Part shown: positions 1-64,000 of the stretch, piece by piece
Layout: every line of letters begins with the position of its first letter
How positions within the stretch are numbered: position 1 is the stretch's first letter
Assembly: GCF_040499845.1 (NCBI RefSeq)
Contig: NZ_CP159342.1
Location: 806,001-870,000 of the forward strand
Origin: Micromonospora sp. CCTCC AA 2012012
Lineage (GTDB): Bacteria; Actinomycetota; Actinomycetes; Mycobacteriales; Micromonosporaceae
Direction of reading: 5' to 3'
DNA: 64,000 nt
Notes under the pieces: generated by a model
What the model saw: only the letters and a program-made list of their open reading frames with translations
Database searches by the model: none
Told to the model about the DNA's origin: nothing
Position numbers and translations under genes: made by a program

Positions 1-1080
1 CAGGGTGGCGCCGACCGGCACCCGCAGCCCGCCGGTGGGGGAGAGTTCCGCGGTACGGATCAGGATCGGCGCGTCCAGGGTCTGCCGGCCGGCGGTGTCG
101 TGCCCCAGCAGGGCCAGCACCCCGGCGTAGTAGCGGCGGCCGGTCCGCTCGTGCCGGGCGATGACCCGGCAGGCGTTCTCCATCGGGCTGCCGGTCACGG
201 TCGGGGCGAACATGGTCTCCCGGAGCACCTCCCGGACGTCCAGCGAGCCGCGCCCGGCGAGCAGGTACTCGGTGTGCGCGAGGTGCGCCATCTCCTTGAG
301 GTACGGCCCGACGACCTGCCCGCCGTGCTCGGCGACGCACGCCATCATCTTCAGTTCCTCGTCCAGCACCATGTACAGCTCCTCGACCTCCTTCGGGTCG
401 CGGAGGAAGCGCAGCAGGGCGTCCCGGTCGGCCGCCGCGCCGGTGTGGCGGAAGGTGCCGCTGATCGGGTTCATGGTGACCAGGCCGTCGTCCACGCTGA
501 CGTGCCGCTCCGGGCTGGCGCCGACCAGGATCCGGTCCCCGGTGTGCACCAGGAACGTCCAGTACGCCCCGCGTTCGGCCAGCAGCAGGCGGCGCAGCGC
601 GGTGGCCGCGGCGGCCAGCGGCGGCCCCTGCACGGTGGCGTGCAGGGTGCGGTGGATGACGAAGTTGGCTCCCTCGCCCCGGCCGATCTCCTCGTCGAGC
701 ACCCGGCCGACGGTGCGGGCGTACTCGTCGTCGGAGATGTCGAAGCCGGCGTCGCGGGTGACCACCGCGGCGTCCGGCAGCGCGGCGACCGCCTCGGCCA
801 GGCCGATCCGCTGGTGCCCGGCGATCAGCAGGCACTCCAGCGGCACGCGATCGTCGACGTGGGCGAAGCCCCGCTCGCCGATCTGCCGGTACGGCACCAG
901 GGCCAGCGTGCGCGGTCCGGGCGCGTCGTCGGGCAGCGGGATGTCGGCGAGCCGGTCGACGGTGCGTACCGTGCCGGTGAAGAGGTCGAGGTGGTCGGCG
1001 CCCTCGCGGCGGACGAGCGCGAAGGGGCCGGGGTCGACGCCGTCGGCGACGGCGGCGAGCAGGTCGAGCGGGCGGGTCAT
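1..1080 (-). CDS. PhzE/TrpE-like chorismate-binding enzyme (3' end outside window)
   Basis: Converts chorismate to an anthranilate- or ADIC-type product using ammonia from a glutaminase partner; cytosolic. The 360 visible residues start at ATG 1080 (MTRPLDLLAAVADG) and run off the window edge. They carry the chorismate-binding core: a DPKEVEELYMVLDEELKMM stretch followed by the FAPTVTGSPMENACRVIA block with the family GSP motif. The arrangement, and the lack of a glutaminase domain in the visible part, fit the two-domain PhzE-like anthranilate synthase family, where the glutaminase lies C-terminal and would be outside the window. It is divergent from the FGGY kinase across about 260 bp with no other gene. 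Plain TrpE or an isochorismate synthase relative remain possible; the reaction is inferred from family. Confidence 0.8.
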   Translation of the reverse strand, partial: MTRPLDLLAAVADGVDPGPFALVRREGADHLDLFTGTVRTVDRLADIPLPDDAPGPRTLALVPYRQIGERGFAHVDDRVPLECLLIAGHQRIGLAEAVAALPDAAVVTRDAGFDISDDEYARTVGRVLDEEIGRGEGANFVIHRTLHATVQGPPLAAAATALRRLLLAERGAYWTFLVHTGDRILVGASPERHVSVDDGLVTMNPISGTFRHTGAAADRDALLRFLRDPKEVEELYMVLDEELKMMACVAEHGGQVVGPYLKEMAHLAHTEYLLAGRGSLDVREVLRETMFAPTVTGSPMENACRVIARHERTGRRYYAGVLALLGHDTAGRQTLDAPILIRTAELSPTGGLRVPVGATL

Positions 1081-1340
1081 CGGGTCTCCTCGGTGGACCG
1101 GGAGCCGCCGTGGGGGCGACCCGGGTGCCGGGGAAGGACCGGCGGCCGCCTCGTCGGGCGGCCGCGTCGGAAAGCTACGCGCGGGGGTGGGCCGCCGGGT
1201 CGGCGGGCCACCAGCAGGACAGGTGCGCGAGCATGACGATCACTGTACGCGACCCGCCGCCCCCGCGGGCCCCCGAACGCCGGGCCGGCCCGGGCGGATC
1301 TTGGCTTTGCCGACCGTCCCGGCGGGTAGGTTGACCGGCG

Positions 1341-2738
1341 ATGAACATTCTCGCTCTCGACCTGGGCACCTCCTCGGTACGGGCCCTCGTGCTGGACGCG
1401 GACGCCAACCCGCTGCCCGGCGCGCTGGCCCGGCGCAAGGTGCGGGTCGCCACCGGGGCCGACGGCAGCGGCACGCTCGACGGCCCCGGCTATCTCGCCT
1501 GCCTCGTCGAGTGCCTGGACGAGCTGGCCGCCGGCGGCCGGCTGCGCGACGTGGAACTGGTGGCGGCCTCCGCGCAGTGGCACTCGGTGCTGCCGCTGGA
1601 CGCCGCCGGGGAGCCGCTCGGGCCGGTGCTGACCTGGCTCGACACCCGCCCGATGCCGGTCGCCTCGGCGGTCGGACCGGCCGACCCGGAGGCCTTCCAC
1701 CAGCGCACCGGCACCTGGTTCCACCGGTGCTACTGGTCGGTCCGGCTGCCCTGGCTGCGCGCCCGCACCGCCACCCCGGTGGCCCGCTTCGTCGGGCTGG
1801 TCGACTACGTGCTGGGCGTGCTGCTCGACGAGGCGCCGATGTCGGTCTCGCTGGCCTCCGGCACCGGCCTGCTCGACCTGCACCGGATGGACTGGGACGC
1901 CGAGGCGTGCGAGCTGGCCGGGGTGCGACCGGCCGAGCTGCCGCCGCTGGCACCCACCGGCTGGCGCGGCCGGCTGCGCTCCGCGTACGCCCGGCGGTGG
2001 CCGCAGCTGGCGGGGTCGGCGTGGGCCGCGCCGGTGGGCGACGGGGCCGCGTCCAACGTCGGCTCCGGTTGCGTCGACGCCACCCGGGCCGCGGTGACCG
2101 TCGGCACCTCCGCCGCCGTCCGGCTGGTCCAGCCCGACGAGGCGGGCCTGGCGCCGCTCGCCGACGAGCTGTGGCGGTACCGGGTGGACCACGAGTACGT
2201 GGTGACCGGGGCCGCCTACTCCAGCGGCGGCAACCTCTTCGCCTGGGCCAACCGGGAGCTGCGCCTGCCCGACGGCGCGGAGCTGGAGGCCGCGCTGGCC
2301 CGGGTCGGGCCGGCCGGGCACCTCGCGGTGAATCCCCGTTTCGGCGGCGACCGCCCGCCCGGCCTGGTCCCCGCCGGCTCCGGCGAGCTGCGGGGGCTCG
2401 GCTTCGGCACCACCGCCGTGGACATCCTGGCCGGCCTGATGACGGCACTCTGCCGCCTGGTCGCCGACGACCTGGCGCTGCTGGAGTCCGGGGTGCGGGC
2501 CCCGGCCGAGGTGGTGCTCGGTGGCGGCGCGATGGCCGCCTCGCCGTGGTGGCGGCAGATGTTCGCCGCGACGCTGGCGCCCCGACCGGTCCGCCACCAG
2601 CACCACCCGGAGATCGGGGCGATGGGCGCGGCGCTGGTGGCGCTGGGCCGGATCCCCGACGCGGCGCACGTCGCCGGCATCGGCCGGACGGACGAGCCGG
2701 AGACACCGAACCCGGCAGCCGACGCCCGGCCGCGCTGA
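1341..2738 (+). CDS. FGGY-family carbohydrate kinase (gluconokinase-like)
   Basis: Phosphorylates a sugar or sugar acid with ATP in the cytosol; gluconate is the likeliest substrate by resemblance but this is not proven. The 465-residue protein opens with the phosphate-binding loop MNILALDLGTSSVRALV, has a middle VTVGTSAAVRL segment at the start of the second actin-like lobe, and a C-terminal adenosine-loop motif GGGAMAASPWW. Length is a little short of the 480-520 typical for the family. There is no convincing Shine-Dalgarno; a TAGGTT hexamer at 1327-1332 lies 8 nt before the ATG, so a leaderless transcript is plausible. The next gene downstream is unrelated (a sensor kinase), so it is probably monocistronic. 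Confidence 0.85.
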   Translation: MNILALDLGTSSVRALVLDADANPLPGALARRKVRVATGADGSGTLDGPGYLACLVECLDELAAGGRLRDVELVAASAQWHSVLPLDAAGEPLGPVLTWLDTRPMPVASAVGPADPEAFHQRTGTWFHRCYWSVRLPWLRARTATPVARFVGLVDYVLGVLLDEAPMSVSLASGTGLLDLHRMDWDAEACELAGVRPAELPPLAPTGWRGRLRSAYARRWPQLAGSAWAAPVGDGAASNVGSGCVDATRAAVTVGTSAAVRLVQPDEAGLAPLADELWRYRVDHEYVVTGAAYSSGGNLFAWANRELRLPDGAELEAALARVGPAGHLAVNPRFGGDRPPGLVPAGSGELRGLGFGTTAVDILAGLMTALCRLVADDLALLESGVRAPAEVVLGGGAMAASPWWRQMFAATLAPRPVRHQHHPEIGAMGAALVALGRIPDAAHVAGIGRTDEPETPNPAADARPR

Positions 2739-2844
2739 CCTTCCTGACCGGCCGGTCGTCCAGGCCGTTGACAGGGCCGCCCGGCCTGGTTGGATGGACT
2801 GCGCTCCCCGACCCCGGTGGAGGCGAGGGACCGAGGAGGCATGT

Positions 2845-5529
2845 GTGGGCGCAGGTCCCGACGCGGGCGACGGCGCGGTCTCGAACCACCGCCGCAGCCG
2901 TTTCGACGTCCGGGTCGTACCGCACCGGCGTCGGTCACCGCTGCGGTTGCGGGACTGGCGGATGGGCACCAAGCTCGCCACCGTGCTGGTCATCCCCTCG
3001 CTGGCCTTCCTGGTGCTGGCCGGGGTGCAGACCCGGGGCCTGGTGGGCCAGACCACCGCGCTGAGCGACTTCGCCCAGCAGGTCGGCATCGGCCGGCAGA
3101 TCACCACGGCGGTGGACCGGTTGCAGCAGGAACGGGACCGCACCGCGGGGGAGCTGGCCGCGCTGCGCCGGGCCGGTGGCGCGGCCGACCGGGACGCCGC
3201 GATCGCCGCGCTGAAGCCCCTGCACGCCGCCACCGACCAGGCGATGAGCGAGCTGCGCCGGTCCGCCGAACCGCTGGTCGACGCGGACGCCGCCTGGCGG
3301 GTCTCCTATTCGCAGGTGCTGGAGTCGTTCGACCAGGTCGTCTACATCCGCGCCACGGTGCCGGCGGCGGTGCTCAGCAACGACACCGTCCTCAGCAACT
3401 ACCACCGGTCGATCGACGCCCTGCTCACCCTGCTCGCCGAGCCGTCCCCGGGGGACGACCAGCAGGCGCTCAGCGACGCGGTGCTGCGGTACGTCCAGCT
3501 CGCCCGGGTCAAGGAGTTCACCTCGCGGATCCGCGCGCAGCTCTACGCCGCCGCCCGCGCCGGTCGCTACGAGGTGAACGACCAGGTCAGCATCACCGAC
3601 CTGCGGGCCCAGCAGCTCACCGCTCTGGGCGCGTTCCGGGTCGCGGCGACCCCCGAGCAGATCCGCCGCTACGACCGGACCTCGGTCGATCCGGCGTTCG
3701 TGGCCGCCACGAAGCTGGAGGAGAAGAGCCTGCCGACCGCCGCCGCCGATCCGGCCGTGCTGCCCGCCCCGCAGTGGTGGGCGGCCAGCGAGCAGCGGCA
3801 GGAGCTGCTCCGGCAGCTGGAGGGGGAGGTGCTCGACGACGCGGTGACCCGCGCCGAGGACGCCAGCTCCGCCCAGCTGCGGGACACCCTGCTGGTGGTC
3901 GGCGGCATCGTCGCGGTCCTCCTGGTCGCCGTGCTCATCTCGCTGCTCATCGGCCGGTCCATCGCCCGGTCGATGCGGTTGCTGCGCAGCCAGGCCCTGC
4001 GGATCGCGCAGGTCGAGCTGCCCGACGCGCTGGACCGGTTGCGGGCGGTGGACAGCCCGGTCACCGACATCGACGTGCCGCCGGCGGTGGTCCGGTCGCT
4101 GGACGAGATCGGCGAGCTGGCCGAGGCGTTCGTGGCGGTGCACCGCAGCGCGGTCAGCGTCGCCGTCGAGCAGGCGCTGATGCGCCGCAACGTCAACGCC
4201 ATGTTCGTGAACCTGGCCCGGCGCAGCCAGGTGCTGGTCGAGCGGCAGCTGGAGCTGCTGGACGACCTGGAACGCGAGGAGAGCGACCCGGACCAGCTGG
4301 AGAACCTGTTCCGGTTGGACCATCTGGCCGCCCGGATGCGCCGCAACGACGAGAGCCTGCTGGTGCTGGCCGGTACGGAGTCCACCCGTCGGTGGAACCG
4401 GCCGGTCGGCCTGGGTGCGGTGCTGCTCGCGGCGAGCGCCGAGATCGAGCAGTACCAGCGGGTGCGCCACTCCTCGGCGGCGGAACTGCACGTCGTCGGG
4501 CACGCGGTCGGCGACCTGGTGCACCTGCTCGCCGAGCTGCTGGAGAACGCGACCGCGTTCTCCCGGCCGGACACGGTCGTCCGGGTGAGCACGCGGGCCG
4601 AGGGCTCCGGCGCGCTGGTGGAGATCGCCGACCAGGGGCTCGGGATGAGCCCCTCCGCGCTGGCCGAGGCGAACGCGCTGCTGGCGGAGCCGCCGGCGGC
4701 GGACGTGGCGGCCTCCGAGCGGATGGGTCTCTTCGTGGTCAGCCACCTCGGCGCCCGGCATCGCATCCGGGTGCGGCTGCGTGGCCGGCGCGAGGGTCTG
4801 GTCGCGGAGGTCCGGCTGCCGGCCGACCTGCTGGCGCCGGCTCCCGCCGCCGAGCTGGACCAGCCCGCCTCGCCGCGGATGCTCACCACCCAGCTCGGTG
4901 CGGCGACCGGGCCGGGCACCCCGCCCGTGGCGCCGCGCGGCGCGCTGCCGGTGGCCGGTCGCCGGCCGGCGCCCGCCGATCTGCCCGTCGCCGGCCGCGG
5001 GCCCAATACGGCGGAGCTGCCGGTGGCCGGTCGCCCGCCCGAGCCGGCCCCGCTGCCCGTCGCGGGCCGCCCCACGGCGGCGGAACTGCCGGTGGCGGGC
5101 CGCCCGCCGCAGCAGCCGACCGTCGACGTACGGGAGCAGCCGGCGCTGCCGCGGCAGGCCCCACCGGGGCCGGCCCGCGCCGGGAACGTGCTCGCCTCGG
5201 CGGCCGGACCGCCGTCGGGCAGCGGCTGGTTCTCGCGTCAGGGGCCGTCGTCGTCGACGCTGGGTGTGACACCGGCACCGGCCGCGACGCCGGTCACCGG
5301 AGGGACCAACGAGCGGGGCCTGCCGGTGCGGGTGCCGATGGCCCAGCTCGCCGCGGTGACCCAACCCGCCCGTCCGACCGAGCCGATGCCGCGCCACGAG
5401 CCGGACCCGGACGCGGTCGGCGGCATGCTCTCCCGTTTCTACGGGGGCGTGCGGCGGGCGGAGGCCGAGGAGACCACGGAGTTCGTCATGCCGCCGCCGG
5501 GCGGGCCGACTGAAGGGGGACAACGATGA
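2845..5529 (+). CDS. Nitrate/nitrite-sensor-type histidine kinase-like protein (conservon CvnA-like)
   Basis: Membrane sensor of the actinobacterial conservon type, expected to signal through a roadblock partner rather than a response regulator. Start is GTG 2845, preceded by a GAGGAGG ribosome site; 894 residues. TM1 is at about residues 44-62, an extracytoplasmic four-helix sensor follows, TM2 at about 347-372, then a HAMP segment, a degenerate dimerisation region ([14 protein letters not shown]) and a GHKL ATPase with an N-box (ELLENATAF, near 563) and DQGLGMS (near 597). The C-terminal 200 residues are low-complexity and rich in Pro/Ala, with five LPVAGR repeats. It overlaps the next gene by 4 nt (ATGA). 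Later conservon partners (DUF742 and GTPase genes) are absent here. Confidence 0.88.
4945..5103 (+). repeat. Five LPVAGR repeats in the kinase tail
   Basis: Within the sensor-kinase tail the hexapeptide LPVAGR occurs five times at 11-12 residue spacing, each followed by a Pro/Ala/Glu-rich filler. Codons vary between copies (GTGGCC, GTCGCC, GTCGCG, GTGGCG), so the peptide rather than the DNA appears conserved, consistent with selection on a linear motif. What binds it is unknown. Confidence 0.85.
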
Positions 5530-5948
5530 TGACGATGAGTCAGGAGGCCCGGGACCTGAGCTGGCTGGTGAACGCGTTCGCCGAGCGGGTTCCCGGGGTG
5601 GCGCACGCGGTGGTGGTCTCCTCCGACGGACTGCTGGTGGCGATCTCGGCCCACCTGCCGCGCGACCACGCCGACAAGCTGGCCGCCGTGACGTCGGGGC
5701 TGATGTCCATCACGGCCGGGGCGGCGCAGATGTTCGACGGGGACATCGTCAAGCAGACCGTGGTCGAGATGGGCCGGGGCTACTTCCTGGTGATGCAGAT
5801 CCGGGACGGCTCGATCCTGGCCACCCTGGCCGGTGCCGATGCGGACATCGGCGTGGTGGGTTACGAGATGGCACGGCTGGCGAAGCAGGCCGGCGAGATG
5901 CTCACCCCGGCACTGCGCGCCGAGTTGCAGCAGGCGCTGCCCCGCTGA
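5526..5948 (+). CDS. Roadblock/LC7-domain protein (conservon CvnB-like)
   Basis: A 140-residue roadblock/LC7 protein; in conservons such proteins sit between the membrane kinase and a Ras-like GTPase, acting as cytosolic adaptors. The fold is visible as [30 protein letters not shown] at the N-terminus, a central [13 protein letters not shown] helix and the strand pair [18 protein letters not shown]. Its ATG overlaps the kinase stop codon (ATGA), implying translational coupling and stoichiometric expression. The expected DUF742 and GTPase genes do not follow; the next gene is a convergent beta-glucosidase. Function by family is well supported; the signal is unknown. Confidence 0.92.
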
Positions 5949-5953
5949 GGCGT

Positions 5954-5989
5954 ACGGGCCGGCCGGGGTGGGTGTCCCGACCGGCCCGT
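5954..5989. terminator. Bidirectional hairpin between convergent genes
   Basis: ACGGGCCGG (5954-5962) pairs perfectly with CCGGCCCGT (5981-5989), with a further GGG/CCC pairing inside. It sits in the 47-bp gap between the roadblock gene and the convergent GH1 gene, the right place for a shared intrinsic terminator. No U-tract follows, as is usual in high-GC actinobacteria. Confidence 0.65.
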
Positions 5990-5995
5990 GCCGGG

Positions 5996-7492
5996 TCAGA
6001 GGCCGTTGTTGCGGATGACGTCGCGGTACCAGTGGGCGCTGCGCTTGAGCACCCGGCGCTGCGTCGGGTAGTCCACGTAGATCAGGCCCCAGCGCTGGTC
6101 GTACCCCTCGGCCCACTCGAAGTTGTCCAGCAGCGACCAGACGTGGTAGCTCTCCAGCGGCACCCCGTCGGCGACGGCGCGGTGCGCGGCGGCGAAGTGG
6201 TCGCGGAGGAAACTGACCCGGCCGGCGTCGTCGACGGTGCCGTCGGCGCCGAGGGTGTCCGGGCAGGGCAGCCCGTTCTCGGTGATGGTGATCGGGATCC
6301 GGCCGTAGTCGCGGGTGACCCGGGTGAGGATGTCGTACATCCCCTCGGGGTGGATCTGCTGCCACTCCGCCTCGGAGGTGGGCCACTTCCGGACGGTGTC
6401 GCCCTGGCCGGTGACGTAGATCGGCGTGTAGTACTGCACGGCGAGCAGGTCGACCGGGCTGGCGATGACGTCGAGGTCGCCGTCGCGGATGCCCTTGACC
6501 ATCCGGCTGTCCGGGCCGAGGTCGGCCAGCACGTCCTGCGGGTAGGCGCCGGTGAGGATCGGGTCGAGATAGAGGCGGTTCTCGTAGCCGTCGTAGAGGC
6601 GGGTCGCGGTGGCGGCCTCGGCGCTGTCGTCGGCCGGGTAGCAGGGGTGCAGGTTGAGCGCGGGGCCGATCCGGCCGGCCTGGCCGGTGGCCCGCAGGGC
6701 CCGGACGGCGAGGCCGTGGGCGAGCTGGAGGTGGTGGGCGACGAGGTACGCCGCCTGCGGGTCCTGCCGTCCGGGGGCGTGGTGTCCCCACAGGTAGCCG
6801 TTCTGCACCACGGTCTTGGGTTCGTTGATGGTGAGCCAGACCGGGACCTGGTCGCCGAGGCCCTGGAAGACCGCGTCGGCGTACTCGGCGAAGCGGTAGG
6901 CGGTGTCCCGGGACTCCCAGCCGCCGGCGTCCTGCAACGCCTGCGGCATGTCCCAGTGGAAGAGGGTGGCCATCGGGGCGATGCCGCGTTCGTGCAGCCC
7001 GTCGACCAGGCGGCGGTAGAAGTCGAGGCCGCGCTGGTTGGGTCTGCCCGCGCCGTCGGCCTGGATCCGGGGCCAGGAGATGGAGAACCGGTAGCTGCGC
7101 AGTCCGAGCTGGGCCATCAGGTCCAGGTCGTCGCGGTACCGGTGGTAGTGGTCGGCCGCGACGTCGCCGGTGTCGCCGTTGCGGGTGCGGCCGGGGGTGT
7201 GGCTGAAGGTGTCCCAGATCGACTCGCCCCGGCCGTCCTCCTTGGCCGCGCCCTCGATCTGGTACGCCGACGTGGCCGCGCCCCAGGCGAAGCCCGGCGG
7301 GAACCGCAGCGCGCCGTCCGGTTCGGGGCTGCTCTCCCGGTCCGCCTCGGGCGGGTTCTCGCAGCCGCCGAGGGCGGCGGCGCTGGCGACGGCGGCGGCC
7401 GTGCTGCCCGTGAGTCCGGCGCGGGCCGCGCCGGCGGCCGAGGCGGAGAGGGCGGCGCGGCGGAGCAGCCGCCGTCGGGTGAGTATCGACAT
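5996..7492 (-). CDS. GH1 beta-glucosidase, exported lipoprotein
   Basis: Hydrolyses terminal beta-glucosides such as cellobiose, probably anchored on the outer face of the membrane. The start at 7492 (MSILTRRRLLRRAALS) is chosen over an upstream ATG because GAGGAGAA lies just before it and it places a twin-arginine-like signal at the N-terminus, followed by a lipobox LGGC. The 498-residue protein has the acid/base motif TINEP (about residues 219-224) and the nucleophile motif ITENG (about 399-403), both intact, plus FHWDMPQAL and WSLLDNFEWAEGY typical of GH1. A CebR-type operator lies 39 nt upstream of the start. Most GH1 beta-glucosidases in these bacteria are cytosolic, so the Tat/lipoprotein export signal is notable. 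The secreted GH48 is the likely supplier of substrate. Confidence 0.93.
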   Translation of the reverse strand: MSILTRRRLLRRAALSASAAGAARAGLTGSTAAAVASAAALGGCENPPEADRESSPEPDGALRFPPGFAWGAATSAYQIEGAAKEDGRGESIWDTFSHTPGRTRNGDTGDVAADHYHRYRDDLDLMAQLGLRSYRFSISWPRIQADGAGRPNQRGLDFYRRLVDGLHERGIAPMATLFHWDMPQALQDAGGWESRDTAYRFAEYADAVFQGLGDQVPVWLTINEPKTVVQNGYLWGHHAPGRQDPQAAYLVAHHLQLAHGLAVRALRATGQAGRIGPALNLHPCYPADDSAEAATATRLYDGYENRLYLDPILTGAYPQDVLADLGPDSRMVKGIRDGDLDVIASPVDLLAVQYYTPIYVTGQGDTVRKWPTSEAEWQQIHPEGMYDILTRVTRDYGRIPITITENGLPCPDTLGADGTVDDAGRVSFLRDHFAAAHRAVADGVPLESYHVWSLLDNFEWAEGYDQRWGLIYVDYPTQRRVLKRSAHWYRDVIRNNGL

Positions 7493-7530
7493 GGGCGTTC
7501 TCCTCGGAGGATAGGGGGCCACCCGACGTC

Positions 7531-7544
7531 CGGGAGCGCTCCCA
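7531..7544. promoter_or_regulatory. CebR/CelR-type operator upstream of GH1
   Basis: CGGGAGCGCTCCCA matches 13 of 14 bases of the known actinobacterial cellulase-repressor box TGGGAGCGCTCCCA. It is 39 nt upstream of the GH1 start, where a LacI-family CebR/CelR repressor would block transcription until cellobiose is present. No cebR gene lies in the window. Confidence 0.85.
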
Positions 7545-7752
7545 TGATACGGCAGGCGGCGCCGGTCACCTTCCGGCGGGCGGACTGCGGCGGGGCGCGG
7601 TGCGACCGTCCCGGCGACCGGGCGGGGGTGGGGGCGTCGACCGGCGGCGCGGCGCGGGCCGCCGGATGGTGCCGATAGCGAGCGAGGCCGGCCGGGTGGC
7701 GCGTCGCGCCTGACCCGTCGGCCTCTTTTCCCGTCGACAACGGGGGTTTAGT

Positions 7753-7785
7753 GTGGGGACGGGGGAGGGCAACCCCCGTCCCCAC
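7753..7785. terminator. Strong 13-bp stem hairpin in the GH1-GH48 intergenic region
   Basis: GTGGGGACGGGGG (7753-7765) pairs perfectly with CCCCCGTCCCCAC (7773-7785) around a 7-nt loop. It lies between two divergent genes and so terminates neither. It may end a small untranslated transcript or insulate the two promoters. The rest of 7545-7994 shows no convincing gene. Confidence 0.5.
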
Positions 7786-7994
7786 CTGTGATGCAGACAC
7801 GCACGTCCGAGATTGGCGTCCGATCGTGCATGTCGCGCGGGAGCCGGGCCACGCGAGTGGCTCTGGTTCCACCTCCCTCCGTGCCGGTGGGCGATGGCTG
7901 ACGGCGGCGTCCGGGCTGGCCCGTCGTCAGCCTCTGGCTGGCGCGTTCCGGGCGCAGAACGCCTGGAACGATCTTCTTTGTGCATCTCGGTCGA

Positions 7995-8008
7995 TGGAAG
8001 CGCTCCCA
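7995..8008. promoter_or_regulatory. CebR/CelR-type operator, distal, upstream of GH48
   Basis: TGGAAGCGCTCCCA differs at one position from the consensus TGGGAGCGCTCCCA. Together with the copy at 8105 it forms a pair spaced 110 bp centre to centre, close to ten or eleven helical turns, a geometry that could allow looping by a LacI-type tetramer or two dimers. Confidence 0.82.
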
Positions 8009-8104
8009 TCGGCGATGCAGCGACTGTAACGCCCGTCACGGCTTTGTGAAAGCCCCTAAACGAGATCGAAACATGGACGTGTCTGAGCGGCGTCCTGCTT
8101 GTCG

Positions 8105-8118
8105 TGGGAGCGCTTCCA
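8105..8118. promoter_or_regulatory. CebR/CelR-type operator, proximal, upstream of GH48
   Basis: TGGGAGCGCTTCCA is one mismatch from the consensus. It lies 213 nt upstream of the GH48 start, so a long 5' leader is implied if the box overlaps the promoter. Confidence 0.82.
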
Positions 8119-8331
8119 TGGCACACTGTCGAATCAACGCAGCAGAGCCAGAACGCGCGAGCGTGGGCCGCCCAGGGCAACCGGTTCGTCCGGTGCGGCG
8201 CCCCATCCCCGGCACGGCCGGGTCGACCCCTTCCCCGGGCGCTTCCGTCCCCCCGCGTGCCTCGTCGACGCGTGGAGGCGCCCCGCCGGGACCCGTACGG
8301 TCCCGGCCTGGTCCGAGGAGACACCGCGCAC

Positions 8332-11238
8332 ATGAGACTCCTGGCAAGACGTCGCCGTACGGCGATGCTCGCCGCCACCACCCTCGCCATCGGCGGGATC
8401 GCCCTGCCGGCCGGTGCCGCGCAGGCCGCCCCCGCCTGCGACGTGGTGTACGCGACGAACGACTGGGGCGGCGGCTTCACCGCCAACGTCACCGTCAAGA
8501 ACCTGGGCGACGCCGTGAACGCCTGGACCCTGAAGTTCACCTTCCCCAACAGCACCCAGCGGCTCACCCAGGGCTGGTCGGCCAAGTGGAGCCAGTCCGG
8601 CAGCGAGGTGACCGCCACCAACGAGTCGTGGAACGGCAGCCTCGGCACCGGCGCCTCCACCACGATCGGCTTCAACGGCGCCTACACCGGCAGCAACCCG
8701 AAGCCCACCGGGTTCACCCTCAACGGCGTGGCGTGCAACGGCACCCCGGCCAACCAGCCGCCGACGGTCTCCCTCGGCCTGCCGACCGGCCCGTTCCAGG
8801 CGCCGGCCGACGTGCCGCTGACGGCCACCGCCAGCGACCCGGACGGGACCATCAGCAAGGTCGAGTTCTACCGCAACGGCCTGCTGGTCAACACCGACAC
8901 CACCGCGCCGTACGCCTACACCCTGCAGGGCCTGCCCGCCGGCAGCTACACCGTGCAGGCGAAGGCGTACGACAACGCCAACGGCGTGGCGGGGGACGAG
9001 AAGTCCTTCACCGTCAACCCGGCCTCCGGTCCGGTGCTGGTGGCCACCCCGTCGTCGGTCAGCGTGGCCGAGGGCGGCAGCTCGTCGGTCAACCTGAAGC
9101 TCAGCGCCGCGCCGACGGCCAACGTACCGGTGACGCTCACCCGCACCGGTGACACCGACATCACCGTCTCGCCGGCCTCGGTGACGCTCACCCCGACCAA
9201 CTGGAACACCGGGGTCACCGTCACGGTCGCCGCCGCCGAGGACGCCGACACCCTGGGCGGCACCGCCACCATCACCGCCTCGGCCACCGGCGTCGCCCCG
9301 CTCGCGATCACCGCCACGGAGATCGACAACGACACCCCGGGCGGGGACAACGCGTACATCAAGAAGTTCCTCGACCAGTACGGCAAGATCAAGAACTCGG
9401 GGTACTTCAGCCCCGAGGGCGTGCCGTACCACTCGGTCGAGACGCTGATCGTCGAGGCCCCCGACCACGGCCACGAGACCACCTCGGAGGCGTTCAGCTT
9501 CTGGCTCTGGCTGGAGGCCCAGTACGGCCGGGTCACCCAGAACTGGGGCCCGTTCAACAACGCCTGGACGGTGATGGAGAAGTACATCATCCCGTCGCAC
9601 GCCGACCAGCCCACCGCCGGCGCCCCGGGCACCGCCCAGTACGCCGCCGAGCACAACCTGCCCAGCCAGTACCCGTCGGCCCTGGAGCCGTCGGTGCCGG
9701 TCGGCCAGGACCCGCTGCGCGCCGAGCTCCAGTCCACCTACGGCACCGGCGACATCTACGGCATGCACTGGCTGATGGACGTCGACAACACGTACGGCTT
9801 CGGCCACTGCGGCGACGGCACCACCAAGCCGGCGTACATCAACACCTTCCAGCGCGGCACCCAGGAGTCGGTGTGGGAGACCGTGCCGCAGCCGTCCTGC
9901 GACACGTTCAAGCACGGCGGCCAGTACGGCTACCTCGACCTGTTCGTCAAGGAGTCCAACGCCCCGGCCAAGCAGTGGAAGTACACCGACGCGCCGGACG
10001 CCGACGCCCGCGCCGTGCAGGCCGCGTACTGGGCGCTGACCTGGGCCAAGGCGCAGGGCAAGGAGGCCGACGTCGCGGCGACCGTGGCCAAGGCCGCCAA
10101 GATGGGTGACTACCTGCGGTACGCGATGTTCGACAAGTACTTCAAGAAGATCGGCAACTGCGTCGGGCCGACCACCTGCCCGGCCGGCAGCGGCAAGGAC
10201 TCGGCGCACTACCTGATGTCCTGGTACTACGCCTGGGGTGGCGCGTACGACCCGCAGCAGAACTGGTCGTGGCGGATCGGCTCCAGCCACAACCACTTCG
10301 GTTACCAGAACCCGCTCGCGGCCTGGGCGCTGACCAACGTGCCGGAACTCAAGCCCAAGTCGCCGACCGCGGTCGCCGACTGGCAGAAGAGCTTCGACCG
10401 GCAGCTGGAGTTCTACACCTGGCTCCAGTCCGCCGAGGGCGGCATCGCCGGTGGCGCCACCAACAGCTGGGACGGCGCGTACGCCCAGCCGCCGGCCGGC
10501 ACCGCCACCTTCTACGGCATGTACTACGACGTCGACCCGGTCTACAACGACCCGCCGTCGAACCAGTGGTTCGGCATGCAGGCCTGGTCGATGCAGCGGA
10601 TCGCCGAGCTGTACCTGCAGACCGGCAACGCGAAGGCCAAGGCGCTGCTGGACAAGTGGGTGCCGTGGGCGATCGCCAACACCACCGTCGGCGCCAACTG
10701 GTCCATTCCGTCGGACATGAAGTGGACCGGCCAGCCCAACAACTGGAACCCGACCAGCCCGCAGGCCAACACCAACCTGCACGTCGAGGTCACGGTGAAG
10801 GGCCAGGACGTCGGCGTCGCCGCCGCCTACGCCCGGACCCTGATCGCGTACGCCGCCAAATCCGGCAACGTGGCGGCCAAGGACACCGCCAAGGGCCTGC
10901 TGGACGCGCTCTCCGCGGCCAGCGACGCCAAGGGCGTGTCGACCACCGAGAAGCGCGGCGACTACAAGCGCTTCGACGACGTCTACAACGCCGCCGACGG
11001 CCAGGGCCTCTACGTCCCGGCCGGCTGGACCGGGAAGATGCCGAACGGTGACGCCATCGCCGCCGGCAAGAGCTTCCTGGACATCCGGTCCTTCTACAAG
11101 AACGACCCGGACTGGCCGAAGGTGGACGCCTACCTGAAGGGCGGCCCGGAGCCGGCCTTCAACTACCACCGGTTCTGGGCCCAGGCCGACGTCGCCATGG
11201 CGTACGCCGACTACGGCAACCTCTTCCCCAACGGCTGA
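8332..11238 (+). CDS. Secreted GH48 cellobiohydrolase with N-terminal CBM2
   Basis: Processive reducing-end cellobiohydrolase releasing cellobiose from crystalline cellulose; secreted. Start ATG 8332 has GAGGAG just upstream and begins an arginine-rich signal peptide ending near AQA-APACDVVY (about residue 33). Domains of the 968-residue protein: CBM2 (about 34-142; aromatic residues in DWGGGFTANVTV, GWSAKW and SWNGSLG), a bacterial Ig-like domain (about 146-235), a Calx-beta-like segment (about 238-335), then GH48 (about 342-967). The general acid region HETTSEAFSFWLWLEAQYG is intact. There is no dockerin, so this is a free non-cellulosomal enzyme. Two CebR-type boxes upstream indicate cellobiose-controlled repression together with the neighbouring GH1. 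A strong hairpin follows the stop codon. Confidence 0.95.
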   Translation: MRLLARRRRTAMLAATTLAIGGIALPAGAAQAAPACDVVYATNDWGGGFTANVTVKNLGDAVNAWTLKFTFPNSTQRLTQGWSAKWSQSGSEVTATNESWNGSLGTGASTTIGFNGAYTGSNPKPTGFTLNGVACNGTPANQPPTVSLGLPTGPFQAPADVPLTATASDPDGTISKVEFYRNGLLVNTDTTAPYAYTLQGLPAGSYTVQAKAYDNANGVAGDEKSFTVNPASGPVLVATPSSVSVAEGGSSSVNLKLSAAPTANVPVTLTRTGDTDITVSPASVTLTPTNWNTGVTVTVAAAEDADTLGGTATITASATGVAPLAITATEIDNDTPGGDNAYIKKFLDQYGKIKNSGYFSPEGVPYHSVETLIVEAPDHGHETTSEAFSFWLWLEAQYGRVTQNWGPFNNAWTVMEKYIIPSHADQPTAGAPGTAQYAAEHNLPSQYPSALEPSVPVGQDPLRAELQSTYGTGDIYGMHWLMDVDNTYGFGHCGDGTTKPAYINTFQRGTQESVWETVPQPSCDTFKHGGQYGYLDLFVKESNAPAKQWKYTDAPDADARAVQAAYWALTWAKAQGKEADVAATVAKAAKMGDYLRYAMFDKYFKKIGNCVGPTTCPAGSGKDSAHYLMSWYYAWGGAYDPQQNWSWRIGSSHNHFGYQNPLAAWALTNVPELKPKSPTAVADWQKSFDRQLEFYTWLQSAEGGIAGGATNSWDGAYAQPPAGTATFYGMYYDVDPVYNDPPSNQWFGMQAWSMQRIAELYLQTGNAKAKALLDKWVPWAIANTTVGANWSIPSDMKWTGQPNNWNPTSPQANTNLHVEVTVKGQDVGVAAAYARTLIAYAAKSGNVAAKDTAKGLLDALSAASDAKGVSTTEKRGDYKRFDDVYNAADGQGLYVPAGWTGKMPNGDAIAAGKSFLDIRSFYKNDPDWPKVDAYLKGGPEPAFNYHRFWAQADVAMAYADYGNLFPNG

Positions 11239-11248
11239 GGCGACTCCT

Positions 11249-11278
11249 CCGGACGGGCGGGTGCCCCCGCCCGTCCGG
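11249..11278 (+). terminator. Intrinsic terminator of the GH48 gene
   Basis: A perfect 13-bp stem, CCGGACGGGCGGG with CCCGCCCGTCCGG, and a 4-nt loop starts 10 nt after the GH48 stop codon. Confidence 0.85.
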
Positions 11279-11323
11279 GAGGCCGACCGGGCCTGGGGGA
11301 ACGGAGGAGCCCGGTCGGTGGAC

Positions 11324-11390
11324 GGCCTGACGCCCACGGTCAGGCCGGGTGGACCGGCCGTTCCGGCCGACGCAGCGGAACGGTCGGTCC
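11324..11390. other. Two further hairpins downstream of GH48
   Basis: GGCCTGAC (11324-11331) pairs with GTCAGGCC (11339-11346). GGACCGGCCGTTCCG (11351-11365) pairs with CGGAACGGTCGGTCC (11376-11390) with a single G-U mismatch. With the hairpins at 11249 and 11492 this makes four stem-loops in under 300 bp, more than termination needs. No ORF here looks coding. Confidence 0.6.
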
Positions 11391-11491
11391 ACCACCGAAG
11401 TCCAGAATCGAGCGCGGCGCGAAAAAGCCGGGAAAATTTGGCCCGCCACGGGATCACACGTGGGGCGCGGACGGAGTAACGTCATTCACCG

Positions 11492-11521
11492 GAGAGGCCG
11501 CTCCCCCCGTGGCGGCCTCTC
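11492..11521. terminator. Hairpin at the 3' end of the DUF3159 gene
   Basis: GAGAGGCCGC (11492-11501) pairs with GCGGCCTCTC (11512-11521). It ends 2 nt from the stop codon of the minus-strand DUF3159 gene and can act as its terminator. Confidence 0.7.
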
Positions 11522-11523
11522 TC

Positions 11524-12213
11524 CTAATTTCCCGGTCCGCCGTCCGATCCGCCGGGCACGACCGGATGCCGCAGCCCCGGATGCCCGGCCGGCAGTGACC
11601 GTCGGATGACCAGCCAGCTCACCGCCAGGGCCGCCGCCACCAGCGGCCAGGTGAGCGCCACCCGAGCCACCACCAGCGGGACGACCTGCCCGGCCAGCCA
11701 GAGCGGCAGGAAGACCGCCACCCGCAGCAGATAGGTCGCCGCCCACACCCAGCTGCCCCGGGCGTACGCGCGCCGCAGCGCCGGGTCGCGCCGCCAGCGG
11801 CCCCGCTGCCCGAGCGCCGTGCCGACGACCACCCCGAGCAGTGGCCAGCGCACCACGATGCTGACGATCCAGGCCAGCGCGCTCGCCGCGTTCGACACCA
11901 GTTGCAGCAGGAAGAAGTCGCCGGCCCGGCCGGTGCGCAGGGCGACCAGCGCGGCCACGCAGACCGCGAGGAGGCCGAGCAGCACCGAGCGCGGCCGGTC
12001 CCCGCGCCGCAGCCGCCAGCCGGCGACCGCCGCGCCGGTCAGCACCGCCGCCACCACCCCGCCCCAGAGCCCGGCGGCGAGCCAGCCGACGGCGAACGCC
12101 ACCGGCGGCACGGTCGCGTCGACGGCCCCACGTCTCCCGCCGAGCAGGTCCGCCAGGGACTCCGTGGTCGACTGGTCGGCGGGCGGTGTCCGTTCTGGTG
12201 CGGTGCCGGTCAC
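11524..12213 (-). CDS. DUF3159 membrane protein
   Basis: A 229-residue integral membrane protein of the DUF3159 family, found across Actinobacteria with unknown function. After a short cytosolic N-terminus ([21 protein letters not shown]) there are about five to six hydrophobic segments, including AVGWLAAGLWGGVVAAVLTG, SVLLGLLAVCVAALVAL, SALAWIVSIVVRWPLLGVVVG and VALTWPLVAAALAVSWLVI. The LLGGRRGAVDATVPP start is the family's recognisable signature. It has no operon partners: a palindromic repeat and a broken alginate lyase gene lie upstream, and GH48 is convergent. Start ATG 12213 has no strong ribosome site but is the only start that keeps the conserved N-terminus. Confidence 0.88.
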   Translation of the reverse strand: MTGTAPERTPPADQSTTESLADLLGGRRGAVDATVPPVAFAVGWLAAGLWGGVVAAVLTGAAVAGWRLRRGDRPRSVLLGLLAVCVAALVALRTGRAGDFFLLQLVSNAASALAWIVSIVVRWPLLGVVVGTALGQRGRWRRDPALRRAYARGSWVWAATYLLRVAVFLPLWLAGQVVPLVVARVALTWPLVAAALAVSWLVIRRSLPAGHPGLRHPVVPGGSDGGPGN

Positions 12214-12405
12214 GTCGCCTCCTGCCGATCCGGGAGTGGTCCCGGCTGCACGCTACCGAGCGGCGGCACCGTCGCGGCCGACCGACACCGCCCGCCTCCG
12301 GCCCGGGGTCGGCCGTCCGCTCTCCCTCCGCCGCGACGCGGATCAGCGGAGCCCCCCCCCGGAACGCCGGTCGGGCCGCTCCCGGTCTCCCACGGCCCTC
12401 CGCTT

Positions 12406-12479
12406 CCCTTTGCTCTGCAGCCACCGACGCAGCAGGCGACGCATGGTGCCTGCTGCGTGGATGGCTGCAGAGCAAAGGG
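12406..12479. repeat. 74-bp nested palindrome (REP-like element)
   Basis: Outer arms CCCTTTGCTCTGCAGCCA (12406-12423) and its exact reverse complement (12462-12479) enclose inner arms CGCAGCAGGC (12428-12437) and GCCTGCTGCG (12448-12457) around a 10-nt loop; only the 4-nt CCGA/TGGA pair breaks the symmetry. It is extragenic. The form resembles short mobile palindromes (REP/MITE-like) dispersed in actinobacterial genomes; only one copy is in this window. Confidence 0.85.
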
Positions 12480-12527
12480 TCCACAGCGGGGTGCCCGGGC
12501 CGGGCCGATCGGGTCGATCGGCTCGGC

Positions 12528-13673
12528 TCAGGAGTGGGTGACCGAGAGCGCGTAGATCAGCGTCTGGCCGTAGTTGGTCTCGCTGCACGGCGAGGAGTTG
12601 GTGCAGTTCGCCTGGGTGTACGCGCCGGCCTTGAAGTAGGCCCCGGAGAAGCTACGGGTGATGGTCGCCTGGAGTACGTCGTTGTAGTAGACCTTGACCT
12701 GCCCGCCGCTGACCACGAATTTGCCCCGGTAGCGGGTGCCCAGCTGGTAGCTGCTGGTGACCAGCTTGTAGTGGGCGTTGTCGCCGTTGGTGACGTAGAG
12801 GTCCGTGCCCTCCAGCCGGAACACCGTGATGTCGTCGTTGGCGTCGTGGATCTGCGCGCCGACCAGGTGCGGCTTGGTCGCCGGCAGGGCGGTGAACGCC
12901 TCCTCGAACGTCATCGTGTGGGTGCCGGAGGTGGAGGACCAACTCGCGTTACTGGCGCCGTTGGCGGTCATCTCGCGCAGCTCGGAGCGGGGGTAGCCGG
13001 AGCCGCTGGTGGTGGTGCCGTTGACCGGCGCCCGGAACTGCACGGCCGCGCAGGAGGCCGCGGTGACGAACCAGGGGGAGGAGCGGAAGCCGTCCAGCGT
13101 GGGCTGGGTGATCTCGTCCGGGTCCTCAGCCGGCCCGGTGGGCAGGGTGATCTTCCAGTTGGTCAGGTTCAGCACGTCGGCGGGGACGGCGCAGCCGCCG
13201 CCGTCCGCCCCGTAGACCCGGGTCTCGGTGATGCTGGTCCAGTCGTTGACCGTGTTGCCGTAGCCGACCACCCGCACGTACCGGGCCGTGCGGTCGGTGA
13301 AGTCGTAGGTCTCCAGTTGGAGGCTGGTGCCGCTGCTGTTGCGCTGGCCCACCACGGTGGTCCAGGAGGCGGCGTCGGGCGAGGTCTGCACGGCGAAGCT
13401 GCTGGTCCGTTCGTTGCCCTTGTACCAGGCCAGGGCGATCGAGCCGACCGTGGTGCTGGCGCCGAGGTCGTAGCGGATCCAGGAACCGGAGCCCTGGGCC
13501 GATCAGCGGGTGGCGAGATCACCGTCGAGGGTGTTCGCCGGGACGTTGCCGTCGTCCGAGCTGGCGATCACGCCGCCGACCGGCAGGCTGGTGGCGGCCG
13601 AGGCGGGAGGAGCGGCGGCCAGGCCGGCGGTGAGGAGCGCCAGCGGTACGGCGACTGCGAGGGTACGTCGCAT
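12528..13673 (-). pseudogene. Secreted F5/8C-PL7 alginate lyase interrupted by an in-frame TGA
   Basis: Would cleave alginate or a related polyuronate outside the cell. Read through one stop, the frame gives a signal peptide (MRRTLAVAVPLALLTAGLAAAPPASA, from ATG 13673 with GAAGGA upstream), an F5/8 type C carbohydrate-binding domain, and a PL7 catalytic domain carrying all three family motifs: RSELRE, QIH and YFKAGAYTQ. A TGA at 13503-13505 follows DLATR, where discoidin domains have Trp; the next codons (SAQGSGSWIRYDLG) continue in the same frame with no indel. One TGG-to-TGA change explains this. It may be a genuine nonsense mutation, a sequencing error, or rarely a readthrough site. A downstream ATG at 13391 would skip the signal peptide, so secretion is lost if the stop is real. 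Confidence 0.85.
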
Positions 13674-13856
13674 CGGTGTCCTTCGCGGAGAAGTTCCTGT
13701 ATGTGAGCCAGGTCGCACTGGCGTCGGGTGAACATAAGATCCGCCTTTGTCGCCGTCAATGCCTCGGAGGCAGAAAACATCCTGAGTGGCCGGTCAGTTC
13801 GGGAAGACGGCGGCCCGGCCCGAGCGGAACCGGTCGCACCCCGCTACGGTGTGCGG

Positions 13857-14738
13857 GTGCGGGAGACGGCAAGGGGTTGGACGGCAGTCTGGTTGGTCGT
13901 ACTGGCCCTGGTCCAGACGGCTGCGTTCCTGGTGGTGTGGCGGTTCGCCCTGCACACCGAGCTGGGCCAGTGGCTCGACACGGTCGCGCTGACCGGCAAC
14001 CGGATCGGGCAGGACACCATCGACGGGCCGGTGAACACGATCCTCAACGCCATGTCGGTGGTGTCGTTGCTGGTGGCCACCGCCGTGATCGGCTTCATCG
14101 CGCTGATCCGGGGTCGCAAGGCCCTCGCGGTCACCGCCACGCTGCTGATCGCCGGTGCCAACGTCAGCACCCAGCTGCTCAAGTACGTCCTCACCCGGCC
14201 CGACTTCGGGGTGGACCCGGAACGCGCGGCGGCCGGCAACAGCCTGCCCAGTGGGCACACCGCCATCGCCGCCTCGGTCGCGGTGGCGCTGATCCTCGTC
14301 CTGCCCCGCAAGGTGCGGGTGCTCGGCGCCTTCCTCGGCGTGGCGTACGCGGCGGCGGCCGGCGTGGCCACCCTCTCCGCCGGCTGGCACCGGCCCAGCG
14401 ACGCCGTGGCGGCCTTCCTCGTGGTCGGGGTCTGGGCCGCGCTGGCCGGTCTGGTGCTCCTGGTCTTCCAGCGCGAGCGGGCCCAGTTCTCGTCGGCCGA
14501 CTCGCACCGGGTCGCGGTCGCCGTGCTGGCCGTCGGCGGCCTGCTCGCCGTGGTCGCCTGCGGGCTCGCCCTGACGTGGCTGCTCGGCTACCGCGACATC
14601 GCCGCGGCCGAACTCGGCCGCCGGCCCCTCTTCGTCGGGTACGCGGGCAGCGCGGCCGGCATCGTCGGGACGATGGCGCTGGTGGCCGCGCTGGTCCTCA
14701 CGTCGGTCCACCGCCTGGTGCCCCGCGTCAAGGGCTGA
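13857..14738 (+). CDS. PAP2-family membrane phosphatase
   Basis: Removes phosphate from a lipid or isoprenoid phosphate at the membrane. The three PAP2 motifs are visible: KYVLTRP (K-x6-RP form), SLPSGHT, and SAGWHRPSDA. Roughly six TM helices are present, with GYRDIAAAELGRRPL between the last two. The start is uncertain: the reading frame is open from ATG 13728, but homology-like sequence begins at VRETARGW. GTG 13857 lies 6 nt after a TACGGT hexamer (13845-13850), which fits a leaderless transcript; GTG 13851 is an alternative. It is convergent with the YbhB-type gene. Confidence 0.87.
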   Translation: MRETARGWTAVWLVVLALVQTAAFLVVWRFALHTELGQWLDTVALTGNRIGQDTIDGPVNTILNAMSVVSLLVATAVIGFIALIRGRKALAVTATLLIAGANVSTQLLKYVLTRPDFGVDPERAAAGNSLPSGHTAIAASVAVALILVLPRKVRVLGAFLGVAYAAAAGVATLSAGWHRPSDAVAAFLVVGVWAALAGLVLLVFQRERAQFSSADSHRVAVAVLAVGGLLAVVACGLALTWLLGYRDIAAAELGRRPLFVGYAGSAAGIVGTMALVAALVLTSVHRLVPRVKG

Positions 14739-14741
14739 GCA

Positions 14742-14786
14742 GCGGTGGCCGGTCGGGTCTGACCGGCGGTGGCCGGTCGGGTCTGA
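14742..14786. repeat. Two direct copies of a 21-bp sequence between convergent genes
   Basis: GCGGTGGCCGGTCGGGTCTGA occurs at 14742-14762 and again at 14766-14786. It fills the gap between the PAP2 and YbhB-type stop codons. Each copy contains GGCCGG; no clear stem was found. Confidence 0.8.
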
Positions 14787-15239
14787 TCAGCGGTAGTAGG
14801 TGCCGACCGTGGTGCCGCTGGCGATCTCCCGCTCCTTGAGCGCCCGGTGCACGTCGGCCGCCTGCGGGGTCTCCGGCAGCTCCAGCGGCCGGTCCAGCGC
14901 ATAGAGGCGGAAAAAGTAGCGGTGCGCCTCCTCGCCGCGCGGGGGCTGCGGCCCGCTCCAGCCCCGCTCGCCGAAGCTGTTCGGCCACTCCTGGCTGCCC
15001 GGCGGCGTGCTGCCCTCGGGGACCTCACCCGACTCGGGAGAGATGCCGGTGACCAACCAGTGCAGGAACGGTTCCCGGCCGGCGTCCGGGTCCTCGACGA
15101 GCAGGACCAGTTCCTCCGCCGAATCCGGTACGTCCGCCCACTGCAACGGCGGTGAGACGTTCCCGCCGTCCCGGGCGAAACGTCCGGGCAGCAGGTCGTG
15201 ATCGGTGAACGCGGTGCTGCGCAGCATGATGCCCGCCAT
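14787..15239 (-). CDS. YbhB/YbcL-family Raf-kinase-inhibitor-like protein
   Basis: A 150-residue PEBP-fold protein; bacterial members are cytosolic and of uncertain function. Family motifs are present: an anion-binding DPDAGREPFLHWLVTGI segment, GNVSPPLQW, and HRYFFRLYALD near the C-terminus. Start ATG 15239 (MAGIMLRSTAF) is preferred to the ORF's first ATG at 15368 because GAAAGGGGG lies just upstream and homologues begin here; the extra 43 residues upstream are low-complexity Pro/Ala/Gly. It is monocistronic, with a tandem-repeat array beyond its 5' side. Confidence 0.9.
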   Translation of the reverse strand: MAGIMLRSTAFTDHDLLPGRFARDGGNVSPPLQWADVPDSAEELVLLVEDPDAGREPFLHWLVTGISPESGEVPEGSTPPGSQEWPNSFGERGWSGPQPPRGEEAHRYFFRLYALDRPLELPETPQAADVHRALKEREIASGTTVGTYYR

Positions 15240-15500
15240 CTCGGCGCCCCCTTTCGTCGCCGGCCGCGTACCCGGTGCGCCGGCGAGGAAACGACCGGGG
15301 CCACCCAGCCGGACGGGCGAGGGCAGCGGAGGCGGCGCGAACGGCGCCATCGCGGAGACCAAGGGCATCAGTCGCGATATGACGCAGAGGCATAAATATG
15401 CCTAGGAGTCATATGGCTCCCCGGGCAAGGTGTGCCGCTGCGGCGGCCCGGTCAGGCCGGCTGGCCGACCAGGCCGGCGAGCTCAGGCACGCCGACACGG

Positions 15501-15700
15501 GCGACCGTGAGGCGTGCCGTGTACTGCCGTGTCACGCCGGGCGACCGTGAGGCGTGCCGTGTACTGCCGTGTCACGCCGGGCGACCGTGAGGCGTGCCTG
15601 CACTGCCGTGTCACGCCGGGCGACCGTGAGGCGTGCCGTGCGCTGCCGTGTCACGCCGGGTGGCCGTGAGGCGTGTCGTGCCGTGCCGTGCCGTGCCGAG
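15501..15700. repeat. Tandem array of a 40-bp unit (4 copies plus a degenerate fifth)
   Basis: Units at 15501-15540 and 15541-15580 are identical; 15581-15619 lacks one base, 15620-15659 has two changes, and from 15660 the unit decays into CCGTG repeats. Each unit holds GGCGTG and CACGCC 16 nt apart and so can fold into a small stem. The array lies in the roughly 480-bp gap between the YbhB-type and DUF1028 genes, which otherwise appears empty. Confidence 0.9.
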
Positions 15701-15722
15701 TAACCGTCGGCCGTGCGCAGGG

Positions 15723-16577
15723 TCAGTCGCCCGCGCGGGCGGTCGGGGCGGTGCGGCGCAGGTGGTCGAGGACGATCGGGTCGATCCGGCCGGGCACGAG
15801 CCGCTCCTCCAGGTTCTCCACGCCGGCCCAGGAGCCGAGCGCGTCGTCCAGCCCGGCGGTCCCGACCGGGTGGCCGGCGGTGCCCAGCAGCGCGGCGACC
15901 TCGTCGGCGAGCGGGCCGGTCAGGTCGAGCAGGGCGGCCGGATCCGGCTTGCCGAAGAGCAGGGTGTGCGTGGCGAGCAGCCGGCCCAGCTCGGTCACCG
16001 GGTCGGGATGGTCGTCCACCCGCAGGTCGACCAGGGTGTCACCGGTGCCGGCGTACCCGCCGTGCCGCTCCACCACCAGCAGGCCGGCGCTCTGCCGGCC
16101 CCGCCGGTCGCCGCCGGCCCGGTCACCGGCGTGCAGCGCGGCCAGCAGCCGCTGCGGGAACGGCAGCTCCCCGCCGCCCAGCCACGCGTCGCGGACCGCG
16201 TCGACGACCTGCGGGCCGGCCAGGATGTTGCCCTGCACCGCCCAGCCGTCGCCGGCCTGACCGCCGGCCCACGGGTGGCAGCGCGGCCCGGTCCAGGTCG
16301 CGCCGTCGCCGGTCGCCGCGACCACCCCGAGCTGCCGGTCGTCCCGGCCCGGGTCGGCGGCGACCAGACCGGCCACCACGTCGGCGGCGGCAACGCCGGT
16401 CCGCAGCAGCGCCAGCCCCTGCGACCGGTACGCCAGGTTGACGTGCGCCTGGGTCGCGACGGCGCCCACCTGTGCCTCGGCGGCCGGGACGAGCGCACCG
16501 GCGGCGAGGAACTTGCTGGCCACGGCGACACCGTGCAGGAGCCCGTCCGCTGACCGGGCGACGATCGAGAAGGTCAT
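15723..16577 (-). CDS. DUF1028-domain protein
   Basis: A 284-residue DUF1028 protein. The family has an Ntn-hydrolase-like fold with no settled reaction. The N-terminus MTFSIVARSADGLLHGVAVASKFLAAG and the later GWAVQGNILAGPQVVDA and GGYAGTGDTLVDLRVDDHPDPVTELGRLL are family hallmarks. The C-terminal 80 residues contain a second region of the type found in longer members. Upstream on the minus strand a TAGCAT hexamer lies exactly 6 nt before the ATG, so the mRNA is probably leaderless. No operon partner. Confidence 0.9.
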   Translation of the reverse strand: MTFSIVARSADGLLHGVAVASKFLAAGALVPAAEAQVGAVATQAHVNLAYRSQGLALLRTGVAAADVVAGLVAADPGRDDRQLGVVAATGDGATWTGPRCHPWAGGQAGDGWAVQGNILAGPQVVDAVRDAWLGGGELPFPQRLLAALHAGDRAGGDRRGRQSAGLLVVERHGGYAGTGDTLVDLRVDDHPDPVTELGRLLATHTLLFGKPDPAALLDLTGPLADEVAALLGTAGHPVGTAGLDDALGSWAGVENLEERLVPGRIDPIVLDHLRRTAPTARAGD

Positions 16578-16719
16578 TCGCGGATGCTAGTCCTGGGGTC
16601 GACCGGTCGGCACCCCCGGCGTGGCCCGGGGGTGTGGCCGGCGTGTCGGACCCCGCGTGGTGGCGGCGACGGGCCGGGACGGCGGGTCGACCGGGCCGGC
16701 GGGTCGATGGGGCCGGCGG

Positions 16720-17931
16720 TCAGAACGGTGGGGCGGCGGCCTCGGGCGGGCGGCCCCAGGCGCGGCGGGCGTCGGCCACCGCCACGGCGAGCAGTACCAG
16801 GGCGGCCGCCCACGCCGACGCCAGCGGCGCCACGTGGAGCAGCAGCGGAGTCAGCCCCAGCAGCACGAGGAACCCCACCCAGCGCGACGGGGAGACGCGG
16901 CCGAACACCTCGTACTCGAAGCGGGCCCGGCCGGCGAGGAAGATCGCCGGGCCGCCGAGGATCATGGCGATCCACGGGATCTCGCCGTGCCCCGTCGGGT
17001 GCTCGTTGACCAGTTCGTAGCCGATCGCGGTGGCGACCACGCCGACCACCATCACCAGGTGGGTGTCGGCGGCGGAGCGGCCGATCGTGGCGGGATGGGC
17101 GGCCCGGCTGACCGCCTCGCCGAGGATCTGTCCGGCCCGCTGGACGTAGATCCGCCAGAGCAGCACCGAGGTGACGACCGCGGCCGCGAAAGCCGCGGTC
17201 CTGGTCAGGCTGGTCGGGTCCCGGCTGTACGACACCCCGGCGACCAGGATGGTCTCGCCGAGGGCGACGAGGAAGAACTGCTGGTACCGCTCGGCCAGGT
17301 GCTCACCGTGGATGTCCCAGCGGGAGACGGTCGAGCGGCCCAGCCCCGGCACCGGCCAGCCGAACCGCTGCGCCAGATACTCCAGCACCAGCGCGGTCAG
17401 CCAGAGCACGACCCGGGGGTCGGTGGGCAGGAACGCCCCGACGATCCAGAGCACGCCGGTGGCGCAGAAGGTGATCAGCATGCGCTGCTTCAGCCGCCGG
17501 TACTGCGGGCGGTGCAGCGCCAGCAGCAGAATCCCCGGCCGGCTCACCTGCGCCACCACGTACGCGACCGCGAAGGGGAGCCCGGTCGCGCTGAACGCAC
17601 GGGGGATCGCCACCCCCATCACCATGCTGCACACCAGCGCGGTGATCACGATCGTCTGCAACCAGATGTGGTACGGGTCGTAGCGGCTGGTGGTCCAGGC
17701 GGTGCCCTGCCAGAGCGCCCAGAGCGCGAGGAGCAGGATCAGGGTCTTGCCGCCGCCGGTGAGCGCCCGCCACACGCTCGCGTGCCCCGGCTCCAGGGCC
17801 AGGTCCTCGAAGGCGCGGGCGCCGATCCGGGTCAGCGCGAAGACGTACACCAGGTCGAAGAAGAGTTCCAGGAAGGTGGCCCGGCCCCCCTGGTCCTCGG
17901 GCAGCAGGGCGGCCGGCTCGGGGGTCCTCAC
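16720..17931 (-). CDS. LtrA-family (low temperature requirement A) membrane protein
   Basis: A 403-residue polytopic protein of the LtrA family; its role is unclear beyond a link to cold growth in Listeria. Recognisable features are TFLELFFDLVYVFALTRIG near the N-terminus, HGEHLAERYQQFFLVALGETILVAG in the middle, and about eleven to twelve hydrophobic helices. GTG 17931 (VRTPEPAALLPEDQGG) is chosen because GGGAGG lies 5-10 nt upstream and homologues start here; the open frame continuing upstream to 18789 is antisense to the next gene. Divergent from an LLM oxidoreductase. Confidence 0.9.
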   Translation of the reverse strand: MRTPEPAALLPEDQGGRATFLELFFDLVYVFALTRIGARAFEDLALEPGHASVWRALTGGGKTLILLLALWALWQGTAWTTSRYDPYHIWLQTIVITALVCSMVMGVAIPRAFSATGLPFAVAYVVAQVSRPGILLLALHRPQYRRLKQRMLITFCATGVLWIVGAFLPTDPRVVLWLTALVLEYLAQRFGWPVPGLGRSTVSRWDIHGEHLAERYQQFFLVALGETILVAGVSYSRDPTSLTRTAAFAAAVVTSVLLWRIYVQRAGQILGEAVSRAAHPATIGRSAADTHLVMVVGVVATAIGYELVNEHPTGHGEIPWIAMILGGPAIFLAGRARFEYEVFGRVSPSRWVGFLVLLGLTPLLLHVAPLASAWAAALVLLAVAVADARRAWGRPPEAAAPPF

Positions 17932-18072
17932 CGTCGCCTCCCACTCTCGGTCCGGCCCACCTGGCAGTCGTAACACTCTTTCCGGGCGCAGCGGTGCACA
18001 ACGCCCGGATCGGCGCGACCGGGACCGATCCGGATCTTGCTCCGGGCGGCGGCGAGCGGGCACGATCGACCG

Positions 18073-19077
18073 GTGACCAACCGATGGGGAATGACGGTGC
18101 CGCTGAGCGGGATCCCGCTCGCCGACCACGCCGCGGTCTACGCGGCCCTCGACCGGGCCGGCTTCACCGACGTCTGGTCCTCGGAGGTGGCCGGCACCGA
18201 CGCGTTCACCCCGCTGACGCTCGCCGCGGCGTGGCAACCGAGACTCCGCCTCGGCACCGCGATCACCCCGGTCTTCACCCGGGGACCCGGGCTGCTGGCG
18301 ATGACCGCCGCCGCCCTCGCCGAGACCGCCCCGGGCCGGTTCGCCCTCGGCATCGGCGCCTCCTCGCCGGTCGTCGTCCGGGACTGGAACGCGGTCCGCT
18401 TCGACGAGCCGTTCCGGCGTACCCGGGACGTGCTGCGGTTCCTCCGCGCGGCGCTGCGCGGCGAGACCGTCGACGAGGTCTACGACACCTTCACCGTGCG
18501 CCGGTTCACCCTGGAACGCCCGCCGGCCGTGCCGCCGCCGGTGCTGCTGGCCGCGCTGCGCCCCGGCATGCTCCGGCTGGCCGCCGCCGAGGCCGACGGG
18601 GTGATCCTCAACTGGCTCGCCGCGCAGGACGTGCCCCGGGCCGTCGCCGAACTCGGTGACCGCCGACCCGGCTTCGAGGTCGTCGCCCGGATCTTCGTCT
18701 GCCCGACCGAGGACGCCGGGCACGCCCGCGCGCTCGGCCGCCGGCTGATCGCCGGCTACCTCACCGTCCCGGCGTACGCCGCCTTCCACCGCTGGCTCGG
18801 CCGGGAGGCGTCACTCGGGCCGATGTGGGCCGCGTGGGCGGCCGGGGACCGGCGGGGCGCCGCCGCCGCGGTGCCCGACGAGGTGGTCGACGCGCTGGTG
18901 CTGCACGGTTCGCCCGAGCACTGCGCCGCGCAGGTCCGCCGCTACGCCGACGCCGGGGTGGACGTACCCGTGATGGCCCTGCTGCCCACGCCCGAACTGG
19001 CCACCGGCGGCGCGGCGGCCCTGGCCGCTCTGCTGCCCCGCCTCGGCGTCGCGGACACGGACGCGGACGGGAGCTGA
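18073..19077 (+). CDS. LLM-class F420-dependent oxidoreductase
   Basis: TIM-barrel oxidoreductase of the luciferase-like family, probably using F420; the substrate is unknown. Visible blocks are GFTDVWSSEVAGTDAFTPLTLAA, RLRLGTAITPVFTRGPGLLAMTAAAL, GRFALGIGASSPVVV and GTP-like C-terminal HGSPEHCAAQVRRYADAGVD. Start GTG 18073 sits 6 nt after CACGAT, so it is probably leaderless; this gives 334 residues. The SDR gene follows after one base, so the two form an operon and may act on the same alcohol or ketone substrate. Confidence 0.88.
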   Translation: MTNRWGMTVPLSGIPLADHAAVYAALDRAGFTDVWSSEVAGTDAFTPLTLAAAWQPRLRLGTAITPVFTRGPGLLAMTAAALAETAPGRFALGIGASSPVVVRDWNAVRFDEPFRRTRDVLRFLRAALRGETVDEVYDTFTVRRFTLERPPAVPPPVLLAALRPGMLRLAAAEADGVILNWLAAQDVPRAVAELGDRRPGFEVVARIFVCPTEDAGHARALGRRLIAGYLTVPAYAAFHRWLGREASLGPMWAAWAAGDRRGAAAAVPDEVVDALVLHGSPEHCAAQVRRYADAGVDVPVMALLPTPELATGGAAALAALLPRLGVADTDADGS

Positions 19078-19078
19078 C

Positions 19079-19879
19079 ATGAACCTCACCGACCGGGTGG
19101 CGGTGATCACCGGCGGCGCGGGCGGTATCGGCTCCGCCCTGGCCCGCCGGTTCGCCGCCGAGGGCGCCGCCGCCGTCGTGGTGGCCGACCTGGCCGCCGA
19201 CGCGGCCCGCGCGGTGGCCGAGGGCATCGGACCGGTCGCCCACGGCGTCGGCCTCGATGTCACCGACCCGGAGCAGGTCCGCGCCCTGGTCGCGGAGACC
19301 GAGCAGCGGTACGGCCGGATCGACCTCTTCTGCGCCAACGCCGGCGTCGCCACCGGCGGGGGAGTGGACGCGCCCGACGCCGACTGGGAGCGCGCCTGGC
19401 AGGTCAACGTCCTCGCCCACGTGCACACCGCCCGGGCGGTGCTCCCCGGCATGCTCCGACGCGGCGCGGGACACCTGCTCTTCACCTGCTCGGCGGCCGG
19501 GGTGCTGACCGCCGTCGGCGACGCCCCGTACACCGCCACCAAGCACGCGGCGGTCGGCTTCGCCGAGTGGCTCGCCATCACCTACCGGGACGCCGGCATC
19601 CGGGTCAGCGCGCTCTGCCCGCAGGGCGTCGACACCCCGATGCTCGCCGACGGGCTCGCCGCCGGTCATCTGGGGGCGCGGGTGATCGCCGCCTCGGGCG
19701 CGGTGCTCACCCCCGACCAGGTCGCCGACGCCACGATCGCCGGGCTCGCCGAGGAGCGCTTCCTGATCCTGCCCCACCCGGAGGTCGCCGCGTACGCGCG
19801 CCGACGGGCCGAGGACCCCGACGGGTGGCAGGCTGGCGTGCGCAAACTCGTCCGCAGACTGCGTGCCGCCGGTCAGTAG
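19079..19879 (+). CDS. Short-chain dehydrogenase/reductase
   Basis: Classical SDR of 266 residues, NAD(P)-dependent and cytosolic. It has the TGGAGGIGSAL cofactor loop, CANAG, the catalytic Ser in FTCSAAGVL, and the Tyr-Lys pair YTATKHA. Asp in VVVADLAAD at the end of strand 2 favours NAD(H). It starts at ATG 19079, one base after the LLM oxidoreductase stop, and is co-transcribed with it. The C-terminal LVRRLRAAGQ is unremarkable. The substrate cannot be read from sequence. Confidence 0.9.
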   Translation: MNLTDRVAVITGGAGGIGSALARRFAAEGAAAVVVADLAADAARAVAEGIGPVAHGVGLDVTDPEQVRALVAETEQRYGRIDLFCANAGVATGGGVDAPDADWERAWQVNVLAHVHTARAVLPGMLRRGAGHLLFTCSAAGVLTAVGDAPYTATKHAAVGFAEWLAITYRDAGIRVSALCPQGVDTPMLADGLAAGHLGARVIAASGAVLTPDQVADATIAGLAEERFLILPHPEVAAYARRRAEDPDGWQAGVRKLVRRLRAAGQ

Positions 19880-20292
19880 GAGCTGTCTCCGTGACCGGCC
19901 GCGTCGCCGTAGGTGCTGTTCTCCACATCGCGGCGGAGTAGCGGTCGGTCGGATCGGTGCCACGTTCGAAGGTGTCGCGATGCGAACTGGCTGCATCGTG
20001 GTCTGGACGGGCTGCTGACTCGCTCGATGAGTACGACTGTCCAATATGCGGTGAGCCGCCTGACATAGTCCGCACGAGATGCTCAGGACCCTTGCGGTCG
20101 GCCGCATCCGCCTTCTGAGGCGACATACTGATGCCCCCGCCGGGGACCTACGCATTACGAGATCAAATTGCTCGCCCCACTGACCTGGGTTGCACAGGCC
20201 CCTAGCAGCGGAAACACCTCGCGCCGCTCCCTCGCCGTCGGCCAACCTCTGGCGGGCTAGATGCGGATCGCTCGTTGAACTGAAGGTCGGCG
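19880..20292. other. Intergenic region without a supported gene
   Basis: About 410 bp of lower GC than its surroundings. The only ORFs are short and have no ribosome sites or family resemblance. I see no tRNA or clear repeat. Confidence 0.6.
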
Positions 20293-20652
20293 CTAGTACT
20301 CCGCCGGCAAGTCGTGAAACCACCGCCGAGACGATGCGGGCACCAGCAACAGGCCAACGATGACTGCTGCACCAAGGATCTGCAGCAGCCCTGAAGCATC
20401 GGCCTTAGTGATCGCGACAACGCCGTACACGACGCTGGCGGTCGCGAGAACGGTTGTCCAGAACCGGGCCCGCCCGCTACCACGCCACAAGCCGTAAGCC
20501 AACGCTAGGAGAAGAAGCACCCCTATTAGCTCGGTGGCGATGGATGGACCACTCCCAAACATCATCGACGCCGACAGCGCGGCTGCCACGAGCAAAATCA
20601 CTGAGGCGGCGGCGACCGGCACAGGAACGCGTCGCTGACTCTGCTCGATCAT
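20293..20652 (-). CDS. Small hypothetical membrane protein
   Basis: Not recognised. About 119 residues from MIEQSQRRVPVP with four hydrophobic segments: AAASVILLVAAALSASMMFG, ELIGVLLLLALAYGLW, FWTTVLATASVVYGVVAI and LLQILGAAVIVGLLLVP, ending in a short polar tail. Basic residues precede the first helix, consistent with a cytosolic N-terminus. The frame also contains an upstream ATG at 20706 giving 18 more residues; neither start has a good ribosome site. Local base composition is lower in GC than the flanking core genes, which hints at acquired DNA. Flanked by gene-poor DNA on both sides. Confidence 0.6.
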   Translation of the reverse strand: MIEQSQRRVPVPVAAASVILLVAAALSASMMFGSGPSIATELIGVLLLLALAYGLWRGSGRARFWTTVLATASVVYGVVAITKADASGLLQILGAAVIVGLLLVPASSRRWFHDLPAEY

Positions 20653-21214
20653 CGGCTCATGGTAGGCATCGTTCGCCCGGTCCACTAGGCCACTGATCGT
20701 CGGCATCGACCAGGTGGTGAGTCGCGTGCCAACAGCGAGCCTGGCCCGCTTCGGACTTACCGGCTCTGCCGACGGCAGCAGGGGTAGCGGGTTCCGGGTC
20801 TTGGCGGATCTCCTCGTCGGGCAGTTGCAGACCGTCCGGGGAGGCTAGTAGCCCTTGCGGGGCCGACGAGGGGATCCGCAGCGGCATCTCTGAGGAGGGC
20901 CGAGGTTCGGGGCGGAGCCGCGAGGTCCTCAAAGGTCTTGTCGCCCGTCAGCCTGCCGGCCGGCCCGGCCGATGCCGGCCGAAGGCCGCCAGCAGGCCAG
21001 GGCCGGGCCGGCGCCGCCTTGATCTGATGAAGCGCAATTCGGCAACGCACACCGCGAAGGGCCTCTCCTCCGTCGGCTGATGTGCGACTTTCCGTCCGCC
21101 AACTGATCTGGGACGCCTCAGAACGCCGACCACGGCGGATCCGGGTCGCGGCCTCGCTCTTGCCAGTCGGGCCGGATCGGGTGCTGTGGTTTCCGGGCCG
21201 TTCGGCAGCTCGCG
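20653..21214. other. Gene-poor region
   Basis: About 560 bp between two hypothetical genes. ORFs here lack codon bias and ribosome sites. No RNA gene or repeat was seen. Confidence 0.55.
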
Positions 21215-21589
21215 TCAGCGGTGCAGGTCGGGATTGTGCTTGTGCGGGACGGGATCTGGGTGCTCCCGTGCCCACTCCACCACCCGATCTGTCAGCCGGT
21301 CGTACGGCGCGTCGTCTGTCTCTGGCATGTCGACGTTCAGCAGTCTGGCGACGTCTCGATCGATCTGCTCAGCGATAGCCGGCGCGAAGAGGCCAGAGGC
21401 GACCAGGGTGTCTCGCAGAAAGCGGGCGAGAATCTCGTGACTGTCGTCCCAGTTCACGTTGCCGTTACGGTGTGCTTCGTCGCGCAGCTTCTCCACTGCC
21501 CGGATCAGCTCGCCTTGTACGGTCTTCGCCTGTCCACTGCGCGGCACGTACGTCTGCCAAAGATGGCGGGCCTCTTGGAAGTACTGCAT
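21215..21589 (-). CDS. Conserved-looking hypothetical protein
   Basis: A 124-residue soluble, acidic and probably helical protein starting MQYFQEARHLWQTYVPRSGQ. Charged helices (GELIRAVEKLRDEAHRNGNVNWDDSHEILARFLRDTL) and the C-terminal YDRLTDRVVEWAREHPDPVPH look like a genuine folded protein, and I have the impression of similar Streptomyces proteins, but I cannot name a family. It starts at ATG 21589, with no strong ribosome site. It is isolated between a gene-poor region and the transglutaminase operon. No function is proposed. Confidence 0.65.
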   Translation of the reverse strand: MQYFQEARHLWQTYVPRSGQAKTVQGELIRAVEKLRDEAHRNGNVNWDDSHEILARFLRDTLVASGLFAPAIAEQIDRDVARLLNVDMPETDDAPYDRLTDRVVEWAREHPDPVPHKHNPDLHR

Positions 21590-21598
21590 GCTGGGAGG

Positions 21599-21901
21599 CT
21601 ACTGACAGCGATGCGCCCGTGCGTACGTCGTCCGCTGGCCATTGCCGGGTGTCCTCCGCGTGGTGAATCTCGTAGATCTAGATAGGCGACCCAGCGACCT
21701 GCCCGAGTGGGCTCTTAGCAGCGGAAACGCCTCTCGACATCTCTCACCACTCCCCGCCTTCGCCGCCTCCGCCAGCCGTTCCGCACGGGTCACGGGTCGG
21801 CGGCGGCGACGGGACCGCGCGACCACGCCGGCCGTGGTCGTCGTCGCGAGGACGAGGGCGGCCAGCGCGGTGAGCAGCCAGCTCCCAATGGACGCCCGCA
21901 T
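21599..21901 (-). CDS. Possible small membrane-anchored protein
   Basis: A 100-codon frame starting 21 nt after the transglutaminase-like gene on the same strand. The N-terminus MRASIGSWLLTALAALVLATTTTAGVVA looks like a real signal or anchor followed by a basic stretch and a helical AERLAEAAKAGSGE. The last 40 residues are rich in Arg/Thr/Ser and resemble non-coding translation, so the gene may be truncated or frameshifted. Low confidence. Confidence 0.35.
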   Translation of the reverse strand: MRASIGSWLLTALAALVLATTTTAGVVARSRRRRRPVTRAERLAEAAKAGSGERCREAFPLLRAHSGRSLGRLSRSTRFTTRRTPGNGQRTTYARAHRCQ

Positions 21902-21922
21902 GGTGGGGGCGGCCAGCGGACG

Positions 21923-24214
21923 TCAGGGACGCCAGCGCAGTGGACCCGGATGTACCCGCCAGAGCAACCGTCGCCACCACGGGCGGGCCGAGCGCAGCAC
22001 CGAGACGTACCCCTCGGCCACCGCTGCCGCCCGATCCGCCTGCGCCAAGGCGGCCGTGCCCGGAGCGAAGGCCACCTGGTTGAGCAACCCGGCCAGCTCG
22101 CCCACGTCGGCGGCCGGCCCGTCGGCCGGCCGGGTGCCGTCGGCGGCCAGCGTCGCCCGGGCCTCGGCGACGGTCCGGCGGGCCCGCTCGGCCACCTCGG
22201 CCGCGGCGAGGTCGTCGCCGACCGGATGGCCGGCCAGCCGGAGCGCGTCGGTGACCTCCCGCCACGCGCCGGCGATGCGCTCGCCGGGGTCACCCCGCTC
22301 CAGCCGGGCCCGGGTCAGGTTGCGGCGCAGCGTGCCCAGCACCAGCAGCAGCCCACCCACCACCAGCACCAGCCCACCCACCCCGCCACCCACCAGCACC
22401 GGCGTGGCGAGCCCGGCGTCGCGCCGCGTCGGGCCGGACGACGCCCCGGCCGGCGGCGTCGCCGTCGGCTCCACGGTCGGCTCCGGCACCTCCGACGGCG
22501 GCGGGTCGTCCGGGGTGGGCCGGAAGTCCTCCTCCACCGGCCGGGGTTCCTCGTCGGGCCGGGGCATCGGGTCGAACGGCACCCAACCGACCCCGTCGAA
22601 GAGCACCTCCGGCCAGGCGAACGCGTCCGCCGCCCGGACCGGACCGTCCCCCTTGGGCCGGAAACCCACCACCACCCGGGTCGGCAGGCCGGTGAGCCGG
22701 CCCAGCACCGCGAACGCCGCCGCGAACTGCTCCGACGTGCCCCGCTGCCCACCCCCGGCGCGCGGCCCGAACAGGAAGAACGCCAGGTTCGGGTACGCGT
22801 GCCCGCTCGGTGCGTCCGCGGTGACCCGGTAGTGCTCGGCGAGGAACTGCTCGATCGCGGCGGCCCGGGCGTACGGGGCGCCGTTGGACTCGGCGAGCTG
22901 GGCGGCCAGCCGGCGCAGCGGCTCCGGCACCCCGTCGGCGACCCGCAGCTCCCGGGCCACCGCGTCGCCGGCCGGCACGTTCGCGGTGGCCAGCAGGTTC
23001 CCGTCCGGACGTTCCCGCGCCGACGTCACCGCGTACCGCAGCCCCGCAGTGAGCCCCTCCGGTCGGATCAGCGTCCCGGTCGCCGGGTCGTACGCCGCCC
23101 GGGCGCCGGTCACCTCGCGCGGGGTGGCCACCGCCGGCAGTAGCCGCCCGGTCAGCTCCGCCACGGTGATCTCCTGCCGGACCGTGTCCACGGTGGTGCC
23201 CGGCGCGGGCTCCGACAGCGGCAGCACCCGCCCCGCGTTGCGGTACGTGGCGCCGACCCGCCAGGTCACCCCGTCGTAGTCGCTCAGCACCGCCAGCCGG
23301 ATCCGGACGTCACCCCCGCCCCCTTCGGTGGTACGCACCTCCAGCAGCTTCTGGTCCGGGTTCAGCGCCCAGCCGGAGATCCGGATCAGCGGGTTCTCGT
23401 CCAGCGACTCCACCCGCGGCGGCTCCACGTAGCGGCGGGGATCCACCGGCCGCTCGTCCACCCGACCGGCCAGCGCCGGACCGAGCAGGGCGGCCAGCCC
23501 GACCACCACCGCCAGCCCGGCTGCGGTGGCCGCCGCCAGGCGCAGCCGCACCGCGGCGCGTACCGCCGGGGCGAGACCGGCCGTCGGGTCGACCGAGGCC
23601 GCGTCCTGCCGGCCCGGCACCGCCAGCCCCACCGCGGCGACCGCGGCGAAGGCCACCGCCGGCCAGACCGCCGGCTCGGCGTTCGGGCCCACCACGTAGA
23701 GCGCCCCGGCGAAGAGCAGCGCCGGCGGCAGGTAACCCAGCAGCACCCGGCCCGCCCGCAGTGCCACCTCCGCCCCGGCCAGCCCGGCCAGCCAGGCCGC
23801 CACCACCGGCACCAGCACCGTGTCCGGGGCCGGCTCGACCGGGATCATCGCGGTCAGCAGCCGGGGGACCGCGTTGCGCGCCGCGTCCCCGGCCACCCCG
23901 GCCAGGCTGCCGGGCAGCTCGGCGTGCGCGGCGGCCAGCCGCAGCGACAGCGCCGTCCACCCGGCCAGGGCGAGCACCGACAGCGGCGCGACCAGCCACG
24001 ACGGCAGCCGCCGGGCGGCCACCCCGACCAGCACCGAGCCGACCGCCGCGCCGACCATCAGCCGGGTCAGCAGGTCATCGGCGTACACCCGGCCCAGCAC
24101 CACGCCGGCCAGGGAGATCATCGTGACCAGGGCCAGCGGCACCGGGACCGCGCGCAGCGCGCCGAGGCCCCGCGCCCACGCCGCGCGGCCGGCGTTCGGT
24201 GCGGGCCCGGTCAC
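21923..24214 (-). CDS. DUF3488/transglutaminase-like membrane protein with altered active site
   Basis: A 763-residue membrane protein of the TgpA type: about eight N-terminal helices, an extracytoplasmic transglutaminase-like core (about residues 400-600), a Pro-rich linker, one more TM helix (PVLVGGGVGGLVLVVGGLLLVL) and a cytosolic helical tail. The start GTG 24214 overlaps the DUF58 stop by 4 nt. Where active transglutaminases have G-x-C, the sequence reads GTSEQFAAAF, and where they have D-x-H-x-W it reads DAFAWPEV, so both catalytic Cys and His are replaced. I expect no peptidase or transferase activity, rather a binding or scaffold role. It belongs to an FN3-MoxR-DUF58-TGL operon. Confidence 0.88.
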   Translation of the reverse strand: MTGPAPNAGRAAWARGLGALRAVPVPLALVTMISLAGVVLGRVYADDLLTRLMVGAAVGSVLVGVAARRLPSWLVAPLSVLALAGWTALSLRLAAAHAELPGSLAGVAGDAARNAVPRLLTAMIPVEPAPDTVLVPVVAAWLAGLAGAEVALRAGRVLLGYLPPALLFAGALYVVGPNAEPAVWPAVAFAAVAAVGLAVPGRQDAASVDPTAGLAPAVRAAVRLRLAAATAAGLAVVVGLAALLGPALAGRVDERPVDPRRYVEPPRVESLDENPLIRISGWALNPDQKLLEVRTTEGGGGDVRIRLAVLSDYDGVTWRVGATYRNAGRVLPLSEPAPGTTVDTVRQEITVAELTGRLLPAVATPREVTGARAAYDPATGTLIRPEGLTAGLRYAVTSARERPDGNLLATANVPAGDAVARELRVADGVPEPLRRLAAQLAESNGAPYARAAAIEQFLAEHYRVTADAPSGHAYPNLAFFLFGPRAGGGQRGTSEQFAAAFAVLGRLTGLPTRVVVGFRPKGDGPVRAADAFAWPEVLFDGVGWVPFDPMPRPDEEPRPVEEDFRPTPDDPPPSEVPEPTVEPTATPPAGASSGPTRRDAGLATPVLVGGGVGGLVLVVGGLLLVLGTLRRNLTRARLERGDPGERIAGAWREVTDALRLAGHPVGDDLAAAEVAERARRTVAEARATLAADGTRPADGPAADVGELAGLLNQVAFAPGTAALAQADRAAAVAEGYVSVLRSARPWWRRLLWRVHPGPLRWRP

Positions 24215-25365
24215 CACCGGCGGATCCCGTCCCACTCGGCGGCGAACTCCGCGCCGTCGGTCGCGTCCAGCAGCACCAGACCCGCCCCGCCCGGCGGCGT
24301 CCGGTCGGTCGCGCCGAGGACCGCCACCACCACCGACGGGTACGTCCCCCGCAGCGCGCCCACGTACCCGAGGTCGGCCCGGCCACCCGGCCCGGTCAGG
24401 AAGACCAGCGTGTCGCCGAGCCGCTCCTGCCGCCATCGGTTCACCGCCGTCGGCAGCACGTCCTCGCCGCCGTCGGCGAGCCCGACCGCGGCCAGCCGGT
24501 CCAGCGGCGGGCCGCCGCCCGCCGGGTCGACCGGGTCCGGCGCCACCAGCAGCAGGGTCACCGGCAGGTCTTCCCGGACGGCGGCGGCGACCACCGAGGC
24601 GGCGGCTTCGCAGCCGGCCTCGAAGGACTCCGCCACCCCGGCCGTCCGGCCCGGGTGCGCGGCGGCGCGGTTGTCCAGCACCACCACCAGTCGGGGCAGG
24701 CTGGTGTCCACGTTCTCCCGGACCATCAGCTCACCGACGCGGGCGCTGGTCCGCCAGTGCACCCGGCGCAGCTCGTCGCCGACCACGTACTCCCGCAGCG
24801 AGTCGAAGGTGATCGACCCGTGCGGCACCGCGTCGGTGCGGCCGTCCAGGCTGCGTCCCGCGCCCGGCGGCACCGCGCCGAGCGGGTGGATGCGCGGATG
24901 CACCCAGACCGGCACGGTGTCCCCGTACGGGCGGGCCAGCGCCACCAGCCCGAGCGGGTCGCGCCGGGTGACCCGCAGCGGGCCGATCGGCACCACCCCG
25001 CGGCGGCGGGTCGGCACGTCGTAGCGGACCGTGGTGTCCCGGCCCGGCCGCAACCGCAGCAGCGGCACCGGCACGGCGACGGCGCCGCAGCGGTCCTCGG
25101 CGACCAGGTTCGCCGCCCGCAGCCGACCGGTGTTCCGCACCGTCAACGTCACCACGGCCGGCTCGCCCCGGGCCACCCGGTCCGGGTCGGCGCTGCGGGT
25201 CACCGCCAACCGGGGTCGCCAGGCGGCGGTGACCAGGGCGTATCCGACGGCGACCCCGGCCGCCGCGCCGAGCACGGTCAGCTCCGGGTACGCGAACCGG
25301 AACCCCGCGCCGAGCAGCACGACGGCGGCGACGAGCAGCCCGACGCCCCGGGCGGTGATCCTCAC
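24211..25365 (-). CDS. DUF58 (VWA-like) membrane protein
   Basis: A 384-residue protein with two N-terminal TM helices (GVGLLVAAVVLLGAGFRFAY, VLGAAAGVAVGYALVTA) and a cytosolic DUF58 domain. The signature FDSLREYVVGDELRRVHWRTSARVGELMVRE is intact. MoxR ATPases and DUF58 proteins work together as chaperone-like pairs in assembling or activating membrane or secreted complexes. The gene starts ATG 25365, 3 nt after the MoxR stop, and overlaps the transglutaminase-like gene by 4 nt, so the three are translationally linked. The specific client is unknown. Confidence 0.92.
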   Translation of the reverse strand: MRITARGVGLLVAAVVLLGAGFRFAYPELTVLGAAAGVAVGYALVTAAWRPRLAVTRSADPDRVARGEPAVVTLTVRNTGRLRAANLVAEDRCGAVAVPVPLLRLRPGRDTTVRYDVPTRRRGVVPIGPLRVTRRDPLGLVALARPYGDTVPVWVHPRIHPLGAVPPGAGRSLDGRTDAVPHGSITFDSLREYVVGDELRRVHWRTSARVGELMVRENVDTSLPRLVVVLDNRAAAHPGRTAGVAESFEAGCEAAASVVAAAVREDLPVTLLLVAPDPVDPAGGGPPLDRLAAVGLADGGEDVLPTAVNRWRQERLGDTLVFLTGPGGRADLGYVGALRGTYPSVVVAVLGATDRTPPGGAGLVLLDATDGAEFAAEWDGIRRW

Positions 25366-25368
25366 GGC

Positions 25369-26364
25369 TCAGCCGCGCACCGGGGCGGGCTGGCCGGACG
25401 GGAGCGGCACCGGCACCGACGCGATCGCCTGGCGCAGCACCTCGACGGCGGTCACCCCGCGCACCTGCGCGTCGGCGGTGAGCAGCAGCCGGTGCGCGAA
25501 GACCGGCTCGGCGAGGGCCTTCAGGTCCTCCGGCATGATCCAGCCCCGCCCGTCGATCAGCGCGTACGCGCAGGCCGCCCGGGTCAGCGCGATCACGCCG
25601 CGCGGGCTCACCCCGACCCGCACCTGCGGGTGGGTCCGGGTCGCGGCGGCCAGCCGGACCGCGTACGCGTAGAGCGGCTCGGCGATGTGCACCCGCCGGG
25701 CCATCTTCACCATCTCCCCGACGGTGGCGGTGTCGGTGACCGGGCTCAGCGAGTCGGGGGAGCGGAGCGTGGCGCCGCGCAGCACCTCCACCTCGACCGC
25801 CTCGTCAGGGTAGCCAACCGACAGCTTCACCAGGAACCGGTCGAGCTGGGCCTCCGGCAGGCGGTAGGTGCCGTCCATCTCGACCGGGTTCTGGGTGGCG
25901 ACCACCAGGAACGGCTGCGGCACCGGGTGTCGTACGCCGTCCACGGTGACGGTCCGTTCCTCCATCACCTCCAGCAGCGCCGACTGGGTCTTCGGCGACG
26001 CCCGGTTGATCTCGTCGGCGATGACGATGTTGGCGAAGACCGGGCCGGGGTGAAACTCGAAGCCCCGGGTGGCCTGGTTGAAGATGGTCACCCCGGAGAC
26101 GTCCGAGGGGAGCAGGTCCGGGGTGAACTGGATGCGCCGCCACTCGCCCTTCACCGTCGACGCGATGGCCCGGGCCAGGGTGGTCTTGCCGACCCCGGGC
26201 ACGTCCTCCAGCAGCACGTGGCCCTGGGCGAAGAGCGCGGTCAGCGCCAGCCGGACCACCTGCGGCTTGCCCAGCACGACCGCGTTGACGTTCTCGGCCA
26301 GCCGGGCGGCGAGGGCGGTGAAGCCCTGCACCTCCGGCTGGGTGAGCGGTTCGTGGGTGTTCAC
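25369..26364 (-). CDS. MoxR-family AAA+ ATPase
   Basis: A 331-residue AAA+ ATPase. Walker A is GVGKTTLARA, Walker B IVIADEINR, sensor 1 ATQNPVE, and the family block LLEVMEERTVTVDGV is present. Start GTG 26364 (VNTHEPLTQPEVQGF) is favoured by AGGAG upstream and by the family length of about 320-350; the longer frame to 27162 is antisense to the FN3 gene. It sits between the FN3 protein and DUF58. MoxR proteins remodel partner complexes using ATP in the cytosol, here presumably through DUF58. Confidence 0.93.
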   Translation of the reverse strand: MNTHEPLTQPEVQGFTALAARLAENVNAVVLGKPQVVRLALTALFAQGHVLLEDVPGVGKTTLARAIASTVKGEWRRIQFTPDLLPSDVSGVTIFNQATRGFEFHPGPVFANIVIADEINRASPKTQSALLEVMEERTVTVDGVRHPVPQPFLVVATQNPVEMDGTYRLPEAQLDRFLVKLSVGYPDEAVEVEVLRGATLRSPDSLSPVTDTATVGEMVKMARRVHIAEPLYAYAVRLAAATRTHPQVRVGVSPRGVIALTRAACAYALIDGRGWIMPEDLKALAEPVFAHRLLLTADAQVRGVTAVEVLRQAIASVPVPLPSGQPAPVRG

Positions 26365-26399
26365 GTGCTCCGGTGCTCCTCGACTGGGGTGGTGCGCCG

Positions 26400-29033
26400 T
26401 CAGCAGGTGGGCAGGACGGTGATGGTGTCGCCGCCCTCCAGGTTGAGCCAGGCCCAGGGGATGTAGTTCCGACCCGAGTACTCCACCCGCACCCACCAGG
26501 TGCTCTGCTTCTGATTGTTGTAGATCCAGGAGTCGACGTTCTCGCCCTGGATCCGGCAGTACGCCTTCAGCCGGGTGCCGGGCCTGGCCCAGCCCACCTG
26601 CTTCGGGTCGTCCTGCCGGGGCACCGAGAAGATCTCGTTGCCGTTGCGGCCGGAGACGTCCGCGTTGCAGTAGGTGCGCTGGTCGCCCGACGGCCCGTTG
26701 TTGCAGGTCGCGATGCCGTACAGCGGGTCGGTCGACTGGGTCCGGTCGGCGGTACCCTTGCCGGCCGCGTTCGTCGCCGTCACCGTCACCGCGTACGCCG
26801 TCCCCGGCGTCAGCCCGGTCACCCGCAGGCTCGCACAGCTGCCGGCGACGGTCTTCCCGCCGGCGGTCGCGGAGCAGGTGGCCTTCCCGCCGCCCGCGTC
26901 CACGGTGAACGTCACCGTCACCGACGTCGCGTCGGCGGACGAGCCGGTCACCGTCACCCGGGGCGCCGCCACGGTGCGGGCGGTGGTGGTGGCCTCCGGG
27001 CCGGGGCCGGCCTCGTTGACCGCCTTCACCTTCACCGCGACGCTCTGCCCGTCGCCGAGCCCGCCGACGGTGGCCCGGGTGTCGGTCACCTCGCTGGTCC
27101 GTCCGCCCACGTCGACCAGGTACTTCGTGACCGGGCGGCCGTTCTCCACCGCCGGTGCCCACTGCACCGCGCCGGTGCCCGGCCGGTCGGCCACCGTGGA
27201 CGCCCGCAGCTCGGTCGGCGCGGCCGGCGGGGCGAACGGCACCACCGTGTTGCTGACCGGGGAGGCCGCCGACCCGGCGCCCTTGTCGTTGACGCTCACC
27301 ACGGTGAAGGCGTACTGGGTGCCGTACTCCAGCTCGCCGGCGGCCACCACCAGCTCCGTCTTCGTGGACTCGCCGGCCGGGGCGTTGGTGCCGGCGGAGG
27401 TGGCGGTCACCGCGTACTTCGCGATGGTGTTGCCCTGGCCGTTGGCGGCCGGCCAGGTCACCCGCACCGTGCCGTCGGGGCGGGCCTCGGCGGTGACGGC
27501 GGCCGGCGGGTCGGGCACCGCCGCGGTCGGCGTGACCGGGTTGCTCCGGCGCGCCGGCCCGTCGCCCTTCGCGTTCACCGCGTGCACCGAGAACGTGTAC
27601 GTTTCCCCGTTGGTCAGCCCGGTGATCTCCACCGCCCGCTGGTTGGCGCCCACCTCGTGCCGCTGGCCGGCGCCCTCCACCACGTACCGGCTGATCTCGG
27701 CACCGTTCGCGGCGGCGGGCCGCCAGCTCACCCGGGCCGAGGCGTTGCCCGCGGCGGCGGTGACCGCCCGCGGCGCGCCCGGCTTGCCCACCCGGGGCTT
27801 CTTCGGCGGGGGCGACGGGGCGACCGGCGGCGGATCGCCGCCGAGCACGTCGTTGGCGTACTTGTTGACCTCGCGGACCTGGTTGTGGTCGTCCACCACC
27901 CGGGCGGTCGCCGCGTTCGGGGCGTTGATGAACAGGTGGTTCTCCCGCACCTCCAGCTCCAGCGGGCCGGCGGAACCGGTGCCGGGGACGGTGTCCACCA
28001 GCTTCCCGTCGGCGTCGAACGAGTAGACCGTGCCGGTCGTCTCGTCCCCGCAGTAGAACCGCCCCGCCCAGGCCACCGCCGGGCTGAGCGCGGTGCCGCT
28101 GCCCGGCACGGTGAACTGCCGCACCTGGCCGTCCTCCGCGACGACGTGCACCCGCCGCTCACCGGGGACGGTGACCGGCACCCGCGGGCCGCTGGTGCGC
28201 GCCGGCAGGGTGCCGGGGCCGCTCATCGTCAGCTTCGCCCGCCGGGTCTGCCCGGCCCGCACCGTGACCAGCGAGGCCGAGGTGCGGTCGAGCACCGCCA
28301 CGCCGTCGTCCATCGTGGAGAGCACCAGCTCGTGTGCGGGCTCCGCGACGTCGTACGTCTCGACCTGCTTCGGGCTCAGGCCCGCGCCGGGGGACGGCGC
28401 CGTGCCCGTCGTCCGGGCCGGGAGCGCGGCGGCGGTGATCGCGGAGACCGTCCCCTCGCTCGGCACCGCGATCCAGAGCCGACCCGCGCCGTCGAACGCG
28501 CCGCCGGTGATCCCCGGCGGGTAGCGGACCGGCTCACCCACCGGCGTCAGCGACCGGGGGTCGAGCTGCCGCACGATGCCCTGCACGGCGTCCACCACGA
28601 ACGCCGTCTCCTCGTGCAGCACGACGTTGACCCCGAGACCGGGCGTGGTCGGCGTGGTCGCGGTGATCTGGAGGGTGGCCAGGTCCAGCGCGCTCACCCG
28701 ACCGGTGTGCAGGTCCCGCAGGATCAGCAGCCGGTCGGTCTGGGTCACCTGCATCGGGTGCCGACGCGCGCCGGGCACCTCGACCCGGGTGTCGACCCGC
28801 GCGGTGACCCCGTTGACCCGGGCCAGCTCGCTGCGGCCGGTGCTCCACAACCAGGACGCGGCGTCGTAGTTGGCGACCGCGTTGTCGGCGGCGCCGAGGC
28901 CGAGGACGGTCAACCCCATGGCGGCCAGCAGCGCGGCGACCGTGCCGACGGTGACCATTCCGCCCCGCATCCGGGAGCGGCGGGGCGCGGCCGGCTCCGC
29001 GCCGGTGTGCGCGACGTCCTCGATGGTGGCCAC
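26400..29033 (-). CDS. Membrane-anchored beta-propeller/FN3 protein
   Basis: An 877-residue exported protein starting GTG 29033 (VATIEDVAHTG) with GAGAGG upstream. One TM helix (about 26-48, VTVGTVAALLAAMGLTVLGLGAA) follows a basic cytosolic head. The next 380 residues look like a beta-propeller of short repeats (WLWSTG, LILRDLHTGRVSALDLATL, LWIAVPSEGTVSAI). A Pro-rich hinge (PPPVAPSPPPKKPRVGKPG) leads to about four FN3-like domains, then a Cys-containing C-terminal domain (CNNGPSGDQRTYCN ... YCRIQGENVDSWIYNN) of SH3-like appearance. It heads the MoxR-DUF58-TGL operon and is probably the extracellular face of that system. Confidence 0.85.
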   Translation of the reverse strand: MATIEDVAHTGAEPAAPRRSRMRGGMVTVGTVAALLAAMGLTVLGLGAADNAVANYDAASWLWSTGRSELARVNGVTARVDTRVEVPGARRHPMQVTQTDRLLILRDLHTGRVSALDLATLQITATTPTTPGLGVNVVLHEETAFVVDAVQGIVRQLDPRSLTPVGEPVRYPPGITGGAFDGAGRLWIAVPSEGTVSAITAAALPARTTGTAPSPGAGLSPKQVETYDVAEPAHELVLSTMDDGVAVLDRTSASLVTVRAGQTRRAKLTMSGPGTLPARTSGPRVPVTVPGERRVHVVAEDGQVRQFTVPGSGTALSPAVAWAGRFYCGDETTGTVYSFDADGKLVDTVPGTGSAGPLELEVRENHLFINAPNAATARVVDDHNQVREVNKYANDVLGGDPPPVAPSPPPKKPRVGKPGAPRAVTAAAGNASARVSWRPAAANGAEISRYVVEGAGQRHEVGANQRAVEITGLTNGETYTFSVHAVNAKGDGPARRSNPVTPTAAVPDPPAAVTAEARPDGTVRVTWPAANGQGNTIAKYAVTATSAGTNAPAGESTKTELVVAAGELEYGTQYAFTVVSVNDKGAGSAASPVSNTVVPFAPPAAPTELRASTVADRPGTGAVQWAPAVENGRPVTKYLVDVGGRTSEVTDTRATVGGLGDGQSVAVKVKAVNEAGPGPEATTTARTVAAPRVTVTGSSADATSVTVTFTVDAGGGKATCSATAGGKTVAGSCASLRVTGLTPGTAYAVTVTATNAAGKGTADRTQSTDPLYGIATCNNGPSGDQRTYCNADVSGRNGNEIFSVPRQDDPKQVGWARPGTRLKAYCRIQGENVDSWIYNNQKQSTWWVRVEYSGRNYIPWAWLNLEGGDTITVLPTC

Positions 29034-29184
29034 AGCCGGCTGCCTCTCCGTCTCGGTGCGGGGAGACGGGCCGGGCGGCCGCGACCCTCCCCAGAGCCGG
29101 GAGACATCATATGGGCCGGTCCGGGGCGGGGGAACCCGCACCGTCCGCCTGTGGACACCCAGCGTGTCCGCTGTGGCGCAACGG

Positions 29185-31431
29185 TCAGCCCGGCGACCGG
29201 CGGCCCTCCCGCTGGGTGCAGACCTGTCCGGAGGTGGCGAAGCTGTCCGTGGAATAGACCGCCAGCACCGTGAAGCAGTAGTCCAGCCGGGCGTTCAGCC
29301 CGTTCACCGTGTAGCTGGTCTGCCCCGGGTCCACCGTGGCCATCACGCCCAGCCGCTGCCCGGCCCGACCGCCGGCCACCATGAACGGCACCCCGCCGCC
29401 GGTCGGGTCCGTCCAGGTGATGGTGATGGTGGTGCTGTCGTCGCGTAGCTTCACCTCGCCCGGGGGCGCGCCGGTCGCCTTCGGCGCCGCGCCGGTCGGT
29501 CCGGCCGCCGGGGCGGGCGCCGGGTCGTTCCCGCCCACCACCACCACGCCCGCGCCGACCACGGCGGCCACCGCGGCCACCGCGACACCGGCGGCGATGA
29601 CCGCCCGGTTGCGGCCGCGCGGCGCGGGCTCCCCCGTCGGGTACGCCGGCTGCTGCGCGACCGTCGACCAGCCCGGGTACGTCGCCGCGCCGTCGAATGG
29701 TTCCTGCTGGTCGGACGCCGGCCAGCCGCCGTGCTGCCCGATCGGGCTCGGAGCAGCCCCGCTCCAGCCCGGCGTGGTCGAAGCCCACGACGAGGCCCCG
29801 CCGACCGGCGGCGACCCACCTGGCAGCCCGTCACCGAGGTGCGGCGGCACGCCCGGTTCGCCGCCGGGCACTCCGCTGGCCTGGTACGGCGCTGCCGGTG
29901 GTCCGCTGGTGGGGTACGGCGTCGCGGGTGGTCCGCTGACCTGGTACGGCGTCGCCGGTGGTCCGCTGGTGGGGTACGGCGTCGCGGGTGGTCCGCTGAC
30001 GGACTGCGTCGCGGGTGGTCCGCTGGTCGGGTAGGGCGCTGCGGGTGGTCCGCTGGTGGGGTACGGCGTCGCGGGTGGTCCGCTGGTCGGGTAGGGCGCT
30101 GCGGGTGGTCCGCTGGTTGGGTACGGCGTCGCGGGTGGTCCGCTGGTGGGGTACGGCGTCGCGGGTGGTCCGCTGGTTGGGTACGGCGTCGCGGGTGGTC
30201 CGCTGACGGAGTGCGGCGCTGCCGGTGGTCCGCTGACGGGAGACGGGAAGGGCGGTCCGCTGGTCGGGGCTGCGCTGACGGGTGCCGCGTGTGGGAGCGG
30301 GGGCGCTGCCGGCGGCGGAGGGAGCGGCGGGTCCGGGCGTGGGCTGACCGGAGGAGGTGGGGGCAGCGGTGACGCGAGTGGGATCGCCGCCGGGGCGGTT
30401 GGTTCCGCCTCCTCCCGCAGCAGCGGGGCGATCTGCTGCACCGGGATCGTGGGCTTCGCCCAGCCCGGTGCGGGCTGACCTCCCTGCCCACCCGGCCTGC
30501 CCGGGCTCACCGGCGTCGTGGCCGGGACATCCGCCAAGGGGGCGGTCGTGGGCCCCGCCGCCGGCGGTGGAGGTGCGGTCGGCCGGACCGGCGTCGGCGC
30601 GGTGGCACCTGCGGGCGGAGGTGGGGCGGGGCTGACGGGTGGCGGTGCGGTGGGGCCTGCGGGTGACGGTGACGGGCCTGCCGGTGACGCGGATGCGGTG
30701 GGGCGGGGTGGGGGAGGGGCAGGGGTCGGCTCGGGGCTGCCGACGGTCGAGGGTGGGATCGTCGTGGCTGGCGGTGCCCAGGGCGACGGGTCGGGGACCG
30801 GCGCGGCGACCGGGGTCACCGGTGGTCGGGGCTGCGGCGGGACCGCGTACCCCGGGGGTGCCCATTCCGTGGCCGGCGGCGCGGGCCGGGGGGCGGGGAC
30901 GACGGGTGAGGGTGGGGCCGGCGGGACGGTGTGCGGGGCACGGGGAGCGGGAACGGCCGGCAGGGACATGGTCGGCCCGGTCAGCTCCGCCTGCGCTCCG
31001 GGTGCGCTCTCGCCGAGGAAGTCGCGGGCGTTGCGTACGGCGGGATGCTCGGGACCGAGCACGGCGGGCCCGGCGGTGGCGACGCGGGTGTAGGCGCGGC
31101 GGGCCTCGTGCCGGTTGCCCAGTTCCTCCGCCACGACGGCCAGGTCGTAGCTGACCGCCAGCATCACCGGGTCGGCCTCGCCGCGCCGACGCTCCCCGGC
31201 GGCGTACGTCTCCTCCAGCACCCGGCGTGCGGCCGTCGGGTCGTCCGCCTCGTGGTGCAGCCGGGCCAGCAGGAGCGCGTTCTCCAACACCTCCTGGTGG
31301 TCCTCCCCGTACACCGGGCGGGCCGACTCGACCGCCGCTTCGAGCAGCTGGCGGGCGGTGGTCAGGTCACCGGCGGAGCGCAGGGCGAGCGCTTGCTGTT
31401 GGGCGACGCTCAGCGGGAAGGGGTCGGACAC
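29185..31431 (-). CDS. TPR protein with proline-rich repeats, one TM helix and a C-terminal FN3 domain
   Basis: A 748-residue protein starting at GTG 31431 (VSDPFPLSVAQQQALALRSAGD). Residues about 5-145 are TPR-like helices (AGDLTTARQLLEAAVESA, DPTAARRVLEETYAAGE, NRHEARRAYTRVA), so this part should bind protein in the cytosol. A roughly 400-residue Pro/Ala/Ser/Gly region follows, containing about eleven GPPATPYPTS decapeptides. Then come one TM helix (AVIAAGVAVAAVAAVVGAGVVVVGG) and a short extracytoplasmic FN3 domain. It lies 150 bp upstream of the FN3/MoxR operon on the same strand and may be functionally linked. A cytosolic sensor tethered to an external adhesion-type domain is an inference. 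Confidence 0.8.
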   Translation of the reverse strand: MSDPFPLSVAQQQALALRSAGDLTTARQLLEAAVESARPVYGEDHQEVLENALLLARLHHEADDPTAARRVLEETYAAGERRRGEADPVMLAVSYDLAVVAEELGNRHEARRAYTRVATAGPAVLGPEHPAVRNARDFLGESAPGAQAELTGPTMSLPAVPAPRAPHTVPPAPPSPVVPAPRPAPPATEWAPPGYAVPPQPRPPVTPVAAPVPDPSPWAPPATTIPPSTVGSPEPTPAPPPPRPTASASPAGPSPSPAGPTAPPPVSPAPPPPAGATAPTPVRPTAPPPPAAGPTTAPLADVPATTPVSPGRPGGQGGQPAPGWAKPTIPVQQIAPLLREEAEPTAPAAIPLASPLPPPPPVSPRPDPPLPPPPAAPPLPHAAPVSAAPTSGPPFPSPVSGPPAAPHSVSGPPATPYPTSGPPATPYPTSGPPATPYPTSGPPAAPYPTSGPPATPYPTSGPPAAPYPTSGPPATQSVSGPPATPYPTSGPPATPYQVSGPPATPYPTSGPPAAPYQASGVPGGEPGVPPHLGDGLPGGSPPVGGASSWASTTPGWSGAAPSPIGQHGGWPASDQQEPFDGAATYPGWSTVAQQPAYPTGEPAPRGRNRAVIAAGVAVAAVAAVVGAGVVVVGGNDPAPAPAAGPTGAAPKATGAPPGEVKLRDDSTTITITWTDPTGGGVPFMVAGGRAGQRLGVMATVDPGQTSYTVNGLNARLDYCFTVLAVYSTDSFATSGQVCTQREGRRSPG
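29885..30240. repeat. 30-bp coding minisatellite (GPPATPYPTS units)
   Basis: About eleven to twelve in-frame units of 30 bp (one shortened to 24), each containing GGTGGTCCGCTG on the plus strand and encoding GPPA[TA]PY[PQ][TVA]S on the minus strand. Units differ by only a few bases, which suggests recent slippage or unequal recombination and likely length variation between strains. Confidence 0.85.
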
Positions 31432-31675
31432 GTCAGCAATGCTGCCCGTAGTCGGTGGCCGGACGCTACCCACCGGCTGCGACGCTCCCGCCGGTCCATC
31501 GGTCGGTCCTGTCCATCACGCCGCTGACCTGCGGATATGCGCTGCAAGATCGACGCCGGTGCGGCGATGTGCATGATCCATCCGGGCCGTGTACAGTAAT
31601 GCCCCGTGCGGCCCACCAGGGCGGCCGAGGGGCGGCGAGATCGCCTCCAGGCGACAGGGTAGGCTGGACGAGCAG

Positions 31676-31762
31676 GTCCGGGTGGCGGAATGGCAGACGC
31701 GCTAGCTTGAGGTGCTAGTGCCCGTATAGGGCGTGGGGGTTCAAGTCCCCCCTCGGACACCA
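31676..31762 (+). tRNA. trnL: tRNA-Leu (anticodon GAG)
   Basis: An 87-nt cloverleaf with encoded CCA. Acceptor GTCCGGG (31676-31682) pairs with CTCGGAC (31752-31758) with one G-U. The anticodon stem CTAGC/GCTAG encloses loop TTGAGGT (GAG, reads CUC/CUU). A long variable arm (TGCCCGTATAGGGCG) and the T-arm with GGTTCAAGTCC confirm the class II leucine type. An integrase gene lies 590 bp downstream, so the 3' end of this tRNA is a candidate attachment site. Confidence 0.96.
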
Positions 31763-31977
31763 AATTGCAGCATCCATGCTGTGTTTCGCGTACTGGTGGT
31801 CACGCACGCTTGACCACGCAACTCTCAGCTCAGCGACTCCCTCGATCGACCCTGTCTCGATCGGGGGCGATTGTCGTGGCTGATCGTTCCGTGGCTCCCG
31901 TCATCCCTCCCGTGAGACTGTCGGACCGGGAGTAGAGCCCGCATCGGCCACGTGGTGAAGGCGCCCGTCGCCCGCCA

Positions 31978-32355
31978 TTGCCCCTGCCGGTACTACCGAC
32001 GCCGCGCGCCAACACGTTGGTGTACGGGCTGGCTGCCATCGATAACAGCGGTCGAATCGCCGACCGTACGCTCATCCGGGCCCTCGGATGGGAGCCGGGC
32101 ACGCGGCTGCACGTCCGCGAGGTCTCCAGCGTCATCGTCGTCCGGCTGGACCGGCAGGGCGTCTTCACCGTCACTGGACAAGGCCATCTCCACCTGCCGG
32201 CGGCTGTCCGGCACTGGTGCGGGCTGACCGCCGGTGACCGGGTGCTCCTGGCCGCCAACCCGGCTGACGGCCTACTGACGGTGCATCCTCCCGCCGCCCT
32301 GGATGCGATGGTCGTGGCGGCTCACGCAGACCTGCTGGGCGGTGGCCAGGCATGA
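31978..32355 (+). CDS. AbrB/MazE/SpoVT-like DNA-binding protein
   Basis: A 125-residue protein, probably dimeric and DNA-binding. It has two swapped-hairpin-like stretches: VYGLAAIDNSGRIADRTLIRALGWEPGTRLHVRE and FTVTGQGHLHLPAAVRHWCGLTAGDRVLLAAN, the second being the AbrB-type block (G-x-L-x-LP-x-x-R-x-x-x-L-x-x-GD-x-V). The start is probably TTG 31978; no better in-frame ATG or GTG is found upstream. It overlaps the integrase gene by 4 nt (ATGA), so it is a translationally coupled partner and may control the integrase or excision. Confidence 0.75.
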   Translation: MPLPVLPTPRANTLVYGLAAIDNSGRIADRTLIRALGWEPGTRLHVREVSSVIVVRLDRQGVFTVTGQGHLHLPAAVRHWCGLTAGDRVLLAANPADGLLTVHPPAALDAMVVAAHADLLGGGQA

Positions 32356-33371
32356 GTGACACCACCGTTGGCCGGGCGGAACTCGATGCCGCGCGGTTGT
32401 TGCTGGCGCGGATGGGGATCTCGCCGGCTGACCTCGTTGATGCGGCGTCGGACCGTCCACCCGCGCCAACGTTCGCCGAGTACGTGCCGGTGGTAGCGGC
32501 GGCGGTCAGCGACGGTACGCGGCGGGCGTACGGCTCGTACTGGAAGCGGGTCCTGAAGCAGTGGGGGCAGCGGCGGCTTGATGAACCGACACCGTCGGAG
32601 ATCGAGCAGCTCGCCGAGTACACCAAGGCGCACGTCGTGGCCCGGCGCAACGCCCGAGGCGGACGAAGCGCCGCGGAGCACCTGATCGCCGCGCTGCGGT
32701 GCCTGTGCAGGCGGGCGGTCGCCGATGTGAACGTCGCTGCGGCCGATAACCCTGCTCTCAAGGTGGCCAAGCCGCGGCGTCTGCCCAGCACCAGACGTGC
32801 CGTTGCCGACAGCAGCTTGGCGGAGATCAACGCCGTCGCTGCCAGTACGGGCGATGACCCGGCGCTGGACAGTCTGCTGCTGCGGCTGCACACCGAGACG
32901 GCGTGCCGCCGGGGCGGTGCGCTGGCTCTGCGGCCGGTCGACCTGGACCCGGACCAGTGCCTCATCCTGCTGCGGGAGAAGGGCGACACGGTGCGGTGGC
33001 AGCCGGTGTCACCGACGCTGATGAGGCATCTGCAGCAGCATGCCGAGGAACGTAAGGCGACGGGAACGGGGCAGCTGCTGCGTTACCGGAACAGGCAGCC
33101 GATCACCTACCGGCGCTACGACCACCTGTGGGTGCGCATCGGCGAACACCTGCCGTGGGTCTATGTGCAGCAGATCAGCACCCACTGGCTGCGGCACACA
33201 ACGCTGACGTGGGTCGAGCGGAACTTCGGCTACGCCGTGGCACGCGCGTACGCTGGGCACTCCGACAGTGGCAGCGACGCCGGTACCACCAGTACTTACG
33301 TCCGGGCGAGTCTCCAGGAAGTCGCCGGTGCTCTAGCGGCTTTGACCCACGAGCCTCATCCCTTGGCTTGA
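32352..33371 (+). CDS. Tyrosine-type site-specific integrase
   Basis: A 339-residue tyrosine recombinase, of the size of the XerC/phage integrase family. The N-terminal SAM-like core-binding domain (FAEYVPVVAAAVSDGTRRAYGSYWKRVLKQWGQRRL) precedes the catalytic domain with Arg I in LHTETACRRGGALALRPVDLD, the HxLRH block STHWLRHTTLTWVERNFG, the second His in AGHSDSG and the nucleophile Tyr in TSTYVRAS. All catalytic positions appear intact. It lies next to tRNA-Leu and the coupled AbrB-like gene, as expected for the end of an integrated element. No excisionase, relaxase or phage genes are visible nearby, so the element may be reduced. Confidence 0.9.
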   Translation: MSDTTVGRAELDAARLLLARMGISPADLVDAASDRPPAPTFAEYVPVVAAAVSDGTRRAYGSYWKRVLKQWGQRRLDEPTPSEIEQLAEYTKAHVVARRNARGGRSAAEHLIAALRCLCRRAVADVNVAAADNPALKVAKPRRLPSTRRAVADSSLAEINAVAASTGDDPALDSLLLRLHTETACRRGGALALRPVDLDPDQCLILLREKGDTVRWQPVSPTLMRHLQQHAEERKATGTGQLLRYRNRQPITYRRYDHLWVRIGEHLPWVYVQQISTHWLRHTTLTWVERNFGYAVARAYAGHSDSGSDAGTTSTYVRASLQEVAGALAALTHEPHPLA

Positions 33372-33747
33372 GCTGGGCCTAGCTGGAGGGTGGGCTCCGG
33401 TCGCTGCGATGATCAGCTGCCACTTCCGTACGGCGATAGGCCACTTCGAAGCGGTGTCACGGCATGGATTGCGGAGATGATCGACCCCACCCTTGACCAG
33501 AGGTGTCGTCCCAACCCCCGCCGGGAGGCTGTGGGATGTGAGGACTGGCCTCCGCTTCGAGGGGTCGGGAAACCCAATCTCAGCCCAGAACAAGGAGCGT
33601 GGGGACGGCCGTCCGTCCCCACGCTTCAGGGTCGATACTGAGAGGCGCTACTGAATCGGCGGATCAGTGCTCGGCCATGGCGAGGTGTGCCGAGTCAGCC
33701 GCCCGAGGGCCGAGTAGTCGATTGCTGGGAGTTGACTGGTCCCTGGC
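33372..33747. other. Non-coding gap after the integrase
   Basis: About 375 bp with no supported gene. It contains the strong hairpin at 33596-33625, listed separately. Confidence 0.6.
33596..33625. terminator. Bidirectional 13-bp stem terminator
   Basis: AGCGTGGGGACGG (33596-33608) pairs perfectly with CCGTCCCCACGCT (33613-33625) around loop CCGT. It can end the integrase transcript (225 nt upstream) and that of the small minus-strand membrane gene (120 nt away). Confidence 0.7.
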
Positions 33748-33906
33748 CTAGCGATGCGTGGCCCACCACGCGATCGACGAGACGATGAGGCTGCCCGCTG
33801 TCGTGGCCATGCCTCTTACCAAACTGAGAGCGATAGTCCGGCCGATCAGTCGGCGAAGAGGGCCGCGTAGTGCGGCGATGGGCGACGGTCCTTGGGTCGA
33901 GGGCAT
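33748..33906 (-). CDS. 52-residue single-span membrane peptide
   Basis: Starts at ATG 33906 (MPSTQGPSPIAALRGPLRRLIGRTIALSLV) with GGAAGGA 8 nt upstream, one of the best ribosome sites in the region. A basic amphipathic N-terminus is followed by one hydrophobic span (TIALSLVRGMATTAGSLIVSSIAWW) and a short tail. The RTIALSLVRGMATTAG stretch resembles small orphan proteins I associate with Micromonosporaceae, but no function is known. It is divergent from the HTH-Z1 gene, with a palindromic operator between them, an arrangement that recalls a toxin-like peptide and its regulator. That role is speculation. Confidence 0.55.
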   Translation of the reverse strand: MPSTQGPSPIAALRGPLRRLIGRTIALSLVRGMATTAGSLIVSSIAWWATHR

Positions 33907-33969
33907 CCAGTTGATCCTTCCGTGACGCGATTGCAACCAGGATGGCTTCGTAGGGGGTGCTGCATCGAG

Positions 33970-33996
33970 TGCAACGCGTTGCAAACTTGCGTGCAA
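33970..33996. promoter_or_regulatory. Palindromic operator between divergent genes
   Basis: A perfect 14-bp palindrome TGCAACGCGTTGCA (33970-33983) is followed at 33987-33996 by TTGCGTGCAA, a near-palindrome with the same TTGC/GCAA half-sites. It lies 63 bp upstream of the membrane-peptide start and 53 bp upstream of the HTH-Z1 start, so it could repress both. The HTH protein itself is the obvious candidate ligand. Confidence 0.65.
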
Positions 33997-34024
33997 CACT
34001 ATGTGCCTCAGACGAGCGTGCCGG

Positions 34025-34030
34025 TATAAA
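34025..34030 (+). promoter_or_regulatory. -10 element of the HTH-Z1 gene
   Basis: TATAAA ends 6 nt before GTG 34037. The spacing fits a leaderless transcript starting at the GTG. No convincing -35 is seen; the palindromic sites lie 30-55 bp upstream. Confidence 0.55.
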
Positions 34031-34036
34031 TGACCG

Positions 34037-36214
34037 GTGCGTGGTGGTCACAGCAGTCTGCGATCGATCCCTTCAGAGATCGCCGGAGTCAGGCGAGAAC
34101 TCGCGGAGGAGCTCCGGGTCTGGTTTGCGCTCTCGGGAGCAACCATCCGCGGCTACGCGCGCAAGCAAGGGCTGGCTGCTAGCTCGGTAACCCGCTACCT
34201 CAGGGGCCTGAACCTGCCTCCAGACCACTTCGTTGCCGACCTCATTGACGTGGTGGGTCAACTCCCAGACGTCACAGGCGCTCCAGACCCCCGAAGGCTA
34301 CGGAAGCTTCACCGCGAGGCGCAGAACGCACAACCGGGAAGCTGGGGTCACACCGAGAGGTTGAACCAGCAGATTCGCGATGCCCGGAAGAAGGCACGCG
34401 ATGCTCAGCTTCGCCGAGAACTTATCGAAGAGGAGTTGGGCCAGACCAGGCAAAGCCTGTCGCAGGCCGCTCGGGCTCTGGACAGCCTTACCTCCGGGTC
34501 TAGCAGCGCAGGTCACGTCCGTACTCGCAGTTGGGGCCAGCTCACCGAAGAGCTACTGCGGACGCAAGCCGAGCTCAGCGAGACCAAGCTGCTGCTGGCG
34601 CAGGCACGGACTCAGCTAGTTCTGTTGGGAGGCGAGCTGGCGCTGCTGAACGACCGTCTGACAGAGCGCGCTGGTACGGCCACCGCCGGCCAGCCCGAAA
34701 GCTGGTACAGGCCGACGGTCGCCAGTCTGCCGCATTGGAATGTGCTGCGTCAGTTGCTATGCGACCGCCAGTGGAGACCGGACCAGATCGCCCGGCTGGA
34801 CAAGCTCTCCACGGATGTAGTCAGCCGGCTGTCGGACCCTAGGTCAGAAGCAACTGTTCAGCGCAGGGGGTTGATCGTAGGCTATCCCCAGGCTGGCATG
34901 ACGACTGACATGACTGCCATCGTTGCCAAGGCTATCGACGCTGGCTATCGGTTTGTGATCGTCTTTAGTGGTCCGTATGAGGCAATCAGGAGGCAGCTCC
35001 AGTCCCGTTTGGACGATCATCTTGCGGCGCCGGCCGGAACATCAGACGTTTTTCGCCTGACTGATGAGCTGTTCGATTACAAGAGTTTGGCCGCTCAAGT
35101 GGGCGGGCTCCGGTTCGAAAAGTCAGTTCATAGTGCCCCACTAAACGATGACCGTAACTTGGCGCAGTCAGGGACTCGCCTCATAGTGGTTAAAAAGAAC
35201 CTGGCGCTAATAAAGCGGCTGGTTAATGATCTAAAGAAGATCAGTACTCCGCTCGACGAAATTCCAGTGCTAATCGTTGACATGGATGCAGACTCGACGT
35301 CGTTCTCGGAGCGTCGAGCGCTCGGGTTGGCCTTGACGAAAATGATAGACATGCTGCCGCGCGCCCAGTATGTCGGGTTGGTCGCATCCCCTTTGAGTGT
35401 CGAGCTCTCTCAGGGGGGCAGTGCTGCGACACTCTCCCCCTATGACTTCATCTTGTCGGTGTCGCGGCCAGAAGGATATTTCGGCCTGCGTGAATTGAAT
35501 AGCCCAGCTCCAATTTCTAGCGGCTTCTATTTAGCTCACGTTCGCACGGTGGATCGCGGTAGCCCCGGCCTCCGGGAGGCAATGGACATGTTCGTCCTAT
35601 CCGCTGCTGTTAGGGCATACCGCGAAGGGCTGAGTGGGGGCGGGTTTAGCCCTCATAGGATGCTGATAATTGGACCTATGAGGCTAGAACTGCTGGAGGA
35701 ACTGCGCGGCCAGGTCTTCAATATGTGGAAGGGTAGCAACTTCGACACTTCGGCCGGCCGTGTACGTCTAAGGAATCTTTTCGAGTCAGACATTCGTCCG
35801 GTCTCCCGCCACGAGGAGGGCCTTCTACCTGGCTCGTTCGAAGAGCTACTGCCAAGCCTTGACGGGATGCTTGACTGGTTCAGAGGATATCCAATCGAAT
35901 TTGCTGCAGAAGTGGGATCTTCGCCGTTCGGAACTATCGTGGTGTCGAGCCCACAAAAGGCCGGAAGTCTCAATACGGCTGGTCTGACTGTGGTGTACCT
36001 AGATGCTCCTGCGCGATTGTCGGCTCTGCCAGTCATTGCCGCTGCCTCTGGATTCCGCACCGGTTACCAGGATTTAGTTCGTATCTACGTTCCAGACGAG
36101 AGCGACGGTGACGGCAATGGCTTCCGCGACCACCTTGCCGCCTATCGGGATGCCGATGAGAAAATAAGAGAAGATTTGGCATCTTATGCGCTGCCTTATC
36201 ATGGAAATGCGTAG
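34037..36214 (+). CDS. HTH protein with coiled coil and degenerate Z1-like P-loop domain
   Basis: A 725-residue protein with three parts. Residues about 15-75 form a helix-turn-helix (AEELRVWFALSGATIRGYARKQGLAASSVTRYLRGLNLP). About 90-220 is charged coiled coil. From about 275 the sequence resembles the Z1 domain of restriction-associated proteins: GLIVGYPQAGMTTDMTAIVAKAIDAGYRFVIVFSG aligns with the Z1 GLVVG-x-VQSGKTANY block, and PVLIVDMDADSTSF with IDDEADQAS. Walker A Lys is Met and the Walker B acidic box is altered, so ATP hydrolysis is doubtful. GC is clearly lower than the surroundings (25 of 60 bases in 35221-35280), indicating transfer. It may sense or bind nucleic acid and regulate the divergent membrane peptide; that role is inferred. 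Confidence 0.65.
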   Translation: MRGGHSSLRSIPSEIAGVRRELAEELRVWFALSGATIRGYARKQGLAASSVTRYLRGLNLPPDHFVADLIDVVGQLPDVTGAPDPRRLRKLHREAQNAQPGSWGHTERLNQQIRDARKKARDAQLRRELIEEELGQTRQSLSQAARALDSLTSGSSSAGHVRTRSWGQLTEELLRTQAELSETKLLLAQARTQLVLLGGELALLNDRLTERAGTATAGQPESWYRPTVASLPHWNVLRQLLCDRQWRPDQIARLDKLSTDVVSRLSDPRSEATVQRRGLIVGYPQAGMTTDMTAIVAKAIDAGYRFVIVFSGPYEAIRRQLQSRLDDHLAAPAGTSDVFRLTDELFDYKSLAAQVGGLRFEKSVHSAPLNDDRNLAQSGTRLIVVKKNLALIKRLVNDLKKISTPLDEIPVLIVDMDADSTSFSERRALGLALTKMIDMLPRAQYVGLVASPLSVELSQGGSAATLSPYDFILSVSRPEGYFGLRELNSPAPISSGFYLAHVRTVDRGSPGLREAMDMFVLSAAVRAYREGLSGGGFSPHRMLIIGPMRLELLEELRGQVFNMWKGSNFDTSAGRVRLRNLFESDIRPVSRHEEGLLPGSFEELLPSLDGMLDWFRGYPIEFAAEVGSSPFGTIVVSSPQKAGSLNTAGLTVVYLDAPARLSALPVIAAASGFRTGYQDLVRIYVPDESDGDGNGFRDHLAAYRDADEKIREDLASYALPYHGNA

Positions 36215-37175
36215 CTGGTAGGCCTTGGTGCTGACGTTGTTTGTCTGGTCAGGTGCCGGTATGGACCAGGCGCGAATCCGGCCGTGCCATGCGGCAAAAT
36301 AGTCGTCTCCCCGCCTACCTTGAAGCAGTAAGCGATCCCGGGGCAGTGGCTGGGCTTCGGGGGCCGGTCGGGTAAGCCGCTGACCCACCGCCAAGTCGCG
36401 CATGACCTTTGATCGTCGCCCTGCCGGCAGAACACTGAGGGCCGACGTGACGGAGCAAGATATGGCCATTGCTTATCGATCTGCGACCGGGCGCGGTCAC
36501 ACGTCGGCAATGGAGGCGCGGCCGCGCCCGCCGCGTCGGCGTACGGGTGCACGTGACCCAGGTAGGTACGGATGAATGAGGCCACCTGAGCCTCCGCCTG
36601 GGGCAAGTCGCTGCCGTGAAGGCAGCCGGACAGCCCCTACTACCGCGCCGCTTCCGCTCCTCGCCGCTGCGCGGCTGCGGTGCGGGTCGGCTTGGTCCCG
36701 GAATCACTACCGCGGCGTTCGTCGAGAACGGCATCCACGCCGGCAGGTCGTGTGAGCGCCAGCTTGCCACGTCGGCATGTACATCGGTACCGACCGGAGC
36801 GGGCGGCAGTACCTCGTTCAAGCGCCCAAGACCGGCGACGTCGTGAAGGTCGTCGCCGTCAACAACTGGAGCCGGACGGTGGCTGCCATCCGCAGGCCGC
36901 TGCGGCAATGAGGTGCAGGCGTTATCCGCGATGACGCTCTCCCAGGATGTCGCCGCCTACATTCGCGCGCGAAAGCGTCGGCGCTTCAGCTCCGTGTTGT
37001 CTACGCCGCCTCAACCTTTCAGGCCGAGCCGACACGTGTCCTACCTACGAAGCAAGCAGCGCCTTCCTTCGCGTGCTCAGGGCGAGGGCGGCGACGTGGT
37101 GTCAACTACCATGCGTGGCAGCATGTGATCCGATCGCATCCGGATCTGCCGATGACAGTGCGCGTAATTGTCGCC
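36215..37175. other. 960-bp region with no confident gene
   Basis: Mixed composition and no ORF with good codon bias. One frame, 36777-36911, encodes 44 residues (MYIGTDRSGRQYLVQAPKTG ... AIRRPLRQ) that look protein-like but lack a ribosome site; it may be a gene remnant. The region may be a decayed segment at the edge of the acquired element. Confidence 0.45.
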
Positions 37176-38459
37176 TCACTCACCTGTTTCAGCTCCCGTT
37201 GTCGCCCTTAGGCCGGATTCGTTGGGACCGGCAGCTCGAGGAGGCTTTGAGCTGCGGGGGTGTGTTGCGGGCAAGGGGCGGACGGTGTCGGCGATGAGTG
37301 TGGCCACGCCGAGGAGTGCGGCGACGACGATCAGGGCGCGTAGCACGGTGAGATGGTCGCCGAGGAAGCCGATGGTGGGCGGGCCGGCGAGGAAGGCGCA
37401 GTAGCCGATTGACGCGATGACGCTGACGCGGGCGGCGGCGCGGCGTGGGTCGTCGCCGCCGGCACTCATGCCGACGGGGAAACCGAGGGAGGCGCCGAGG
37501 CCCCAGAGCAGGGTTCCGGCGAAGGTGTAGATCGGCGTGGGTGCGAAGACGAACAGCGCGACTCCGGCGATGCCGATCAGGGCCAGGATGCGTACGACGG
37601 TGGTGCGGCCGTAGCGGCCTAGGAGTGCGGGTCCGAACCAGCGGCCTATGGTCATGGCGGTGAGGAACGCCGCGAAGGCCAGGGTGCCGAGCGCGGCCGG
37701 AAGGTGGTGCCCGTCGATCGCGGCGACGCTGATCCAGTCGTTGCCGACGCCCTCGGTGAACGCGAATGCGAGCACGAACACCCCGATGAGCAGGGTGCGC
37801 GGTTCCCGCCAGGCGGTCAGCGCGCTGATCCGTGGCACCTCCCTCGCTTCGTCCGGCTCCGTCTCGTCATTGTCGGCGAGGAACCGCCGCGCCTGCCACA
37901 CCACGCCGGCCACGACGAGCACGGCGGCGGCGGTCAGGTGCACGGCGACCGACACGTGGAGGGCCACCATGGCCGCACCGAGGAGCGCGCCGGCGACGGT
38001 GCCGAGGCTGAACCCGGCGTGGAAGCGGGACATGATCGACCGGCCGAGGTGCCGTTCCACGACGGTGCCCTGCACGTTCATCCCCACGTCCCAGGCGCCG
38101 TTGGCGAAGCCCAGCACGAACAGGCCGACCACCACCGGTACGACGCCGGCGAGCGAGCCGAGGGCGGCGGTGGTCAGTCCGACGCCGAGCAGGACAGCCA
38201 TCGCGATGACCGTGCGGGACGAGCCGATCCGGGTCACCACTGGGCCGGACAGCGGGAGCGCCAGCAGGGAACCGGCGGAGATCGCTAGCAGCACCAGGCC
38301 GAGTGCTGCCGGGTCGAGGTCGAGGCGGGCGCGGACCTGGGGGATCCGGGAGGCCCAGCTCGCGAACGCGAAGCCTGCGCCGATGAAGGCGGCGTAGGTG
38401 GCCGTGGTGGCGGCACGGCGCGCTGTCGGCGTGACGGGCGTGGCGGTGGTCGAGGTCAT
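37176..38459 (-). CDS. MFS transporter
   Basis: A 427-residue major facilitator protein with twelve predicted helices, e.g. AAFIGAGFAFASWASRIPQVRARL (TM1 and loop), GLVLLAISAGSLLALPLSGPVVTRIGSSR and a charged central loop (RRFLADNDETEPDEAREVPR). The NGAWDVGMNVQGTVVERHLGRSIMSRFHAGFSLG segment is typical of the YbjJ/FucP-like branch that handles sugars or small metabolites. Start ATG 38459 has GAAGGA 5-10 nt upstream. It is divergent from the DeoR-HAD-ROK operon across 131 bp, so the regulator probably controls it. The substrate is unknown; a carbohydrate is plausible given DeoR and ROK partners. Confidence 0.9.
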   Translation of the reverse strand: MTSTTATPVTPTARRAATTATYAAFIGAGFAFASWASRIPQVRARLDLDPAALGLVLLAISAGSLLALPLSGPVVTRIGSSRTVIAMAVLLGVGLTTAALGSLAGVVPVVVGLFVLGFANGAWDVGMNVQGTVVERHLGRSIMSRFHAGFSLGTVAGALLGAAMVALHVSVAVHLTAAAVLVVAGVVWQARRFLADNDETEPDEAREVPRISALTAWREPRTLLIGVFVLAFAFTEGVGNDWISVAAIDGHHLPAALGTLAFAAFLTAMTIGRWFGPALLGRYGRTTVVRILALIGIAGVALFVFAPTPIYTFAGTLLWGLGASLGFPVGMSAGGDDPRRAAARVSVIASIGYCAFLAGPPTIGFLGDHLTVLRALIVVAALLGVATLIADTVRPLPATHPRSSKPPRAAGPNESGLRATTGAETGE

Positions 38460-38590
38460 GGTGTCCTTCAAGCCGAAAGGGGGGATGGGGCCTGGGCCCC
38501 GTAAGGATATGAACACCGATCCGAACATAGCAAACAGACCGTGCGTTCGAAACGTTGTGTTGGCGGCGGGCGGCGATGTCTAATGGCGGC

Positions 38591-39346
38591 ATGACGATCG
38601 GCGACCGCCACCGGCGGATCCTTGACGCGGTGCGGCAGGCCGGACAGCTCGGCGTCACCCAGCTGGCGGAGCTGACCGGCACCTCCGAGATGACCGTGCG
38701 CCGGGACCTGGAGCAGCTGGCCGATCAGGGGATGCTTGAGCGCTACCGCGGCGGCGCGCGCAGCCTGACCCTGCGCGGCGAGGAGCCACCCTTCGGCGTG
38801 CGCACGCACGAGGGCCGCGACGCAAAGCGCCGTATCGCCGAAGCGGTTACCGACCTGATCGTCGACGGTGAGTCCATCGTCCTCGACAGCGGCACCACCT
38901 GCCTGGAGGTCGCCCGTCTGCTCACCCCGCGCCGGCTCACGGTCATGCCGCTGTCGATGCACGCGGCCAACGCCCTCACCGGCGCTCCCCAGCTTCGGCT
39001 GCTGTTGCCCGGCGGTGAAACCCGCCCCGGCGAGCTCGCGTTGACCGGGCCGCTCACCGAGGCGTCGCTGGCCGCCCTCCGCTTCGACACCGCGATCCTC
39101 GGCTGCTGCGGGCTGACCGCCGCCGGGCTGACCGCCTACGACCTCGCCGACGCGGCGATCAAGCGCGCGATGATTTCCTCCGCCCACCGAGTCATCGCTG
39201 TCGCCGACCCGGCCAAGTTCTCCCGCACGGCCCTGGCGTTCGTGGCGCCCGTCTCCGCGCTCGGCATGGTGATCACTACTGACGACGCCTCCGAGGAAGA
39301 TACGAGCGCCCTCGCCGCCGCCGGCACCATCGTCCACAAGGTGTGA
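38591..39346 (+). CDS. DeoR/GlpR-family transcriptional regulator
   Basis: A 251-residue DeoR-type repressor. The N-terminal winged helix (RRILDAVRQAGQLGVTQLAELTGTSEMTVRRDLEQL) is followed by the sugar-phosphate-sensing domain with DSGTTCLEVARLL and DLADAAIKRAMISSAHRVIAVADPAKF. Start ATG 38591 lies 6 nt after TCTAAT (38579-38584), so it is probably leaderless. It overlaps the HAD gene by 4 nt. DeoR proteins respond to phosphorylated sugars, so the operon likely handles a sugar phosphate imported by the divergent MFS protein and processed by the HAD enzyme. Confidence 0.92.
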   Translation: MTIGDRHRRILDAVRQAGQLGVTQLAELTGTSEMTVRRDLEQLADQGMLERYRGGARSLTLRGEEPPFGVRTHEGRDAKRRIAEAVTDLIVDGESIVLDSGTTCLEVARLLTPRRLTVMPLSMHAANALTGAPQLRLLLPGGETRPGELALTGPLTEASLAALRFDTAILGCCGLTAAGLTAYDLADAAIKRAMISSAHRVIAVADPAKFSRTALAFVAPVSALGMVITTDDASEEDTSALAAAGTIVHKV

Positions 39347-40083
39347 TCGAGATGCCCGATGTCGTCCTGTTCGATCTGTTCGGTGTCATCGCCCGCCCGC
39401 AGTCCGCGGCGGCCAAGCACACACTGACCGCGATCGCCGATGCCCCGGCGCCCGCGTTCGGGGACGTCTACTGGCGGCTACGCGCCCCCTACGACCGGGG
39501 GCAGGTCACCGGCACCGAGTACTGGCATCAGGTCGCAGGGGAACTGGGAACCGTCTTCGACGAGGACCGGGTCACCGCGCTCATCGCCGCAGACGTCGCG
39601 AGCTGGACCGCCGTCGATGACGACATGGTCGCCATGATCGAACAGGCCGCGGCCTCGGGCGTTCGCCTGGCCCTTCTGTCGAACATTCCCGAGGACCTGG
39701 CGGCGTACTACGAACGGCAGCACCGGCGATGGCTGCGGCACTTCCAGCTCATCGCCTTCTCCTGCCGCACCGGCCTGGCCAAGCCGGACGCCGAGGCATA
39801 CCTCTGGTGCTGCCGCCAGCTGGACTTGACACCCGATCGCGTTTTGTTCATCGACGACCGCGCCGAGAACGTGCACGCCGCTGAACACCTCGGGTTGCAC
39901 ACCCACCTGTTCACCGGCCCCGCCGGGACGGCCCAGGCTATCGACGCCGCGCGGCCGCTACCCGAGCCCGGCGCCCGAATCGCCGCGCCCGCGGCAAGAC
40001 CGTGTCCAACCGACCTGACGCCGGGGCCCAACCAGACCGTCCCAGGGCCATCGAAGCCAGCGCCGGCAGCCCTCCGAAAATGA
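39343..40083 (+). CDS. HAD-like hydrolase
   Basis: A 246-residue HAD superfamily protein (YihX-like branch), probably a small-molecule phosphatase. Motif I is VVLFDLFGVIARP with the nucleophile Asp; the second Asp of DxD is replaced by Phe as in several dehalogenase-like members. Motif II is ALLSNIP, motif III Lys in GLAKPDAEAYLWC, and motif IV FIDDRAENVHAAEHLG. GTG 39343 overlaps the DeoR stop (GTGA). The last 50 residues are Pro/Ala-rich and unlikely to be structured. It ends in an ATGA overlap with the ROK gene. Confidence 0.88.
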   Translation: MIEMPDVVLFDLFGVIARPQSAAAKHTLTAIADAPAPAFGDVYWRLRAPYDRGQVTGTEYWHQVAGELGTVFDEDRVTALIAADVASWTAVDDDMVAMIEQAAASGVRLALLSNIPEDLAAYYERQHRRWLRHFQLIAFSCRTGLAKPDAEAYLWCCRQLDLTPDRVLFIDDRAENVHAAEHLGLHTHLFTGPAGTAQAIDAARPLPEPGARIAAPAARPCPTDLTPGPNQTVPGPSKPAPAALRK

Positions 40084-41216
40084 GCCGATCCCGGCCGAGC
40101 CTGGGCACCCTGCTCAAGCACGTGCATCGCAGCGGTCCGATGTCCCGCACCGCCCTGGCGCACCGCATGGGCGTCAATCGCAGCACAATCATGGCCCTGA
40201 CCAGGGAACTCACCCAGGCGGGCCTACTCGAACAACAGCATGTGGCCACCCACTCGGGGGCTGGACGCCCGTCATTGGTCGTACGCCCGCGAACGGAGCG
40301 GGCATACGTCCTCGCCTTCGACGCCGGAGCGGACCGGCCGGCAGCCGCCCGAGTCGGCCTCGGCGGGCACCTGCTGGATCGCCGCGAGGCCGACCGTCCC
40401 ACGCACGTCTCCGGCCCGGACGTGTGCGAAGTCCTCGCGATGCTCGGCCGACAGGTCCAGCAGTCCGCCGCGCCGGGCTCCGCGTGCGTAGGAGCGGCAG
40501 CCGCGCTCGGCGCCCAACCCACGGCCGTCGGCACCGACCTGCAACAAATGCTGGGACGACCGGTCGCCGTCGGCCGCCGGGCCCAGCTGGCCGCCATCGC
40601 CGAACGGGAACGAGGCGCCGGTTCGGGTGCCCGCGACGTGGTCTACCTGCAGGGCGGCGACAGTGTGGACGGCGGCATCGTCGTCGACGGCACAATACTC
40701 GGACGCCACGACGCACACGCCGTGGCCATCGGGCACATGCTGGTCGACCCACAGCACGGAGGACCATGCCCGTGCGGCTCAAGCGGCTGCCTCGACACCA
40801 AACTCGGACGCAACGCCCTGCTCGCCACGGCGGGACGAGACCCCGAGGCCAGCCCTCGCGTCGCCGTCCGGGCGATGCTGTGCGACGCCGTGGCAGGCGA
40901 CCCCACGGCCGCGAAAGCCATCGCCACCGCCGGCGACTGGCTCGGCATCGCCGTCGTCAACCTGATCACCCTCATCCGCCCACAGGTCGTCATCCTCGAC
41001 GGCACGCTGCGCGACCTGTACCAGGTCGCCGCAGAACAGGTGCACGCGAGGATCGCCCAGCACACCACGCCTGACAGTCGACGGCTGACCGATCTGCGGC
41101 CCGGTGTCCTCGGCCGGAACGCGGCCCTGCTGGGAGCCGCAGAGCTCGGCTTCGCCGCCTTCCTCGACAACCCGTTGCCCTGCCGTGGACGGGCAGCCAC
41201 ACCTAGCGCGCGGTGA
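40080..41216 (+). CDS. ROK-family transcriptional regulator
   Basis: A 378-residue NagC/XylR-type protein. The winged helix (SGPMSRTALAHRMGVNRSTIMALTRELTQAGLLEQ) lies near residues 14-48. The ROK domain keeps the zinc motif CPCGSSGCLD and the IRPQVVILDGTL segment, but the middle (residues about 90-180) is divergent and shortened, so the sugar kinase activity of ancestral ROK proteins is doubtful. Start ATG 40080 overlaps the HAD stop (ATGA). Two regulators, DeoR and ROK, in one operon suggest dual sensing of phosphorylated and free sugar. Confidence 0.88.
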   Translation: MSRSRPSLGTLLKHVHRSGPMSRTALAHRMGVNRSTIMALTRELTQAGLLEQQHVATHSGAGRPSLVVRPRTERAYVLAFDAGADRPAAARVGLGGHLLDRREADRPTHVSGPDVCEVLAMLGRQVQQSAAPGSACVGAAAALGAQPTAVGTDLQQMLGRPVAVGRRAQLAAIAERERGAGSGARDVVYLQGGDSVDGGIVVDGTILGRHDAHAVAIGHMLVDPQHGGPCPCGSSGCLDTKLGRNALLATAGRDPEASPRVAVRAMLCDAVAGDPTAAKAIATAGDWLGIAVVNLITLIRPQVVILDGTLRDLYQVAAEQVHARIAQHTTPDSRRLTDLRPGVLGRNAALLGAAELGFAAFLDNPLPCRGRAATPSAR

Positions 41217-41852
41217 TGAAGAACCACACGAACGCACTATCCAAGGCGAACTACCCGTCACGCCACAAGATCGCTTGTGCGGATCTGCCGCGTAGCGCGC
41301 GCCTGCCGGCCAAGGCGGGCGACGATTGGGCAGACCTGGTTGCCATCGCACGCTGCAGCCAAGAGGCGCGCGCTATGCGGCGTTGGCTACTTTCTCCGCC
41401 AGCGGCTCGAAGCCCGACTGAGGAGGTCATACGCGAAGTTGCCTACCACGCCAGCGGCGGCGCTTAGGGCAACCCACAGCAAGATCTCACGTAGGTCCAC
41501 GGCATACGCACCTTTCGTCGAGTTACGTATGCCTCCGCACCTCGAGCATGTGTCTACCGCAGTGGACGCTCCCAACGTCCGGCGACCATATTAGCCTGCT
41601 ACATCAAGTCGCCAGCCCCGTTGTGTCGGCGACCGCTGCACGGGTGCACTGATCTGCCGCCGGTCGTGCCCGGCGCTGAGGCTTGGCCTTCATGCTGCGT
41701 ACGGTCCGCCACGGGTCGCTACGCGCACGTGCCAAGTTGTGTAGGGCTTGGCGCCTTGACTGCCTCACGCGATCGATCGACTGCCACTGCACAGAGGCGA
41801 TCCGACGCCCGGACTTGCTTGACCGAGTAGAGGATGGAGCTTGCAGTAAATG
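41217..41852. other. Gap with at most one tiny gene
   Basis: About 640 bp downstream of the ROK gene. Only the small minus-strand frame at 41387-41500 looks possibly real. No RNA gene was recognised. Confidence 0.5.
41387..41500 (-). CDS. Possible 37-residue membrane peptide
   Basis: From GTG 41500 the frame reads VDLREILLWVALSAAAGVVGNFAYDLL and ends in a basic tail (SRASSRWRRK). One hydrophobic span with a positive C-terminus and AAAGGTG upstream are compatible with a real small protein. It is not recognised and is supported only by its composition. Confidence 0.4.
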   Translation of the reverse strand: MDLREILLWVALSAAAGVVGNFAYDLLSRASSRWRRK

Positions 41853-41867
41853 ACTGTAAGTTACAGT
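41853..41867. promoter_or_regulatory. 15-bp palindrome before the next gene
   Basis: ACTGTAAGTTACAGT is a perfect palindrome with a single central G, ending 20 nt before the ATG at 41888. AT-rich DNA with TTGCAGTAAATG precedes it. It is a plausible operator overlapping the promoter or the transcription start. Confidence 0.6.
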
Positions 41868-41887
41868 AAGTGGACGAAAGGGTTCAA

Positions 41888-42460
41888 ATGAAGGTAGGTG
41901 GCCGGGACTTCGACCTTACGAAGCAGGAGGTGGAGGCCCGCATGATGGATGAGGATCCTGAACTAATTCAGAAGCACATGGTCGAGGTCAACGGGCAGAT
42001 GTTCCCGCCCAAGCAGGTCCTCGGGCACGTCACTGGATGGGACCTCACAACGTTCACAACCATGGAGGCGCAACGCGTACTGACCCGGATCGGGTTCGTG
42101 TGCGCGGAGGCACGTGCAGGGCGGATCCGGCAAGCAGGCCAGTTCATCATGGACACCGTCCGCGACTCAGTTCAAGAGACGATGAGCGACCACGGTGACT
42201 CAAATTTTGAGCGCGGATTCAGTGCGGCCGCGGGCATCGCGCTGCGGCCAATTCAGAAGAGGCTCGATGACCTGAGGGAGCAGATGAAGGGCAAAGGCCT
42301 CAGTCAGGCTGAGCAAGCGTTCTACGCCCACCTTGACGAGCTCAAGTCCGAGATCGAAGCCGACTGCGACCGCTTCTGGCGAGGTAGTGGCGTGGACTGG
42401 CGTCCACTCAAGCCCGTGGTCAAGGCTGCCATCCGGCGGACCGACCAGACGGGGTCATAG
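41888..42460 (+). CDS. Hypothetical protein with a small KQxL-type N-terminal domain
   Basis: A 190-residue cytosolic protein. ATG 41888 is preferred to GTG 41870 because GAAAGG lies 6 nt before it. The first 75 residues (VGGRDFDLTKQEVEARM ... GQMFPPKQVLGHVTGWDLTTFTTMEAQRVLTRIGFV) resemble a small domain seen at the start of some restriction or HNH-type proteins: a P-x-KQ-x-L segment, then FTT-x-x-A-x-x-x-L-x-x-x-GF. This match is from memory. The rest is helical and charged with no recognised catalytic motif. Codon use is less GC-biased than in core genes. A perfect palindrome just upstream suggests tight regulation. Confidence 0.65.
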   Translation: MKVGGRDFDLTKQEVEARMMDEDPELIQKHMVEVNGQMFPPKQVLGHVTGWDLTTFTTMEAQRVLTRIGFVCAEARAGRIRQAGQFIMDTVRDSVQETMSDHGDSNFERGFSAAAGIALRPIQKRLDDLREQMKGKGLSQAEQAFYAHLDELKSEIEADCDRFWRGSGVDWRPLKPVVKAAIRRTDQTGS

Positions 42461-42557
42461 GTCCGAGGCGCTAGGCTCGCGAGCGATAAGCCCCGCCGGA
42501 ACGTGGCGATCATCTCGGCGTTGGCACCGTAGTCGACTGGTTGGTGTCCACTTCGCT

Positions 42558-43169
42558 TCAGGACACGAGCAGGAAAGTCGGCACAGCGACGAGGGTGCCG
42601 GCGAGCGAACCTGCGACAACCTGGCCGATCGTGTGATCACGCAACCGTACGCGGGACCAACACACCAGGGCGACTATCGCCAGCGATGGACTCAGCGCCG
42701 GCCCGAACACGATGATAAGAACGGACACCGAGCCGGCGGCGACCGCAGAGTGGGCGCTGAGCTTCCACGCCTGGTTGATCGCGGTGACGACGAGCAGAAC
42801 GGCGAGCATCACCACGACCATTGCGATGAGCGGCTGTGGTGCGCCGGCGAGAATGAGCACGGAGAGACCAACAAGGACGGACAACAGCCCGTAGACCAAA
42901 GGCATGCGGCGCTGCTCGCGTACGCCGATGTGGTGGTCGGTGAGGCGTCCCCGTCGTACTCCGACCCAGATGACGGCGTACGGGACGACGGAGCAGAACA
43001 GTATGGCGAGCAGTGCCCAGCCGAGGCCGGTCACTACGGCGGGGGCGGTGCTGTGCAGGGCGATGATCAGCGGCATCATGGCCGCGAAGACGGCCGGCGC
43101 GCATATCTCGGTGACGACCCGCGCCACTCGGGAGGTGGTGGGGGCAGGCAGATCGACGAGTGCGGGCAC
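42558..43169 (-). CDS. PAP2-like membrane protein
   Basis: A 203-residue membrane protein with about five to six helices. The degenerate PAP2 motifs KLSAHSAVAAG (in place of K...PSGH) and SRVRLRDHTIGQVVAG (in place of SR-x-x-x-x-x-H-x-x-x-D-x-x-x-G) suggest a phosphatase-like fold acting on lipid phosphates, possibly in isoprenoid metabolism. Start GTG 43169 has AGAAGG about 8 nt upstream. A same-strand ORF fragment ends 9 nt before it, so it may have been the second gene of a now disrupted operon. The CRISPR array lies 220 bp further on. Confidence 0.7.
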   Translation of the reverse strand: MPALVDLPAPTTSRVARVVTEICAPAVFAAMMPLIIALHSTAPAVVTGLGWALLAILFCSVVPYAVIWVGVRRGRLTDHHIGVREQRRMPLVYGLLSVLVGLSVLILAGAPQPLIAMVVVMLAVLLVVTAINQAWKLSAHSAVAAGSVSVLIIVFGPALSPSLAIVALVCWSRVRLRDHTIGQVVAGSLAGTLVAVPTFLLVS

Positions 43170-43178
43170 GATGACCTT

Positions 43179-43386
43179 CTACCTCTCGGACTTCTGCGGG
43201 GTGGTGGGCAGAGCTTCGGGTGTGGCGTGCGCGATGATCATTGCAGCCATCGGGGATGAGATCGCTCGGGCCACCTGGGCAAGCCATGTCACCTGGTCGG
43301 CGGCGCCGAGGTCGCCCGTGGCCGAATCGCGGGGCGGACCCAACGGTAGGGCTGGAGCTTCGGTGGACTCGTCATCGTGGATCTGC
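43179..43386 (-). pseudogene. ORF fragment upstream of the PAP2-like gene, cut by the CRISPR array
   Basis: The minus-strand frame from the array edge to TAG at 43179 reads DESTEAPALPLGPPRDSATGD ... ATPEALPTTPQKSER, with coding-like third positions and no start codon in frame near the array. It ends 9 nt before the PAP2-like start. It may be the 3' part of a gene whose 5' end was lost where the array now lies. No family was recognised. Confidence 0.4.
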
Positions 43387-44012
43387 GGATCACCCCCGCG
43401 TGCGCGGGGAGCAGTTCGTCGTGCCGGACCTCTCCGCGTTCCACCAGGGATCACCCCCGCGTGCGCGGGGAGCAGAGCCGGCGAACGCCGGCGCCGCCGA
43501 GCGCCGTGGGATCACCCCCGCGTGCGCGGGGAGCAGGTGGACCTGGATGTCACGAATGGCCATCGGTCCGGATCACCCCCCGCGTGCGCGGGGAGCAGGA
43601 GACGGGTACCGCCGGCACCGGCCAGTACCGGGGATCACCCCCGCGTGCGCGGGGAGCAGTTCGGCGCGGCTGGAAGCGGCGCCGGGCGTCGGGATCACCC
43701 GCGTGCGCGGGGAGCAGGGCTCGCGCGCGGGGGGGTCTACGGACGGGGATCACCCCCGCGTGCGCGGGGAGCAGGTCCTCCAACCGGCGTTCACGGCGTG
43801 GTGGGGCGGATCACCCCCGCGTGCGCGGGGAGCGGGGCACGGTCACGGCCAGCGCCGGCCAGTCCCGCGGATCACCCCCGCGTGCGCGGGGAGCGGGGCA
43901 CGGTCACGGCCAGCGCCGGCCAGTCCCGCGGATCACCCCCGCGTGCGCGGGGAGCAGTGCAGGGTGGGCAGCCACGCCGTGGCCAGCTCCGGATCACCCC
44001 CGCGTGCGCGGG
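43387..44012. CRISPR. Orphan type I-E-like CRISPR array, 11 repeats and 10 spacers
   Basis: The 28-bp repeat starts GGATCACCCCCGCG and ends GCGGGGAGCAG; its reverse complement has the CTGCTCCCCGCG form of actinobacterial type I-E repeats, so transcription is probably on the minus strand. Repeats start at 43387, 43448, 43509, 43570, 43632, 43692, 43747, 43808, 43869, 43930 and 43991. Repeat 4 has one extra C, repeat 6 lacks two bases, repeats 8 and 9 end GCGG, and repeat 11 stops after 22 bases. Spacers are 33 nt, except 32 and 29 nt beside repeat 6. Spacers 8 and 9 are identical. No cas genes are in the window. Confidence 0.97.
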
Positions 44013-44014
44013 AC

Positions 44015-44383
44015 GCCTGGTGTGGCTTCCGCCTGGTTGTGGAGAAGCTCATGGAGACGCATGCCCTCGACCGGGGATTCGCCCGCGCCTTCATCGCTGA
44101 GCTACCCGAGGAAGCCGGCTTCACCGCCGATCGCGTCCGAACGCTGCGCATGCTGGCCGAACTCGTCGGCCGCGCGCGCACGACCGGGGAGCTTCGGGAC
44201 GACTTCGTGCTGGAGGACCTCATCCTGGCGCTGATGGCGAACGAAGGAATACGAGCCGAGTCGCCCGACAGACGTGTGGCCGCCGCCCGCCGCTTCGCGG
44301 CACTCATGATCCAGTCGTTCCAGACGAGCCCGACCCGGTCCCCGCTTCCGCCAGCCGTCCGGCTGCCGTTGTCCCCGACGTAA
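44015..44383 (+). pseudogene. 5'-truncated TetR-family regulator (C-terminal domain only)
   Basis: From about 44027 the frame reads FRLVVEKLMETHALDRGFARAF ... LRMLAELVGRARTTGELRDDF ... EDLILALMANEGI ... AARRFAALMIQSF, a typical TetR ligand-binding C-terminus. The DNA-binding half is missing; its place is taken by the last, partial CRISPR repeat, which runs into it without a gap. Internal GTG 44039 or ATG 44051 could start a short peptide, but it could not bind DNA. The array and this gene were probably joined by a deletion or insertion. Confidence 0.75.
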
Positions 44384-44566
44384 GCCACCCACATCGTGCG
44401 AGTCCACGCACGGCAGTGGTCCGGCGACGGGGCTGCCGCACACTGCGGCGTCCCACTCCGGGGGCCCGCTCGGTCCGCATGGCAGTCCACCTCGGCCCCC
44501 CGGGTGAGCGGTGCGTGGTGACCCGCCAGGACCGACCGGCACCACGAACAGCTGGGAACGGGCCGC

Positions 44567-46267
44567 TCAGGCGGTGACGCCGGTCAGCTTCCGCCAGGTG
44601 TCGCGACGGGTGGCCTGCCGTACCGGATCAGCCACCGGCGCCGCCGCCAGCAGCCGCCGGGTGTACGGGTGCTGAGGTGCCCCGAGCACCTGCGCCGCCG
44701 GACCCTGCTCCACGACCAGACCGCCGCGCATCACCGCCACCCGGTCGGCGAGTTGCTCCACGACGGCGAGGTCGTGGCTGATGAACAGGCAGGCGAAGCC
44801 GAACTCGCCGCGCAGCTCCTGGAGCAGCTCCAGCACCCTGGCCTGTACCGACACGTCCAGGGCACTGGTCGGCTCGTCGGCGACCAGCAGCACCGGGTCG
44901 AGTGCCAGAGCCCGGGCGATGCCCACCCGCTGCCGCTGCCCGCCGGACATCTCGTGTGGATACCGGTCCCGCAGCCCGGCTGGCAGTCGCACCGCGTCCA
45001 GCAACTCGTCCACCCGGCGCCGCCGCTGCGTGGCGTCGCCGCCGCCGTGCAGCCGCAGCGGCTCCGCGACGCTCTGACCCACCGTCCACCGCGGGTTGAG
45101 TGACGAGGCCGGGTCCTGGAACACGAAACCGGTGCGCGAGCGGACCGCCCGCAGTTCCCGGGTGCTGCGGCGACCCGGCCTGCCGGCCCGGGCGACGTCG
45201 ACCCCGGCCACGACGACCTCACCGGCGACCACCGGGGCGAGGCCGATGAGCGCCCGGCCGACCGTGGACTTGCCGGACCCGGACTCGCCGACCAGGCCGA
45301 GCAGCTCACCGGCCTCGATGTGCAGCGACACATGGTTGACGGCCCGGACCGGGTCGACACCGCGGCGGGCGGGATACTCGACGACCACGTCCCGCAGTCG
45401 GACTGTCGGCTCCGAGGTCGGTGCCTCGCCGGCCGGACCTGCCCCCGGCTCGACTGGATCCGGCCGGTCCGCGGGCCGGGGCACGGCGTCGAGCAGCACC
45501 CGCGTGTACTCGTGCGTCGGCGACCCGAACAGCTCATCGACCGGTGCGTGCTCGACCACCAGTCCGTCGCGCAGGACCACCACCTCGTCGGCGATGTCCG
45601 CGACCACGCCCATGTCGTGGGTGATCAGCAGGATCGCCATGTCGAGCCGGTCCCGCAGTTCCCGCAGCAGGTCGAGGATCCCGGCCTGCACCGTGACGTC
45701 CAACGCGGTGGTCGGCTCGTCGGCGATCAGCAACGGGGGGTCGCAGCTGATCGCCATCGCGATCATCGCCCGCTGCAACTGGCCGCCGGACAACTCGTGC
45801 GGGTACGACCGGATGATCCGCCGTGGATCGTCGAGCCCGACCGACGCGAGCAGCTCGTGCACCCGCTGGTCGGCGGCCCGCCGGCCGACCGGGCGGTGGG
45901 TGCGGATCGCCTCGGTGATCTGGTGACCGACGGTCAGCACCGGGTTCAACGCGGTCATCGGCTCCTGGAAGACGGTGCCGATGCGGCCGCCGCGCACCTG
46001 CCGCAACAGCTCGGGATCGGCGTCGACGAGCTCGACACCGTCGAGTCGGATGCTGCCCTCGACCCGGGCCGTCGCGGGCAGCAGGCCGAGCGCCGCCATG
46101 GCTGTGACGCTCTTGCCGGAGCCGGACTCGCCGACCAGGGCGAGGACGCGCCCGCGACGCAGCTCGAAGGCCACGTCGCGGGTCGCGTCGACGCTCACCC
46201 CGTCCGCCGGGAACGAGATGGACAGGCCGTCCACCGCGAGCAGCGGTGTCGAGGTGTGCTCTGTCAT
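44567..46267 (-). CDS. ABC importer, fused double ATPase (DppD-DppF type), system 1
   Basis: Energises import of a peptide-like or organosulfur substrate; 566 residues holding both ATPases of an Opp/Dpp system in one chain. NBD1 has Walker A GESGSGKSV, signature LSGGQ and Walker B LLIADEP; NBD2 has GESGSGKST, MSGGQ and LLVADEP. Each ends with the oligopeptide-transporter extension (SPTHEYTRVLLDA and APQHPYTRRLLAA). ATG 46267 overlaps the substrate-binding protein's stop (TGATG). Gene order on the minus strand is permease, permease, binding protein, ATPase. The substrate is inferred from the neighbouring monooxygenases and leader peptides. Confidence 0.93.
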   Translation of the reverse strand: MTEHTSTPLLAVDGLSISFPADGVSVDATRDVAFELRRGRVLALVGESGSGKSVTAMAALGLLPATARVEGSIRLDGVELVDADPELLRQVRGGRIGTVFQEPMTALNPVLTVGHQITEAIRTHRPVGRRAADQRVHELLASVGLDDPRRIIRSYPHELSGGQLQRAMIAMAISCDPPLLIADEPTTALDVTVQAGILDLLRELRDRLDMAILLITHDMGVVADIADEVVVLRDGLVVEHAPVDELFGSPTHEYTRVLLDAVPRPADRPDPVEPGAGPAGEAPTSEPTVRLRDVVVEYPARRGVDPVRAVNHVSLHIEAGELLGLVGESGSGKSTVGRALIGLAPVVAGEVVVAGVDVARAGRPGRRSTRELRAVRSRTGFVFQDPASSLNPRWTVGQSVAEPLRLHGGGDATQRRRRVDELLDAVRLPAGLRDRYPHEMSGGQRQRVGIARALALDPVLLVADEPTSALDVSVQARVLELLQELRGEFGFACLFISHDLAVVEQLADRVAVMRGGLVVEQGPAAQVLGAPQHPYTRRLLAAAPVADPVRQATRRDTWRKLTGVTA

Positions 46268-47934
46268 CACTGCTTCAGCGAGACCTTCAGGTAGTTGGGG
46301 TAGGCGGGGAACGACGCCACGAAGAAGTTGGTCACGTTCGAGCCGTGCAGGAACGAGTTCTTCGTGTAGGTCAGCGGGACGACTGGCGCGTCGGTGAGGA
46401 TCCGCTTGTCGGCCTGCGCCCAGAGGGCCTGCGCCTTCGCCGGGTCGGTCTCCGCGGTCGCCTGGGCGATCAGCGCGTCCACCTCCGGCTGCGAGTAGCG
46501 GGAGAGGTTGTAGCCGCCCCCACCGATCTCGCTGGAGGCGAAGAGCGGCTGGATGTTGCCGTTCGCGCTCGGGAAGTCCGGCTGCCAGCTGCTCAGGGTC
46601 AGGTCGTAGTCGCCGGCGTCACCGGTGACCGCGGCGGTCCAAGTCTCCTCGTCCAGCGGCTTGATGGTGACGGTGATGCCGGCCCGCTGCAGGCCCTGCT
46701 GGATCGCCTGGGCCTTGCTGAGGGTCTGCGGGTCGTTCTTCACCACGAGGCTCAGCGCAAGGCTGGTCTTGCCGGCCTCGGCCAGCAGCTGCTTGGCCTT
46801 GGCCACGTCACCCGACGGGTCGGCCTGGTAGAGGTTGTAGTCGACCCGGCCGGGGATGCCCGGGGTGATCAGCGTGCTGGCGAGGTCCCCGCCGATGGCG
46901 CCGCCGGACGCGACCTGGTAGGCCCGCTTGTCCACCGCGTATTGAATCGCCTGGCGCACCTTGACGTCGGTGAGCGGGGCGCGGCGGTTGTTCAGCGCCA
47001 GGTACGACAGGGCACCCGCGTCGGAGGTGACCAGCCGCTGCTTGGCGCTCGGGTTCTGCTGGACCTGCGCGAGCTGGGCCGGCGGGACGAAGCCGGCCCC
47101 GAAGGCGCTGCGGTCGTCGCCGGAGTCGGCGATCAGCCGCTGCGCCGCAACGGTGTTCTCCTGGCCCAGCTGGAACACGACCTGGTCCGGGCCGGCGGTA
47201 CGTACCTCGTCGGTCTTGGCGTCCCAGTTAGGGTTGCGGGCCAGCCGCACTGCGCTGCCCTGCTGGTAGGACTGGACCTGGTACGGCCCGGACGCCACCG
47301 GGTTGCGGGTGTAGGTCTTCGGGTCGTCCTTCGCCTTCGGCACCGGTGCGAACGCCGGCATGGACGCGATCCAGGGCCAGTCGCCGTACGCCGTCTTCAG
47401 CCGGAACACGACTGTCTTCGCGTCCGGGACCTGGACCGAGTCGAGCTGCCCGCCCGCGTACGGGCCCTTGTAGGTGTCACCGCCGGTCAGCAGGCTCTTG
47501 TGGTATCCGAGCCCACCGGACAGTTCCGGCGCGAAGGACCGCTCGACGCCGTACTTGACGTCGGCGGCGGTGATCTGCGTGCCGTCGGCGTACTTCAGGC
47601 CGTCCTTGAGGTGGTAGGTCCAGGTGCGGCCGCCGTCGCTGCTGGTGCCGGTGTCGGTGGCGAGGTCCGGCACCACCCGGGCCGGCTTGCCCGGCTGGAT
47701 GTCCCAGGTGGTGAGCCGCCGCAGGACCAGGCCCAGGCTGGTGATGGCCAGGCCCTGGCTCTTCGCCGGATCGAAGTTCATCTCGGTGGCGGAGGTGGGG
47801 ATGGTCAGCGTGCCGCCCCGGTGGGTGCCTTCGGTGGACGACCCGGCCGTCGGGCTCGTCGGGTTGGCGTTGCAGGCGGTCAGGGTGAGCGCTGCGGCAA
47901 GCGCCGCGGCACCGAACGCAAGGGATTTCTTCAC
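46267..47934 (-). CDS. ABC importer substrate-binding lipoprotein (family 5), system 1
   Basis: Extracytoplasmic solute-binding lipoprotein, 555 residues. The signal peptide VKKSLAFGAAALAAALTLTAC ends in a lipobox (LTAC). The family 5 signature region is RVVPDLATDTGTSSDGGRTWTYHLKDGLKYADGTQITAADVKYGVER. GTG 47934 is preceded by GGAAAGGAAC. It lies between the permeases and the ATPase. Family members bind peptides, nickel chelates, glycosides or other organics, so the ligand cannot be set from sequence; an organosulfur compound is inferred from context. Confidence 0.93.
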   Translation of the reverse strand: MKKSLAFGAAALAAALTLTACNANPTSPTAGSSTEGTHRGGTLTIPTSATEMNFDPAKSQGLAITSLGLVLRRLTTWDIQPGKPARVVPDLATDTGTSSDGGRTWTYHLKDGLKYADGTQITAADVKYGVERSFAPELSGGLGYHKSLLTGGDTYKGPYAGGQLDSVQVPDAKTVVFRLKTAYGDWPWIASMPAFAPVPKAKDDPKTYTRNPVASGPYQVQSYQQGSAVRLARNPNWDAKTDEVRTAGPDQVVFQLGQENTVAAQRLIADSGDDRSAFGAGFVPPAQLAQVQQNPSAKQRLVTSDAGALSYLALNNRRAPLTDVKVRQAIQYAVDKRAYQVASGGAIGGDLASTLITPGIPGRVDYNLYQADPSGDVAKAKQLLAEAGKTSLALSLVVKNDPQTLSKAQAIQQGLQRAGITVTIKPLDEETWTAAVTGDAGDYDLTLSSWQPDFPSANGNIQPLFASSEIGGGGYNLSRYSQPEVDALIAQATAETDPAKAQALWAQADKRILTDAPVVPLTYTKNSFLHGSNVTNFFVASFPAYPNYLKVSLKQ

Positions 47935-47963
47935 GGTGTTCCTTTCCGGATCCACCGGACGCG

Positions 47964-48956
47964 TCAGCGCCCGATGCGGGGGTCGAGCACCCCGTAGACG
48001 AGGTCCACGAGGAAGTTGGCCAGGACGATGAGGAAGGCGGCGAACAGGGTCACGCCGACGATCAGCGGCAGATCGACGTTGCCCACCGCGTCGAGCAGCA
48101 GGGAGCCCAGACCGGGCATGCTGAACACCCGCTCGGTGATGACCGCGCCGCCGAGCAGTGAGCCCAGGTCGAGCCCGAAGACCGTGACCACCGGGATGAG
48201 CACGTTGCGCAGGGCGTGCCGGCCGACGACCCGCCGCTCCCGCAGACCCTTCGCCCGGGCGGTACGCACGTAGTCCTCGGCCAGCGCCTCCAGCATCTGA
48301 CCCCGGGTGAGCCGGGCGTAGATCGCCGCCGTGAGCAGCGCGAGCACACACCAGGGCAGGATCAGGTGCCAGAGCCAGCCGACCGGGTCCTCGGTCAGCG
48401 GCACGTAGCCGCTGACCGGCACCACGTTCAGCGTGAAGCCGAACAGCAGGATGCCGAGCAGACCGACCAGGTAGCTCGGTGCCGACACGCCGATGGTCGC
48501 GCCGGTCATCGCCAGCCGGTCGAGGACGCCGCCGCGGCGCACGGCGGAGACGACGCCGGCGCCGACGCCGAGCAGCAGCCACAGCAGCGCGGCGCCGAGG
48601 GCGACGGAGAAGGTCACCGGGGCGCGTTCGACGATGAGCTGGGTGACCGACTCGTTGAGCCGGAACGAGTACCCGAAGCAGGGGGCGGCGCAGTGCACGG
48701 CCGCCGGGCCGGCGCCGAAGGTGCGGCCGGCGACGATGCCGGCGAGGAAGTCGAGGTACTGCCGGATCCACGACTCGTCGTAGCCCATGAACGCCCGGGC
48801 GTCGGCGAGCCGCTGCGGGGTGCAGGGCTTGCCGCAGGACAGTTGCGCCGGGTCGGCGGGCAGCAGGTAGAACACGGCGTAGGTCAGCACGCTGACGGCC
48901 AGCAGCGTCGCCACCATGGCGAGCAGGCGACCGCCGAGGTACCGCAGGTGGTTCAT
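47964..48956 (-). CDS. ABC importer permease (DppB type), system 1
   Basis: A 330-residue inner-membrane permease with six helices. The EAA loop is visible as EDYVRTARAKGLRERRVVGRHALRNVLIPVV, and the C-terminus YGVLDPRIGR is the family's standard ending. An unusual insertion between TM1 and TM2 contains four Cys (SCGKPCTPQRL ... HCAAPCFG), probably extracytoplasmic. ATG 48956 overlaps the preceding permease stop by 4 nt. Confidence 0.93.
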   Translation of the reverse strand: MNHLRYLGGRLLAMVATLLAVSVLTYAVFYLLPADPAQLSCGKPCTPQRLADARAFMGYDESWIRQYLDFLAGIVAGRTFGAGPAAVHCAAPCFGYSFRLNESVTQLIVERAPVTFSVALGAALLWLLLGVGAGVVSAVRRGGVLDRLAMTGATIGVSAPSYLVGLLGILLFGFTLNVVPVSGYVPLTEDPVGWLWHLILPWCVLALLTAAIYARLTRGQMLEALAEDYVRTARAKGLRERRVVGRHALRNVLIPVVTVFGLDLGSLLGGAVITERVFSMPGLGSLLLDAVGNVDLPLIVGVTLFAAFLIVLANFLVDLVYGVLDPRIGR

Positions 48957-49885
48957 CGGCGTAGCCCGTCCGCACGCGGGTCCAGCGCGTCGCGCAGGCC
49001 GTCACCGAGCAGGTTGAAGCCGAGCGTCACCAGGAACAGGGCGGCGCCCGGGAAGATCAGGAACATCGGGTCGGTCTGCACCCAGGCGATTGCGTCGCCG
49101 ATGGAGCGGCCCCACGCTGGAGTGGGCGGCGGTACCCCGACACCGAGGAAGGACAGCGCGGCTTCGGCCCCGATCATGCCGGGGATCGACGCGGTGGCGT
49201 AGACGATGACGGTGGCGGACAGGTTGGGCAGCAGCTGTCGGAACAGGATGTGACCGGACCCGGCCCCGAGCGCGGTGGAGGCGACCACGAAGGTGCGCCG
49301 CCGTAGGGACAGGGTCTGCCCACGCACCACCCGGGCCATCGTCGGCCAGCCGAAGAAGCCGATCACCAGGACGAGCAGCAACGGCTTCGGGAAGCCGGCC
49401 GGGACGATTGCGCCGAGCGCGATGACGAAGACGAGCCAGGGAAAGCCGATCAGCACGTCGATCGCCCGGCTGACCGCCCGGTCGTACCAACCGCCGTACC
49501 AGCCGGCCGTGATCCCGACGAGCAGGCCGAGCAGCACGGAGACCGCGGTCGCGGCCAGGCCGACCAGCAGCGACGTGCGTGCGCCGTGTACGACGATCGC
49601 GAATAGGTCCCGGCCGGTCATCGGCTCCACGCCGAACCAGTGGTCGGCGCTGATGCCACCGCCGGTGCCCAGCGGGACACCGCCGTCGGAGAGCGCGTCC
49701 AGGTGATAGGTGTACGGGTCCTCGCCGGCGAGGGAGCCGAGCAGCGGCGCGGTGAGGGCGACGGCCAGGAATAGAGCGACGAGCGCGGCGCCGGTCAGTG
49801 CCGCTCGCTCGGACAGCAGCCGGCGGGCCGGTGATCGGACGGGGCGGTCCGTGATACCTCTGGGGGCGGGGGTGGTGACGGGCAC
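48953..49885 (-). CDS. ABC importer permease (DppC type), system 1
   Basis: A 310-residue permease, first gene of the minus-strand import operon. The start is GTG 49885 (VPVTTPAPRG) with AAGGAAA upstream; the open frame to 50005 adds an Arg-rich stretch that is unlikely to be translated. DHWFGVEPMTGRDLFAIVVHGARTSL and the EAA-like loop SLRRRTFVVASTALGAGSGHILFRQLLPN identify the DppC family. It is probably expressed from a promoter near the conserved 17-bp site at 50008. Confidence 0.93.
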   Translation of the reverse strand: MPVTTPAPRGITDRPVRSPARRLLSERAALTGAALVALFLAVALTAPLLGSLAGEDPYTYHLDALSDGGVPLGTGGGISADHWFGVEPMTGRDLFAIVVHGARTSLLVGLAATAVSVLLGLLVGITAGWYGGWYDRAVSRAIDVLIGFPWLVFVIALGAIVPAGFPKPLLLVLVIGFFGWPTMARVVRGQTLSLRRRTFVVASTALGAGSGHILFRQLLPNLSATVIVYATASIPGMIGAEAALSFLGVGVPPPTPAWGRSIGDAIAWVQTDPMFLIFPGAALFLVTLGFNLLGDGLRDALDPRADGLRR

Positions 49886-50007
49886 GGGGCGTTTCCTTGG
49901 CGGGGCAGGGCGTCGGGATGATGGACCGGTCAGTGCTCGACCGGGTGACATCGCCGTCGCATGACTGGCTCTCTCACGTCGACGCGCCAGGCGGCGTCCA
50001 GCCATTA

Positions 50008-50024
50008 CCCACTAAACCTATAGG
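50008..50024. promoter_or_regulatory. 17-bp dyad site A (before import operon 1)
   Basis: CCCAC-TAAACCT-ATAGG, one of four sites of the form CC[CT][AT]C-N7-[AG]T[AG]GG in this region. It lies 123 bp upstream of the permease start. AT-rich compared with flanking DNA. Shared with sites at 51139, 53668 and 55439; the binding factor is unknown. Confidence 0.65.
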
Positions 50025-50092
50025 GATGGCCGGCAAAAAGGATAGGCCGGGAGAGGTGGAACACAGCGGATCCGTCGGCGCGACCGGGCCGG

Positions 50093-51097
50093 TCAGCCCC
50101 CCGGGTGCCAGCCGAGCAACGGGCCGAGCCGGGTCGAGATGTCGGTGAGCAGTTGCACGTAGTCGTCGTGCTCGAAGGTGAACGGCAGCGCGAAGGCCAC
50201 CTCGTCGACCTCCCGGAACGCCGCGAGGGAGGTCAGTTCCTCGGCGATGCGCTCCGCCGGACCGACCAGATCGCGGGCGAACATCATCCGGGCCGGCCCC
50301 TGGGGCGTCGCCGTGCGGGGGGTGCGCCGGTCGACGTACTCCTGGTAGCGGGCGCGCTGCTCGGAGGTGGCGCTGTCGGTAGGGATGACCACCAGCCCCT
50401 GCGACACCCGGGCGGCCGGCCCCTCCGGGTGGTGGGCACGGTACGTCCGGATGTGCGAGAGCTGGATCTCGTCGAAGTCGGTGGCCTCCTCGGCCTTGAC
50501 CACGCTGCTGGTGAGCAGGTTCATGCCCTGCTCGCCGGCCCACCGGGCGGAACGCAGGCTGCCAGCGCCGTACCACATCCGGGCGGCCAGGCCGGGGGAG
50601 TGCGGTTGCACCCGGCGGGAGAAGGCCTCGAAGCCCTCGACGCCGTCGACGTCGCTGGCCGGCTCGCCGCGGACGAGATCGAGAAGTCGACGGACCCGGG
50701 CGTAGCCGAAGTCCTCGGCGTCGCCGGTGTCCGGGTACAGGGCGTGCCGCACCCGGTCGTAGTGCATCGGCGGGCCCACGCTCACGCCCGGGTTGAGCCG
50801 TCCACCGGAGAGGACGTCGACCGTGGCCAGGTCCTCCGCGAGTCGTAGCGGGTTCTCCCAGCCGAGCGGGGTGACGGCCGTGCCGAGCTCGATGCGCCGG
50901 GTGCGCTGGGAGGCCGCCGCGAGGACGGCGACTGGTGAGGAGATGCCGTACTGGAGGTGCCGGTGGCGTACCCAGGCACTGTCGAAGCCGAGCTGCTCGC
51001 CCAGCTCGATGAGGGCCAGCGTCGATTCGTGGCCCGTGCGCGGGTCCGTCTCGTCGAACAGCCCGATGGTGAGGAAGCCGAGCTTGCGCAGAGGCAC
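50093..51097 (-). CDS. LLM-class flavin-dependent oxidoreductase
   Basis: A 334-residue TIM-barrel monooxygenase of the bacterial luciferase family, likely FMNH2-dependent, using reduced flavin from the neighbouring reductase. Visible blocks are LGFLTIGLFDETDP, LGEQLGFDSAWVRHRHL, RIELGTAVTPLGWENPLRLAEDLATVDVLSGGRLNPGVSVG and GPAERIAEELTSL near the end. The start is GTG 51097 with GGAGA upstream. It points away from the flavoprotein operon and shares with it the 17-bp site at 51139, then reads toward import operon 1. The substrate is unknown; a sulfonate or sulfone is plausible from context. Confidence 0.9.
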   Translation of the reverse strand: MPLRKLGFLTIGLFDETDPRTGHESTLALIELGEQLGFDSAWVRHRHLQYGISSPVAVLAAASQRTRRIELGTAVTPLGWENPLRLAEDLATVDVLSGGRLNPGVSVGPPMHYDRVRHALYPDTGDAEDFGYARVRRLLDLVRGEPASDVDGVEGFEAFSRRVQPHSPGLAARMWYGAGSLRSARWAGEQGMNLLTSSVVKAEEATDFDEIQLSHIRTYRAHHPEGPAARVSQGLVVIPTDSATSEQRARYQEYVDRRTPRTATPQGPARMMFARDLVGPAERIAEELTSLAAFREVDEVAFALPFTFEHDDYVQLLTDISTRLGPLLGWHPGG

Positions 51098-51138
51098 CGG
51101 TATCTCCGTCGCTGCTGGTAGGGGTCGGGCCAGGATAA

Positions 51139-51155
51139 CCCTCCTAACCCATGGG
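51139..51155. promoter_or_regulatory. 17-bp dyad site C (divergent: LLM gene and flavoprotein operon)
   Basis: CCCTC-CTAACCC-ATGGG, the most degenerate of the four related sites. It sits 42 bp upstream of the LLM start on the minus strand and 43 bp before the leader-peptide ATG at 51198, immediately upstream of where the -35 of that promoter should lie. Confidence 0.5.
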
Positions 51156-51185
51156 AAATATATGAGAGGTGAGTGTGCGGGCCGC

Positions 51186-51191
51186 TAGTGT
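51186..51191 (+). promoter_or_regulatory. -10 element of the flavoprotein leader transcript
   Basis: TAGTGT lies 6 nt before ATG 51198, fitting a leaderless transcript that begins with the leader-peptide start codon. Confidence 0.55.
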
Positions 51192-51197
51192 CGCCGT

Positions 51198-51269
51198 ATG
51201 AACCGGAGCACGCGTCTCACCCGGCGCCGCTTCGTCGACTTCCTCCGGGTGTGCAGCTGCGCCTGTTGA
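51198..51269 (+). CDS. Cysteine-rich leader peptide (23 residues) of the flavoprotein operon
   Basis: Encodes MNRST followed by RLTRRRFVDFLRVCSCAC, ending in three alternating Cys codons at a TGA stop. It shares the L-x-T-x-R-x-x-V-D-F-x-R-V-x-S pattern with two other leader peptides downstream. Poly-Cys short ORFs of this kind act as cysteine-responsive attenuators in mycobacteria: ribosomes stall when charged Cys-tRNA is scarce and let the operon be expressed. About 360 nt separate it from the first enzyme gene. It is too short for ordinary gene finding but strongly supported by the family pattern and its position. Confidence 0.82.
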   Translation: MNRSTRLTRRRFVDFLRVCSCAC

Positions 51270-51292
51270 GGCCGACGGCGCCGCTGCCCTGC

Positions 51293-51550
51293 GGCGCCTC
51301 AACCACCGACACCCGCTCTCGGCGACCACGCCGGCCCCCTCGCCGCCGCACCGGCCCGGGCGCCTCCCTGCGCCGACGCGCCACCCGACCGGCGTCGCGT
51401 CGGCCCGTGCCGTGCCCGGCGGGCGCCTCAACCACCGACACCCGCTCTCGGCGACCACGCCGGCCCCCTCGCCGCCGCACCGGCCCGGGCGCCTCCCTGC
51501 GCCGACGCGCCACCCGACCGGCGTCGCGTCGGCCCGTGCCGTGCCCGGCG
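51293..51550 (+). repeat. Perfect 129-bp tandem duplication in the flavoprotein leader
   Basis: 51293-51421 and 51422-51550 are identical over all 129 bases as far as I can read. The duplication lies between the leader peptide and the short ORF before the flavoprotein gene, so it doubles any attenuator hairpin in the unit. 129 is divisible by three, so the open frame through it is kept, but I see no evidence that it is translated. Confidence 0.9.
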
Positions 51551-51629
51551 TCGGCACCCGCCACCCCGGCACCGGGCACCGGCCCGCCACGTTCGCACGA
51601 TCCGGCCCTCCTCGACAGAAGGACCCGCC

Positions 51630-51689
51630 ATGACCATGACCCGTACCCGCCCGCAGGCGCGCCGCAGCAGCGCCGGGGCGACCCCGTGA
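51630..51689 (+). CDS. 19-residue short ORF coupled to the flavoprotein gene
   Basis: ATG 51630, with a strong AGAAGGA ribosome site, encodes MTMTRTRPQARRSSAGATP and stops within a GTGA overlap with the flavoprotein start. The flavoprotein start has no ribosome site of its own, so translation probably arrives through this ORF. A similar short coupled ORF precedes the DUF1684 gene. Confidence 0.6.
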   Translation: MTMTRTRPQARRSSAGATP

Positions 51690-53302
51690 CCGCACCGCTC
51701 ACCCTCGACGCCGACGTGCTCGTCCTCGGCGGCGGACCGGCCGGCACCTGGGCCGCGCTGGGCGCCGCCGCAACCGGCGCGCGGGTGGTCCTCGCCGACA
51801 AGGGCTGGTGCGGCACCAGCGGCGCCGCCGCGGCGGGCGGCAACAACCTGTGGTACCTGCCGCCGACCGGGCCCGCCCGGGATCGCGCGGTGGGCCACCG
51901 GGAGGCGGCCGGCGGGCACCTCACCGACCGCCGGTGGATGTTCCGTGTGCTGGACGAGACCTGGCAGCGGGTGGCCGATCTCGCCGACTGGGGCTACCCG
52001 TTCCCCGTCGACGACACCGGCGTACAACGACGCGGCAGCCTGCAGGGCCCGGAATACCTGCGGCTGATGCGCCGCCGGGTCCGCCGCGCCGGCGTCCGGA
52101 TCCTCGACCACTGTCCCGCGCTGGAACTGGTCACCGACGGTGCCGGCCAGGTCGTCGGCGCGGCCGGGCGTAGCCGGCACGACGGGTGGCGCGAGTGGCG
52201 GACCAGCGCCGGGGCGGTCGTCCTCGCCACCGGAGGCTGCGCCTTCCTCTCCGGGGCGCTCGGCCTCAACGTCGACACCGGCGACGGTCACCTGATGGCC
52301 GCCGAAGTCGGTGCCCGACTGTCCGGCATGGAGTTCTCCGCCGCGTACGCGCTCGCGCCCGCGTTCGGCGCCCAGACCAAGGGCCTGATGATGCAGTTCG
52401 CCACCTACCTCGACGAGGACGACCGGGAGATCGACGTCGGCGACCCCCTGGCCGGGCGGGACGTGCTCGCCCGGCACGTGCTGGCCGGACGGCGCATCTC
52501 GGCCCGGCTGGACAGGGCGCCGGCGCAGTTGCGCGCCGCCGCCCGGCTGGCCCAACCCAACTACTTCCTGCCGCTGGACAAGGCCGGCATCGACCCGTTC
52601 ACCACCGCGTACCCGATCCGGTTCGTGCTGGAGGGCACCGTGCGCGGCACCGGCGGCCTGCACCTGGTCGACGACGACTGCGCGACCGGAGTGCCGGGGC
52701 TCTACGCCGCCGGCGACGCCGCCACCCGCGAGTTCGTCACCGGCGCCGTCAGCGGCGGCGGCAGCCACAACGCGGCCTGGGCGATCGCCTCCGGCAGTTG
52801 GGCCGGCGCGGCCGCCGGCCGCCACGCCCGGCGTCGCCGCCCATCCGGACGCGGACTCCCGGCCGGGCGAGCCGGCCTGCGGCCCACCGGCGCCGCGACC
52901 GCACGACACCCGGCGGACATCGTCCGAGCGGTGCAGGAACAGGTGATGCCACTGGACCGCAACTACTTCCGTACCGCGGAGGGACTGCAAGACGCGCTGT
53001 CGGTGCTGGACGGGCTCTGGTACGAGGCGTCGACGCACCTCGCCGGCGCCGGCCGTGACGCGCTCACCGCCCGGCAGGCCGCCGCCATGGTGGCGCACGC
53101 CCGGTGGATGTACCGGGCGGCGCTGGCCCGGCCGGAGTCGCGCGGCCTGCACCGGCGCGACGACCGCCCCGGCCGCGAACCCTGGTGGAGCCGCCGGCTG
53201 CTGGTGCACGGTCTCGACGAGGTACGCCTCACCGTGCTGCCCCCGTCGCCGTCGGCGGCTCCGGCCCGCCCGGGCCTGTCGTTGTCGGGAGGGCAGCGGT
53301 GA
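51686..53302 (+). CDS. FAD-binding oxidoreductase, AprA/fumarate-reductase flavoprotein type
   Basis: A 538-residue flavoprotein. The dinucleotide-binding motif is VLVLGGGPAGTWAALGAA near residues 11-28, followed by GTSGAAAAGGNNLWY as in the succinate dehydrogenase/fumarate reductase/APS reductase superfamily. The C-terminal FAD motif is GLYAAGDAA ... TGAVSGGGSHNAAWAIASG. GTG 51686 overlaps the stop of a 19-codon ORF; the ferredoxin gene overlaps its own stop. The paired two-cluster ferredoxin and sulfur-linked context make an AprAB-like complex the best model, although it could reduce another organosulfur intermediate. Canonical AprA is longer (about 600-660 residues), so function may differ. 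Confidence 0.85.
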   Translation: MTAPLTLDADVLVLGGGPAGTWAALGAAATGARVVLADKGWCGTSGAAAAGGNNLWYLPPTGPARDRAVGHREAAGGHLTDRRWMFRVLDETWQRVADLADWGYPFPVDDTGVQRRGSLQGPEYLRLMRRRVRRAGVRILDHCPALELVTDGAGQVVGAAGRSRHDGWREWRTSAGAVVLATGGCAFLSGALGLNVDTGDGHLMAAEVGARLSGMEFSAAYALAPAFGAQTKGLMMQFATYLDEDDREIDVGDPLAGRDVLARHVLAGRRISARLDRAPAQLRAAARLAQPNYFLPLDKAGIDPFTTAYPIRFVLEGTVRGTGGLHLVDDDCATGVPGLYAAGDAATREFVTGAVSGGGSHNAAWAIASGSWAGAAAGRHARRRRPSGRGLPAGRAGLRPTGAATARHPADIVRAVQEQVMPLDRNYFRTAEGLQDALSVLDGLWYEASTHLAGAGRDALTARQAAAMVAHARWMYRAALARPESRGLHRRDDRPGREPWWSRRLLVHGLDEVRLTVLPPSPSAAPARPGLSLSGGQR

Positions 53303-53655
53303 TCGAGGTGCTCAGCCGCGACCGGTGTGTCCGGTGCGACGTCTGCATCCGGGTCTGCCCGATGGACGTGTTCGGCGTCGGTGCCGACGGGGTTCCGGTG
53401 ATCGCCCGCCAGTCCGACTGCCAGACCTGTTTCCTGTGCGAGGCGTACTGCCCGGCGGACGCGCTCTACGTCGCGCCGTTCGCCGGCCCGGCGCCCGAGG
53501 GGTCCGGGTGGACGGACGAAGCGGCGTTGGTGCGGGCCGGTGCGTTCGGGGCGTACCGGCGGCAGATCGGGTGGGGCCCCGACCGTACGCCGGGCAGCGC
53601 TCAGGACACCAACCATCTCTTCACCGCCCGGATCAACCCGCCGGAAAGGCGATGA
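53299..53655 (+). CDS. 2[4Fe-4S] ferredoxin, AprB-like partner
   Basis: A 118-residue iron-sulfur protein. Cys 10, 13, 16 and 20 (CVRCDVCIRVCP) and Cys 41, 44, 47 and 51 (CQTCFLCEAYCP) bind two [4Fe-4S] clusters. The C-terminal 60-residue extension (GWTDEAALVRAGAFGAYRRQIGWG) has no clusters and may wrap the flavoprotein, as AprB tails do. GTG 53299 overlaps the flavoprotein stop (GTGA), so the two are made together. It carries electrons to or from the flavin. Confidence 0.92.
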   Translation: MIEVLSRDRCVRCDVCIRVCPMDVFGVGADGVPVIARQSDCQTCFLCEAYCPADALYVAPFAGPAPEGSGWTDEAALVRAGAFGAYRRQIGWGPDRTPGSAQDTNHLFTARINPPERR

Positions 53656-53660
53656 CGCTC

Positions 53661-53689
53661 TTGAAATCCTACTTAGTTGGTAGGAAAAT
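53661..53689 (+). promoter_or_regulatory. Promoter with 17-bp dyad site D as its spacer
   Basis: A -35-like TTGAAA (53661-53666) and a -10-like GAAAAT (53684-53689) are 17 nt apart, and the dyad CCTAC-TTAGTTG-GTAGG (53668-53684) fills that spacer almost exactly. The -10 ends 7 nt before the leader-peptide ATG 53697, so the transcript is probably leaderless. A factor on the dyad would block RNA polymerase. Confidence 0.65.
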
Positions 53690-53696
53690 CAGCGGC

Positions 53697-53780
53697 ATGT
53701 CGGGCGAGCCGCTGCTCACCTCCCGCCGGGTCGTCGACCTGATGCGGGTCGCCTCGCAGCTCTGTTGCGGGCCGCGCTGA
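53697..53780 (+). CDS. Cysteine-containing leader peptide (27 residues) of the DUF1684-flavin reductase unit
   Basis: Encodes MSGEPLLTSRRVVDLMRVAS then QLCCGPR. It matches the L-x-T-x-R-x-x-V-D-[FL]-x-R-V-x-S pattern of the other two leaders and has a Cys-Cys pair near its end. It starts right after the promoter with dyad site D. It is expected to stall under cysteine starvation and release expression downstream. Confidence 0.8.
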   Translation: MSGEPLLTSRRVVDLMRVASQLCCGPR

Positions 53781-53871
53781 CCATCCCTGCCGCGCACCCA
53801 CCCGTCGCCTCCCCGTCTGCCTGCGGCCCCTGGCCGCCCAGGGCGGGGACGACCACCCCCCGAGGAACCCC

Positions 53872-53937
53872 ATGAGCACCGAACCGTCACCCACGGCCGG
53901 CGCGGCTTCGCCGTCCGGGCAGGGAGGACCCGAATGA
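53872..53937 (+). CDS. 21-residue short ORF coupled to the DUF1684 gene
   Basis: ATG 53872, with GAGGAA upstream, encodes MSTEPSPTAGAASPSGQGGP plus Glu and ends in an ATGA overlap with the DUF1684 gene. It repeats the arrangement seen before the flavoprotein gene. GGGAGGA, the ribosome site of the DUF1684 gene, lies inside this ORF. Confidence 0.5.
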   Translation: MSTEPSPTAGAASPSGQGGPE

Positions 53938-54752
53938 CCACCGACACCGACTCCTTCGTCCGGCAGTGGCGGGACTGGCACGACCGACACGAGGAGGCTC
54001 GGGCCGACCCGCAGGGCTTCCTCGCCGTCACCGGGCTGCACTGGCTCGGCCCCGCACCACAGCGGTTCCCCGACGCCCCCGGCGCGTGGCACACCGACGT
54101 CGACGGCGTGGTCGTCACGCTCGCCCCAGGGGAGGAGATCACCGTCGACGGGCGGCGGGTGACCGGCCGGCACGCGTTCGGGCCGATCGCCGAGCGCGCC
54201 TCCGTCGTGGTCGGCGTCGACGGCGGTCTGGTGGAGGTCGCCCGTCGAGGTGGACACGACATCCTGCGACCTCGCCGCCCCGATCACCCGTTGCGCACCG
54301 CCTACCGCGGCACCCCGACCTACCCGCCGACGTCGCGGTGGGTGCTCACCGGCCGGTACGTCCCCTTCGACGCGCCCCGAGCCACCACCGTGGGCGCCGC
54401 CGTCGAGGGACTCGAGCACGTCTACGACGCACCCGGCCGCATCGAGTTCGAGGTCGACGGGCTGCCGGTGAGCCTCACCGCCTTCGGCGGCGCGACACCG
54501 GGTGCGCTGTCGGTACTGTTCACCGACACCACCGCCGGAGTGACCACCTACCCGGCGGTCCGCTCCCTCGCCGTGGAAGCACCCGACGAGCAGGGTCGGG
54601 TGCGGCTCGACTTCAACCGGGCCTGCAACCTGCCCTGCGCCTACACCGACTTCGCGACCTGCCCGCTGCCGCCCGCCGAGAACCGGTTGCCGGTGGCCGT
54701 CGAGGCCGGCGAGAAGATCCCGTACGAGCGGCTCGCGGCCGTCCGGCCGTAG
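53934..54752 (+). CDS. DUF1684-domain protein
   Basis: A 272-residue cytosolic protein of the DUF1684 family, function unknown. Characteristic segments are WRDWHDRHEEARADPQGFLAVTGLHWLGP at the N-terminus, GRIEFEVDG in the middle and DFNRACNLPCAYTDFATCPLPPAENRLPVAVEAGEK at the C-terminus; the last contains three Cys and the conserved PPxN. Start ATG 53934 has GGGAGGA about 6 nt upstream and overlaps a short ORF. The flavin reductase gene follows 32 nt after it, so both share a transcript. Its presence in a sulfur-linked operon is a hint to function only. Confidence 0.92.
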   Translation: MTTDTDSFVRQWRDWHDRHEEARADPQGFLAVTGLHWLGPAPQRFPDAPGAWHTDVDGVVVTLAPGEEITVDGRRVTGRHAFGPIAERASVVVGVDGGLVEVARRGGHDILRPRRPDHPLRTAYRGTPTYPPTSRWVLTGRYVPFDAPRATTVGAAVEGLEHVYDAPGRIEFEVDGLPVSLTAFGGATPGALSVLFTDTTAGVTTYPAVRSLAVEAPDEQGRVRLDFNRACNLPCAYTDFATCPLPPAENRLPVAVEAGEKIPYERLAAVRP

Positions 54753-54784
54753 CCTGCGCTCCGCTGCCCTCGGGGAGGACCGCC

Positions 54785-55315
54785 ATGACCCAGCCCGCCG
54801 ACAGTTCCTCACCGGCCGACGCCGACGCCCTGCGGACGTTGCTGCGCCACCAGGCCAGCACCGTCACCGTGGTCACCGCGCCCGGCGCGCCGGCGGTCGG
54901 CTTCACCGCCACGTCGTTCACCTCGGTGTCGCTGGAGCCACCGATCGTCTCGTTCTGCCTGAACCTCGGCTCGTCGAGCTGGCCCACCGTGTCCCGCAGC
55001 CGGTACGTGGGGGTGCACCTGCTCGCCCGCCAGCAGCAGGAGCTGGCCCGGACGTTCGCGACCAGCGGGATCGACCGGTTCGCCGCGCCGACCCGATGGC
55101 GGACCGGCCCCGAGCAGGTGCCTCTGCTGGAGGACACTCTGGCCTTCCTGCTGTGTCGGGTGGTCGACCGGGTCACCGTCGGCGACCATGCCATCGTCCT
55201 CGCCGAGCCGGAGCTGCTGCGGCACGCCGACGTCGGCTCGCCGCTGCTCTACCACCGGGGCCGGTACGCGGGCCTGGCCGAGCACGTCGAGCCACCCGCC
55301 CGGCGCGCGGCCTGA
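54785..55315 (+). CDS. Flavin reductase (FMN-reductase-like domain)
   Basis: A 176-residue NAD(P)H:flavin oxidoreductase that supplies reduced FMN to the luciferase-family monooxygenases of the cluster. Typical stretches are RHQASTVTVVTAPGAPAVGFTATSFTSVSLEPPIVSFCLN, VGVHLLARQQQELARTFA, and the C-terminal HAIVLAEPELLRHADVGSPLLYHRGRYAGL. ATG 54785 follows GGGAGGA. The split-barrel fold and length agree with the two-component monooxygenase reductases. The cofactor preference (NADH or NADPH) is not evident. Confidence 0.93.
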   Translation: MTQPADSSSPADADALRTLLRHQASTVTVVTAPGAPAVGFTATSFTSVSLEPPIVSFCLNLGSSSWPTVSRSRYVGVHLLARQQQELARTFATSGIDRFAAPTRWRTGPEQVPLLEDTLAFLLCRVVDRVTVGDHAIVLAEPELLRHADVGSPLLYHRGRYAGLAEHVEPPARRAA

Positions 55316-55438
55316 CCGGTTGCCGCCGTGGTCGTGGACCGTCCTTCCGCGACCACGGCGGCCGCGTGGCGCCGGTCCGGCACCGCCCGGCGCCCGTCAG
55401 ATCGTGGTCGGCGTCGCCGCCGCCACCCGGTCATAAGA

Positions 55439-55455
55439 CCCACAAACTCTATAGG
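55439..55455. promoter_or_regulatory. 17-bp dyad site B (before import operon 2)
   Basis: CCCAC-AAACTCT-ATAGG, closest in sequence to site A. It is AT-rich, followed by TCTAGT (55456-55461) as a possible -10 and TATTAG nearby. It lies 104 bp before the leader-peptide ATG at 55559. Confidence 0.65.
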
Positions 55456-55558
55456 TCTAGTAGGTATTAGGTCAACGATGTGGAGGCCCGGCGTGCGAAA
55501 GACGACAGCCGTCGGCGTATTCGTTGACATCACCGCGGCCGACGGGTGGACTCGGTCC

Positions 55559-55636
55559 ATGTCCAGCGAGCTGCGGTTGACCACCCGCGGCCACATCGAC
55601 TTCGGTCGGGTGTGGTCCAGCTCCTGTATGCGCTGA
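55559..55636 (+). CDS. Cysteine-containing leader peptide (25 residues) of import operon 2
   Basis: Encodes MSSELRLTTRGHIDFGRVWS then SSCMR. It fits the shared leader pattern (L-R-L-T-x-R-x-H-I-D-F-x-R-V-x-S) and has one Cys near the stop. The frame is also open from ATG 55478, which would add 27 residues; the shorter form matches the family. It is followed by 162 nt of leader before the binding-protein gene. Confidence 0.78.
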   Translation: MSSELRLTTRGHIDFGRVWSSSCMR

Positions 55637-55798
55637 CCGGCACCCACACCCGCTGCGCCGTACCGGCCCACCGAGGTGGGGCTCACCGTCGAGCCGACCG
55701 CCATCCCCCGCACCGAGCGCCTCTGACCGACCCGCGCCACCGGCCCGGGCGGGGCCTCGGCGTACCCCCTTCCGCCTGTCTGGACAGGAGACCCCCTC

Positions 55799-57442
55799 AT
55801 GCCCGCGCACCGCCTGCGCTCCCTGACCGCCGTCGCCCTCACCGCCCTGCTCACCGCCACCGCCGGCTGCTCCACCCGCAGTGCTCCCGCCGCCGAGGCG
55901 GCCGGCCAACCCCGCTCCGGGGGCTCGCTCACCTGGGCCGTCGAGACCGAACCGATCACCCTCAACCCGCACCAGTACGCCCAGGCGAAGGCCCGCCTGC
56001 TGGTCTGGAACACGTTCGAGTCGCTGCTCACCTACGACAAGCAGGGAAAGCTGGCGCCCTGGCTGGCCACCGGCTGGCAGGCCGCGCCGGACGGCCGTTC
56101 CTACACCCTCACCCTGCGGGACAAGGTCACCTTCTCCGACGGCACCCCGTTCGACGCGACCGCCGTCAAGGCCAACATCGACAAGCTCCGCGAGCCCGGG
56201 TACGCCCCGGCGGTCGCCGCCGTGCAGCTACGCAACCTCGCCACCGTGCAGGTGCTCGACCCGCGTACGGTCCGACTCACCCTCACCCGCCCCGACGTGC
56301 TCATCCTCGACTTCCTGGCCTCCCCGCAGGGCGCGCAGGTCTCCCCGAGGTCGCTGCGCGAGGCGAAGAACCTCAAGGCCGGTGGGGTGGACCTCGCCGG
56401 CACCGGCCCGTTCGTCCTGGACCGCTACGTGCCCGGCCAGGAACTGCACTACAAGCGCAACCCCGCCTACGACTGGGCGCCGCCCACCGCCACCCACACC
56501 GGACCCGCCCACCTCGACGGCATCACCTACCGGTTTCTCAAGGAGTCCGCCGTGCGCGTCGGTGCCCTCACCTCCGGCCAGGTCCAACTCGTCGAGGGTG
56601 TGCCGGCCACCGACCAGCCCCTGGTCACCGGCAACCCGAAGCTGCGGCTAAGCCGGCAGCTCAACTCCGGATCGGCGTACTCATACTACTTCAACACCTC
56701 CCACGCCCCCTTCGACGACCTGCGGGTACGCCAGGCCTTCCGGGAGGCCGTCGACGTCGACACCGTGCTCAGGTCCGTCTACCGGGACACCGCCACCCGC
56801 GCGTGGAGTGTCGTCAGCCCGTCCAGCCCGCTGTACGACAAGCGCCTCGAGGGCGGCTACGGCGGCGACGCCGCCAAGGCCAACGCCCTGCTCGACCAGG
56901 CCGGCTGGACCGGGCGCGACCCCGAGGGCTACCGGGTCAAGGACGGTAAGCGGCTCGCCGTCCGGCTGGTGCAGGCCGCCCCGTTCGTCCGGGACCGCCG
57001 CGACGTCCTCGCCCAGGCCGTGCAGGCCGCCGTCAAGCAGAGCGCCGGCATCGACCTCAAGATCTCGCTGGTCGACCAGGGCACCGCCCAGCAGGCCTTC
57101 GACACCAACCAGTACGAGGTCTTCGACAACTCCCGCGCCGACACCGACGCCGGCGCCGCCCTGAACCTGCTGCTGCACAGCAAGGGCGGCATCAACCGGA
57201 CCAAGGTCGACGACCCGCGTGTCGACCAGCTCTTGGACGCCGGCCAGGCCACCGCCGACCCGACCAGGCGGGCCGCGATCTACGCCGAGCTGCAACAGCG
57301 CGTCGTCGCCGACCAGGCCCTGCTGCTGCCCCTCTACGCCCCCGCCGACCAGATCGCCGCCAGCACCACCGTCGGCGGGGTCCGCTTCGAACCCACGGCC
57401 GGGGTCCCCGCCAGCGCCTACGACCTGTGGATCGGCAACTGA
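55799..57442 (+). CDS. ABC importer substrate-binding lipoprotein (family 5), system 2
   Basis: A 547-residue solute-binding lipoprotein with signal peptide MPAHRLRSLTAVALTALLTA and lipobox TAGC. The family 5 block is APWLATGWQAAPDGRSYTLTLRDKVTFSDGTPFDATAVKANIDK. ATG 55799 has CAGGAGA upstream. It heads a plus-strand operon of binding protein, two permeases, a fused ATPase, two LLM monooxygenases and a GNAT protein. It differs in sequence from the system 1 binding protein, so the two systems probably carry different substrates. Confidence 0.94.
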   Translation: MPAHRLRSLTAVALTALLTATAGCSTRSAPAAEAAGQPRSGGSLTWAVETEPITLNPHQYAQAKARLLVWNTFESLLTYDKQGKLAPWLATGWQAAPDGRSYTLTLRDKVTFSDGTPFDATAVKANIDKLREPGYAPAVAAVQLRNLATVQVLDPRTVRLTLTRPDVLILDFLASPQGAQVSPRSLREAKNLKAGGVDLAGTGPFVLDRYVPGQELHYKRNPAYDWAPPTATHTGPAHLDGITYRFLKESAVRVGALTSGQVQLVEGVPATDQPLVTGNPKLRLSRQLNSGSAYSYYFNTSHAPFDDLRVRQAFREAVDVDTVLRSVYRDTATRAWSVVSPSSPLYDKRLEGGYGGDAAKANALLDQAGWTGRDPEGYRVKDGKRLAVRLVQAAPFVRDRRDVLAQAVQAAVKQSAGIDLKISLVDQGTAQQAFDTNQYEVFDNSRADTDAGAALNLLLHSKGGINRTKVDDPRVDQLLDAGQATADPTRRAAIYAELQQRVVADQALLLPLYAPADQIAASTTVGGVRFEPTAGVPASAYDLWIGN

Positions 57443-57443
57443 C

Positions 57444-58379
57444 ATGAGCCGACCACGCCTACGCGCCGTGACCCGCCGGATCGGCACCGGACTCGTCGTC
57501 CTCTGGGCCGCGTCCACCGCCGCCTACCTCGCGCTGCTGGCCGCGCCCGGCGACACCGTCGACGCCATCGTCGGCGACGGCGCCGACACCCCGCAGATCC
57601 GCGCCGAGATCACCGCCGAGTGGGGCCTGGACCGCCCCCCGCTCGTGCAGTACCTCGACTACCTGCGCCGCCTCGCCGAAGGCGACCTGGGCCGCTCCTA
57701 CCTGCTGCACCGTCCCGTGGCAGAGGTGATCGGCGAGCAGCTCGCCCCCACCCTCACCCTCGCCGCGGCGGCCGCCGGGCTCGGCGTGCTGCTGGCCCTC
57801 GCACTCGCCACCGCGACCGCCGGAGACCGCCGGCCCTGGCTGCGGCGGGCCAGCTCCGGCACCGAACTGCTGCTGGTCTCCACGCCGACGTTCCTCATCG
57901 GCATCGTTCTGCTCACCGTCTTCTCGTTCCGGCTCGGCCTCTTCCCGGTCGCCGGCGACCAGGGCCTCGCGGCCCTGGTGCTCCCCGCGATCACCCTCGC
58001 CCTGCCCATCGCCGGACTGCTCGCCCAGGTGCTGCGCGACGCGCTCGACCGGGCCCTGGACGAACCGTTCGTGCTCACCGCCCGCTCGCGCGGGCTGCGG
58101 GAGCGGGCCGTGCTGCTGCGGCACGCCCTGCGCCACGCCCTGCTGCCCGCCGTCACCCTCGCCGGCTGGCTCTTCGGCATCCTGCTCGGCGGGGCCGTCA
58201 TCGTCGAGCAGGTCTTCGGCCGGCCCGGCCTCGGCCAGGTCACGCTGGCCGCCGTGACCGGCAAGGACATACCGACCGTGCTGGCCGTGGTGACCCTCTC
58301 CGCCGCCGTCTACGTGGTGGTCAACACCGCCGCCGACCTGGCGTACCTGCTCATCGACCCGCGACTGCGCAGGAGCTGA
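57444..58379 (+). CDS. ABC importer permease (DppB type), system 2
   Basis: A 311-residue permease with six helices. The EAA loop is DEPFVLTARSRGLRERAVLLRHALRHALLPAV and the C-terminus LAYLLIDPRLRRS is the family's usual ending. ATG 57444 is one base after the binding-protein stop. Unlike the system 1 DppB, it lacks the Cys-rich loop after TM1. Together with the DppC-type permease it forms the membrane channel. Confidence 0.94.
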   Translation: MSRPRLRAVTRRIGTGLVVLWAASTAAYLALLAAPGDTVDAIVGDGADTPQIRAEITAEWGLDRPPLVQYLDYLRRLAEGDLGRSYLLHRPVAEVIGEQLAPTLTLAAAAAGLGVLLALALATATAGDRRPWLRRASSGTELLLVSTPTFLIGIVLLTVFSFRLGLFPVAGDQGLAALVLPAITLALPIAGLLAQVLRDALDRALDEPFVLTARSRGLRERAVLLRHALRHALLPAVTLAGWLFGILLGGAVIVEQVFGRPGLGQVTLAAVTGKDIPTVLAVVTLSAAVYVVVNTAADLAYLLIDPRLRRS

Positions 58380-58381
58380 CG

Positions 58382-59275
58382 ATGACCGTGACCCTCGCCG
58401 GCGCACCCGCCGGCACCACCGCATCCCTCGACGGTGAGGCCGACCGACAGGTCGTCCGCCCGTGGCGGCGACTCCGCCCGGCCCCTGTGGCCGCCGGGGC
58501 GTACCTGCTCCTGCTGCTCGTCGCCGCCGTCCGGCCACGGCTGCTCGCCCCCGGTGACCCCCTCGCCGCCGACCCGCTCACCGTGCTCGCCCCGCCCGGT
58601 GCGACGCACTGGTTCGGCACCGACCACCTCGGCCGCGATGTGTGGACCCGGGTGGTGCACGGCGCCGGGCACTCGCTCACCATCGGCGTCGCCGCCACCG
58701 CCATCGCGGTCACCGTGGGCGTGCTGCTCGGCCTGCTCGCCGGCCTCGCGCACCGGATCGCCGACGAGACGCTCAGCCGCGCCTTCGACGCGCTGTCCGC
58801 GTTCCCCATGCTGCTACTGGCGCTGCTGTTCATCGCCATCGCCGGCCCCGGCACCACCAGCCTGATCGTCGCCATCGGCGTCGCCACCCTGCCCCACCAC
58901 GCCCGGGTGGTCCGCGCACAGACCCTGCTCGTCCGCCGCGCCGGGTACGTCGAGCACGCCGTCACCTTCGGCCTGACCCGGACCCGGCTGGTGGCCCGCC
59001 ACGTCCTGCCCAACGTGCTCGGCCCGATCCCGGTGCTCGCCGTGATCGGGCTCGGCGAGGCGGTGCTCGCCGCCTCCGGACTCAGCTTCCTCGGCATGGG
59101 ACCCCAACCACCGTCACCCGAGTGGGGGGCGATGCTCTCCGAGGGCCGCAACTACCTGCAGGTGGGCTGGTGGATCAGCATCCTGCCGGGTGTCGCGATC
59201 ACCCTCACCGTGGTGGCGCTGACCGTCCTCGGCCGGCACTGGCAGGCCCGCTTCGACGGGCGGCAGCCCCGATGA
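58382..59275 (+). CDS. ABC importer permease (DppC type), system 2
   Basis: A 297-residue permease with five to six helices. Family blocks are HWFGTDHLGRDVWTRVVHGAGHSL near the N-terminus, an EAA-like LVRRAGYVEHAVTFGLTRTRLVARHVLPNVLGP loop, and SGLSFLGMGPQPPSPEWGAML. ATG 58382 lies 2 nt after the previous stop, with AGGAGC upstream inside the preceding gene. It overlaps the ATPase gene by 4 nt (ATGA). Confidence 0.94.
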   Translation: MTVTLAGAPAGTTASLDGEADRQVVRPWRRLRPAPVAAGAYLLLLLVAAVRPRLLAPGDPLAADPLTVLAPPGATHWFGTDHLGRDVWTRVVHGAGHSLTIGVAATAIAVTVGVLLGLLAGLAHRIADETLSRAFDALSAFPMLLLALLFIAIAGPGTTSLIVAIGVATLPHHARVVRAQTLLVRRAGYVEHAVTFGLTRTRLVARHVLPNVLGPIPVLAVIGLGEAVLAASGLSFLGMGPQPPSPEWGAMLSEGRNYLQVGWWISILPGVAITLTVVALTVLGRHWQARFDGRQPR

Positions 59276-60942
59276 CCCCGTTGGTCGCCGTCGAGGACCT
59301 GCACGTCACCTTCACCACCCCGACCGGTGAGGTGCGGGCCGTGCGAGGTGTCGACCTCACCGTCGAACGTGGCGAGTGCGTCGCCGTCGTCGGCGAGTCC
59401 GGCTCGGGCAAGAGCGTCACCGCCCGTACCCTCGTCGGGCTCCCCGGACCCGGTGCCCGCGTGCGGGCCGCCCGCCTCGACCTGGCCGGCCAGGACGTGC
59501 GCGGCCACCGGCCCCGCGACTGGCGGCGCATCCGCGGCCGGCTCGCCGGCCTCGTGCTGCAGGACGCGCTGGTCTCGCTGGATCCGCTGCGCACGGTGGG
59601 TGCGGAGATCGCCGAGGTCCTCGCCACCCACGGTGTCGTCAACCGCCGGGAACGCGCCGGCCGCGCCGTCCATCTGCTCGACCAGGTGCACGTGCCGGAG
59701 CCGGAGCGGCGCGCCCGCCAGTATTCCCACCAGCTCTCCGGTGGCCTGCGGCAACGAGCCCTGATCGCCTCGGCGATCGCAGGGGAACCCGCGCTGCTGA
59801 TCGCCGACGAGCCCACCACCGCGCTGGACGTCACGGTGCAGGCGCAGATCCTCGAGCTGCTCGCCGAGCGCCTGGCCGCCGGCCTGAGCCTGCTGTTGAT
59901 CAGCCACGACCTCGCCGTCGTCGGGCAGATCGCCGACCGGATCCTGGTCATGCGCGACGGCGAGATCGTCGAACAGGGACCCGCCGACCGGCTGCTGCGC
60001 GCCCCGACCCACCCGTACACCCGGCAGTTGCTCGACGCGGTGCCGTCGGCCTCGTCCCGCGGACGCCGGCTCACCGCGCCCATTCGGCGCGGGGCGGGCG
60101 CGGCGCCGGTCCGCGCCGCGCTGCCGGCCCGCCCGCCGGTCCGCGCCGCGCTGCCGGCCCGCCCGCCGGTCCGCGCCGACGACACCGTGCTCGCCGCCGC
60201 CGGCCTCACCAAACGGTACGGCGCGCACACCGTCGTGAAGGACGTCTCGTTCACCATCGCCCGCGGTGAGACGCTCGGGCTGGTGGGGGAGTCCGGCTCC
60301 GGCAAGAGCACGGTGGCACGGATCGTCGCCGCGCTGCTCGAACCCGGGGCCGGTGACGTCACCTTCGAGCGCGGCCCCTGGTCCACGCTGGCGGAACGGC
60401 ATCGCCGGCCGCTGCGCCGCCGTCTCCAGGTGATCTCCCAGGATCCGGTCGGCTCCTTCGACCCCCGCTACACCGTCGGCGAGGTGATCGCCGAGAACCT
60501 GGATCCCGGGCTGACCCGCGGCGAACGCGCCGACCACGTCGTGGACCTGCTGCGCCGCGTCGACCTCGACCCGCGGCTGCGTGACCGGCACCCCCGGGCA
60601 CTCTCCGGCGGGCAGCGCCAACGCGTCGCCATCGCCCGCGCCGTCGCCCCCCGCCCCAGCCTCATCGTCTGCGACGAACCGGTCTCCGCCCTCGACGTCT
60701 CCGTCCAGGCGCAGGTTCTCGACCTGCTGGCCGACCTGCGGGCCGCCGACGGCACCGCGCTGCTGTTCATCTCCCACGACCTGGGCGTCGTGCACCACCT
60801 CGCCGACCGGGTGCTGGTCATGCAGGACGGCGCGGTGGTCGAGCAGGGCCCGGTCGGTGACGTCTTCACCTATCCGCGGCACGACTACACCCGATCGCTG
60901 CTCGACGCCCTGCCCACCCTCGTCACCGCCGGCCGACCGTAG
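59272..60942 (+). CDS. ABC importer, fused double ATPase (DppD-DppF type), system 2
   Basis: A 556-residue double ATPase. NBD1: Walker A GESGSGKSV, signature LSGGL rather than LSGGQ, Walker B LLIADEP. NBD2: Walker A GESGSGKST, signature LSGGQ, Walker B LIVCDEP. The linker carries an exact tandem duplication: the decapeptide VRAALPARPP occurs twice, at DNA level a 30-bp repeat near 60111-60170, showing recent slippage. ATG 59272 overlaps the permease stop. It powers the second importer. Confidence 0.94.
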   Translation: MTPLVAVEDLHVTFTTPTGEVRAVRGVDLTVERGECVAVVGESGSGKSVTARTLVGLPGPGARVRAARLDLAGQDVRGHRPRDWRRIRGRLAGLVLQDALVSLDPLRTVGAEIAEVLATHGVVNRRERAGRAVHLLDQVHVPEPERRARQYSHQLSGGLRQRALIASAIAGEPALLIADEPTTALDVTVQAQILELLAERLAAGLSLLLISHDLAVVGQIADRILVMRDGEIVEQGPADRLLRAPTHPYTRQLLDAVPSASSRGRRLTAPIRRGAGAAPVRAALPARPPVRAALPARPPVRADDTVLAAAGLTKRYGAHTVVKDVSFTIARGETLGLVGESGSGKSTVARIVAALLEPGAGDVTFERGPWSTLAERHRRPLRRRLQVISQDPVGSFDPRYTVGEVIAENLDPGLTRGERADHVVDLLRRVDLDPRLRDRHPRALSGGQRQRVAIARAVAPRPSLIVCDEPVSALDVSVQAQVLDLLADLRAADGTALLFISHDLGVVHHLADRVLVMQDGAVVEQGPVGDVFTYPRHDYTRSLLDALPTLVTAGRP

Positions 60943-60954
60943 GAGGAACCACCG

Positions 60955-62160
60955 ATGCCCGACACCACCCTGCACCTTGCCGCGGCACTCGACGGCCTGG
61001 GCTGGCACCCGGCCGCCTGGCGACTCTCCCGCGCCGACCCCACCGCACCACTGTCGTCCCGATGGTGGGCGGCCCTGGCCGGCGAGGCCGAACGCGCCGC
61101 GCTGGACCTGGTCACCCTGGAGGACAGCCTTGACCTGCAGTCCACCGCCCCGGACGGCCCGGACGGCCACACGGACCAGCTCCGGGGACGGCTGGACGCG
61201 CTGCTGGTCGCCGCCCGCATCGCCCCGCTGACCCAGCACATCGGACTGGTGCCGACCACCAGCGTCACGCACACCGAACCGTTCCACGTCTCCACCGCCG
61301 TGGCCACCCTCGACCACGTCAGCGGCGGGCGGGCCGGCTGGCGACCCCGGGTCTCCGCCCGGCGGTCCGAGGCGCGGCACTTCGGCCGCCGGAACCTGCC
61401 CGCCCTGGATCCGGCGCACCTCGACGCTCCGGAGACGGTCCGTCTCGTCGGTGACCTGTTCACCGAGGCGGGCGACGCGGTGGAGGTCGTCCGGCGGCTC
61501 TGGGACAGCTGGCAGGACGACGCCGAGATCCGCGACGTCGCCACCGGCCGGTTCGTCGACCGGGACCGGTTGCACTACATCGACTTCGCCGGGCGGTGGT
61601 TCTCCGTCAAGGGACCGTCCATCGTGCCCCGGCCGCCGCAGGGTCAGCCGGTCGTCGCCGCGCTCGCCCACTCCGCGGTGCCGTACGCGTTCGCCGCCCG
61701 GCACGCCGACGTCGTCTTCGTCACCCCCGCCGACGCCGGCCACGCCGCCGCCGTCGTCGCCGAGGTCCGCGCGGTCGAGGAGACCGTCGGCCGGACCGGG
61801 CCGCCGCTGCGCATCCTCGCCGACCTGCTCGTCCTGCTCGACGAGACACCGACGCTGGCCCGCCGGCGCCGGGGCCGCCTCGACGACCTGGCGACCACCG
61901 ACGTCGGCTCCGACGCGGCCGCGTTCACCGGCACCCCCGGGCAGCTCGCCGACCTGATCCAGGAATGGCACCGGGCCGGGGTGGACGGGTTCCGGCTGCG
62001 TCCCGCGGTGCTGCCCGACGACCTCACCGCCGTCACCCGGGCGCTGGTGCCGACCCTGCGCGACCGGGGCCTGTTCCGTGCCGGCTACCCCGACGGGACG
62101 CTGCGCGCCCTGCTCGGACTGTCCCGCCCGGCCAACCGGTACGCCGCCGCGACCGCCTGA
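60955..62160 (+). CDS. LLM-class flavin-dependent monooxygenase
   Basis: A 401-residue luciferase-family protein. Visible blocks are EAERAALDLVTLEDSLDLQ, AARIAPLTQHIGLVPTTSVTHTEPFHVSTAVATLDHVSGGRAGWRPRVS and a C-terminal FTGTPGQLADLIQEWHRAGVDGFRLRP. The insertion VEVVRRLWDSWQDDAEIRDVATGRFVDRDRLHYIDFAGRWFSVKGP is typical of the NtaA/SnaA/DszA subgroup that oxidises aminopolycarboxylates, sulfones or sulfides using reduced FMN. ATG 60955 follows AGGAGG. Together with the next gene it may form a two-step oxidation or act on different substrates. Confidence 0.9.
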   Translation: MPDTTLHLAAALDGLGWHPAAWRLSRADPTAPLSSRWWAALAGEAERAALDLVTLEDSLDLQSTAPDGPDGHTDQLRGRLDALLVAARIAPLTQHIGLVPTTSVTHTEPFHVSTAVATLDHVSGGRAGWRPRVSARRSEARHFGRRNLPALDPAHLDAPETVRLVGDLFTEAGDAVEVVRRLWDSWQDDAEIRDVATGRFVDRDRLHYIDFAGRWFSVKGPSIVPRPPQGQPVVAALAHSAVPYAFAARHADVVFVTPADAGHAAAVVAEVRAVEETVGRTGPPLRILADLLVLLDETPTLARRRRGRLDDLATTDVGSDAAAFTGTPGQLADLIQEWHRAGVDGFRLRPAVLPDDLTAVTRALVPTLRDRGLFRAGYPDGTLRALLGLSRPANRYAAATA

Positions 62161-62174
62161 CCCTGGAGAACGCC

Positions 62175-63533
62175 GTGCCCAAGCAGATCATCCTCGCCGC
62201 GCACTTCCCCGGCGTGAACAACACGACCGTGTGGAGCGACCCCGCCTCCGGCAGCCAGATCGACTTCGCGTCCTTCGTCCACCTGGCCCGTACCGCCGAG
62301 CGGGGTTTGTTCGACTTCTTCTTCCTCGCCGAAGGACTCCGGCTGCGCGAGCAGCGTGGCCGCATCCACGACCTGGACGTGGTGGGCCGCCCCGACACCC
62401 TGACCGTGCTGGCCGCCCTGGCCGCCGTCACCACCCACCTCGGCCTGGCCGGCACCCTCAACGCGACCTTCCGGGAGCCGTACGAGCTGGCCCGGCAACT
62501 CGCCACCCTGGACCACCTCTCCGGCGGGCGGGCCGCCTGGAACGTGGTCACCACCTCCGACTCGTTCACCGGGGAGAACTTCCGCCGGGGCGGCTTCATG
62601 GACCGTTCGCTGCGCTACGAGCGGGCCGCCGAGTTCGTGCGTACGGCCCGCGAGCTGTGGGAGTCCTGGGCAGCCGACGCCCTGGCCGGCGACCGCGACA
62701 GCGGCCGCTATCTCACCGCCCCCGACCCCGGCGCGTTCATCCACCACGGCGACCAGTTCGACATCGCCGGCCACTTCACCGTGCCGCGCAGTCCGCAACT
62801 GCATCCGGTGATCCTGCAGGCCGGCGACTCGCCCGACGGGCGGGAGTTCGCCGCCTCCAGCGCCGACGCCATCTTCTCCCGCCACGGGACCCTCGAGGCG
62901 GGGCAGGAGTTCTACCGGGACGTGAAGTCCCGGCTGGCCCGCCACGGCCGCGAGCCGGACGACCTGAAGATCATCCCAGGGGTGACCGTCGTGCTCGGCG
63001 ACACCGACGCCGAGGCTCAGGAGAAGGCCCACCACATCCGGCGCCAGCAGGTCAGCCCACAGACCGCGATCCTGCTGCTCGAACAACTGTGGAACCGGGA
63101 CCTGTCCGGACACGACCCGGAGGGACCCCTGCCCGCCACCGACCCGGACGTCTCCGCCGACGCGATCAGCCGGGGCCGCGCCGGCATGTATCCCGACCCG
63201 GTCGCCACGGCCCGCCAGTGGCGCGCCCTGGCCGAGGAGAAGGGGCTCGGCATCCGTGACCTGATCATCGAGGTGACCGGTCGGCAGTCCTTCATCGGCA
63301 CCCCGCGGCAGGTCGCCGAGCGGATGAACCACTTCGTGCAGGCCGACGCCGCCGACGGCTTCATCCTCGTGCCCCACCTGACCCCCGGCGGCCTCGACGA
63401 GTTCGTCGACCGGGTGGTCCCCCTGCTGCAGGAACGCGGCGTCTTCCGCACCCGCTACGCCGGCACCACCCTGCGGGAGCACCTCGGCCTCGGCGCCGCC
63501 CGTCCGGTCTCGGCTGTGGCGGCCCCGCGATGA
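62175..63533 (+). CDS. NtaA/DmoA-family FMN-dependent monooxygenase
   Basis: A 452-residue enzyme of the NtaA/SnaA/DszA/DmoA group, which includes dimethylsulfide, dibenzothiophene-sulfone and nitrilotriacetate monooxygenases. Key blocks are LAAHFPGVNNTTVWSDP, RGLFDFFFLAEGLRLREQ, NATFREPYELARQLATLDHLSGGRAAWNVVTTSDSFTGENFRRGG and HPVILQAGDSPDGREFAA. GTG 62175 has GGAGAA 6 nt upstream. It oxidises a C-S or C-N bond with FMNH2 and oxygen; in this setting C-S cleavage is the favoured guess. The GNAT gene overlaps its stop (ATGA). Confidence 0.93.
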   Translation: MPKQIILAAHFPGVNNTTVWSDPASGSQIDFASFVHLARTAERGLFDFFFLAEGLRLREQRGRIHDLDVVGRPDTLTVLAALAAVTTHLGLAGTLNATFREPYELARQLATLDHLSGGRAAWNVVTTSDSFTGENFRRGGFMDRSLRYERAAEFVRTARELWESWAADALAGDRDSGRYLTAPDPGAFIHHGDQFDIAGHFTVPRSPQLHPVILQAGDSPDGREFAASSADAIFSRHGTLEAGQEFYRDVKSRLARHGREPDDLKIIPGVTVVLGDTDAEAQEKAHHIRRQQVSPQTAILLLEQLWNRDLSGHDPEGPLPATDPDVSADAISRGRAGMYPDPVATARQWRALAEEKGLGIRDLIIEVTGRQSFIGTPRQVAERMNHFVQADAADGFILVPHLTPGGLDEFVDRVVPLLQERGVFRTRYAGTTLREHLGLGAARPVSAVAAPR

Positions 63534-64000
63534 GCACGCCCACCCGGACGCGGCTCGCCCAGGTGGTGGTCTGCCGGCGACGCTGGCAGGACCCGGACGC
63601 CGTACGGCTGCGCGCGGCCCTGACGAGCGAACTGCGCAACCGCTACGCCGACCGGCCCACCGACCCGATCCACCTGCCACCGGACGAGGCGGTCGCCGCG
63701 GCCTCCGTCGCCTGGACCGGCGTCGCCTACACCCCGGCCGCCAACCCGGTCGGGCACGCCGCGCTGCGCTGGCACGGCGACGACCTGGAACTCAAACGGA
63801 TGTACGTCGTGCCGGAGCACCGGGGCCACGGCGTGGCCGACGCGCTGCTCACGGCCGCCGAGGACGCCGCGGCGCGACTCGGCGCCGCGCGGATCGTGCT
63901 GCAGACCGGCGACCGCCAACCCGACGCCGTCCGCCGCTACGAGCAGGCCGGCTACCACCGGCTCCCGGTCTTCCCGCCGTACGACGGGTTGCCCTGGTCG
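63530..64000 (+). CDS. GNAT-family N-acetyltransferase (3' end outside window)
   Basis: The 157 visible residues include the acetyl-CoA site: LKRMYVVPEHRGHGVADALLTAAEDAAARLGAARIVLQTG, where R-x-x-G-x-G/A is read as RGHGVA, and YEQAGYHRLPVFPPY near the end, so little of the protein is missing. The ATG overlaps the monooxygenase stop by 4 nt. It may acetylate an amine released by the monooxygenase or detoxify an imported compound; both are inferences from position. Confidence 0.9.
   Translation, partial: MSTPTRTRLAQVVVCRRRWQDPDAVRLRAALTSELRNRYADRPTDPIHLPPDEAVAAASVAWTGVAYTPAANPVGHAALRWHGDDLELKRMYVVPEHRGHGVADALLTAAEDAAARLGAARIVLQTGDRQPDAVRRYEQAGYHRLPVFPPYDGLPWS

Follow-up and report, generated by a model that had tools for sequence, protein, structure and literature searches.

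The soil bacterium Micromonospora sp. CCTCC AA 2012012 carries an island of importers and flavin enzymes that runs from position 44567 of the analysed window (the whole stretch of 64,000 nucleotides) to ~69.7 kb in window coordinates, i.e. 5.7 kb beyond the window edge. The adjoining sequence (L003) adds LLM4, LLM5, parts of a cystine-type ABC importer and GNAT2, so that this strain's island holds two GNATs. Gene families were assigned by profile matches (NCBIfam, Pfam):

44567..46270, minus strand: DppDF1, fused two-domain ATPase of importer 1 (NCBIfam, two ABC-ATPase stretches)
46267..47934, minus strand: OppA1, solute-binding lipoprotein of importer 1 (SBP_bac_5, 256 bits)
47964..48956, minus strand: DppB1, permease of importer 1 (Opp2B, 262 bits, under cut-off 350)
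48953..49885, minus strand: DppC1, permease of importer 1 (Opp4C, 245 bits, under cut-off 350)
50093..51097, minus strand: LLM1, luciferase-like monooxygenase (Bac_luciferase, 106 bits)
51686..53302, plus strand: fumarate-reductase-type flavoprotein, "AprA-like" (FAD_binding_2, 64 bits)
53299..53655, plus strand: ferredoxin (Fer4 families; two CxxCxxCxxxCP motifs read by eye)
53934..54752, plus strand: DUF1684 protein with invariant Cys235-X7-Cys243 (PF07920, 152 bits, gathering cut-off 25)
54785..55315, plus strand: flavin reductase, two-component monooxygenase partner (Flavin_Reduct, 131 bits)
55799..57442, plus strand: OppA2, solute-binding protein of importer 2 (TIGR04028, 238 bits, under cut-off 468)
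57444..58379, plus strand: DppB2, permease of importer 2 (Opp2B, 262 bits, under cut-off 350)
58382..59275, plus strand: DppC2, permease of importer 2 (Opp2C, 239 bits, under cut-off 300)
59272..60942, plus strand: DppDF2, fused ATPase of importer 2 (NCBIfam, two ABC-ATPase stretches)
60955..62160, plus strand: LLM2, NtaA/DmoA-family monooxygenase (TIGR03860, 280.1 bits, barely above cut-off 279.7)
62175..63533, plus strand: LLM3, NtaA/DmoA-family, CmoJ/YtnJ-like (TIGR03860, 428.6 bits)
63530..64000, plus strand: GNAT1 acetyltransferase, truncated at the window edge (Acetyltransf_1, 51 bits; complete as L003:1531-2073)

Much of this inventory agrees with a preliminary description of the locus: both Opp/Dpp-type importers (44567-49885 and 55799-60942), each with an ATPase of two fused domains, the three LLM enzymes in the window, the flavin reductase, the DUF1684 protein and the GNAT are all present, and one LLM enzyme, LLM3, clearly belongs to the NtaA/DszA/DmoA group (429 bits versus a cut-off of 280). 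The start of DppC1 was set at GTG 49885, with an in-frame ATG also at 50005. Matches of the importers to cystine and glutathione family models stay under cut-off, as do those of OppA1 to a GsiB-like model (116 bits, cut-off 594) and LLM1 to TIGR04027 (111 bits, cut-off 413). Among solved structures, LLM2 is nearest to YtnJ (173 bits) and DszA (166), and LLM3 is best matched by YtnJ at 289 bits, with DszA and 3sdo at 265 each (a margin of ~24 bits) and EDTA monooxygenase far below at 170. LLM5 (L003:3157-4281) is of the MsnO8 type (TIGR03558, 340.5 bits versus a cut-off of 166.95), a family of which we take CmoO/YtmO to be a member. None of the island's LLM enzymes exceeded the cut-off of the SsuD or SfnG models. 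Profile searches of the window and L003 yielded no M20 deacetylase among the island's genes, a YtnI-like protein was not found in the island cluster, and four gene groups common to at least 4 of the 37 relatives' loci do not look like M20 (two judged by eye only).

Conserved core and the flavoprotein/ferredoxin pair

By comparing 37 CmoJ-like loci of the family, we found that LLM2 adjoins LLM3 in 36, that LLM5 lies within 6 kb in 34 and that an importer match lies within 10 kb in 32. The conserved core is an Opp importer, LLM2-LLM3 and LLM5, with DUF1684 and the flavin reductase. GNAT1 was found in none of the 37 loci and GNAT2 in 13, so the acetylation step is not constant.

Of 151 genus genomes, 19 carry DUF1684, 20 carry the CmoJ-like LLM3 and 15 carry both (p=2.9e-13); in all 14 that have both on one contig, the two lie at most 13.2 kb apart. 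At class level the linkage was seen in 10/26 versus 0.37 expected; in 24 of the 33 family genomes with both genes, DUF1684 does not lie within 25 kb of the CmoJ-like gene on one contig, and the present genome has a second DUF1684 copy, which is unlinked. The CX7C motif is kept in 43/43 DUF1684 loci (42 distinct genes), and fold matches at E<=0.001 were solely 4fj4, 4dlh, 2lok and 2lnu. To our knowledge, solved structures exist for this family and no function has been assigned to it. PMC9426492 places a haloarchaeal DUF1684 protein in a thiol-relay group by the CX7C motif, and part of PMC10863075 describes the CmoJ product as a sulfenic acid that requires reduction. We propose that DUF1684 reduces the sulfenic acid made by CmoJ, which would place the family in a pathway to which it is linked and assign it a reaction open to testing.

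The flavoprotein and ferredoxin had been described as an "AprAB-like" pair belonging to the same system as the importers and monooxygenases. Both genes are present (51686-53655), and a FAD_binding_2 flavoprotein beside a ferredoxin with two 4Fe-4S motifs does recall dissimilatory-type AprAB, but the likeness holds at superfamily level only. The adenylylsulfate reductase alpha model NF005331 scored 45.7 bits versus a cut-off of 557, and the nearest solved relatives by sequence are SdhA and L-aspartate oxidase. In AprA, FrdA and NadB a conserved active-site His has a role, and the present flavoprotein lacks it; among 81 aligned sequences no His is conserved at 98%, and the conserved Arg320 aligns with the His of the L-aspartate oxidase HYTCGG. 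Membership in one system is not supported either: at E<=1e-100 the flavoprotein was detected in 3 of the 151 genomes of the genus and inside the island only in this strain, and the pair was not found in the islands of relatives in that set. In 79 of 80 loci flavoprotein and ferredoxin are no more than 300 bp apart, and in 67 of the 80 the pair lies near Ssu/Tau-type transporter genes. It is a separate module: judged by the preliminary description's own criterion it moves independently of the island, though it still travels with sulfur-type genes, and the pair is freed from the "APS reductase" label.

Cys-ended leaders and a candidate operator

Short Cys-ended reading frames stand ahead of the units, and a dyad, CCTAY-N7-GTRGG, marks the same units:

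50008..50024, minus strand: candidate operator dyad that precedes the importer 1 unit, exact CCTAY-N7-GTRGG
51198..51269, plus strand: leader peptide 1, 23 residues, ending CSCAC (NF042936, 22.6 bits, under cut-off 45)
51280..51550, plus strand: 129-bp direct tandem duplication, located after leader 1 and before the flavoprotein gene (TRF, 97% matches)
53668..53684, strand not assigned: dyad CCTACTTAGTTGGTAGG, exact on both strands
53697..53780, plus strand: leader peptide 2, 27 residues, ending MRVASQLCCGPR (NF042933, 32.0 bits, under 45)
55439..55464, strand not assigned: a pair of overlapping dyad matches ahead of leader 3, one exact (55439-55455), one with 1 mismatch
55524..55552, plus strand: promoter-like TTGACA-17-TGGACT, hexamers assigned by eye
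55559..55636, plus strand: leader peptide 3, MSSELRLTTRGHIDFGRVWSSSCMR, conserved across relatives

The shared dyads and Cys leaders of the preliminary description are there as three leaders and three exact dyads. The stretch that separates LLM1 from the flavoprotein gene holds no exact dyad. Leader 2 also matches NF042934 under cut-off (25.4 bits versus 27), and leader 3 has no NCBIfam match. Leaders like leader 1 were found in relatives' loci L126, L179 and L184, and leaders like leader 2 in L126, L172 and L182. Four other leaders in the genome exceed their NCBIfam cut-off. One stands before a sulfurtransferase-like gene, one before a sulfatase, one before a unit that combines a TauC-like permease with an NtaA/DmoA enzyme, and one before an importer of the amino-acid/cystine type. 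The 80 AprA-like loci contain 28 leader patterns versus 0 in reversed sequence. The TTGAC of the promoter-like site is kept in 13/13 aligned sequences, and the site ends 6 nt 5' of the leader 3 ATG, which suggests a leaderless transcript. As short, probably leaderless reading frames with terminal Cys codons 5' of sulfur-type genes, the leaders resemble the mycobacterial Cys-rich leader peptides Ms5788A and Ms4527A, reportedly described by Canestrari et al. in 2020; they differ in that all three fall under the family cut-offs and the operons are not alike.

The dyad is not enriched by count in the window (7 with at most 1 mismatch versus 10.2 expected), the genome (19 exact versus 30 for the backwards control pattern) or relatives, and its meaning derives from match placement and conservation rather than number. 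The genome has eight distinct GTAGG-type dyads, of which six belong to sulfur units (the island's leader 2 dyad among them), one lies at a flavin reductase and one is unclear; dyads also mark SsuA, cysteine-dioxygenase and sulfite-dehydrogenase-like genes, some likewise in relatives. In four relatives, 12 of the 19 dyad loci retrieved (two of them with weak evidence) touch a sulfur gene, a leader or an importer of related type versus 0 of 7 control loci; placement was judged with gene queries derived from the dyad loci of the present genome. A cysteine dioxygenase-rhodanese unit bears the dyad in 4/4 of the relatives' genomes. The 37 CmoJ-like loci hold 21 dyads versus 0 in reversed sequence, and the leader 3 dyad, as CCTAY-N7-RTAGG, is exact in 10 of 13 aligned sequences with one deviation in the other three, our own included.

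Rrf2-type genes (PF02082 confirmed for two of this genome, others by tblastn) are located within or close to sulfur clusters that carry the dyad or a leader, a likeness in gene neighbourhood to the CymR (Rrf2) cysteine regulon, and part of PMC8557817 reports a CymR/Rrf2 candidate in Rhodococcus IGTS8. A putative dyad-binding repressor would probably be of the Rrf2/CymR type, with other regulator families possible. Operator and leader set together predict a regulon in Micromonospora. Two independent cis signals, the leaders and the dyad, connect the units with further sulfur genes of this genome, the dyad in relatives as well. The predicted sulfur-starvation regulon is well supported; the organosulfur import and flavin-dependent C-S cleavage put forward earlier are supported. 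The gene set is conserved and probably cysteine-controlled.

Candidate salvage pathway and its alternatives

We lean, by a small measure, towards a reading in which the island belongs to a cysteine/sulfur-limitation regulon and its core is an actinobacterial, CmoO/CmoJ-like route for salvage of S-modified cysteine (thioether/sulfoxide). In the order we infer, scarce charged Cys-tRNA would slow ribosomes on the Cys-ended leaders while the putative repressor, probably Rrf2/CymR-type, leaves CCTAY-N7-RTAGG, and S-substituted cysteine derivatives would enter via the Opp-type and cystine-type importers. Their amino group may be capped by a GNAT where needed, and the MsnO8-type LLM5 would form the sulfoxide. 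With FMNH2 supplied by the flavin reductase, the YtnJ/CmoJ-like LLM3 would then cut the C-S bond to give cysteine sulfenic acid, possibly aided by LLM2, its constant partner. DUF1684 would turn this into the thiol via its invariant Cys-X7-Cys, and a deacetylase encoded elsewhere would free cysteine. Cysteine recovery from S-conjugates has been elucidated in Bacillus and, according to PMC10863075, is widespread in soil bacteria; if the reading favoured here is right, it has a distinct actinobacterial form, in which mycothiol conjugates would naturally supply substrate.

The full Bacillus ytn/ytm operon presumably includes CmoO, CmoJ, a GNAT and the YtnL deacetylase. The island resembles the B. 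subtilis ytn/ytm genes in combining an NtaA/DmoA monooxygenase that may be of YtnJ type, an MsnO8-type monooxygenase, a flavin reductase, GNAT and genes for a cystine-type importer with sulfur-type control signals; in contrast, no M20 deacetylase or YtnI-like reductase was found in its cluster, which adds the near-constant LLM2, LLM4, the Opp-type importer, DUF1684 and Cys leaders. Accounts of Bacillus ytn/ytm salvage include a GNAT, a monooxygenase and a deacetylase. B. subtilis yxe/scm (YxeK/ScmK, YxeL, YxeMNO, YxeP), which breaks down S-(2-succino)cysteine, shares the logic of acetyltransferase, FMN monooxygenase and importer, a scheme set out in parts of PMC9706529 and PMC12757645, but it has a single monooxygenase and another importer type, and no deacetylase was found in the island.

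In a bolder and rather unlikely version, the island would close a mycothiol detoxification loop: mycothiol S-conjugate amidase would release N-acetyl-S-alkylcysteines (mercapturic acids), the Opp-type importers would retrieve them, LLM5 and LLM2/LLM3 would dealkylate them, and DUF1684, as a new type of protein thiol reductase, would yield N-acetylcysteine, all switched on by the Cys leaders and the new sulfur operator. Mercapturic acids are already acetylated, which would explain why GNATs and deacetylase are not fixed in the cluster.

General sulfonate/sulfone desulfurisation, with sulfite released by LLM enzymes working in the manner of SsuD/MsuD/SfnG/DszA and with sulfite or sulfonates handled by the flavoprotein pair, is possible though doubtful. 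This is near the view of the preliminary description. The DszA score of LLM3 is close to that of YtnJ, the flavoprotein pair is usually near Ssu/Tau-type transporter genes, and dyads are also present at SsuA genes and at a sulfite-dehydrogenase-like gene; against this, the core importers are Opp- and cystine-type rather than Ssu-type, no LLM enzyme passes the SsuD or SfnG cut-off, LLM5 is MsnO8-type, GNATs are in the island, and relatives' islands were found without the flavoprotein pair. The core is more like S-alkylcysteine salvage than like an attack on sulfones or nitrilotriacetate, with a small YtnJ-DszA margin (289 versus 265 bits).

It is quite improbable that the set serves mainly to dispose of reactive S-conjugates or antibiotics and recovers cysteine only as a secondary effect. 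A GST-domain gene occurs in 7 of 37 family loci (shorter matches in 3 further loci), and part of PMC4267739 describes mercapturic acids from actinobacterial mycothiol S-conjugates, but the regulatory sites are common to sulfonate, sulfatase and cysteine dioxygenase genes, and several high-investment importers argue for acquisition. We consider very improbable a role in peptide, amine or chelator catabolism, with uptake of peptides, opines or NTA/EDTA-type aminocarboxylates through Opp/Nik-type importers and cleavage of C-N bonds by NtaA-type enzymes to obtain nitrogen or metals. The NtaA/DmoA family does hold proteins named NTA and EDTA monooxygenases, and permeases and binding proteins score, under cut-off, to nickel/oligopeptide models, but EDTA monooxygenase matches LLM3 much more weakly than YtnJ does (170 versus 289 bits), and Cys leaders and the dyad, the latter also in relatives, tie these units to sulfur genes.

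Gene content and extent of the putative sulfur-scavenging island

The host genome comprises 6.73 Mb on a single contig, and the window corresponds to G000:C1:806001-870000. Those of the nearest DUF1684 relatives that carry names come from Micromonospora, which we take as the host genus. All of the genes that the preliminary description had placed in the island, which starts at 44567, were found in the order proposed. Its three luciferase-like monooxygenases (LLM) and two Opp-type importers are present, but the totals are five and three, because the operon extends another 5.7 kb beyond the window, as read in L003 (868000-886000 of the genome). The functional direction proposed earlier held, but the unit had been drawn too small at this end and, by including the flavoprotein/ferredoxin pair, too large in the middle.

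Gene order of the island
Leftward arm: LLM1, DppC1, DppB1, OppA1, fused ATPase
Rightward arm: leader 1 (51198), flavoprotein (51686-53302), ferredoxin (53299-53655); leader 2 (53697), DUF1684, flavin reductase
Rightward arm, onward: leader 3 (55559), OppA2, DppB2, DppC2, fused ATPase (DppDF2), LLM2, LLM3, GNAT1
L003, beyond the window: LLM4, CE1758-like, 266 bits, below the cut-off of 479
L003, beyond the window: LLM5, MsnO8 family, 340 bits versus a cut-off of 167
L003, beyond the window: permease, best model a cystine importer part, 137 bits, below the cut-off of 300
L003, beyond the window: ATPase, best model a cystine importer part, 307 bits, below the cut-off of 406
L003, beyond the window: binding protein, cystine model, 99 bits, below the cut-off of 312
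L003, beyond the window: second GNAT (GNAT2)

Comparison of GNAT1 with plasmids and the PDB was uninformative. Within the DppDF2 gene, where the interdomain linker of the fused ATPase is encoded, a 30-bp unit is repeated 2.5 times with no mismatch (60104-60178). Unrelated to the island, 8050-11238 encodes a family 48 glycosyl hydrolase (1024 bits) that also has a CBM2 domain.

Cys leaders, dyads and a probable sulfur-limitation regulon

We consider it very likely that the island is part of a sulfur-limitation regulon. The short Cys-ended leaders 1-3 share the approximate pattern LT.R..(V/I)D(F/L).RV..C and resemble the NCBIfam Cys-rich leader models, yet all score below the cut-offs. With the general leader model, four other leaders exceeded the cut-off in the same genome, outside the island; behind them lie genes for a sulfatase (145 bits with Pfam), a sulfurtransferase-like protein (109 bits, below the cut-off of 250) and an importer of amino-acid/cystine type that stays under the cut-offs, as well as a unit in which a TauC-like permease accompanies an NtaA/DmoA enzyme (585 bits) and whose first gene has no NCBIfam match at E<=1e-20. 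The leader pattern occurred 28 times in 23 of 80 loci of flavoprotein relatives and never in reversed sequence, and in 21 of the 80 one stood upstream in the same orientation, no more than 6 kb away. Among 13 aligned regions for leader 3 (its own and 12 relatives, two of the latter near-identical), the peptide and a TTGAC box were conserved and the upstream dyad was exact in 10. The spacing of this promoter-like box would have transcription begin at the leader ATG or close to it, which likens leader 3 to the mycobacterial leaders that Canestrari and colleagues reportedly described as leaderless in 2020. RNA folding of the spacer between leader 3 and OppA2 gave no defensible common terminator.

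The candidate operator CCTAY-N7-GTRGG marks three units of the island, those of importer 1, DUF1684 and leader 3. Enrichment by count fails as evidence in the window, in this genome (19 matches versus 30 for a backwards control, no enrichment) and, with the control outnumbering the dyad, in three relatives out of four (9 dyads versus 8 controls in the fourth); only placement and conservation carry weight. GTAGG-type dyads occupy eight distinct sites in the genome.

GTAGG-type dyad sites in the host genome
Leader 2/DUF1684 of the island
The sulfatase leader
A cysteine dioxygenase-rhodanese unit
SsuA genes, two sites (184 and 194 bits versus 163.5)
A molybdopterin sulfite-dehydrogenase-like gene (160 bits, below 420)
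A flavin reductase
One site with no evident partner

The four relatives hold 24 distinct dyad sites, of which 19 were fetched, most sites inside islands being left out. In twelve of these 19 loci the site touches at least one of the following: sulfur gene, leader, flavin reductase or related importer, with L200 and L217 counted on weak evidence; the gene queries were drawn from the dyad loci of the host genome, so that this figure shows conservation and is not an unbiased count. The other seven had no such gene by the queries used; in L199 the dyad covers the start of an Rrf2-like gene, in a reading frame interrupted by a stop, and in L212 and L213 an Rrf2-like gene lies within about 1.4 kb. 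Seven loci carrying the GTGGG form served as controls and covered more sequence than the test loci, and no sulfur gene was found at the site in any of them; in one, L192, an Rrf2-like ORF adjoins the site and an LLM5-like ORF lies 3.3 kb off. RTAGG-form dyads were found 21 times in 37 loci of CmoJ-like genes in the family (0 in reversed sequence), and dyads were found 7 times at 19 family DUF1684 loci (0 reversed), while 80 flavoprotein loci gave no signal (4 versus 3 reversed). Rrf2-type genes recur in dyad- or leader-marked clusters, with PF02082 confirmed for two in the host genome, and therefore a CymR-like repressor is the best candidate regulator of the dyad. The cysteine dioxygenase unit is dyad-marked in all four relatives; the host copy lies at L188:4403-5385 (G000:C1:1356902-1357884). 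It would be odd for a sulfur operator to control an enzyme that degrades cysteine if the repressor is relieved by starvation.

Conservation and putative chemistry of the core

LLM3 was found at E<=1e-120 in 35 of 121 family genomes, at 43 places, and the 37 loci around those places outside the genus were compared. LLM2 adjoins LLM3 in 36 of the 37, while 34 have LLM5 no more than 6 kb away and 32 have an importer match within 10 kb; GNAT2 occurs in 13, GNAT1 in none, DUF1684 within 10 kb in five, and a flavoprotein match in two, one just 28% identical. Within the genus, the importer 1 arm recurs in L175 and L177, without the flavoprotein. Among 151 genomes of the genus, DUF1684 of the same clade occurs in 19, LLM3 in 20 and both in 15 (Fisher p=2.9e-13), their starts being 5.8 to 13.2 kb apart in the 14 with both on one contig. 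With expectations that assume a genome size and uniform placement, the two genes lie within 25 kb in 9 of 33 family genomes with both (0.42 expected) and are linked in 10 of 26 genomes at class level (0.37 expected). Across 16 genus DUF1684 loci (L126 and 15 others), flavin reductase neighbours DUF1684 in 15, and in 12 the two stand immediately before the OppA2 unit; the order differs in G489.

The best solved relative of LLM3 is B. subtilis YtnJ, which we take to be CmoJ (289 bits; 3sdo and DszA 265; EDTA monooxygenase 170), and LLM2 likewise matches YtnJ best (173 bits; DszA 166). The weaker EDTA match and the sulfur-type control signals led us to reject attack on NTA or EDTA as the main role. 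PMC10863075 terms CmoJ a homologue of YxeK and DszA and describes a pathway, claimed there to be widely distributed in soil bacteria, in which the sulfoxide formed by CmoO is cleaved by CmoJ and the resulting sulfenic acid is reduced ahead of deacetylation. The Bacillus clusters, as outlined in PMC12757645, combine an acetyltransferase, a monooxygenase and a deacetylase; in contrast, neither a deacetylase nor a YtnI-like reductase was found in the island's cluster, which has DUF1684 in addition. Among the matches listed in the literature, none reported actinobacterial CmoJ/S-alkylcysteine or mercapturate salvage. On balance we lean towards a core that acts on S-substituted cysteines. A GST-domain protein lies near the CmoJ-like genes in seven of the 37 family loci (L131, L133, L136, L139, L141, L146 and L155), with Pfam support for the L133 copy and shorter matches in L130, L137 and L138; its recurrence hints at S-conjugate chemistry.

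C235 and C243 of DUF1684 are invariant in a 45-sequence alignment and present in all 43 loci (42 distinct genes), including the second copy in the host genome. According to PMC9426492, the Haloferax DUF1684 protein HVO_1043, an OxsR ChIP target, has a conserved CX7C whose thiols show the arrangement typical of a thiol relay. The structure model (mean pLDDT 90) matched, at E<=0.001, members of its own family only, uncharacterised haloarchaeal structures of which one was solved with mercury, and so no function was gained from the fold. From the invariant cysteines, the CX7C thiol-relay paper and a CmoJ product that needs reduction, we infer, as a new proposal, that DUF1684 could reduce the sulfenic acid; its assignment as the thiol-reducing partner is tentative.

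The flavoprotein/ferredoxin pair

The flavoprotein occurs in 3 of 151 genus genomes, lying inside the island only in the host strain, and in 12 of 121 family genomes. In the same-genus relative G096 (L126), leaders 1 and 2 are kept and no flavoprotein was found between them; near the island, L167 and L169 carry on the opposite strand a flavoprotein of 30-31% identity, and G119, of another genus in the family, has a 49% relative beside its CmoJ-like cluster. Among the best 80 of 95 confirmed flavoprotein loci, ferredoxin adjoins in 79, the contig ending in the remaining one. In 67, Ssu/Tau-type permease or binding-protein matches occur no farther than 6 kb away, many of them with ~35% identity, which does not fix the transported compound; NtaA is nearby in 18, a CmoJ-like gene in three and DUF1684 in one. 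Because of this distribution and these neighbours, we assign the pair to a sulfonate-type module; the pair was added in the host island, or lost elsewhere.

By sequence, the nearest solved relatives of the flavoprotein are succinate dehydrogenase and L-aspartate oxidase. The HYTCGG His, which has a catalytic role in L-aspartate oxidase, aligns with Arg320, and no His reaches 98% conservation in the 81 sequences. The low score against the APS reductase alpha model and the missing His led us to reject an APS reductase, and a standard fumarate-reductase-type enzyme also appears unlikely from these alignments; the likely field of the flavoprotein is sulfonates or their products. Two tandem flavoprotein-ferredoxin pairs occur in several Nonomuraea, Actinomadura, Spongiactinospora and other loci (L027-L036 and similar), mostly downstream of an Ssu/Tau-like importer. 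The tRNA-Cys that ARAGORN predicts at 51742-51829, within the flavoprotein gene, has no Rfam support and is probably false. Between leader 1 and the flavoprotein gene lies a 129-bp direct tandem duplication (51280-51550, 97% matches), which may affect attenuation or mark an insertion.
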